Of a stretch of 26,942 nucleotides of DNA, positions 1 to 26,942 are shown in pieces. Made by a program: the position numbers and the translations under genes. Where the stretch lies: the IMG/VR virus record IMGVR_UViG_3300035698_017976, positions 1 through 26,942 of that record, one strand, 5' to 3'. Source of the DNA: a virus. How positions within the stretch are numbered: the first letter of the stretch is position 1; every line of letters starts with the position of its first letter. Below the pieces are notes generated by a model. It was given only the letters and a program-made list of their open reading frames with translations, did no database searches and had not been told where the DNA came from.

Positions 1-208
1 CAATGTCAGTCATTCTTTGAACAATGACTATGTGGGCCCACTCTACTAGCTTCCAATCCCAGCCAAAGTTGACTACAACGTCAGCCAGGTCTTGTCTCTT
101 AATCTCATTAGCAGGAACTAACATGCGATAGAATCCACACCCTTTATTATCTCTTGGTATGAATAGTAATTTAAGTCTATTTGGTTTGTTTACCTTTGGT
201 TCTGCCAT
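1..208 (-). CDS. Glycosyltransferase-like protein, N-terminal part (runs off the left edge)
   Basis: This is the first 69 residues of a gene that continues beyond the window. The ATG at 208 follows a very strong Shine-Dalgarno (GGAAGGAGG, 5 nt spacing) and lies inside the last codons of the GT4 gene, giving a 32-bp overlap. After a basic start, the protein shows a beta-strand LKLLFIP, then GCGFYRMLVPANEI, and later HIVIVQRM. A hydrophobic strand, a G-x-x-YR-x-x-x-P patch and a D/H-IVIVQR strand is the usual opening of GT-B (GT4-like) glycosyltransferases in phages and surface-sugar loci. The nucleotide-sugar site is outside the window, so the family call is an inference from the N-terminal pattern alone. 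Confidence 0.6.
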   Translation of the reverse strand, partial: MAEPKVNKPNRLKLLFIPRDNKGCGFYRMLVPANEIKRQDLADVVVNFGWDWKLVEWAHIVIVQRMTDI

Positions 209-1235
209 GAGACCTCCTTCCTTTTAAAACTGACTCTAAAACTTTAGTTGATGATTCCCAGCTAAGCTTTTTCGCTGTTACCAATCCATTCCTTGTGAGC
301 TCTTCTCTTTTAGTTTTGCTCTTCATTAATGACTTTAATTCTTTGGCCAGCTGCTTGTAATCACCTGCTTTTACTATAACAGAGTTTTTGTCGTCACAGA
401 ACATTTTAGTTCCTGACGTCTCTGTAGTAAGCACTGCACAGCCACAAGCCATAGCCCAAGCTTGAATCTCTGCAATACCATCCTCAGAATAAGCTCTTAC
501 GAGAATATCTGCTGAGGATAAAATTTTTCGTACACTCTCGTAATCTGGATTCTTCCAGTGTTTATCTGATTTAAGAGGGGCTGGACTGTTACTCACACTC
601 CACAATTCAAAATCATGGTGTAAGAAGTCTGATAATGCTCTATTGATAGTTTGGATGCCTTTCCATGGAGCCTGTGAGCCCTCAACGACTATTCTGAGCT
701 TATTACCCTTAGGAATACCTAAATCTGGAAAAATTAGCTTAGAATTGACCCCAATAGGTATCACATCTGCTTTTTGGTGGAACTGTTTCAACATTGCTGC
801 TAAATCATCATTAGATGTGATGTAGCGCATTTTTAGGTTATAAGATGCCTCCAGATACTTTCTCTGTACATCCCTTTCTATGGCAATTCTGTCATCATCC
901 AATCCTTTGTATTTTGCCTTAAACAACTTTTTTGGATAAAAGCTAAATTCCTCGTTAATGAGTAAATAGAACTTCTTAGCTTGAGTATCCAGGTCATTGA
1001 TATAGAAAGCACAAACTGCATTCATAGCAACAATTGCATCTGCAGTTTCAAAGTCTTTCATGGATTCTTGGAGTTTCTGAGGTATTACTTGAAGGGGGTA
1101 TAAATCAACACTCACCAGTTCATCTAGTGAGGTTATGCGGACATCATGACCAAGCTCGGCCAATCTATCAGCCTGTTCGTATATTACTGTTGCGCCACTA
1201 ACCCTTAAATTGGGCAATACATATATTACTTTCAT
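177..1235 (-). CDS. GT4-family glycosyltransferase (GT-B fold)
   Basis: Likely a retaining glycosyltransferase that moves a sugar from a nucleotide-sugar donor to a glycan or protein acceptor in the cytoplasm. The 352-aa length fits the family. The N-terminus reads MKVIYVLPNL, then SGA and a helix with LAELGHDV, the standard GT4 acceptor-domain opening. The C-terminal donor domain has VVEGSQAPWKGI and, near residues 250-270, AYSEDGIAEIQAWAMACG. That last region aligns with the E-x7-E block, but the second Glu before AMACG appears to be Trp, so the catalytic motif is atypical. The tail is basic (GRRSHGRTKGK). It lies downstream of the small virion-like genes and overlaps the next glycosyltransferase, so sugar genes flank the capsid unit on both sides. 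Confidence 0.85.
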   Translation of the reverse strand: MKVIYVLPNLRVSGATVIYEQADRLAELGHDVRITSLDELVSVDLYPLQVIPQKLQESMKDFETADAIVAMNAVCAFYINDLDTQAKKFYLLINEEFSFYPKKLFKAKYKGLDDDRIAIERDVQRKYLEASYNLKMRYITSNDDLAAMLKQFHQKADVIPIGVNSKLIFPDLGIPKGNKLRIVVEGSQAPWKGIQTINRALSDFLHHDFELWSVSNSPAPLKSDKHWKNPDYESVRKILSSADILVRAYSEDGIAEIQAWAMACGCAVLTTETSGTKMFCDDKNSVIVKAGDYKQLAKELKSLMKSKTKREELTRNGLVTAKKLSWESSTKVLESVLKGRRSHGRTKGKQTK

Positions 1236-1269
1236 ACATACTTTTCCTTTAACTATTTTTAGTCTAACT

Positions 1270-1560
1270 TTAATACATTACCATGATGTGGGCGAACCCA
1301 GAACCACCAGTGGCATTATAAAGAGCTATTCTATCGATTCCTGTCCCGACAGAGAACTCGTATTCTGTATTGGCTATCATCAAATAATCGTCTGCATCTG
1401 CATCGGTGTCTTTTGATTTAGCTGTTAACAGGACATACATATTCACTGTAGGAGTAATCTTGATTAGCTTCTCTGACCTAACAATAGAATCAAGGTCTTG
1501 GTCAACGGCTGTAGTTCCTGCTACAGTCTTTTTGATATTATGAGCGTTTCCGTAAATCAT
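1270..1560 (-). CDS. Small phage protein, possible virion or capsid decoration protein
   Basis: A 96-aa protein of no recognised family. It looks beta-rich: alternating hydrophobic stretches (KLIKITPTVNMYVLLTA, DYLMIANTEYEFSV, DRIALYNATG) separated by acidic and glycine turns, with no signal peptide or membrane helix. Small beta-rich proteins with an 'IANTEY-F--G--DRIALYN' style C-terminal half are often annotated as structural proteins just downstream of phage capsid genes. The position two genes after the major capsid protein agrees with that. The RBS AGGA lies 9 nt before the ATG. It is probably cotranscribed with the zinc-finger gene from the promoter at 2068-2096. The structural role is an inference from shape and position. 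Confidence 0.6.
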   Translation of the reverse strand: MIYGNAHNIKKTVAGTTAVDQDLDSIVRSEKLIKITPTVNMYVLLTAKSKDTDADADDYLMIANTEYEFSVGTGIDRIALYNATGGSGFAHIMVMY

Positions 1561-1587
1561 AGTTTGTTTTTCCTAAAATTACTAACT

Positions 1588-2037
1588 TTATTTTTTAGCC
1601 TTTTTAATAACCTTTTTGGTAACCTCTTTGGTAACCTTTTTTGGCTTAGGCTTAGCTGGGTACATTTCAGCGAATTTCTCAGGGTGGTTGTACCTGATAT
1701 GTGCTGTTAATCCAGCCTTAGATTTTATATCTTCCTTCCCGCAAATCTCACATACTAAACCTTCAGCTTGAGTCTTAGAGCTCTTAACAGCACTTTTAAC
1801 TGATTTGGGAGCATCTTTGTCTACAGCTCTGTTTATGTGAAATTCATTAGGCTGTTGCTTTACCAGTAATTTGGCATATTTGAGGGGTATGGCAGCCTCG
1901 AAATCTTCGAAGACATAGCTTCTGGAGATTTCTCTCTCGTCTGTGATTTCCCCATGCCTTACTTCAGCAACGTTAATGATTACAGGAACAGACTCGTTGT
2001 TAATTGTTTTACTTCTGACTATTACTAAATCTTTCAT
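1588..2037 (-). CDS. C2H2 zinc-finger protein with lysine-rich tail
   Basis: 149 aa. Residues 1-70 form an unrecognised domain beginning MKDLVIVRSK. Residues 94-122 contain one classic zinc finger: C96-x2-C99, then a helix ending in H113-x4-H118. The last 25 residues are almost all Lys, Pro, Val and Thr in a short repeat of about four residues (VTKEVTKKVIKKAKK), matched by a 12-nt tandem repeat in the DNA. The finger and basic tail suggest binding to nucleic acid or to an acidic protein such as the scaffold. The ATG at 2037 has a strong AAGGAGG RBS and its own sigma70-like promoter directly after the capsid terminator. Function unknown. Confidence 0.8.
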   Translation of the reverse strand: MKDLVIVRSKTINNESVPVIINVAEVRHGEITDEREISRSYVFEDFEAAIPLKYAKLLVKQQPNEFHINRAVDKDAPKSVKSAVKSSKTQAEGLVCEICGKEDIKSKAGLTAHIRYNHPEKFAEMYPAKPKPKKVTKEVTKKVIKKAKK

Positions 2038-2067
2038 AATTCCTCCTTACTAATACTAACATTCTTA

Positions 2068-2096
2068 ATTATACATGAACAGTATAACACTCTCAA
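2068..2096 (-). promoter_or_regulatory. Sigma70-like promoter for the zinc-finger/96-aa/GT genes
   Basis: Read on the minus strand: -35 TTGAGA (2096-2091; 5 of 6 consensus bases), a 17-nt spacer, then a perfect -10 TATAAT (2073-2068). The predicted start near 2061 gives a leader of about 24 nt before the AAGGAGG RBS of the gene at 2037. The -35 box overlaps the U-tract of the capsid terminator, so one transcript ends where the next begins. Confidence 0.7.
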
Positions 2097-2126
2097 AAGG
2101 GGGAAGGCAAACAATGCCATTCCCCC
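2095..2126 (-). terminator. Intrinsic terminator after the major capsid gene
   Basis: On the minus strand: stem GGGGGAA/TTCCCCC, a one-base bulge, inner stem GGCA/TGCC and a 5-nt loop, followed by TTTT. The stem is 2099-2126 and the T-tract 2098-2095. It sits 39 bp beyond the stop codon of the capsid gene. The G+C-rich stem stands out against the AT-rich surroundings. The T-tract is short (4), so some readthrough is possible. Confidence 0.75.
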
Positions 2127-2164
2127 GATAGAGTCTTTTACTAATAACGGTTTTTTTAATGAGT

Positions 2165-3178
2165 TTAACCTAGATTCTTTACCACCGCTTGCCACTGAGG
2201 GACACGTACTTCCAACACGATGTTCCAGACCACTGTTTGTGTTTCAGCGAGGTCTAGACCACGATAGGTTGGTAGACGATACATAGGCTCAGTTTGTGCT
2301 AATGCGATTTCATTCATGTCTACGATGAACGCATCTGTGTTAGGAGTGTTTGGTGAGTTAGCCGCTATCAAGAATGGGTCGAGGATAACCTCGATTGGTC
2401 CCGCCCAAGACATATAGCGAGCTACATTGTAGCCAAACGTCATCCCAGCACCTGGGTCGTTATAAACGACTTTGTTAGCCCAGAGAGCTGCGAAATCCCT
2501 CAAGTCTTTGGCTCCCATATACATGGTCGTAGGAGTTCCACCGTTGTCAACAATCGCTTGGATAGCGTTGTCAATGTAGGTCTGGGAAATAGGATTCCCA
2601 CCTGCATTTACGGTATTGGACCCTCCTGCGTAATCAGCGATAAGCTTATACAGGCCAGAGAAATCATTGGTGGATGTCCCATCATGATTCCCGTAGTAGA
2701 TTTTCTTCTCTACGTCGTGGAGAATTTTGCGCATTCCTTTTTCCAAATGAAGATTCATTAGGTCAAAGTAGTCACTTGCCGCCCACTGTGCTAAATCACA
2801 GACTTTTACGCTTGTGGCGTATGTCTTAATTTGTGCACTGTAGCGAGTGATTGTTGCATCATTTTCGACAGGTGTTCCACATTCGGCGACTGCTGTGTCA
2901 TTAGAACCGAGTGCTGTAACCATGTCCCACTCATGTGTTTTACCATTTGCTTTGACCTTGGCTACTCTGTCCAAGAACGGAGTGTTCCTGCGAGTGATAT
3001 CCCCAATTTGGGTATCCAAGTGTTCCCTCTGTGCAAACGCACCTGAGGTAGTCGTGTAAATGGCGTCTTTCATGAGCATTGCTGCTGCTTCGTCCACGCC
3101 CTGCTCTAGCTTAGCGGATTTCTCCAATAGGGATGCGGCTTCTAATAAGGTCTTTCTCAATTCTTTTCTAGTATCCAT
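2165..3178 (-). CDS. Major capsid protein (HK97 fold, SU10/DUF5309-like)
   Basis: The main shell protein, likely 337 aa. I chose the ATG at 3178, which has the RBS AAGGAAAGG about 8 nt upstream; a TTG nine codons earlier has none. The N-terminal 40 residues are helical and charged (a delta-like arm), followed by TTSGAFAQREHLDTQIGDIT and TPFLDRVAKVKANG. That 'TP-F' stretch is typical of HK97-fold capsid proteins of the SU10/DUF5309 group. The C-terminus (IEVILDPFL, FIVDMNEIALAQTEPMYRLP, AETQTVVWNIVLEVRVP) matches the usual P-domain ending. It directly follows the protease/scaffold gene, as in most tailed phages, and is closed by a terminator. The first codons (ATGGATACTA) match those of the internal scaffold start. 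Confidence 0.9.
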   Translation of the reverse strand: MDTRKELRKTLLEAASLLEKSAKLEQGVDEAAAMLMKDAIYTTTSGAFAQREHLDTQIGDITRRNTPFLDRVAKVKANGKTHEWDMVTALGSNDTAVAECGTPVENDATITRYSAQIKTYATSVKVCDLAQWAASDYFDLMNLHLEKGMRKILHDVEKKIYYGNHDGTSTNDFSGLYKLIADYAGGSNTVNAGGNPISQTYIDNAIQAIVDNGGTPTTMYMGAKDLRDFAALWANKVVYNDPGAGMTFGYNVARYMSWAGPIEVILDPFLIAANSPNTPNTDAFIVDMNEIALAQTEPMYRLPTYRGLDLAETQTVVWNIVLEVRVPQWQAVVKNLG

Positions 3179-3227
3179 ATTTTTAGCCTTTCCTTGCTTG
3201 AGCAATTAATAATAACTTAAACTTTTA

Positions 3228-3980
3228 CTATGACTGTTGAATTTTGGAAGCGTACTCGGCACGTGTCTTTTGAATCATGCTGAAGAGAGCTGGGTCATTC
3301 GCATGAGTTTTCTTTAACTCAGCGATTTTTTCATCCCTCTCTTTCTTCAAAGCTTTGGCATCGACTTCTTCAGAGTCGTCATCGCCAATGGCCTTTTTGA
3401 CTTCAATAGTTTTGCGGTCTGCTGGTTGAGATTCAATATCCTCAATTCTACCCACAAGGGCTTCGTTGGCTTTCACCATCTTTTTGAGAGATTTTGATAA
3501 CTCATGGACAGTCTTTAACAACTGACCATCTTCAGCTTTATCGGATTTATCTTTGGATTTCCCTTCATCAGATTTGTCTTCGTCAGACCCTTCTGAATCA
3601 GCATCCTCAGCATCCTCTTCGCTTTCGTCCGTAGCTTCTTCCTTCCCCGAATCATCTTCCGATTCATCTTTTTCAGTATCAGAGTCCTCAGCGTCAGCTT
3701 CGTCTTCATCGTCACTTGCCTTATCATCCTCTGCTTTGGCGTCATCATCCTCAGATTTCTCTGCGGACTCGTCCTTGGCTTCATCGGATTTATCGGCGTC
3801 AGTGTCTTTGTCGTCCTTAGCTTCTTCTTTGGAATCGTCTTCTACTTTAGACTCATCGTCGGATGACTCATTCTCTGGTGCTGCTGAAGCTTCATCCTTT
3901 TCGTCTTCGGGTTTGACGTCGGCGTCGGCCTTTTTTTTGGCCTCTTCAGCTTCCAGTGAGACATCTTTTTTAGTATCCAT
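3228..3980 (-). CDS. Nested scaffold protein from internal in-frame start (putative)
   Basis: Within the protease/scaffold gene, Met246 (ATG at 3980) is preceded by AAAGGA with 8 nt spacing. It falls exactly where the protease part ends and the acidic scaffold begins. Translation would give a 250-aa protein lacking the protease. The first codons, ATGGATACTAAAAAAGA, closely match the true start of the capsid gene (ATGGATACTAGAAAAGA), which supports a real initiation region. Lambda C/Nu3 and several other phages express scaffold this way. Expression here is inferred. Confidence 0.5.
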   Translation of the reverse strand: MDTKKDVSLEAEEAKKKADADVKPEDEKDEASAAPENESSDDESKVEDDSKEEAKDDKDTDADKSDEAKDESAEKSEDDDAKAEDDKASDDEDEADAEDSDTEKDESEDDSGKEEATDESEEDAEDADSEGSDEDKSDEGKSKDKSDKAEDGQLLKTVHELSKSLKKMVKANEALVGRIEDIESQPADRKTIEVKKAIGDDDSEEVDAKALKKERDEKIAELKKTHANDPALFSMIQKTRAEYASKIQQS

Positions 3981-4715
3981 AGGAAGATTCCTTTCTACTA
4001 ATTTTAACTGGTCCTCATTCAGATAAGATAAACCTGTAAAGGTTAACTCTAGAAGCAGGTCTGCCTCCATGTTTTGAATGTTTCGAACTATTTGATGAGC
4101 TAGTTCTTTCAATTTTTGCTCTTTATTTAATTTAGCAGGAACTCTCTTTTTGACTTGTTTGAGATTTTCCTCGCTAGTTTCTATTGATTTCGAAATCACA
4201 GAAACCCATGCTTTTGGATAGGCTGGTCGTGAAGTTACCGCAATGTGGTCTAATTCGATGTCTTTGTAGACACGAACCCATGTCGGCTTATCACCACTTT
4301 CATCCTTTTCCATTTCGTACTCTTTAACGTAACCACCAATTGAAAGCCCGAGCTTCTTATTGAGGTCTGTCAAAGCATACCACAAATCGTTAGATTTGCT
4401 CATTTCGTTCAATCTCGCTTTTATTCTTAAATCATCTTTTTTTGTTACTTCTAATTTTACTAATTCTCCTAATTCGCTTTGCCATGAAGTATTGTGTTCA
4501 TCGTTAAGGTTGATAACATGGAGCTTTAGAGAGTCTGCCATAGACTGAATGGCCGAGGGCGCCATTCTATCACCATGTAGGTCTTTCTCCGTGCCAGATG
4601 CTAAGCCTTCAACAAATCTCACTTCTTTTTCATTACCATCTTTATCCTTATGGATTTCGACGTATGTCTTGATGATAGGCAGAGAAATTTTGAATCTTTG
4701 TGTTTTATTATCCAT
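3228..4715 (-). CDS. Prohead maturation protease fused to acidic scaffold domain
   Basis: 495 aa, two parts. Residues 32-175 form a herpes/HK97-type capsid maturation protease: FVEGLASGTEKDLHGD, then H74 in LNDEHNTS, S125 in LGLSIGG and H157 in ELDHIAVTSRPAYP, matching the expected His-Ser-His catalytic set. Residues about 250-400 are extremely rich in Asp, Glu, Ser and Lys, and the last 90 residues (LKTVHELSKSLKKMVKANEAL...) are helical and scaffold-like. The likely role is to nucleate prohead assembly and then digest itself and the capsid arm. It sits between a 101-aa unknown and the capsid gene. An in-frame internal start at Met246 may produce the scaffold separately, as lambda C/Nu3 does. 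Confidence 0.9.
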   Translation of the reverse strand: MDNKTQRFKISLPIIKTYVEIHKDKDGNEKEVRFVEGLASGTEKDLHGDRMAPSAIQSMADSLKLHVINLNDEHNTSWQSELGELVKLEVTKKDDLRIKARLNEMSKSNDLWYALTDLNKKLGLSIGGYVKEYEMEKDESGDKPTWVRVYKDIELDHIAVTSRPAYPKAWVSVISKSIETSEENLKQVKKRVPAKLNKEQKLKELAHQIVRNIQNMEADLLLELTFTGLSYLNEDQLKLVERNLPMDTKKDVSLEAEEAKKKADADVKPEDEKDEASAAPENESSDDESKVEDDSKEEAKDDKDTDADKSDEAKDESAEKSEDDDAKAEDDKASDDEDEADAEDSDTEKDESEDDSGKEEATDESEEDAEDADSEGSDEDKSDEGKSKDKSDKAEDGQLLKTVHELSKSLKKMVKANEALVGRIEDIESQPADRKTIEVKKAIGDDDSEEVDAKALKKERDEKIAELKKTHANDPALFSMIQKTRAEYASKIQQS

Positions 4716-4716
4716 A

Positions 4717-5022
4717 TTATTTTCTTTCCTCTCCTAATAGAAATAACTCTTTATATTTTTCAGGGTCGTAGATTTTGAAAGGTTGAAAATCAAACCTTCC
4801 CTCCTTCCCTGAACACCAGTCTTCAAGTTTCATAAATGGCGGTATAGTTTTGCTGTCCTTAGGACACCAAGTGATGTTCTTAGCGGTCATTGCCAAAAAT
4901 GCTTTTCCATCTTTGTCATCGACCTCTGTTACAAACCGTTTTTTAAACTTATACGCCTTGTAGGTATGCTTACCTAGCAAACTTAATGTTGCGTAGTAGC
5001 CACAATTATAAATTAGGTACAT
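4717..5022 (-). CDS. Unrecognised 101-aa protein at the head of the capsid unit
   Basis: A small protein of mixed composition starting MYLIYNCGYY, with an aromatic/basic patch (KHTYKAYKFKKRF) and an acidic C-terminus (YDPEKYKELFLLGEERK). It has three scattered cysteines but no paired Cys motif, and no membrane helix or signal peptide. It is the first gene after the promoter and hairpin at 5037-5140, and its stop is 1 bp from the protease start, so it is probably coexpressed with the head proteins. The RBS is weak (AGAG), and no better downstream Met exists before residue 45. It could be a head accessory protein; that is a guess from position. Confidence 0.65.
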   Translation of the reverse strand: MYLIYNCGYYATLSLLGKHTYKAYKFKKRFVTEVDDKDGKAFLAMTAKNITWCPKDSKTIPPFMKLEDWCSGKEGRFDFQPFKIYDPEKYKELFLLGEERK

Positions 5023-5036
5023 ACTCTAACTCTACC

Positions 5037-5088
5037 AAAAAAGAGCTCCTAACACGAGCCTAAGAAATTAGACTCTTCTGGAACTCTT
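5037..5088 (-). terminator. Hairpin plus U-tract between capsid promoter and first gene (possible attenuator)
   Basis: In the minus-strand RNA, an outer 9-bp stem AAGAGUUCC/GGAGCUCUU (one G-U) encloses an inner 8-bp stem GAGUCUAA/UUAGGCUC (one G-U) with a UUUC tetraloop. The outer stem runs directly into a U-tract (six U counting the last two stem bases). The stems are 5041-5049 with 5080-5088, and 5056-5063 with 5068-5075. It starts about 16 nt after the predicted start site of the promoter at 5111-5140. It could terminate upstream transcripts, attenuate the capsid transcript, or be an RNA processing site. Confidence 0.7.
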
Positions 5089-5110
5089 AACTGAAACTTA
5101 GACTAAAACA

Positions 5111-5140
5111 AGTATATTAAAGCTATACTCTACTTGTCAA
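5111..5140 (-). promoter_or_regulatory. Consensus sigma70-like promoter of the capsid unit
   Basis: Minus strand: a perfect -35 TTGACA (5140-5135), an 18-nt spacer and -10 TATACT (5116-5111; 5 of 6 bases). The start site is predicted near 5104. It lies in the only gap over 110 bp in the window, upstream of the capsid genes, consistent with separate and strong expression of head proteins. Confidence 0.7.
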
Positions 5141-5144
5141 ATAT

Positions 5145-5158
5145 AACAATACATTGTT
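5145..5158. promoter_or_regulatory. 14-bp palindrome just upstream of the capsid -35 box (possible operator)
   Basis: AACAATACATTGTT is a perfect inverted repeat (6-bp arms, 2-bp centre) ending 4 bp upstream of the -35 hexamer at 5135-5140. The position suits an activator or repressor site. AT-rich DNA produces such palindromes by chance, so confidence is low. Confidence 0.3.
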
Positions 5159-5176
5159 TCAACTCTTAATTCAACT

Positions 5177-5422
5177 CTAGACGATTGTGTCCTTCACTTT
5201 TTTATTCACTTTTTTAATTGTTACGCCCATTTTTACACTCTTCACTGTTTCCTTGATTTTATCAGATTTATTTTTAGCTTGTTTCTCACTATCTACAATC
5301 GCTATGTTGCCAGAACCACAATTAGGACAAGGGCTAATGCTTTGTTTGACAAAGGCTGGGCTATCCGCAGGTCTGTATGAGTGTCCGCATTTTTCGCAGA
5401 CATGGTGTTTTGTAGTAAACAT
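5177..5422 (-). CDS. Small zinc-ribbon protein
   Basis: 81 aa. The N-terminal half is a zinc ribbon: C9-x2-C12 (VCEKCGHSY) and C32-x2-C35 (PCPNCGSG). The C-terminal half is a lysine-rich helix (KNKSDKIKETVKSVKMG...). This resembles short rubredoxin- or FmdB-like ribbons frequent in phages, with an added basic tail suited to nucleic-acid contact. The RBS TTAGGAGGTGAACT is near perfect. It is the last gene of the long glycan transcript, just upstream of the capsid promoter, and follows a GT2 gene by 10 bp. Function unknown; a regulatory role at the neighbouring promoter is only a suggestion. Confidence 0.75.
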   Translation of the reverse strand: MFTTKHHVCEKCGHSYRPADSPAFVKQSISPCPNCGSGNIAIVDSEKQAKNKSDKIKETVKSVKMGVTIKKVNKKVKDTIV

Positions 5423-5432
5423 AGTTCACCTC

Positions 5433-6113
5433 CTAAAATACTTTAGAGCGCTCTACTTTGCGTTTTTCGAAATATCCAGGATACTTTTCGAGTTGTCCCG
5501 CAGTAGACTCTATGTGTTTTATTATAACATTTTCTCTATAACCAAACTTATAGCCAGCTATTTCAAGCTTTGAACAGAATGATTTATCCCCGCCTGCATG
5601 TTTTGGTTTAGGGAACTCCCAGCCACCAGAGTCTTCATCCCACGCACGCCTGTGGCCAATCATACAAATTCCGCCGATAAATGGCGTCAGACCAATCCCC
5701 AATTCTTTAATAGTGGTGTATCTTTGGACTCCACCCCTATTATCTATCAATCCTTTAACGTAAGGGGAAATCAGAGATTTAGGAGCTAGGACCTTAATCA
5801 TCTTCTCCAGCCAGCCATCAGTTTCTATTTCTACATCGTTGTCTATTTTGACGATGATGTCATAATCTTTGCCTATTTTATCAATAATAAAGTTGACTCC
5901 TCGATTAATCCCTATGTTCGTCTTTAATGGGTAGACGTATATCTTCCCTTGTTTATGAGGGAACCCTTGGAGCCATTCAACTGTTCCATCTTTACTTCCC
6001 TGGTCAAGTACAAAGTGGTCATAGGGGATTTTAGTCTTTTTATTGAGACTTTTAAATGTTTGCTGGGTATATTCCAGCCTATCTTTAGTTAAAGTAAATA
6101 ATGCTATTTTCAT
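5433..6113 (-). CDS. GT2-family glycosyltransferase (GT-A fold)
   Basis: 226 aa. The start MKIALFTLTKDRLEYTQQTF is the usual GT2 opening (strand, then a helix that would contact the nucleotide). FVLDQGSKDGTVEWL aligns with the family 'D-GS-DGT' segment. IVKIDNDVEIETDGWLEKM carries the metal-binding D-x-D (DND, 91-93). NIGINRGVNFIIDK matches the 'N-G---G-N' helix. It would transfer a sugar from a nucleotide donor in the cytoplasm; donor and acceptor cannot be told. It follows another GT2 gene by 3 bp. Its last codons contain a 12-bp perfect palindrome (TAGAGCGCTCTA), probably chance. Confidence 0.85.
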   Translation of the reverse strand: MKIALFTLTKDRLEYTQQTFKSLNKKTKIPYDHFVLDQGSKDGTVEWLQGFPHKQGKIYVYPLKTNIGINRGVNFIIDKIGKDYDIIVKIDNDVEIETDGWLEKMIKVLAPKSLISPYVKGLIDNRGGVQRYTTIKELGIGLTPFIGGICMIGHRRAWDEDSGGWEFPKPKHAGGDKSFCSKLEIAGYKFGYRENVIIKHIESTAGQLEKYPGYFEKRKVERSKVF

Positions 6114-6116
6114 TGG

Positions 6117-6839
6117 CTATTTTCCTTTATGAACATCGCCTGCCAAACCTCTCAGATGTTTCCTAAATTGAGAACTGGACTGTGGATGCAGACCACCATC
6201 TGGATTTCTTTGCCCAATATTAGATTCGTGCCAATGGTATTCAGTAATTACTTCGGGCACATGGACTATCTTCTTTTTAGCCTTACCGAACCTGACCATT
6301 AATAGCCAGTCTGCTTTTCTTATCCAGAAAATGTCCCAGAAACCAACGTCATTGATAGCTTGCCTCGTGTGCATTATGTCTGAGGTATCAATGTAGTTAC
6401 CTTGCTCGATTTGAGATAAGTCGTATGGGAAGCTCTTTTTACCCATGAAGCGCTTTTCATCTGGGTCTTTGCTGTGGTAACTTCTATCGCCGTAAACAAC
6501 ATCGGCCTGTTGTTTGGTAATAGCTTCATAAAGCACCTCTAAGTGATTTGGGAGATAAACGTTATCATCATCTAAGTAAGCAATATACTCGCCCCGAGAA
6601 ATCATAATTCCGACATTCTTTGGTATCACCTGGTAGCCGCTGTTGTGTGGTAAACGCATGGCAACTACCCGTTTCTCTTCATCTGGAAGACTAAACTTTG
6701 GCGGAACCTTTGAATGGTCATCGACTATGATTAGTTCAAAATTCTTGAATGTCTGGGCCAATACACTGTCTATAGCTCGTTGGAGCATTTTTGGCCTGTT
6801 ATATGTGCTGATGATGCAAGAAATAATTGGTTTTTTCAT
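6117..6839 (-). CDS. GT2-family glycosyltransferase (GT-A fold)
   Basis: 240 aa and a textbook GT2: ISCIISTYNRPKMLQRAIDS, then LAQTFKNFELIIVDDHS, NVGIMISRGEYIAYLDDDN with the D-x-D metal motif (DDD at 90-92), and a C-terminal acceptor part ending in a basic stretch. The YRPKML-type helix and VDDHS place it with enzymes of surface-polysaccharide and O-antigen synthesis. It is flanked by a 63-aa unknown (3-bp gap) and another GT2 (3-bp gap). Substrate unknown. Confidence 0.88.
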   Translation of the reverse strand: MKKPIISCIISTYNRPKMLQRAIDSVLAQTFKNFELIIVDDHSKVPPKFSLPDEEKRVVAMRLPHNSGYQVIPKNVGIMISRGEYIAYLDDDNVYLPNHLEVLYEAITKQQADVVYGDRSYHSKDPDEKRFMGKKSFPYDLSQIEQGNYIDTSDIMHTRQAINDVGFWDIFWIRKADWLLMVRFGKAKKKIVHVPEVITEYHWHESNIGQRNPDGGLHPQSSSQFRKHLRGLAGDVHKGK

Positions 6840-6842
6840 ATT

Positions 6843-7034
6843 TTAAATTTTGAGATAGTTTCTTAACCATTCTTCAAAAACCATGCTTAAAACATAAGGC
6901 TCACCACCTAATTCATCCTCGCTATCTTCATCATCATAAGGGAAATGGTCATGATTTTTAAATAACCACTCCTGAATATCAGTAAATATTTTCTTTTTTT
7001 GTTTTAAAGTTAATTTATTCATGATTTTTATCAT
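6843..7034 (-). CDS. Unrecognised 63-aa acidic/helical protein
   Basis: A short ORF: a basic helix (KLTLKQKKKIFTDIQEWLFKN), an acidic linker (YDDEDSEDELGG) and a C-terminal helix (VLSMVFEEWLRNYLKI). Two starts are possible: ATG at 7034 (overlapping the HNH gene by 20 bp) or ATG at 7022 (8-bp overlap); neither has a clear RBS. Nucleotide use is even more AT-rich than in the GT genes and matches the upstream HNH gene, so the two may have arrived together. Function unknown. Confidence 0.5.
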   Translation of the reverse strand: MIKIMNKLTLKQKKKIFTDIQEWLFKNHDHFPYDDEDSEDELGGEPYVLSMVFEEWLRNYLKI

Positions 7035-7596
7035 TTTGCTTTTTTAGAATTTTATTTTCTTTTTTTAATCTTTTAATTTCTGCTTCCATTTTAGTTAAAA
7101 GTGTATGCGATTGTGGGTTAATTATTTCTAAATTTTTTATTCTATTGTCATCTTTAATACCATTTTTATGATGAATTTGTTCATATTTAGTTAATGGTCT
7201 TCCAAGGTGTTTTGCCATTACAAGTCTATGTTCAAGCACATATCCATCATTTTGTGCCATGCAATAATACTTGTCTTTAGGGTGTACCCAAATCTTTATA
7301 TACCCATCCCTTGATGTTCTTCTTCTACCACCCTTCCAATTATAATGTTTTGGTCCTTTTATGCTTTCCCTTGGTCCTTTTAATTTATCTTTCCAAGTTA
7401 TTTTCCTACCCTTTAAACTTTTCCAAAAACATCTTTTATGACAATATTTAGGAGCAAAACCCCTGTTTTTAATGTACCAATCAACTTCACTTTTATATTT
7501 AGTAAATTCTTTACCACATTGTTGGCAAATTAATTTAACATGACTTTCCTTTGTATAAGCAAATCTACCCTTTTTATCTCTATTTATAGACCTCAT
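7015..7596 (-). CDS. HNH homing-type endonuclease with N-terminal zinc ribbon
   Basis: 193 aa. It starts with an RDKKGRF motif typical of phage HNH proteins, then a zinc ribbon (C24-x2-C27 and C52-x3-C56). NWKGG at 86-90 leads into an HNH_3-type core: GYIKIWVHP, EHRLVMAKHLGRPL and IHHKNGIKDDNRIKNLEII (His142-His143-Asn145, Asn151, Asn155). It ends in a lysine-rich coiled coil. Such free-standing enzymes nick or cut DNA and spread their own gene. It sits between the deacetylase and the GT2 pair. There is no RBS, and a TATAAT lies only 6 nt before the ATG. Confidence 0.88.
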   Translation of the reverse strand: MRSINRDKKGRFAYTKESHVKLICQQCGKEFTKYKSEVDWYIKNRGFAPKYCHKRCFWKSLKGRKITWKDKLKGPRESIKGPKHYNWKGGRRRTSRDGYIKIWVHPKDKYYCMAQNDGYVLEHRLVMAKHLGRPLTKYEQIHHKNGIKDDNRIKNLEIINPQSHTLLTKMEAEIKRLKKENKILKKQNDKNHE

Positions 7597-7602
7597 ACAA
7601 CC

Positions 7603-7630
7603 ATTATAACATATGTTGTACCATATTATA
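7603..7630 (-). promoter_or_regulatory. Twin TATAAT boxes at the HNH start (possible leaderless promoter)
   Basis: On the minus strand GTTATAATGG (7610-7601) and GTTATAATATGG (7632-7621) form a direct repeat 20 bp apart. The inner TATAAT ends 6 nt before the HNH start codon, so transcription would begin at or beside the A of the ATG. No good -35 box was found for either. In AT-rich DNA this may be chance. Confidence 0.35.
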
Positions 7631-7631
7631 A

Positions 7632-8213
7632 CTACAAAAATCTAAAATCAGTATTCTTGGGTAGTTTTAATATATTTTCCACAGCCTGTACGAGACCATT
7701 TCCTTTAGGTCCAGGTGGATAATCTTGGATGTGACCATGGCCATAGAGAAGCTTTGAGAATGGGGGAGAGTCTTTAGTGTTCCAGTTGTATTTAATGCCT
7801 ACCCGTGAATCATCAGGGTGAATCATTATCTTGTATCCGAGCTTGGTTAAGCGTTCATACATGTCATCTGATAATTGCCAGAATGGTGCTCTGTAGACTT
7901 TTGCATAGCCTTGAGCTGGTAGTACCTTCAGTTTGTTTTCTGGAACATCTTCGTTATTTTTGTGGTAATAGCCGTGAACGCATAACTGAATCCAATCAAT
8001 GCTCCAGATATACTCGAGCCATTTTTTATTAACATTTTGACTTGGGACAGCAAATAGATTTACTTTGAAATAAGGGAAAGTCTTACGGAGTTGCCACAGC
8101 CAATCAAGGCGGTGGTTAGCTTCACCGAAATCGTCAAAGTCTAGATAGACTATCTTAGAGGGCTTTGAGCCTTTCGTTTTCTTCAAGGATTTTTTTGATG
8201 AATTTTGCTTCAT
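7632..8213 (-). CDS. Polysaccharide-deacetylase-like (NodB fold) protein
   Basis: 193 aa. Motifs in order: YLDFDDFG (D25, D27/D28; catalytic/metal Asp), CVHGYYH (H80-x3-H84, metal His pair), YRAPFW (R108, P110; third NodB motif) and LLYGHGHI (about 156-162; last motif His). Members remove N- or O-acetyl groups from sugars such as GlcNAc, with a divalent metal. It is shorter than most NodB proteins and begins with a Ser/Lys-rich leader. The ATG at 8213 has GGAGG 9 nt upstream and lies within the dehydrogenase gene, giving a 59-bp out-of-frame overlap, so the leader is encoded on top of the other protein's C-terminus. Catalytic competence is likely but unproven. Confidence 0.75.
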   Translation of the reverse strand: MKQNSSKKSLKKTKGSKPSKIVYLDFDDFGEANHRLDWLWQLRKTFPYFKVNLFAVPSQNVNKKWLEYIWSIDWIQLCVHGYYHKNNEDVPENKLKVLPAQGYAKVYRAPFWQLSDDMYERLTKLGYKIMIHPDDSRVGIKYNWNTKDSPPFSKLLYGHGHIQDYPPGPKGNGLVQAVENILKLPKNTDFRFL

Positions 8214-8931
8214 ATCCTATTTCCTCCAACTTTGTAACTATGGCGTTAATGTCCTTAGGTAGACACTTGCCGCTAAAACCTCTCTTGTCAGGGTAGACAA
8301 GTGTGTGGCTTCTATTAATACGTTTATCTGCCAGCCACAGCTCTCTTAATTCATTATAATCAACATCAAGAGTCTTTGCAATTTCATAGAACTCATTACA
8401 AAAGGTTACTTTGTTGCCTAACCAACAGTTCTCCATATACTTGACTAGCTCTGCAGTTCTCACATCTGTTTGATAAAACTGGGTGTCTGCGTGCATGAAT
8501 TTCTGCATGTACATGATGACCACTTTTCTGGCTGCTGGACCCCCTCCTAAAATAACAAATGGTCTCTTCCTCAAGTCTAAATATGGGTGGTGAATTGTCT
8601 CTCCTAGGTACTCTGGCTCAAAAACAATTTCTTTCTTATACTTCTTTGAAAGGTACTCACAGGTTCCAGGTGCCACTGTAGAGCGAATAATGATGATAGG
8701 TACCTCTAACCATGCTACGGCCTCTTCTACTATCGAAATATCACACGAGCCGTCTTCTTTCTGTGATGTTGGCACACACACGAAAGCTAGGTCAGCCTCT
8801 TTATTCATAATGGCTCTGTTTTTATAACCTTGGATGGGGTCGTGGATAATGCAGTTTTCAGTTCCAAAGAATGCTGCTTGAGCCTTACCTACGATACCGT
8901 GTCCTACTATTCCTACTGTGAAATTAGACAT
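8155..8931 (-). CDS. UDP-glucose/GDP-mannose dehydrogenase-like protein lacking the C-terminal domain
   Basis: 258 aa; full-length family members are about 390-450. It has the Rossmann NAD motif GIVGHGIVG (7-15), VCVPTS (51-56), RSTVAPGT (83-90), EPEYLGE (105-111), the central-helix Lys in AELVKYMENCWLGNK (K164) and the catalytic Cys in GFSGKCLPKD (C223, D227). It then stops about 30 residues later, so the C-terminal nucleotide-sugar-binding Rossmann domain is missing. Normal enzymes oxidise UDP-glucose to UDP-glucuronate. Here the chemistry residues are kept but substrate binding would have to be altered. The RBS AAAAAGGAG is strong. Neighbours are an HNH gene upstream (8-bp overlap) and the deacetylase downstream. 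Confidence 0.82.
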   Translation of the reverse strand: MSNFTVGIVGHGIVGKAQAAFFGTENCIIHDPIQGYKNRAIMNKEADLAFVCVPTSQKEDGSCDISIVEEAVAWLEVPIIIIRSTVAPGTCEYLSKKYKKEIVFEPEYLGETIHHPYLDLRKRPFVILGGGPAARKVVIMYMQKFMHADTQFYQTDVRTAELVKYMENCWLGNKVTFCNEFYEIAKTLDVDYNELRELWLADKRINRSHTLVYPDKRGFSGKCLPKDINAIVTKLEEIGYEAKFIKKILEENERLKAL

Positions 8932-9394
8932 AATTGAATCTCCTTTTTATTGCACCTTTACTTTTTTTATCAAACTTTTTATGACATTTGCAACATAATT
9001 TTATCCAATCACTTTTTATTCTTTTATATTCATGACTTATATTAGCCCACTCTATATTTTTTGTTGATTGACATTTTTTACAAACATCTGCTTTTCCAAA
9101 ATGATTTTTAACCCAAGTATGAATAGCACGATATCCTGCACTGTCACCCTTCCATTTACCGTGATTTTTTCCATAAAGTGTTGGTGGCTTATTACCAATT
9201 CTTTTTTGAGAAATACTCATTTTATTTTTTGTTTCATCACTTAATTTTCTTCCAACCAATCTTTTTGAATGTTCTGGATTTTTCTTCCCAGTTAGGGTTT
9301 TGCTTATTTTTTTCTTTGTTTCTTTAGAAACAACCATTCCCTTATTATGAGGAAATCCTTTAATAAATCGTCCATTCTTATCTCGTCCTTTCAT
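8924..9394 (-). CDS. HNH endonuclease with NUMOD3-like repeats
   Basis: 156 aa from the ATG at 9394, chosen because AAGGAG precedes it and it forms an ATGA overlap with the upstream stop; an ATG 13 codons earlier lacks this. Order: KGRDKNGRF, then two NUMOD3-like DNA-binding repeats (SKETKKKISKTLTGKKNPEHSKRLVGRKLSDETKNKM style, about 23-66), WKGDSAGYRAIHTWVKNHFG, then a zinc-bound HNH core with C105-x2-C108, N113, H121 and CCKCHKKFD (C135, C137). NUMOD3 modules occur in phage homing endonucleases. It lies between a methyltransferase and the dehydrogenase in the glycan island. Confidence 0.87.
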   Translation of the reverse strand: MKGRDKNGRFIKGFPHNKGMVVSKETKKKISKTLTGKKNPEHSKRLVGRKLSDETKNKMSISQKRIGNKPPTLYGKNHGKWKGDSAGYRAIHTWVKNHFGKADVCKKCQSTKNIEWANISHEYKRIKSDWIKLCCKCHKKFDKKSKGAIKRRFNYV

Positions 9395-9897
9395 AATGGT
9401 CTCCTTACTAAAATGCTTGTTAACAGTCCACAAGATTTCTCGGCTTCTAACTCAAAGCCAGCTTTTCTGGCTATCAGTTCCATACAGGCAGGAGTTATTC
9501 TCCAGAAATCATCGTAGCCAGAGGCTGGATGATATGGATAGGTGAATGGCGCATCTAAGATGGCGTACCCTCCCTTTTTGGTTAGCCTAAACACTTCGTG
9601 AATTGCCTTAATCGGATTATATACGTGCTCTAGAGTCTGAGAACAAATGATTAAATCAAACTTCTCAGGGTCTAAACCAGTATCTTGTATATCTGCTACA
9701 TACGTTGGTTTTAATCTTTCCAAGTAATCTAGTGTTTCGAAAGTGTTTCCTTTGCCAAAATACTTGAAATTGCCTCCTGGCTTTGGGTCACCGTCTATGC
9801 CCACTTCAAGAACAACCCAGTCTTTATTTTCAGGCTTTAGTATGTCGGCATAAGCCTCCATGGTGTCAAATACTTTTTTTCTTACTTCGCTTGGCAT
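9391..9897 (-). CDS. Class I SAM-dependent methyltransferase
   Basis: 168 aa. A Rossmann-type methyltransferase: VVLEVGIDGDP (motif I, about 28-38, with an unusual insertion PKPGGNFKYFGKG), YVADIQD (end of strand 2), FDLIICSQTLEHVYNPIKAIHEVFRLTKKGGYAIL (motifs IV-VI, typical Methyltransf_11 pattern) and PFTYPYHP. Proteins of this type often methylate sugars in surface-glycan loci. The C-terminus is short and ends in an ATGA overlap with the HNH gene, so it may have been trimmed by that insertion. Substrate unknown. Confidence 0.82.
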   Translation of the reverse strand: MPSEVRKKVFDTMEAYADILKPENKDWVVLEVGIDGDPKPGGNFKYFGKGNTFETLDYLERLKPTYVADIQDTGLDPEKFDLIICSQTLEHVYNPIKAIHEVFRLTKKGGYAILDAPFTYPYHPASGYDDFWRITPACMELIARKAGFELEAEKSCGLLTSILVRRPL

Positions 9898-9924
9898 ATT
9901 TTTATACCTATTGATTCAACATTA

Positions 9925-10632
9925 TCACAAATTCTTAGTATTATGTTTTTCTATCCAATTGACTTTAATCTCATGGTCATTACATCCAGCAATAATAGCT
10001 TCCAATCCACGAGTCATTCTCTTACTCCTCTGTCCTGTGAACGATTGCATAGTGGGGCGCATGTCATGGTCTATCTTATTAGTTTCACCGAAATGCTCCT
10101 TTCCTTCAATATTCTTGAAATTACAGCCAATAATATTAATAGGATTACATCCCATCATAATTGCTACATACATACAGGGGTGCAGACAAGTTCCATGCCC
10201 TCCAAAGGTCTTAGAAGTAGCTTTAACGGCTTCTGCGACCATTTTACGCATGGCATTAGGTCCAGAGTCAGAAAAGATAGCACCATAGTTGCTGTTAGGT
10301 GGATAAGGCTTCAAATCGAGGTAATATGCTTTTTTACTAGCTTCTCCTATTGCTTCATCCGCCACTTCTTTTGGACGATTATAGAAGGGGTAACCAAAAA
10401 TATTCACTTTATCTAAAATCTCTGGATATTTCTCTTTTAAGAAAACAAACCTATCTTTCTCGTTGAAATACCTGAAGGTGGTATTTGGAAACTTTATGTA
10501 AGCTAAATGGAGAGTAATTGCCAATTTATTATCTAGAAAATCATCAGGATAACTTTCAAGACTAGGGTCAGAACCTACAATCCAAATTTCCTGTCCTTTA
10601 TATTTATTGTGTAACTCAGTTATCCATTTCAT
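9925..10632 (-). CDS. MptE/DUF115-like Rossmann protein, putative glycosyltransferase (paralogue A)
   Basis: 235 aa. The N-terminus MKWITELHNKYKGQEIWIVG leads into GSDPSL (20-25), corresponding to the G-x-GPSL nucleotide motif of DUF115/MptE-like and CST (GT42) sialyltransferase-like folds. It is followed by TLHLAYIKFPNTTFRYFNEKDR. The C-terminal half has GGHGTCLHPCMYVAIMMGCNPINIIGCN (144-171), the second family signature. Relatives include flagellin-modifying Maf proteins and archaeal MptE, so sugar or pterin transfer are both conceivable; context favours sugars. It is closely related to the protein at 11472-12125. In this copy the middle Gly of GSGPSL is Asp. It overlaps the GT upstream by 17 bp. 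Confidence 0.65.
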   Translation of the reverse strand: MKWITELHNKYKGQEIWIVGSDPSLESYPDDFLDNKLAITLHLAYIKFPNTTFRYFNEKDRFVFLKEKYPEILDKVNIFGYPFYNRPKEVADEAIGEASKKAYYLDLKPYPPNSNYGAIFSDSGPNAMRKMVAEAVKATSKTFGGHGTCLHPCMYVAIMMGCNPINIIGCNFKNIEGKEHFGETNKIDHDMRPTMQSFTGQRSKRMTRGLEAIIAGCNDHEIKVNWIEKHNTKNL

Positions 10633-11479
10633 ATTTATCTATGTCTCCAATATCGTGTAGCTTAATTTTTCCAAATCCCCCAGACTTAAATCGGTTTGCT
10701 CTAAAACTAAACATTCCTTTTTCACCAATGCTTCTATGTCGTAATGTCAATGTGTACAGCCCTTTATATCCTGCTTTTTCTATCGCTTTTTCCATAACAA
10801 AATCTTCTGTCGGCGTATCTCCTTTCATGTGCTGAGAATTATAAATAGCTCGCATTTCCTCCCGAACTTCTTTATAAGTAGAAAGGTCATACAGGAACTT
10901 CTTAAAATCACACCTTGCAGTCGCTTCAAAGTACGGTTTGATAAAAGGTTTAATTTTATCCCAGCTTTCTCTCCAGAGTCCAAGCTCCCATCTATGAGAT
11001 AATCCGTAAGCTACTTTATTCTGAAGCTTTGTTGCACTTTCTAAAGACTGGATATTGTCTCCACGGTATCTGAAAGAAGTTTGAATCGAACCAGCATCAC
11101 TACCCTTAAACTGTTCAAATAAAACTTTCAGCGTCTTAATATAATGCTTGTTAAAAATAAGGTCATTATCAACAAATACTCCATATTCGTACAAAGGAAA
11201 CACATACTCTAGCTGGAGCCTGTTTCTGGTGATTGGACCCAGGTTGTGCTGACTGACAAAGATTGTTTTGTTTGGTAGTTTTGATTCTTGAAAGACCTTT
11301 AACGATGCCTGCACTTCTTCATCAGTAGCATATCTTATTCCTGAGAATGGATTGACTGCTCCATCTTGGAAGAAGAAAAAATCAACATCTAGGTCCGAAT
11401 TGTTTTCTAAGGACTCTAAGCATTGTTTTAAATATTCAGGTCGTTTAAAACCTCTGACTGCGATGCAAAGTTTATTCAT
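10616..11479 (-). CDS. GT-A glycosyltransferase (GNT-I/GT2-like), paralogue of 18924-19787
   Basis: 287 aa. The opening CIAVRGFKRPEYLKQCLESL and FFFFQDGAVNPFSG are followed by SKLPNKTIFVSQHNLGPITRNRLQ and YGVFVDNDLIF with the metal-binding D-x-D (DND, 104-106). The order QDG ... SKLPN ... DND, equal length and similar spacing make it a clear paralogue of the 287-aa protein at 18924. It lies between the two DUF115-like genes with 17- and 8-bp overlaps, as a tight cassette. Donor and acceptor unknown. Confidence 0.82.
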   Translation of the reverse strand: MNKLCIAVRGFKRPEYLKQCLESLENNSDLDVDFFFFQDGAVNPFSGIRYATDEEVQASLKVFQESKLPNKTIFVSQHNLGPITRNRLQLEYVFPLYEYGVFVDNDLIFNKHYIKTLKVLFEQFKGSDAGSIQTSFRYRGDNIQSLESATKLQNKVAYGLSHRWELGLWRESWDKIKPFIKPYFEATARCDFKKFLYDLSTYKEVREEMRAIYNSQHMKGDTPTEDFVMEKAIEKAGYKGLYTLTLRHRSIGEKGMFSFRANRFKSGGFGKIKLHDIGDIDKYEMDN

Positions 11480-12125
11480 AATTTTTTAACCAATTGACTT
11501 TTATATTGTTATTAGCACAGGCTTTAATTAAAAGTTCAGTTCCCTTTTTCATAATCTTTCCCTTTATCGCATAAGGGGTAGAGCTACTTCGATATTGGTT
11601 ATTATCATTTCCTAACTTGAAATGTTCCAAATTATCTTTCGATTCATGATTGCAGCCAATAATATTTATTGTTTTTGCACCCGTCATTATGGCTGTATAC
11701 ATACAGGCATGAAGACAGCTTCCATGTCCTCCAAAATCAATTCTTTTACCATTCTGGGCGTCTTTAACCATCTGTGTGATAACTGCTATCTCTTGAGGTG
11801 GAAATGGTCTTAAAACTAGAAAGTATGGTTTTTCCATATCTATCAAGTTGCTCATTTCCCTCTCAGTTTTTTTATAGAATGGGAAGGCAAAGATATTAAT
11901 TTTATCGAAGTATTCTGGTTTGTGTTGTTTGAACCATACTATTCTGTCTTGTTCATTGGCATAGCGATAAGTTGTGTTTGGAAACTTTAAATAGGCAAGG
12001 TGAAGGGTAAAGGAAACTTTCCCATCTAAAAAATTATCAGGGTATCCATCTAAAGAAGGTCCTGAACCTGCTATAAATATTTCTTCCCCGAGATGCTTAT
12101 TATGTAATTCAGTAATAAATTTCAA
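11472..12125 (-). CDS. MptE/DUF115-like Rossmann protein, putative glycosyltransferase (paralogue B)
   Basis: 217 aa. MKFITELHNKHLGEEIFIAG, GSGPSL at 20-25 (canonical), TLHLAYLKFPNTTYRYANEQDR, then FGGHGSCLHACMYTAIMTGAKTINIIGCN (131-159). It shares long stretches with 9925-10632 but is 18 aa shorter in the middle (LRPFPPQEI versus LKPYPPNSNYG plus an insert). The shared layout points to gene duplication followed by divergence. Known relatives act on nucleotide-activated sugars (Maf, GT42-like) or on pterins (MptE); I infer sugar transfer from the neighbourhood. Its stop overlaps nothing; 16 bp separate it from the methyltransferase upstream. Confidence 0.68.
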   Translation of the reverse strand: MKFITELHNKHLGEEIFIAGSGPSLDGYPDNFLDGKVSFTLHLAYLKFPNTTYRYANEQDRIVWFKQHKPEYFDKINIFAFPFYKKTEREMSNLIDMEKPYFLVLRPFPPQEIAVITQMVKDAQNGKRIDFGGHGSCLHACMYTAIMTGAKTINIIGCNHESKDNLEHFKLGNDNNQYRSSSTPYAIKGKIMKKGTELLIKACANNNIKVNWLKNYE

Positions 12126-12141
12126 TTTTGCTCCTTAATTA

Positions 12142-12744
12142 TCATATTTTTTTAAAGGCACCATTTTTAGAAATCATGTTACCTTCGGGAATATTCCAAC
12201 CTTCTATTGGTTTGCCATCTCTTCTAAAGGCCCAATCGACGTTAACTGCCTTATTTATAAAATGTTTAGTTTTATATTCAATATTATTTTTATCACAATA
12301 TGCTTTTACAGCCTTTGCTACTCCAGGATGAGCAGGTACATGGTCGTGTCCGCCTACAATTCCATCCTTTTTAACTTTTGGTGTCCATATTTCAGTATCT
12401 TCTAATGTAAATTTATAGTCGTGGTTTGCATCAATATAAGCAAAATCTAGGCTTTCATTTTCAAAATGAATAACTGCTTTGACTGATGTAGTTTTAATCC
12501 ATATTATTTTATCGTTATATTTTTGTAGCTTTTCTTTTGCAACTTTTTCATGCCGTTCATTATCCCACTCTAGTCCTCCAGTCTTATATTGAAAATAAGG
12601 GTCAACTAGATAGAGAGTTTTTATATCAAGACGTTCTAACATTTTGAGAGCATGACTTCCTGCCAATACTCCTATTTCCACGCCGACTAAATCCTTTTTA
12701 TCCTCAAGTAAAAAATCAAATGCTTTGATTGGTGGACAACCCAT
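12142..12744 (-). CDS. Class I SAM methyltransferase (Methyltransf_24-like)
   Basis: 200 aa. GVEIGVLAGSHALKML (motif I, 21-36), LYLVDPYFQY (strand 2), then LDFAYIDANHDYKFTLEDTEIWTPKV and DGIVGGHDHVPAHPGVAKAV. The series 'VEIGV--GSHA', 'DFAYIDANHDY' and 'GGHDH--HPGV--AV' is the hallmark of the Methyltransf_24 / cephalosporin-hydroxylase-like family found in glycan loci, which O-methylates sugars; the HDH motif can bind a metal. The C-terminal 40 residues are specific to this protein. It sits 1 bp downstream of a GT. Confidence 0.85.
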   Translation of the reverse strand: MGCPPIKAFDFLLEDKKDLVGVEIGVLAGSHALKMLERLDIKTLYLVDPYFQYKTGGLEWDNERHEKVAKEKLQKYNDKIIWIKTTSVKAVIHFENESLDFAYIDANHDYKFTLEDTEIWTPKVKKDGIVGGHDHVPAHPGVAKAVKAYCDKNNIEYKTKHFINKAVNVDWAFRRDGKPIEGWNIPEGNMISKNGAFKKI

Positions 12745-12745
12745 A

Positions 12746-13600
12746 TTATGTTTCCTTCCTTAATGGTAGTGCCAGCTCTTGATGAGTTGACTTAATATTA
12801 CTAAAATCTATTGCTTCCAAATCGACAACGTACCCTTCTAAATATTTGTCAATCAATTTTTCAACAGGGTAACTAAACTTCTCACCACTAAATAAAGGGG
12901 AAAAGGTATTTACGTTATTAACTGGATTACTCACTAGCTTGCTGTGTTTATAGGCAACCAAATTCTTTTGAGTTATTGCTTCTCTACTCTCATTATTATT
13001 TAGGTGTCTCTCTATTTCGTTAGGTGTTTGTCCTTCGATTCTACCCAGTAAATTTTTGATTGTTTCAGTCTTGAAAGTACAACCATCTCCAAACCCTATT
13101 GGGTAACCATTACAACGCCTAGGGTTATACTCCGTCCAATCCCATTTAATAAACTCTCCTAAGTCTTCATATTCTCCCCATGGATTTTCAATTATTGTTT
13201 TTCCTCCATAGAAACTATATTCGGCATTGAGACCCGACCTCAAAGAAAAAGAGATAACATCATCTGTCGTCTGGGCAATAACATCATCCATGGAAACTTT
13301 TCCATAGACAATAGCATCATCAGAGAATAAACAAGTATAGTCATACTCATCACCCATTAATTTTACGAGGTAATTCTTAAATGCAGGGGTATGGGAAATG
13401 CCTTTATCACAATGCCACTCATCTACTAATCCTTTTTCCTTGAAATTCTCATATCCCTTGAGGAATCTATCATTGGAATAATTATAAGTAACAATGATTT
13501 TGTCAAAGCCAGTAATATTTTTCCTGATACTTCTTACCAATAGGTCCAATTGCATGGGCCGATTGTATGAAAAAATCATTAATTGTACTTTTTCACTCAT
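12746..13600 (-). CDS. Glycosyltransferase, GT-A (GT2-like)
   Basis: 284 aa. VQLMIFSYNRPMQLDLLVRS is a GT2-type opening, DKIIVTYNYSNDRFL replaces the usual 'VDNGS' strand, and YDYTCLFSDDAIVYG provides the metal site (SDD, 93-95). A central RCNGYPIGFGDGCTFKTE resembles the acceptor/donor closing loop. The C-terminal 70 residues (YPVEKLIDKYLEGYVV...) are helical. The 'SYNRP' start and S-D-D variant place it in a divergent GT2 group. It sits 2 bp after the epimerase and 1 bp before a methyltransferase, suggesting work on the same sugar chain. Confidence 0.78.
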   Translation of the reverse strand: MSEKVQLMIFSYNRPMQLDLLVRSIRKNITGFDKIIVTYNYSNDRFLKGYENFKEKGLVDEWHCDKGISHTPAFKNYLVKLMGDEYDYTCLFSDDAIVYGKVSMDDVIAQTTDDVISFSLRSGLNAEYSFYGGKTIIENPWGEYEDLGEFIKWDWTEYNPRRCNGYPIGFGDGCTFKTETIKNLLGRIEGQTPNEIERHLNNNESREAITQKNLVAYKHSKLVSNPVNNVNTFSPLFSGEKFSYPVEKLIDKYLEGYVVDLEAIDFSNIKSTHQELALPLRKET

Positions 13601-13602
13601 AA

Positions 13603-14580
13603 CTATTTCTTTAACTGTTTGTGGGTGAACTTGTTTATAATGGTCAATCCTTCTTTGATGTCCATTTTATTGTCCCAACCAAGCAGCTTCTTAGCTCTTG
13701 TTAGGTCAGCCTGTCTCGTTCTAACCCCCTGAACTTTATCTAACTGGTGAATCTTATTTAAGGTTACCCCCTCAATTTCAGTAATGACATCCACTAACTC
13801 GTTGATAGAGAAAAGTTTGTCACTTCCGATATTGATTGGAATATTTACATCAGATTCCATTAGCATTTGAATCCCTCTCACACAGTCATCGATGTAGCAG
13901 AAGGTTCTGCTTTGACCACCGTCTCCCCAAATGTGAATTTTCCCACCATCTCCAGCTTCTATAGCTTTTCTAGTAAGGGCCATTGGAGCTTTGCTTTTGA
14001 GAGTATCTATCAAACACTCTGGTCCGTAAATATTTATGAACCTTGCTATTCTAACTTCAAGCCCTCTGTCTGCCTCGTAAGACATCCAGATGTGCTCAGA
14101 GAATAGCTTCTCCCAGCCATATTCTGTGTCTGGGTCTGCTGGGGCGACATCATCTTCATTTAAGGCGTGAACCTCATCAGTTTCTTGGTGACGCATTGGG
14201 TAAACACAAGCACTACTGGCATAGAAGGCTCTCTTCACACCATTCTTCCAACAAGCTTCTGCCATATTCAAGTTAATCATTGCGTTGTTGTGAGAAAGCT
14301 CCGCTTTGTTATCAGTAGTAAATTCAATACTTCCGTTAAGCGCAGCCAAGTTGTATGCCCAATCAATACCCATTGTCATTTCAAGACAAACGTTGGGGTC
14401 TCTCAAGTCTCTAATATAAAATTCATCAAAGTCTTCCATCCCACTAAACTGTGGTTTTATTAAATCAACTCCTCGAACCCAATAGCCTTTCTTCTTCAAG
14501 AATCGTGCTAAATGATGGCCGATGAAGCCACCTGCACCTGTAACTAAAACTGTTTTCTTATTTCCTTTTTTGTTTTTCAT
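13603..14580 (-). CDS. GDP-mannose 3,5-epimerase-like SDR (NAD-dependent epimerase)
   Basis: 325 aa extended SDR. The NAD motif TGAGGFIG (14-21) is followed by NLAALNGSIEFTTDN, ASSACVYP (121-128) with Cys125, and YGWEK (Y154-x3-K158, catalytic pair). Then come FINIYGPE, LKSKAP with Lys197, WGDGGQSRTFCYIDDCVRGI and PINIGSD. The Cys in SSACVYP and the Lys before AP match the acid/base pair of plant and bacterial GDP-mannose 3,5-epimerase, which makes GDP-L-galactose or GDP-gulose, so the active site looks intact. A related NDP-sugar epimerase/dehydratase cannot be excluded. It could supply a rare sugar to the surrounding transferases. RBS weak. Confidence 0.83.
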   Translation of the reverse strand: MKNKKGNKKTVLVTGAGGFIGHHLARFLKKKGYWVRGVDLIKPQFSGMEDFDEFYIRDLRDPNVCLEMTMGIDWAYNLAALNGSIEFTTDNKAELSHNNAMINLNMAEACWKNGVKRAFYASSACVYPMRHQETDEVHALNEDDVAPADPDTEYGWEKLFSEHIWMSYEADRGLEVRIARFINIYGPECLIDTLKSKAPMALTRKAIEAGDGGKIHIWGDGGQSRTFCYIDDCVRGIQMLMESDVNIPINIGSDKLFSINELVDVITEIEGVTLNKIHQLDKVQGVRTRQADLTRAKKLLGWDNKMDIKEGLTIINKFTHKQLKK

Positions 14581-14606
14581 AATATTTCTTTACTTTAACA
14601 AATAAC

Positions 14607-15110
14607 CTATTTTATACGAATACCAACGCCACGTTGAGCTTTTGCTCCTGGTTTAGGTGTCTTCCAATCTGGTCCATATCTTTGTTCAAGATATTTTTCA
14701 ATAGGACGTGGAACATTATATTTTCTACCATGGTGCTCAATAGTCTCAAAGTCATAGTAAGGTAAACATGTAATTTCCCAGCCATCATCGTAAGTTACTA
14801 CGCCAACCTTTTCACACCTCTCTATACACATAAGAATACCATATTTGTAGAAACCGAAGCCATGTGGAAGTTGTTGATAAACACCTCTTTTAGTCAACTC
14901 CGCCACCATTTTGTCCCACTTGTCTCTTTTACACATACACCTAACATCAATGTCGCTGTCGCCTTCAATGTATCCACCATCTCGGTGAAATCCTAGAGCA
15001 GTACCATAAATTAATAGATGTGGGATATCTAACTTGTTACAAACATCGTCCCACATTTCTAAGAATTTATCTGCTTCTTCTATATTTTTAAATGGAGGTA
15101 TTCTAGCCAT
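14607..15110 (-). CDS. LicD-family phosphotransferase-like protein (nucleotidyltransferase fold)
   Basis: 167 aa. HLLIYGTALGFHRDGGYIEGDSDIDVRC (31-58) is the LicD/fukutin signature, with Asp51, Asp53 and Asp55 as the metal ligands. The C-terminus VPRPIEKYLEQRYGPDWKTP matches the LicD ending 'P---E-YL---YG-DW--P'. Family members transfer phosphocholine, ribitol-phosphate or similar groups from a CDP-activated donor to a sugar. A nucleotidyltransferase of the cytidylyltransferase type lies two genes upstream, which would fit donor synthesis. It overlaps the DUF2061 membrane gene by 8 bp. Short relative to bacterial LicD (about 260), so it may be a minimal version. Confidence 0.82.
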   Translation of the reverse strand: MARIPPFKNIEEADKFLEMWDDVCNKLDIPHLLIYGTALGFHRDGGYIEGDSDIDVRCMCKRDKWDKMVAELTKRGVYQQLPHGFGFYKYGILMCIERCEKVGVVTYDDGWEITCLPYYDFETIEHHGRKYNVPRPIEKYLEQRYGPDWKTPKPGAKAQRGVGIRIK

Positions 15111-15495
15111 TTTTTCTTTCTATTTTAGCCCACACCTTTTCATTGATGTAGTACATTATCAATTTAATAACAGTATACGTCCCAGTAATCTGGGTTACCT
15201 TAGACCACTCTTTAGTAAATAATAACACAATTAATCCACCAAGTCCCATTCCTAGAATAATCTCGTAAGTAAAGGCTTTGGCTATTCTTCTCCATGGAGC
15301 ATCTTTATCGTAGAATTTCATCCACACTCTCTCATGCAGGTAAAAAACCAGCAAGAAAGTGGTGTGGTGTACAAGTGTGATATAGGTGGTGGTAATCCAT
15401 TTCCTGGTAAAAAAGTAGGTTACTGATGCTAGGACGATAACGCCCATGATGCGCCAGATAATACTTTTAAGCATTGACAATTTATGACTTGTCAT
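15103..15495 (-). CDS. DUF2061 integral membrane protein (two repeats)
   Basis: 130 aa, about four hydrophobic segments (roughly 15-29, 36-54, 76-93 and 101-116). It is built from two similar halves: KSIIWRIMG...YLHERVWMK and KAFTYEIILG...YINEKVWAKI. The K-S-I-x-WR and HERVW motifs identify DUF2061, a family of small inner-membrane proteins often found near sulfate- or nucleotide-metabolism genes, with no settled function. It is wedged between the cytidylyltransferase-like and LicD-like genes with 14- and 8-bp overlaps, so translation is probably coupled. A role in anchoring or moving the modified glycan is speculation. Confidence 0.8.
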   Translation of the reverse strand: MTSHKLSMLKSIIWRIMGVIVLASVTYFFTRKWITTTYITLVHHTTFLLVFYLHERVWMKFYDKDAPWRRIAKAFTYEIILGMGLGGLIVLLFTKEWSKVTQITGTYTVIKLIMYYINEKVWAKIERKNG

Positions 15496-15946
15496 TTTGA
15501 CCCCCCTTCAAATTATTAGGATATTCTTTTTCTCCATACTTCCACTTCCTCAAAACCTTATTCTTAATAGCCGTAGAGCTTTGTCCAGCAAAATAAGGCA
15601 GTACAATCAGTCTACTTTTTTGTTTAGACGTTAGTATTTGAGCTTCCTCAATCGCCTCTTTTGAATGACTTGTGCTTTCAAAAAGAATGTCTACGTGGAG
15701 TTGTTTTACATTTGGAAGAGGTGAATAGGTTTCTTGTTTTACTGCAACATCTACACACCTAAGACTTTTAACTGTTTCTAGACGCTCACCAAATGAAAGA
15801 ATAGGCTTTTCCTTTTTTTCTATTACAGCCCCATCAGTAAGAACGCCAACAATTAACTTGTCACAAAGGGATTTACAAGACTGAAGATGTTTTAAATGGC
15901 CGATGTGTAATAAATCGCCAACTACGTAAGCGTATCCTATTTTCAT
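15482..15946 (-). CDS. Cytidylyltransferase-like nucleotidyltransferase (HxGH family)
   Basis: 154 aa. MKIGYAYVVGDLLHIGHLKHL contains HIGH at 14-17 (the HxGH nucleotide motif), followed by LIVGVLTDGAVIEKKEKPILSFGERLETVKSLRCVDVAV and, near 121-128, GQSSTAIK (the 'ISSTxIR/K' motif). This is the pattern of glycerol-3-phosphate, choline-phosphate and ethanolamine-phosphate cytidylyltransferases and of HldE-like enzymes. It would make a CDP- or ADP-linked precursor, plausibly for the LicD-like protein two genes downstream. It is preceded by an 88-bp gap holding one copy of the flanking direct repeat and a possible extended -10 promoter. Confidence 0.85.
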   Translation of the reverse strand: MKIGYAYVVGDLLHIGHLKHLQSCKSLCDKLIVGVLTDGAVIEKKEKPILSFGERLETVKSLRCVDVAVKQETYSPLPNVKQLHVDILFESTSHSKEAIEEAQILTSKQKSRLIVLPYFAGQSSTAIKNKVLRKWKYGEKEYPNNLKGGQNDKS

Positions 15947-15990
15947 AACAATAGTTTGACCTTTCTAAAAACTTTTATAACAGTTTCTCT
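15939..15990. repeat. Direct repeat copy A flanking a GT gene
   Basis: 52 bp nearly identical to 16786-16834 (two substitutions and one 3-bp indel). It covers the start ATGAAAAT of the downstream gene, the spacer, and a sequence equal to the last codons of the GT4 gene (GAGAAACTGTTATAA on the minus strand), here out of coding context. It marks one edge of the GT gene 16035-16793. Confidence 0.85.
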
Positions 15991-15991
15991 T

Positions 15992-16000
15992 ATTATATCA
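15992..16000 (-). promoter_or_regulatory. Possible extended -10 promoter (TGATATAAT) before the cytidylyltransferase gene
   Basis: On the minus strand ACTTGATATAAT (16003-15992) carries a perfect TGn-TATAAT extended -10. No -35 is seen, which such promoters can lack. The identical 12-mer occurs at 22793-22782, before another gene block. The start would be near 15985, leaving a leader of about 40 nt. Confidence 0.4.
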
Positions 16001-16034
16001 AGTTTATAACTTTACTTTTTAAATTGCAAACCTA

Positions 16035-16793
16035 TTACATAGGCTTATAACCATTTTCTTTTGTCTCATTTTTTGTCTTTATTTTAAGTTTATCAGAAAC
16101 AGGAATGGAATCTGCTTGTCTTCTTATTGGATATAATTTTTTAGCCATAACATTTCTGAATCCAAAATGACCAGGAGTACGACAGTATCCTACTCCCTTT
16201 GTATCTAATCGGGCATAATATTCATCTGCTTTTGCAGGGATAACAAATGGACGATTGCTCATGCTTGTAATTAAATCTTCTTCCCTTCCAAAAGTATAAT
16301 TTTCCTTCAACAACATTTCTTCGGTTTTAAATATATTTTTAAAAGCTGAAAACGATACAAATAAAAGTGCTTCACCAACCAATAAATCAACTTCTTGAGG
16401 TTTTTTTATACGATTACCATAAATCTCGTTGCCTGTTACATAACAAGAACTAACTTTTGGATTGACTATTTTCCCCCAATATCCATAACAACAACCATTT
16501 TCGGCATACCTCAAAAAGTTTTCTAGTGTATTTTTATAAACTGAAACATCATCATCTAAAAAAAGATAATAGTCACTTGGTTCAATCAAGGCGATGGGAT
16601 ATCTCACTCTACCTCCATAATTCTTACCACTATTTATTACTGTGCCATCACCTAAGTAAGTTACTTTGGGGTTATTATTAAAAATAATTATTTCATCTGG
16701 AGGACGAGAACTATTTTTTAAATCTTTTACAATTCTTGGTATATTCTCGGTACGTTCAGGATAATAATGTAGAACGACTGCTGTAATTTTCAT
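16035..16793 (-). CDS. Glycosyltransferase, GT-A (GT2-like), in a repeat-flanked cassette
   Basis: 252 aa. MKITAVVLHYYPERTENIPRIVKDL is a GT2-type opening; PPDEIIIFNNNP takes the place of the 'VDNGS' strand; NSGKNYGGRVRYP matches the 'N-G---R-N' helix; SDYYLFLDDDVSVY has the metal site (DDD, 80-82). YTFGREEDLITSMS may be the E-D catalytic segment. The C-terminus is basic. The gene is bounded by 49/52-bp direct repeats (16786-16834 and 15939-15990), as if inserted between the GT4 and cytidylyltransferase genes. The RBS region has AAATG where the downstream gene has AAAGG, so translation may be weak. Confidence 0.8.
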   Translation of the reverse strand: MKITAVVLHYYPERTENIPRIVKDLKNSSRPPDEIIIFNNNPKVTYLGDGTVINSGKNYGGRVRYPIALIEPSDYYLFLDDDVSVYKNTLENFLRYAENGCCYGYWGKIVNPKVSSCYVTGNEIYGNRIKKPQEVDLLVGEALLFVSFSAFKNIFKTEEMLLKENYTFGREEDLITSMSNRPFVIPAKADEYYARLDTKGVGYCRTPGHFGFRNVMAKKLYPIRRQADSIPVSDKLKIKTKNETKENGYKPM

Positions 16794-16834
16794 AACAATA
16801 ATTTGACATTTCTAACTTTTATAACAGTTTCTCT
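16786..16834. repeat. Direct repeat copy B flanking a GT gene
   Basis: 49 bp, the partner of 15939-15990. Here it includes the real 3' end of the GT4 gene (codons for E-K-L-L and the stop), the 25-bp spacer, and ATGAAAAT of the GT gene at 16793. Because it overlaps coding sequence of the GT4 gene, this junction may be the older one and copy A the duplicate, or it reflects recombination between similar junctions. Confidence 0.85.
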
Positions 16835-17826
16835 AAATTCTCTGCTGTCTTTTCCCAAGTATACTCTTTTGCTCTTTTTCTTGCATCTTCGCTTAATTCT
16901 CTAAGCAAATCATGGTCTTCGAAAAGTTCTGTGACCAACTCTATTGCTGTTAAATGCCACTTATAATCGTCTATGCTTCCACCGATGATGTAACCTGTAT
17001 CGCCAACCAAATGCTTTATATTGCCGTTGTCACTGGCGATTATTACACATCCAGAAGCCATAGCTTCGAGGACAGCCAAGCAAAAAGTTTCTTGAATATG
17101 CTTACCTACAGGATACAAGAAAATCTGCGTCCCACCAAGTTGTTTTACCATTCTCTTCTTACCAGAGCGTCCATGGAAGAGTATCTTGTTCTTAATTAAG
17201 TCATCGTACATGCTCCTGTATTGGTCATCATCCCAACCCCACAGACCACCACCACCATAGACATGGATGCTGGCGTGTCTCATCTTTGGCTTTAATCTTC
17301 TGGCAAACTCTATCAGGGACTTCATTCCTCCCTTAAATGGATGGCCTATATAGCTGATACTTAAATCCCACTTTTTTCTATCTTCAAAGAAATAATCTCT
17401 AACCCCTGGTTCAATCACTGCTGTCTTTTTGACTAATTCCTGAGGCAATTCAGAAGCATATCTATCTCTGTGCCACTCGCTTGAAACAATGAGGTTGTCC
17501 ACGTTTGGGTATCTAAGAACATCTTTTATGGCGACTCTGGTTGACCAGTTGAAAACCTTCTTGGCATCGTATTGCTTTGGAAGACTTTCAAATCCTATCA
17601 GCGCATCTTCATTGCTTGGTTTGTAATCAAAATGCTGCATGTACTTAACGCCATCGTAGATATCTGGGAAATTACATTTAATGTAGACTGTTACTTCGTG
17701 ACCCCTGGTGGCCAATTCACGAGCAACTTCAATAATAACAGTCTGCGTACCACCAACTCCTATGTTCTTCAACGTGTTTGGATTGTAGGCTAATTTTTCG
17801 TTGTTATCGTAAAGACTTATTTTCAT
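16819..17826 (-). CDS. GT4-family glycosyltransferase (GT-B fold)
   Basis: 335 aa. MKISLYDNNE, then GVGGTQTVIIEVARELATRGHEVTVY (23-48) is the GT4 N-terminal glycine loop and helix. The C-terminal domain has SYIGHPFKGGMKSLIEF (donor-side 'K-G' loop) and a canonical E-x7-E at E246 and E254 in QETFCLAVLEAMASGC. ASDNGNIKHLVGDTGYIIGG follows. The enzyme probably transfers a hexose with retention. It overlaps the sulfotransferase-like gene by ATGA. Its last codons are duplicated downstream of the next gene (direct repeats), evidence of local rearrangement. Confidence 0.9.
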   Translation of the reverse strand: MKISLYDNNEKLAYNPNTLKNIGVGGTQTVIIEVARELATRGHEVTVYIKCNFPDIYDGVKYMQHFDYKPSNEDALIGFESLPKQYDAKKVFNWSTRVAIKDVLRYPNVDNLIVSSEWHRDRYASELPQELVKKTAVIEPGVRDYFFEDRKKWDLSISYIGHPFKGGMKSLIEFARRLKPKMRHASIHVYGGGGLWGWDDDQYRSMYDDLIKNKILFHGRSGKKRMVKQLGGTQIFLYPVGKHIQETFCLAVLEAMASGCVIIASDNGNIKHLVGDTGYIIGGSIDDYKWHLTAIELVTELFEDHDLLRELSEDARKRAKEYTWEKTAENLEKLL

Positions 17827-18326
17827 TTTGTTTGGTTGTACTTGAAATTAATTCGTTTATTTTTTGCAATCCACAATGGGTGTCCAGAAAGACTTTCATA
17901 TTCGACTTCGAGCCAGTTTTCTACTTTTGGTTTCTGTTCTTTTTCCCACACATCATACTTAATTTTAGATATGACCCCCCTTTTCTTGCCGTATTTGGAA
18001 AGCTCGGTTTTGTCACCCCAGCCAATTCTTTTTTGAGAGGCAAGAATATCATCGATGTCTCTCATCATGAATATTATTAGGGTGTCATTTGCTGAAAAAT
18101 CTTGAATCCAAGCAGAAATTGCTGGGCACTGCACTACAATATCGCCTCTTTTAAATATTTTTCTTAACTTATCACGGTTGCTGACGTTGAACTCTTCTTC
18201 ATCAAGATAGGTATAACCAGTATCGGCGGCAATCATTTTAGCTGCAATTCTTGTCCCCGACCTTTGAGGCCCAGTAACCAAAATCTTGTTATATTTTTTT
18301 AGGCTTTCAAACATGCTGTGTGTCAT
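17823..18326 (-). CDS. Sulfotransferase-like P-loop protein
   Basis: 167 aa. ILVTGPQRSGTRIAAKMIA (15-33) is a P-loop of the sulfotransferase kind (PAPS 5'-phosphosulfate loop, '-RSGT-'). LIIFMMRDIDDILASQKRIGW (83-103) matches the 3'-phosphate loop 'R--------S'. If active it would move sulfate from PAPS to a sugar hydroxyl. At 167 aa it is shorter than usual sulfotransferases (about 250-300), so a general P-loop kinase-like role is possible. It has ATGA overlaps on both sides, with a methyltransferase and a GT4, consistent with tailoring of the same glycan. No PAPS-synthesis gene is in the window; PAPS would come from the host. Confidence 0.7.
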   Translation of the reverse strand: MTHSMFESLKKYNKILVTGPQRSGTRIAAKMIAADTGYTYLDEEEFNVSNRDKLRKIFKRGDIVVQCPAISAWIQDFSANDTLIIFMMRDIDDILASQKRIGWGDKTELSKYGKKRGVISKIKYDVWEKEQKPKVENWLEVEYESLSGHPLWIAKNKRINFKYNQTK

Positions 18327-18937
18327 AGTTCTGTTACTTTCTGAAATATTGAGTAGAAGCCTATCTTTACAACCTCATACTTGTACTTAACTGCCAATTT
18401 TTCTATCTCGTCGGTAGTCCAGAAAACTGTGTCTAGAGCTGGTATAGCCTCGTTCTTAACTACCCGATGTTCTTTATCTAAAGGTAGTCTGAAAATGAAG
18501 TGACCTCCTTTTTTAAGAACCCTCCTAGCATCTTGGAATATCCTCTCCGTCATATCTTCTGGCAGATGTTCAAGCATTGAAACTGCTAAGACAATCTTAA
18601 AATCTAGGTCTGTGAGTATAGAAAAATCCCTAATGATTGGTGATAGTGCAAATCTGTTCTTGCCTAGCAACCTCTTGTTGGCCCTGCCAAGCAGTGATTG
18701 AGCAAAATCTACTCCATGGACAAAAGCTCCTGCTTCAAGCAGGTGTTCTGTGAGAGAGCCATCACCACAACCAAACTCAACAATTCTAGCTCCCTTAATA
18801 TTACTAAACAATTTCATCACATGTACATAATTTGTCTCATGTTTATTTCTGTTGGAAATATAGACATTCCAATCTTTTGAGGCTCCAAACTCATGCCATT
18901 GATTTTTAATGTCGTAGTAATTTTTATTTAATCTCAT
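18323..18937 (-). CDS. Class I SAM-dependent methyltransferase
   Basis: 204 aa from the ATG at 18937 (AAAGG about 10 nt upstream). The upstream in-frame ATGs would extend the protein into the GT gene in another frame without a domain. GARIVEFGCGDGSLTEHLLEAGAFVHGVDFAQSLL has motif I (VEFGCGDGS, 53-61) and the acidic residue after strand 2. LDFKIVLAVSMLEHLPEDM and RRVLKKGGHFIFRLP complete the Methyltransf_11/25 pattern. It would methylate a small molecule or sugar. It overlaps the GT upstream by 14 bp and the sulfotransferase by ATGA. Confidence 0.88.
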   Translation of the reverse strand: MRLNKNYYDIKNQWHEFGASKDWNVYISNRNKHETNYVHVMKLFSNIKGARIVEFGCGDGSLTEHLLEAGAFVHGVDFAQSLLGRANKRLLGKNRFALSPIIRDFSILTDLDFKIVLAVSMLEHLPEDMTERIFQDARRVLKKGGHFIFRLPLDKEHRVVKNEAIPALDTVFWTTDEIEKLAVKYKYEVVKIGFYSIFQKVTEL

Positions 18938-19787
18938 CTTTTTTTGGCCTTTCTTTGAGGGTGGAAATCTCGAATGATTCAAACTCAACTTCGTCCTCAA
19001 ATTCATAGATTGAGTTGTGGCCATCACCCATCTTCTTCATTTTAGCTGGTGTGCTATGAATGCCATGGTCACCGATGCCAGTAGCCCGATTGACTATAAA
19101 TCTAGCTCTTCGCATCCCTGACTTTAGTATTGCCCAGTCCTTACCGTTGTCTTGTGAGGTGGCTGCTCTCTTTATTCCAGAGCGCTTAAACAAAGCCTTA
19201 ATTGCAACATCATTTCTTTGGTTATATGGTCTATGTTGAACAATATTGTAATAGGCCATGAACTCATCTTCTACCAATTTCCATTTCTTCGACCAACAAG
19301 CCTCTGCCCAAAAATGGCCGTCAGTTAACATCAATTTATTTGCAAAATAATCAGTATCTTCCTCATAACATTTACGCCTAAATCCTGGTGAAACACAAGC
19401 TATTTGGCCATCATCTTCAAATTGCGTTAATATGCGCTTCATTAGACCAAAAAAATTTTTACTGACAACAACGTCATTCTCTAAGAAGATGAACTGCTCG
19501 TAGTTGGTCATCAAAAATCTCATTGCCTCAAATTGATTAATTGCCACTGATACATTTTTCTTTTGCATGTGGAGTTTTTTATTAGGGAGCTTGGATTTTT
19601 CAAATAGCTTTACGCTTTCTTTGATAAGGGACTCTTTGGTTTTTTCAACACCAGTGAACTTACAAATGTGGCCATCTTGAAACAGGTGGAAATCAAGGTC
19701 ATCGAGCTCATTCTTTTCCAAACTTGATAGAAGCTCTTTAAGATATTGTGGTCGATTCCATGAGACGATTCCTACTCCTATTTTCAT
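18924..19787 (-). CDS. GT-A glycosyltransferase, paralogue of 10616-11479
   Basis: 287 aa. GVGIVSWNRPQYLKELLSSL, then FHLFQDGHICKFTG, KLFEKSKLPNKKLHMQKKNVSVAINQFEAM and FIFLENDVVVSKNFF, with the D-x-D equivalent END at 103-105. The same length and block order (QDG, SKLPNK, ND) as 10616-11479 show common origin; the metal motif differs (END versus DND). GT-A glycosyltransferases of this layout resemble GNT-I-like and GT2 enzymes. It is ATGA-coupled to the fusion protein upstream. Donor unknown. Confidence 0.82.
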   Translation of the reverse strand: MKIGVGIVSWNRPQYLKELLSSLEKNELDDLDFHLFQDGHICKFTGVEKTKESLIKESVKLFEKSKLPNKKLHMQKKNVSVAINQFEAMRFLMTNYEQFIFLENDVVVSKNFFGLMKRILTQFEDDGQIACVSPGFRRKCYEEDTDYFANKLMLTDGHFWAEACWSKKWKLVEDEFMAYYNIVQHRPYNQRNDVAIKALFKRSGIKRAATSQDNGKDWAILKSGMRRARFIVNRATGIGDHGIHSTPAKMKKMGDGHNSIYEFEDEVEFESFEISTLKERPKKDEIK

Positions 19788-22111
19788 TTTGGTTTAAATA
19801 TTTCTATTGATAACGATAATGGCTTGTCTTTTGGTTTTTTAATCATACCCAGCCTCACAAAGTTAACCCTAGAAACTATCCTTTCTAATGATTGGAAGTT
19901 CCAACCGTAAGCAAATGAACTAAGTTCATCATCCTGACTGCCGTAAATTTCCAATAATAACTTTTCATCTTTAGTACCAATAAAATTCCTCATGATTAGC
20001 TCTAGGTCTGGAACATGAATCTCCAACCTACCTCCTGGTTTAAGAACTCTAAACCACTCTCTAAGCGCTCTCTCTGCCTCATGTTTGTTTAGACAGGGAA
20101 GCATATAGGATGCTACAACTGTTGAGATTGAGTTTGATGGAAATGGCAATGCTCTGGCATCATTATTGTACTTAATTCCTGGTAATTTTCTTATGTCCAC
20201 CTGAGCATACTTTGGATATAATGGATTTTCTCCACCACCGATTTCAATATGCTTTATGCTACTTACTCCAGCGGTGTCTAACTCTTGTGATATTTTAGAG
20301 AATTTCTTCATTTTTTTGTCCCAAGTACGATGAAATAGCGCTTTATTTGCCAAGGTTATTTTTTTAAATTTAGCTGAATCCTGCTTTTTAAGAACGTCCT
20401 GTGATTTACCCTCATAGTGGATAACCTTGGATTCATGGTTGATATAAACCTTGTAGCCTGCTTCTCTTACCTTCAGACACATATCAATATCTTCGTAATA
20501 ACCACGAATGTATTTCTCGTTAAATTTAGCGAACTTTTTCCTGACCATTAAGCAAGCTCCAGTTACTGCTTCTATTTCCTGAACCCCTATGGTATTAACT
20601 AAATAGTCTTTTTGATGCCTGCCAACATGTTTTGGTTCATTGTTGATATTAAATTCTATTCCAGCATGTTGGAGTTCCCAAGAGCCGTCTTGCCTCTTTG
20701 GGAAGTAAAGTCTTGCACCGACAATGCCAGCTTTTTTGTTTGTATTCAGCACATCAATCATTCTTTCCAACCAGCCCCATTGTGGCATGGTGTCGTTATT
20801 AAGGTAGAGAATATAGTCTCTGGTTGCCTGTTTCAAACCAACATTGTTGCCTCCAGCAAAGCCTAGGTTTTCCTTGTTAAATATACATTTAATATCGTGA
20901 CCGAGTTTTGAATACTTCTTCTCCAAAGACTTCAGTACATCTACAGAACCATCGGTAGAATTATTATCAACCAAAATCAATTCAAATCCTGGGGGAGTTA
21001 TTCTGTAGAGTCTATCAACACAGTCTTTGGTGTATTTACTGTTGTTCCAAGTAAGAATAATTATCGAGGCTTTATCTGTTCCAGACACTACCGAGAAGAA
21101 TTTCCTACGTATCTCTGCTTCATCAAACTGCTTGCTTTTCTTCATAGCTTTGATAGACATGCTTTGCAGTTTCTTTGGACTCTTGGTGAGCTCTAGTGTT
21201 CTATCAACCATCTCCGCAATATTGTTGATTAAGTAACCGTCTTTGCCATCATCAACCACTTCTGGTTGACCACCACTATTAAGGGTTATTGGTACACAAC
21301 CACTACTCATTGCTTCGACTGTCGTCATGCCAAAATGCTCCTGAGCTCCTGGCTCGTGAGGCATAGTAATCCCAGTCATGTGCCAGTAAATCTTTGATTC
21401 TGCGTAGAGCTTTTGAAGTTGTGGGAATGGGATACCCTCATGGAAGGTAATAGGATAGTCCTTGGCGTACTGTTTTAGCTCCTGTACGTAGTTTGGGTCC
21501 TGAACCTGTCCAACTATATGAAATGTCCACTCCTTCAACCCAGCGTCACACAGAACCTTAAAAGCCTCAATCATTTGTCTATGTCCCTTATCAGCTTCTG
21601 GCCTTGGAGCAGCCAGTCTGCTTACATGGAGAATTTGATTTCTTTTTATATCTCTTGGTTGAAATTGTTTAGTCATTATTGGCGGGTAGACAACATGAAC
21701 CTCTTTTTTATCTTGCTTCCATCGGTCAATAATATTCTGTTTGGTGTATTCCGAATTGGCTAAAAACTCATAGTCATATACGGGGAAGAAAAACTGAGGG
21801 AAGAAAACCAACATAAACTTTTTCATTGCTTCTGTTTCCTCGGCCTTCCAGTGGGAAATATTTAAAAATATGTAGTCGTACTTCTGTCCAATACCCTTTG
21901 CATACTTATAGAAAGTGACCCCATCTACATCCAAGTGAAGCATTTTCTTCATCCAGTCTGCTGTCTTAGGGGTACCAGGTATGTATATGTCACAGTCGTA
22001 AAATCTTTTGAGATATTCAATAAACTTGAATGAGTGAACCGTACCACCACCTAGTTGGTCAAAGTGGTCATTTAGTATTCCAACCTTAATTTTCTTAAAA
22101 AATGTATTCAT
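19784..22111 (-). CDS. Three-domain GT4-GT2-methyltransferase fusion
   Basis: 775 aa. Residues 1-340: GT4 (GT-B) with VGILNDHFDQLGGGTVHSF, LHVSRLAAPRPEADKGH and a canonical E-x7-E (E258, E266 in QEHFGMTTVEAMSSG). Residues 347-600: GT2 (GT-A) with ASIIILTWNN, LVDNNSTDGS, ENLGFAGGNNVGL, LYLNNDTM (metal motif NND, 438-440) and GYYEDIDMCLKVREAGYK. Residues 615-775: SAM methyltransferase with HIEIGGGENP, QVDIRKLPG, DARALPFPSNSI and FRVLKPGGRLEIHVPD. One polypeptide could add two sugars and methylate the product, perhaps capping it. The GT2 part is related to the GT at 23586. The C-terminal domain is shorter than stand-alone methyltransferases, but its SAM motif looks intact. Confidence 0.9.
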   Translation of the reverse strand: MNTFFKKIKVGILNDHFDQLGGGTVHSFKFIEYLKRFYDCDIYIPGTPKTADWMKKMLHLDVDGVTFYKYAKGIGQKYDYIFLNISHWKAEETEAMKKFMLVFFPQFFFPVYDYEFLANSEYTKQNIIDRWKQDKKEVHVVYPPIMTKQFQPRDIKRNQILHVSRLAAPRPEADKGHRQMIEAFKVLCDAGLKEWTFHIVGQVQDPNYVQELKQYAKDYPITFHEGIPFPQLQKLYAESKIYWHMTGITMPHEPGAQEHFGMTTVEAMSSGCVPITLNSGGQPEVVDDGKDGYLINNIAEMVDRTLELTKSPKKLQSMSIKAMKKSKQFDEAEIRRKFFSVVSGTDKASIIILTWNNSKYTKDCVDRLYRITPPGFELILVDNNSTDGSVDVLKSLEKKYSKLGHDIKCIFNKENLGFAGGNNVGLKQATRDYILYLNNDTMPQWGWLERMIDVLNTNKKAGIVGARLYFPKRQDGSWELQHAGIEFNINNEPKHVGRHQKDYLVNTIGVQEIEAVTGACLMVRKKFAKFNEKYIRGYYEDIDMCLKVREAGYKVYINHESKVIHYEGKSQDVLKKQDSAKFKKITLANKALFHRTWDKKMKKFSKISQELDTAGVSSIKHIEIGGGENPLYPKYAQVDIRKLPGIKYNNDARALPFPSNSISTVVASYMLPCLNKHEAERALREWFRVLKPGGRLEIHVPDLELIMRNFIGTKDEKLLLEIYGSQDDELSSFAYGWNFQSLERIVSRVNFVRLGMIKKPKDKPLSLSIEIFKPK

Positions 22112-22115
22112 AATT

Positions 22116-22718
22116 TTATACCCAATTTATTTTGTTAGAGGTATTAGGGTCCCTCTTAACTGCAGCTTCGTCCTGTGGGGTTATCGTTTGCGGACCCCCA
22201 GCATCACGCTCAGCAACTAACTTCTGAATTTTCGCACCCATGGGAGTAACCCCGCCACGTCTTGGGGCATCTTTCATATCCTTATCGGATTGCTCAATCA
22301 TTTTTTCTACTTCTTTGGGAACTGGCCCAGCCTCAGATGGCCTTGCACCTAGAGTACCTGGAGCCGCTGCTGGTACTGTAGGAGTGGGGGTTGCTGTAGG
22401 AGAGGGAACGTTAAAGGCACGCTTATAACCACAATTTGTACAATTATAAGTTTGCCCACTAAGAAATAGTCTATCGTTACATTCAGGACAGAATTGGTCT
22501 GGATATAAAACCCTCTGCACTAAACCAAATAACTGCTTCTTCAGCTCTTCAGGACTATCTTTATAGTCCTCTACTGTTCTATCAATCTTTTCCTTTAGAG
22601 TTGGTTGCTTAGGAGCTGGTGTTACCTTTGGCTCTGCCTTAGGCTTTACCTTTGGTTTTGACTCCATTTTTGGTGTCTCTTTTTTTGTCTTTTTTTCTAT
22701 TTTCTTTTTTTTTGTCAT
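22116..22718 (-). CDS. Lysine/proline-rich zinc-ribbon protein of unknown function
   Basis: 200 aa. Residues 1-40 are lysine- and proline-rich and probably disordered; 41-72 are a helix (LKEKIDRTVEDYKDSPEELKK); 77-96 form a zinc ribbon (C77-x2-C80, C93-x2-C96: FCPECNDRLF, YNCTNCGYKR). 101-130 is a Pro/Thr/Ala linker, and the rest is charged. The RBS AAAAGGAG is strong. It is the first gene after the possible promoter at 22782 and 4 bp upstream of the big fusion gene. The layout suggests a modular binding protein, maybe a virion or DNA-associated factor; this is not established. Confidence 0.7.
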   Translation of the reverse strand: MTKKKKIEKKTKKETPKMESKPKVKPKAEPKVTPAPKQPTLKEKIDRTVEDYKDSPEELKKQLFGLVQRVLYPDQFCPECNDRLFLSGQTYNCTNCGYKRAFNVPSPTATPTPTVPAAAPGTLGARPSEAGPVPKEVEKMIEQSDKDMKDAPRRGGVTPMGAKIQKLVAERDAGGPQTITPQDEAAVKRDPNTSNKINWV

Positions 22719-22781
22719 AAACTACTCCTTTTCCTATAACTTTTAAGACTTTACCGAAGAAATCAGTAGTGTCTTTCATAG

Positions 22782-22790
22782 ATTATATCA
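22782..22790 (-). promoter_or_regulatory. Possible extended -10 promoter before the glycan island
   Basis: The minus strand reads ACTTGATATAAT (22793-22782), a perfect TGn-TATAAT, overlapping the stop codon of the gene ending at 22788. The start near 22775 leaves a leader of about 57 nt with an AAAAGGAG RBS for the gene at 22718. The same 12-mer occurs at 16003-15992. No -35 box is visible. Confidence 0.45.
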
Positions 22791-23096
22791 AGTATCAAGG
22801 TCGATGGGTATATGCTTACCTGGTTCGTCCTTTGCATCAACCATACGCTTAAAGAACTCATCGTATGGCTCGACCTTGAGAGATTTTTTCACCTCCGCTC
22901 TCTCTTTTGTTGTGGAAGGCGGCATTTTAATATGAACAACTGTCCCAGTAAATTGAGAAGGGTCCATTTTCATGTTGTCTGGCAATAGACTTTTTTTAAA
23001 TTTAGGGTCATTTTTTTTAATCGCAACTTCCTTGGCCAAGCAGTAAAACCTGCCGTTAATAAAAATCTGTATTGGTGTTCTAATTGTCATGTCCAT
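22788..23096 (-). CDS. Unrecognised 102-aa protein
   Basis: MDMTIRTPIQIFINGRFYCLAKEV suggests a small beta-rich N-terminus, then a lysine-rich linker and VVHIKMPPSTTKERAEVKKSLKVEPYDEFFKRMV, ending acidic (HIPIDLDT). One Cys, no membrane segment. The RBS AGAGG precedes the ATG. It is in a block of three small genes with 1-bp gaps, between a GT2 gene and the zinc-ribbon gene. No family recognised. Confidence 0.65.
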   Translation of the reverse strand: MDMTIRTPIQIFINGRFYCLAKEVAIKKNDPKFKKSLLPDNMKMDPSQFTGTVVHIKMPPSTTKERAEVKKSLKVEPYDEFFKRMVDAKDEPGKHIPIDLDT

Positions 23097-23097
23097 A

Positions 23098-23289
23098 TTA
23101 AAATCCTCTTTCCATGAACTTACTAATTGCTTTGGCCAAAATTGTAAATTCTCCCCAGGTTAATTTTTCAGCTAAGAATTTAACCATCTCATCGACTTGT
23201 TTATCATGAGCATCCTTGGTTTTTTGCAAAGACTTCGTTATAGCCTTTTTGAGCTTATTTAATTGTTTTTGGTCTATTGGATAATCCAT
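23098..23289 (-). CDS. Unrecognised 63-aa helical protein
   Basis: Nearly all helix-forming: LNKLKKAITKSLQKTKDAHDKQVDEMVKFLAEKLTWGEFTILAKAISKFMERGF. Likely one long amphipathic helix, a turn near TWGEF, and a second helix, like small phage regulatory or adaptor proteins. The RBS is weak. 1-bp gaps to both neighbours support coding in this frame. Function unknown. Confidence 0.6.
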   Translation of the reverse strand: MDYPIDQKQLNKLKKAITKSLQKTKDAHDKQVDEMVKFLAEKLTWGEFTILAKAISKFMERGF

Positions 23290-23290
23290 A

Positions 23291-23599
23291 TTATTTTTTC
23301 TTTATGACCTCATAACTTAATAGCATCTCCATGTCCTCAGCTGCAGCCTCGCCATGCTTCTTTGAGAACCATTCTCTAGTTTCGCCAATTGCTTTTTCCA
23401 TGTCAGCAGGACTTTTAATGTCCTCTTCTCTTTTCCTCAATTCTATTATACGACGATATACAATATTTGAGTTAACCCAGAACAAATCTAAGAGCGCACT
23501 AGGCTCACCAAGCATCACCCTTCTGGGCCCATGCTTCGGGTCTTCATAAATCAAGATTGCTGTCTTGATGCCTTTGACTGAGTGTTTATTTTTTGCCAT
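23291..23599 (-). CDS. Unrecognised 102-aa protein
   Basis: Strong RBS (TTAGGAGGTAAAA). The N-terminus is basic (MAKNKHSVKGIKTAILIYED) and a central segment (PRRVMLGEPSALLDLFWVNSNIVYRRIIELRKREED) is strand then helix. The C-terminus is helical and acidic (ETREWFSKKHGEAAAEDMEMLL). It overlaps the GT2 gene by 14 bp, so it belongs to the same transcript. No conserved family recognised. Confidence 0.68.
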   Translation of the reverse strand: MAKNKHSVKGIKTAILIYEDPKHGPRRVMLGEPSALLDLFWVNSNIVYRRIIELRKREEDIKSPADMEKAIGETREWFSKKHGEAAAEDMEMLLSYEVIKKK

Positions 23600-24341
23600 T
23601 TTTACCTCCTAACTCCCAGCGATTCATGTAAAGAGCGAAGTTGCTGTCTTCTTTGGCATACCTTCCCTCAGTACGTGATTCGTAATGATAAACGAAAGAC
23701 GTTGGTTCATAGTAAATTCTGTATCCTGCACGGCGTATTTTTTGACACAAATCCATATCTTCCCACCCGTTCCAATATTTCTCGTCAAAACCTCCTAACT
23801 CTAAAAATAGCTGTTTTGGCATGATTGCACAGGCTGCTGTTACTGCAAAGTATTGCTTTCTCTCCATGACCAAAGGGTCTTCTGCCCTTCTCTTAAAATG
23901 AATATGGTCAGGCATTCCACTACTTAATCTAACTACGCCTGCATGTTGGACTGTACCCTTACCAGGGTGAATCAATCTAGCGCCAACCATGCCTACAGCT
24001 TTCTCTTCGCTGAAGACGTTCATCATCGCCGTCAGCCAACCTTTCGTGACAATAGTATCGTTATTCAAGAAGCATAAGAAATTTCCTTTTGCGACTTCTG
24101 CCCCCTGATTATTGGAGGCAGCAAACCCCACATTTTCCTCATTTCTGAGGTATTGTCCGTTCATGGTGTAATCTGCTTGATGCAGAAGATACTCTTGTGT
24201 ACCGTCTTTAGAAGCGTTGTCTATAACAATTACTTCAAAAGGCCACTTCGTATGCTTCTGAACAGAATCCATTACCTGTTTCAGATATTTAAGACCATTT
24301 AACGTTGGTATTATTATGCTTACTAAATCTCTTCTTTCCAT
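23586..24341 (-). CDS. GT2-family glycosyltransferase (rhamnosyltransferase-like)
   Basis: 251 aa. VSIIIPTLNGLKYLKQVMDS, VIVIDNASKDGTQEYL, NEENVGFAASNNQGAEVA, FLCFLNNDTIVTKGWLTAM (metal motif NND, 93-95), GMVGARLIHPGKGTVQHAGV and GFDEKYWNGWEDMDLCQKIRRAGYRIYY. These are the standard blocks of the WcaA/rhamnosyltransferase-like GT2 group. It is clearly related to the GT2 module of the fusion gene at 19784-22111. Its start lies inside the end of the HNH gene (19-bp overlap), suggesting the HNH gene was placed directly against it. Sugar specificity unknown. Confidence 0.9.
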   Translation of the reverse strand: MERRDLVSIIIPTLNGLKYLKQVMDSVQKHTKWPFEVIVIDNASKDGTQEYLLHQADYTMNGQYLRNEENVGFAASNNQGAEVAKGNFLCFLNNDTIVTKGWLTAMMNVFSEEKAVGMVGARLIHPGKGTVQHAGVVRLSSGMPDHIHFKRRAEDPLVMERKQYFAVTAACAIMPKQLFLELGGFDEKYWNGWEDMDLCQKIRRAGYRIYYEPTSFVYHYESRTEGRYAKEDSNFALYMNRWELGGKNGKK

Positions 24342-24769
24342 CTTTTCTCCATTACTAACTTACCTATTAATTGCATTTCTTCTTTTGACAAAATCTCCCC
24401 TTTAACAGAGTTACAATCGTGACAAGCAAGTTTCATGTTTCCTAGTTGATAAGGTTTATTATTGTCTAGTCTATCTATTTCAAGATTTTCTCTTTTTCTT
24501 GGTTGTTGGCAATAAAAACAAAACTCTGGTTGTTTTTCATACCAATCGATAAATTCTTGTTGTGTTATATTAAGTAACCTTTTTTTTGCTTTAGAGTTTT
24601 TCTTAATAGTACAGTATCTTCCCTTTGCTGTTGTTTTTTTCCATTTACTAACCCGTAATTGCTCTTTTCTTCTAAAATCCAGATTTGTTTTAAGTTTGTT
24701 TTTGTACCATTTTCTTTGTAGTTCTCGGTATTTCTCTGGATTTTTCCAATAAGCTTTATTAGTTGCCAT
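24323..24769 (-). CDS. HNH endonuclease (zinc-bound HNH core)
   Basis: 148 aa. The first 70 residues are a basic, helical DNA-binding part (KAYWKNPEKYRELQRKWYKNK...). The nuclease core is CFYCQQ (C84, C87), LEIDRLDNNKPYQLGNMKLACHDCNSVKG with D99, N103, N111 and zinc ligands C116 and C119. This is the common phage HNH type with 'IDR-DN---Y---N---C--CN--KG'. It is likely a mobile homing-like gene. No RBS; a small palindrome (GATACAGTGTATC, 24771-24783) sits just upstream of the ATG and a TATAAT about 35 nt upstream. Confidence 0.88.
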   Translation of the reverse strand: MATNKAYWKNPEKYRELQRKWYKNKLKTNLDFRRKEQLRVSKWKKTTAKGRYCTIKKNSKAKKRLLNITQQEFIDWYEKQPEFCFYCQQPRKRENLEIDRLDNNKPYQLGNMKLACHDCNSVKGEILSKEEMQLIGKLVMEKRWKEEI

Positions 24770-24874
24770 GGATACAGTGTATCATAGGAACCAACTAGAT
24801 TATATTATCGATACTTTGTCATTCATAGGTTATTACCCATCCCTTCATCCTGAATTTCCCTTGTAATTTCCTCC

Positions 24875-25147
24875 TTATCCTCGATTAAACTCTCTTGGTG
24901 CTTTTGGTCTTGCATCATTCACCACGATGTTCCTACCTTCGAACTCTTGCTCATTAAACATTTCAATAGCTTTCTGAGCCTCTTCTTCATTACCAAATTC
25001 AACGAAACCAAATCCTTTAGAACGACCTGAATCTCTGTCAGTAATAACTGTAGCGCTAACTACAGAACCTGCTTGAGAGAAGTGGTCTTTCAGCTTGTCA
25101 TCAGTTACGTCGTAACTTAGGTTTCCGACATAAAGTTTATTTTTCAT
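24875..25147 (-). CDS. RRM-domain RNA-binding protein
   Basis: 90 aa, one complete RNA recognition motif: RNP2 LYVGNL (5-10) and RNP1 KGFGFVEF (44-51), with the full beta-alpha-beta-beta-alpha-beta run and DRDSGRSKG between. It binds single-stranded RNA. The gene is ATGA-coupled to a 54-aa ORF and has a very strong RBS (GGAGGTG). Bacterial RRM proteins usually end in a glycine-rich tail. Here a TAA cuts the protein after EFNRG, yet the next nine codons in frame read GGNYKGNSG before a TGA, as if such a tail was recently lost. RRM proteins are rare in phages; host acquisition is likely. Confidence 0.9.
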   Translation of the reverse strand: MKNKLYVGNLSYDVTDDKLKDHFSQAGSVVSATVITDRDSGRSKGFGFVEFGNEEEAQKAIEMFNEQEFEGRNIVVNDARPKAPREFNRG

Positions 25148-25308
25148 TTTCTATTCACCTCCAATTCTTTCTTGACTAATTCGTCAATATTTGCCCCTGT
25201 CACCTGTTCGACGAGGCGCTTAATAATAACTGAACAGGTCATCATCTTGTCTAAATCTTCTCTGAGATTTTTAATCTCGGTTTTGATTAATTCTAATTCT
25301 CTTGGCAT
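25144..25308 (-). CDS. 54-aa coiled-coil ORF
   Basis: Short ORF starting at the ATG at 25308, 1 bp after the upstream stop, with AAAGGTG 7 nt before it. The first 22 residues form a heptad-like helix (LELIKTEIKNLREDLDKM); the rest reads CSVIIKRLVEQVTGANIDELVKKELEV. It ends in an ATGA overlap with the RRM gene, so translation is probably coupled. It could be a small partner of a neighbour; function unknown. Confidence 0.65.
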   Translation of the reverse strand: MPRELELIKTEIKNLREDLDKMMTCSVIIKRLVEQVTGANIDELVKKELEVNRK

Positions 25309-25309
25309 A

Positions 25310-25639
25310 TTATTTCACCTTTCGCTCTTTTAATTTATGTGTGTGCATATATTTTAATCCAAGAAACCTCTGTTTCCCATGGCCATAATCAGCAATGTGG
25401 CAGTGCTCAAGCCAGTTTTTAATCGGTGCTTCCCAGCGTTGGTTAGTATGAGTCTCTTTGAGCACAATTGTCTTTACGCCTCGTTTAACAGCCTCATGGA
25501 AGGCGGACTCCTGAATACCATATCCACCTACTACCTCCATAAAATGTCTTGGTTCCACCCATCTAAAGAGAGTGTTACCGATTAATTCTCCGCAGAGAAC
25601 CTTTTTCTTTTTTGTTGGGTCCCAAGCTAATAATTTCAT
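25310..25639 (-). CDS. Unrecognised 109-aa basic protein
   Basis: MKLLAWDPTKKKKVLCGEL is followed by FRWVEPRHFMEVVGGYGIQESAFHEAVKRGVKTIVLKETHTNQRWEAPIKNWLEHC and DYGHGKQRFLGLKYM, ending KERKVK. The alternating Trp/His/Gly content with a 'VKRGVKTIVLKE' strand suggests a compact alpha/beta fold, but no family is recognised. It has a 4-bp ATGA overlap with the membrane gene upstream and a 1-bp gap to the 54-aa ORF. Not a pseudogene: the frame is clean and the overlaps fit. Confidence 0.68.
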   Translation of the reverse strand: MKLLAWDPTKKKKVLCGELIGNTLFRWVEPRHFMEVVGGYGIQESAFHEAVKRGVKTIVLKETHTNQRWEAPIKNWLEHCHIADYGHGKQRFLGLKYMHTHKLKERKVK

Positions 25640-26001
25640 TTTCTTATTTTCTTTTCCTTCTTCTTTTTTGGTTTCTTTTTTTCCCTTTTGGGTTTATCAC
25701 GTCTAGCCATAGTTTTCTCCTTTCTATTTTTTTCCTCCCAATGAGCATCCAACTTCTTGAGAAATTCTATGTTGAATGTCAAGCTTAGTCGCTCTGTTTT
25801 TGGGTCTATAATCTTTCCCTTTTTGGTAGGCTTCAAGAATCCAAATCTCCAAAGCAACAATACTACTCCGCTATAAACCTCTTTTAACACAGAGTTGAGG
25901 TCATCAATTTTATCTGGTAACTTCCAGAACAATCTGATAATTACTATCCAACCAAAGATAACCAATAACTGAATGATTGTTGCTAATATTTCTTTAAGCA
26001 T
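25636..26001 (-). CDS. Small membrane protein with highly basic tail
   Basis: 121 aa from the ATG at 26001, chosen because of the GGAAGGAG RBS. LKEILATIIQLLVIFGWIVIIRLF is one clear membrane helix (about 2-25), and SGVVLLLWRFGFL may be a second short hydrophobic stretch. The C-terminal 35 residues are mostly Lys and Arg (KREKKKPKKKKEKKIRK). A membrane anchor with a basic cytoplasmic tail could bind DNA or acidic lipid. An in-frame ATG at 25710 has its own strong AAGGAG (6 nt spacing), so a 24-aa basic peptide may also be made. Function unknown. Confidence 0.72.
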   Translation of the reverse strand: MLKEILATIIQLLVIFGWIVIIRLFWKLPDKIDDLNSVLKEVYSGVVLLLWRFGFLKPTKKGKIIDPKTERLSLTFNIEFLKKLDAHWEEKNRKEKTMARRDKPKREKKKPKKKKEKKIRK

Positions 26002-26755
26002 TCTTTTTCTCCTTCCCGTTAGGGCAACCTTTCCAATGGTATGAGTCATCTCCAGTTGCCATATCTATTGCATACCACTGACCATCCTTACCCTTTAACC
26101 AGTCTATCGACCAGTATCCTTCAAACCTTAAAGCAACTTTTTCTGTCAAGTGGTTGAGTAATTTCTCATCCTTTTTAGACAGTTTATTCATTGCATTTAA
26201 CTTCAGCTTCCAATTCTTATCCTTGTGCACATGGCCCTCCAGGACGTACTCTGGCCAGTATGGATGTTTACAAATTATCTTGTGGTCCTTAAAGAAATAT
26301 CTCATTTCCTTAGTAATCGGCATCTGTCCGCCAAAAGCTTTAAAGGCTGGTTTGGTCTCAATTATCTTCCTGGCTGCCCAGACATTTATTGGAAGACCGC
26401 CCTTCATGTCAGCCATGATGCTATGTTCGCCCATATCCTGTGCGTGTTTCATAAGAATCGCTTGATTTTGTATAAAACATGTATCAAGCCATTCATGCTT
26501 ATGGCTTGTCTGACCCGTTCTTAGAAAAAATGGATAGCCGATTCTGTGACCCATCTCTTCTAAGAGTTGTTTGAATTTACCAAAGGCTTTTTTTTGTTCG
26601 TCGTTTGGCTCTTTCATCCAAAATACTTTTCTGAGCCCTTCTACGAACTTAGGGTCGACTTTATTCATATCAACCATAATAGTCTTTGGGGTTGGAACCC
26701 CTATTTCTACTAGCTTAGGAAACCAGTAACTCATGCAGTTTTTTTTATAATTCAT
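25994..26755 (-). CDS. ATP-grasp-like protein (possible R2K-type)
   Basis: 253 aa. The pattern resembles the ATP-grasp fold as found in phage R2K-clade proteins: YPFFLRTGQTSHKHEW (74-89) as the ATP-binding strand and flexible loop, MPITKEMRYFFKDHKII (145-161), and GYWSIDWL...QWYAIDMATGDDSYHW (213-241) in place of the usual metal/ATP-binding 'D-N-R'. Such enzymes join a carboxylate to an amine using ATP, and some phage members are proposed to modify proteins or peptides. The RBS AGGGAGG is strong. It is ATGA-coupled to the gene upstream. The family call is moderate. Confidence 0.6.
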   Translation of the reverse strand: MNYKKNCMSYWFPKLVEIGVPTPKTIMVDMNKVDPKFVEGLRKVFWMKEPNDEQKKAFGKFKQLLEEMGHRIGYPFFLRTGQTSHKHEWLDTCFIQNQAILMKHAQDMGEHSIMADMKGGLPINVWAARKIIETKPAFKAFGGQMPITKEMRYFFKDHKIICKHPYWPEYVLEGHVHKDKNWKLKLNAMNKLSKKDEKLLNHLTEKVALRFEGYWSIDWLKGKDGQWYAIDMATGDDSYHWKGCPNGKEKKNA

Positions 26756-26942
26756 TCTATTACCTCCCTTTCTTTGGTATTGCCTTCTGGGAGCATAAAA
26801 CCCCTGTTCTCTAGAATTTCAAAATAAGTTTTGCCATCCTGTGTGGCCATGTAAGGTAAGAATATTTCTTCCAATTTGACCATCTCTGTTTGGAGCATTG
26901 CTAATTGAGCAGCTACCCAGTCATGGATATTTTTCCAACCTG
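26752..26942 (-). CDS. C-terminal part of an unrecognised phage protein
   Basis: The last 62 residues of a gene running in from the right edge, ending in an ATGA overlap with the ATP-grasp-like gene. The visible part is helical (NIHDWVAAQLAMLQTEMVKLEEIFLPYM), then GKTYFEILENRGFMLPEGNTKEREV. No family is recognised from this fragment. Its position upstream of the accessory block suggests it belongs to the structural or packaging region, but that cannot be tested here. Confidence 0.6.
   Translation of the reverse strand, partial: GWKNIHDWVAAQLAMLQTEMVKLEEIFLPYMATQDGKTYFEILENRGFMLPEGNTKEREVIE

Follow-up and report, generated by a model that had tools for sequence, protein, structure and literature searches.

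A glycan assembly gene island embedded among the head genes of an uncultured tailed-phage clade

RESULTS

A glycan gene island adjoins the head genes

We found a large set of glycan assembly genes lying within the head gene cluster of an uncultured tailed phage, and we put it at slightly better than an even chance that they form a phage-made pathway belonging to the head module, with the glycan carried on a virion protein. The window, i.e., the whole stretch of DNA that was analyzed, is an IMG/VR record of 26,942 bases in full; it is classed as linear and thus represents a genome fragment. Gene calls were ORF-based, and functions were inferred from sequence or predicted structure, with Pfam matches judged by the curated cut-offs. 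The glycan and head genes are all on the minus strand (Table 1). Between 5433 and 22718, we kept 23 ORFs, all in this orientation and nearly contiguous, the largest gap being approximately 175 bp, before 7015; this agrees with a preliminary description of the DNA, which had noted about 20 minus-strand genes, mostly for glycan enzymes, beside capsid genes. The adjacency to protease, scaffold, and capsid genes claimed there was also borne out. After two small ORFs, the island is followed by the gene for an S78 protease whose acidic tail is scaffold-like and that for an SU10-type major capsid protein (MCP), which together identify a tailed phage. Further Caudoviricetes features are the portal and tape measure genes of the relative G001 and the terminase similarity described below. 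On the other hand, the limits of 5433 and 22718 set previously proved too narrow, as GT2d lies past one end and GT4a on the far side of the MCP gene. Neither tRNA genes nor Rfam matches were found in the window.

Table 1. Features of the window, with the evidence for each assignment
Feature	Position	Strand	Evidence
GT4a, GT4 glycosyltransferase past MCP	177..1235	-	Pfam Glycos_transf_1 34.2 bits, cut-off 26.4; 35-80% identity in clade
Small conserved protein, C2H2-like motif, adjoins MCP	1588..2037	-	CxxC...HxxxxH in sequence; kept in clade
SU10-type MCP	2165..3205	-	Pfam SU10_MCP 104.8 bits; PHROG 752
S78 prohead protease, acidic scaffold-like tail	3228..4715	-	Pfam Peptidase_S78 28 bits, cut-off 21; PHROG 80
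GT2a, GT2 glycosyltransferase, clade core	5433..6113	-	Pfam GT2 49.7 bits; kept in clade
GT2b, GT2 glycosyltransferase, clade core	6117..6839	-	Pfam GT2 95.3 bits; kept in clade
HNH endonuclease, insertion outside pathway	7015..7596	-	Pfam HNH_3
NodB-like polysaccharide deacetylase candidate	7632..8213	-	DD, HxxxH, RAP motifs invariant in 14/14 homologues
Short NDP-sugar dehydrogenase without C-terminal domain	8155..8931	-	Pfam UDPG_MGDP_dh 74.3 bits; TIGR03026 140.7 vs cut-off 189.8
NUMOD3 homing endonuclease (HNH), insertion	8924..9433	-	Pfam NUMOD3
MT11, SAM methyltransferase	9391..9897	-	Pfam Methyltransf_11 42.6 bits
MptE1, Maf/GT42-like glycosyltransferase candidate	9925..10632	-	AlphaFold pLDDT 90.8; Maf 5mu5 Z 13.9
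GTx1, GT-A fold, GT13-like glycosyltransferase (predicted)	10616..11479	-	Model pLDDT 90; POMGnT1 Z 21.6, GnT-I Z 21.2
MptE2, second Maf/MptE-like protein, cassette gene	11472..12125	-	47% to MptE1; under Pfam cut-off
MT24, SAM methyltransferase, cassette gene	12142..12744	-	Pfam Methyltransf_24 54 bits
GTx2, putative GT-A-like by inspection only, cassette gene	12746..13600	-	77-87% in same-cassette relatives
SDR nucleotide-sugar epimerase/dehydratase, cassette gene	13603..14580	-	Pfam Epimerase 148.6 bits; PHROG 540
LicD-like transferase, cassette gene	14607..15110	-	Pfam LicD 33.7 bits, cut-off 22.6
DUF2061 small membrane protein	15103..15495	-	Pfam DUF2061 61.5 bits, two repeats; hydrophobic segments
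HldC/TagD-like nucleotidyltransferase	15482..15946	-	Pfam CTP_transf_like 43.2 bits
GT2c, GT2 glycosyltransferase	16035..16793	-	Pfam GT2 26.5 bits, cut-off 23.3
GT4b, GT4 glycosyltransferase	16819..17826	-	Pfam GT4 54.6 bits
P-loop sulfotransferase-like protein, non-core	17823..18326	-	Sulfotransfer_3 25.3 bits, under cut-off 27; 71% relative in L064/L079
MT25, SAM methyltransferase	18323..19027	-	Pfam Methyltransf_25 55.2 bits
GTx3, GT-A-like glycosyltransferase candidate, GTx1 relative	18924..19787	-	~25% identity to GTx1 (family alignment)
GT4-GT2-methyltransferase fusion, three domains, 775 aa	19784..22111	-	Pfam GT4 76.4, GT2 99, Methyltransf_11 36.5 bits
Zinc-ribbon protein, clade-conserved	22116..22718	-	Weak zinc-ribbon match
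GT2d, GT2 glycosyltransferase past the 22718 limit	23586..24341	-	Pfam GT2 98.3 bits; 52-82% in clade

Most of the island encodes sugar enzymes and methyltransferases

Twelve of the 23 ORFs scored above the Pfam cut-offs for glycosyltransferase (GT), sugar-nucleotide, LicD, or SAM-methyltransferase families, comprising three GT2 genes, one GT4 gene, the GT4-GT2-methyltransferase fusion, and one match each to UDPG_MGDP_dh, Epimerase, CTP_transf_like, LicD, Methyltransf_11, Methyltransf_24, and Methyltransf_25. Predicted fold or alignment marks four further ORFs as GT-like, and another carries NodB-type motifs. The earlier statement that these are mostly sugar enzymes and methyltransferases thus holds in the main, but not for the two HNH nucleases, which are insertions, nor for the zinc-ribbon and DUF2061 proteins. 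The homing endonucleases, together with singleton genes, indicate a region that tolerates insertions.

GTx1, GTx2, and GTx3 had no Pfam support. The predicted fold of GTx1 is clearly GT-A, with GT13 enzymes as its nearest neighbors, while GTx2 had no match in the Pfam, PHROG, or PDB profile searches. Besides Maf, the MptE1 model has as fold neighbors an archaeal HPPK (Z 11.8) and sialyltransferases (Z approximately 10 to 11), including CstI (Z 10.9), and both MptE1 and MptE2 score under the PF01973 cut-off (28.5 and 25.2 versus 34.6 bits). Nothing useful came from searching PDB profiles with the families of MptE, the deacetylase candidate, and GTx2.

The NDP-sugar dehydrogenase covers part of the N-terminal domain and the central domain rather than all three domains of UDP-glucose/GDP-mannose dehydrogenases. 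The best model for the nucleotidyltransferase is the heptose-1-phosphate adenylyltransferase TIGR02199, at 67.8 bits, far under the equivalog cut-off of 181.5. The tailoring set proposed previously survived in part: the LicD match is above its cut-off and spans just profile positions 1 to 36 of 227, the N-terminal part, and the catalytic motifs of the deacetylase candidate (DD, HxxxH, RxP, read by eye) are invariant among its homologues, but this protein had no family match in Pfam, NCBIfam, or PDB profile searches, and the sulfotransferase-like protein fell below its cut-off.

The fusion protein is 57 to 67% identical within the clade and 36% in G010, and this GT4-GT2 fusion gives profile matches to polymerizing synthases, e.g., chondroitin synthase and TagF. 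As judged from gene content, the enzyme set fits the complex glycan proposed earlier; it would suit a many-residue oligosaccharide with methyl caps, possibly with a LicD-like phospho-ligand and deacetylation.

The layout is conserved across a clade of uncultured phages

An MCP scan of IMG/VR retrieved 30 loci, and every MCP-bearing locus with enough flanking sequence carried glycan genes. The upstream flank consisted of island genes wherever the contig reached, and GT4a lay downstream in the main clade. Since the same layout occurs in about 30 other contigs, from many metagenomes, it is neither chance nor an assembly artifact.

Two relatives, G001 and G008, are near-complete records (100,839 and 102,499 bases) whose gene orders bridge each other's ends, as would be expected of a genome of approximately 101 to 103 kb that is circular or circularly permuted. 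The genes follow one another as terminase, portal, ClpP-type protease, GT4, R2K, island, S78 protease, MCP, C2H2 protein, GT4a, another GT4, c22 (see below), and head-tail and tail genes; the first and last GTs of this array are approximately 30 kb apart in G001. The core found in most of the longer relatives comprises the flanking GT4, GT2d, the fusion, GTx3, GT4b, the nucleotidyltransferase-like gene, DUF2061, MptE1, GTx1, the deacetylase-like gene, GT2b, GT2a, and GT4a.

The clade is one of uncultured tailed phages with approximately 100-kb genomes. Its MCP matched cultured phages at just 23 to 26% (SPO1-like and Bacteroides phages), and the best terminase matches included Rhodococcus and Gordonia phages at 31 to 34%. 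MptE1, DUF2061, and c22 had no match in 50,697 phage records. In searches aimed at the host, 84,980 species genomes contained no match to the MCP profile, and the fusion GT had remote, partial matches only, across many phyla. The DUF2061 and MptE profiles gave weak matches or none in approximately 1,300 genomes of three groups. We found no description of the clade in the open-licence literature that was searched.

A central cassette is exchanged between lineages

Every gene with a relative close enough for comparison was under purifying selection. The dN/dS values, whether estimated or bounded, all lay below 0.26 and are rough because synonymous sites were often saturated. The central part of the island is allelic. 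Its cassette members are the nucleotidyltransferase-like, DUF2061, LicD, epimerase, and methyltransferase genes and the Maf-like and GT13-like GTs, and the order LicD-epimerase-GTx2-methyltransferase-MptE2 is shared by the window, G005, G008, and, in part, G007. An alternative cassette with epimerases, a split transketolase, and another GT occupies G001, and a similar one is found in G009 and L064/L079.

Mean synonymous divergence from the window was lower in the cassette than in the other genes, at 0.51 versus 0.77 for G005, 0.56 versus 0.73 for G007, and 0.57 versus 0.79 for G008 (one-sided p = 9.5e-5, 2.1e-3, and 4.1e-4, respectively; as the cassette limits were set after seeing the shared genes, these values serve as indications). 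Against G001 and G013, this comparison gave no significant difference. G013, which has a different SU10-type MCP, carries the same block (LicD 78%, GTx2 72%, methyltransferase 75%, GTx1 66%) inside a GT-rich stretch beginning approximately 1.4 kb after its MCP gene, and in G015, a related module lies a short way ahead of the portal gene. Allelic structure, lower synonymous divergence, and the presence of the cassette beside a different capsid gene in another lineage support one exchangeable pathway. Movement of the block to comparable places would not be expected for unrelated cargo, and with the clade-wide constancy of position and the purifying selection, it upholds the proposal of one pathway as opposed to random cargo.

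A Ser/Thr-rich protein is a candidate acceptor

The window ends before the gene for c22, a protein of 166 to 168 residues encoded right after a GT4 in nearly all clade members and present in 51 IMG/VR loci. Its Ser/Thr content ranges from 16 to 32%; in G008 and G001, it is 24 to 25% against a mean of 11%, making c22 the most or second most Ser/Thr-rich protein of more than 100 residues there. Outside the clade, a GT lay within three genes of c22 in 11 of 25 loci versus 7.6 expected (p = 0.076, not significant), and a role of c22 as a dedicated acceptor is thus hypothetical, a lead for further work.

Virion proteins are the favored target

Several features lean toward the virion, which we favor as the target, although sequence cannot decide between it and the host surface. 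Throughout the clade, the island genes are spread over the interval from portal to tail genes, and a related module is found by the MCP or portal gene in two other lineages. The Maf-like fold predicted for MptE1 also speaks for the virion, as does the lack of a flippase- or polymerase-like multi-TM protein in G001 and G008 by hydropathy, and the mycobacteriophage and chlorovirus systems discussed below are precedents. Given that the genes lie between the portal and protease/MCP genes and continue past the latter, it is probable that the glycan is a late product attached to a virion protein. Counting against this reading are the likeness of the MptE1 model to HPPK and sialyltransferases as well as its failure at the PF01973 cut-off, the membrane character of DUF2061, and a 10-TM EamA-like protein encoded near the glycan genes of the outgroup record G011.

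The pathway may instead remodel a host surface polysaccharide in the course of infection and so serve receptor masking or superinfection exclusion, the late-gene site being where the genome tolerates cargo; we regard this as a serious contender of lower probability. Surface glycans typically involve LicD-like and deacetylase-like enzymes; these, like the HldC-like and UDP-sugar dehydrogenase-like ones, are typical of LPS, teichoic acid, and capsule loci, and DUF2061 could provide a membrane step. Host-surface modification was also assumed by the authors who described comparable loci in pelagimyophages (PMC7029224) and gut phages (PMC8008677). However, no flippase, polymerase, or initiating transferase was found in the window or the near-complete relatives: Pfam identified no flippase, polymerase, or transporter gene in the window, and hydropathy, a crude test, revealed no flippase- or polymerase-like multi-TM protein in G001 and G008. 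Moreover, the island genes alternate with those for portal, protease, and MCP across the clade, and a late change would presumably be of limited value to a lytic phage.

It is improbable that the product is a soluble glycoside or a free polysaccharide, secreted or associated with the particle, that is linked to neither virion proteins nor the host surface glycan. The many GTs without a proven acceptor and the likeness of the GT4-GT2 fusion to polymerizing synthases would suit such a product, but no export genes were found by hydropathy in G001 and G008, and a glycan with caps and decorations is what the methyltransferases and LicD suggest. Modification of phage DNA bases against restriction, a role mentioned in PMC9614988, citing other work, for T-even phage GTs, is very improbable, as the sugar enzymes are far too many; we rejected it since the Pfam matches of neither the window nor the tested G001 proteins included a base-modifying gene. 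Least credible of all is random host cargo or an assembly artifact, which, for all the insertion tolerance shown by homing endonucleases and singletons, is contradicted by conservation, that is, the same order across the contigs, purifying selection, and block transfer.

DISCUSSION

With virion proteins as the favored target, the island may be pictured as a phage glycan assembly pathway built into the head-morphogenesis module; we infer its co-expression with the capsid genes, its donors and acceptors, its virion target, and its serotype role. Nucleotide sugars would be mostly host-derived and adjusted by three phage enzymes, namely the SDR epimerase, the short NDP-sugar dehydrogenase, and the HldC/TagD-like nucleotidyltransferase. 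The oligosaccharide would be assembled in the cytoplasm by a set of about 12 GTs, of which nearly all are soluble, and the deacetylase-like enzyme, the methyltransferases, and the LicD-like transferase would trim and cap it. The Maf-like GT is a candidate for making the sugar-protein linkage, and the candidate acceptors are the MCP and the small proteins encoded next to it, as well as c22 with its high Ser/Thr content. Swapping of the central cassette would alter the outer glycan and give rise to different phage surface "serotypes." The full scheme, in which a lipid-carrier-free cytoplasmic pathway with a Maf-like linking enzyme places a long methylated glycan on a virion protein such as c22, and a cassette for the outer structure is traded among tailed-phage lineages as an O-antigen-like variation of the virion, is doubtful as a whole, and we offer it tentatively.

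Phage virion glycosylation and phage GT arrays are already known. GTs of the mycobacteriophages Che8, Corndog, and Myrna are reported to glycosylate capsid and tail-tube proteins (PMC12363180; PMC11256854), and glycoproteins have been detected in phage XacN1 (PMC5852040). The mycobacteriophages likewise encode their own GTs, but one or a few GT genes per phage have been described there, whereas the island has approximately 25 genes, with donor and capping enzymes, in the head module. In the host recognition cluster of pelagimyophages, GTs and rfaE- and UDP-glucose dehydrogenase-like genes lie close to structural genes (PMC7029224), and "Gratiaviridae" have a GT between the portal and MCP genes (PMC8008677). 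These are a hypervariable mix with tail fibers and a single GT, respectively, unlike the conserved pathway with one exchangeable cassette described here. The judgment in the preliminary description that the set is unusual must therefore be narrowed: GT arrays by structural genes (PMC7029224) and glycosylated phage capsids (PMC12363180) had been reported, and what appears to be new is a large, conserved, head-embedded pathway with an exchangeable cassette common to several phage lineages.

In chlorovirus PBCV-1, the capsid glycan receives two sugars and a methyl group from the domains of A064R (PMC9614988). The GTs, mostly soluble, and the methyltransferases are virus-encoded there as well, and A064R has the GT-GT-methyltransferase layout of our fusion protein. 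The likeness seen is one of layout; domain 1 of A064R is GT-A (GT34-like) versus GT4 here, and PBCV-1 is a eukaryotic algal virus with scattered genes. Maf enzymes O-glycosylate Ser/Thr of flagellin with nonulosonic acids, and their central domain resembles Cst-II (PMC11339370). The predicted fold of MptE1 is nearest to the Maf central domain of M. magneticum, but MptE1, with 235 residues, corresponds to the central domain only and scores below the Pfam threshold. Bacterial O-antigen and capsule serotype loci share with the island conserved flanks around an exchangeable central cassette; the island differs in its position in a phage head cluster and in that no flippase, polymerase, or export genes were found.

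If the virion reading is true, roughly a quarter of the genome of this clade would be devoted to a self-made, changeable particle glycan, a bacterial-virus counterpart of both chlorovirus capsid glycosylation and bacterial serotype loci. This would bear on phage diversification under recognition by hosts or competitors and could supply modular enzymes for glycoprotein synthesis in bacteria, such as the GT4-GT2-methyltransferase fusion and the Maf-like and GT13-like GTs. Should the host surface be the target, the island would rank among the larger phage loci serving such a role and would strongly invite studies of superinfection.

Conserved genes of the glycan island and their neighborhoods

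The short UDP-glucose dehydrogenase-like protein retained the GxC motif (GFSGKCLPKD), and its length was 255 to 284 residues throughout the clade, whose IMG/VR members share the major capsid protein (MCP) gene. The transketolase in the alternative version of the exchangeable central island block, which is carried by the near-complete clade member G001, was found to be encoded by two genes, one for the ThDP-binding domain and the other for the pyrimidine-binding domain. The R2K-type gene was kept at the island start in G001, in a second near-complete member, G008, and in another relative, G005, and its ATP-grasp product is possibly a peptide or amine ligase. The RRM gene sits within the phage late gene cluster, and G008 has one too. 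Next to the MCP gene, the protein with the C2H2-like motif recurred across the whole clade (36-85%).

In these phages, the DUF2061 gene was always adjoined by a nucleotidyltransferase gene, whereas the cellular DUF2061 homologs (loci L228-L231) adjoin genes judged, by reading the sequences, to be APS kinase-, CysQ-, or CysH-like. The arrangement of a GT4 gene followed directly by the gene for the Ser/Thr-rich protein c22 was also present in phage contigs from outside the clade (L188, L189, L204, and L207). The EamA-like superfamily includes the LicB choline permeases, and the outgroup record with an EamA-like gene, G011, also holds a remote LicD match.

Features compared in the window and in related records
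Feature	Position	Strand	Remark
C2H2-like-motif protein	1588-2037	-	directly downstream of MCP
HNH-type endonuclease	7015-7596	-	between glycan genes
UDP-glucose dehydrogenase-like protein, short	8155-8931	-	without C-terminal domain
HNH-type endonuclease	8924-9433	-	between glycan genes
DUF2061 gene	15103-15495	-	compared with cellular homologs
HNH-type endonuclease	24323-24769	-	between glycan genes
RRM RNA-binding protein	24875-25147	-	92 bits
R2K-type ATP-grasp protein	25994-26755	-	Pfam 25.2, slightly below cut-off of 26.3
Split transketolase	L067:6983-8072 = G001 81079-82168		alternative cassette
EamA-like membrane protein	G011 46507-47385 (record reversed)		10 segments; adjoins glycan genes

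Mobile elements and differences among relatives

The positions of the three HNH-type endonucleases were not conserved, and homing elements target the glycan-gene region of the window. The terminase ORF encoded 1248 aa in G001 (58296-62042) but 559 aa in G008 (66340-68019), a gap that is probably due to an intein or an inserted endonuclease. These close relatives also differed strongly in their tRNA genes (L050-L060), with 7 in G001 and 26 in G008.
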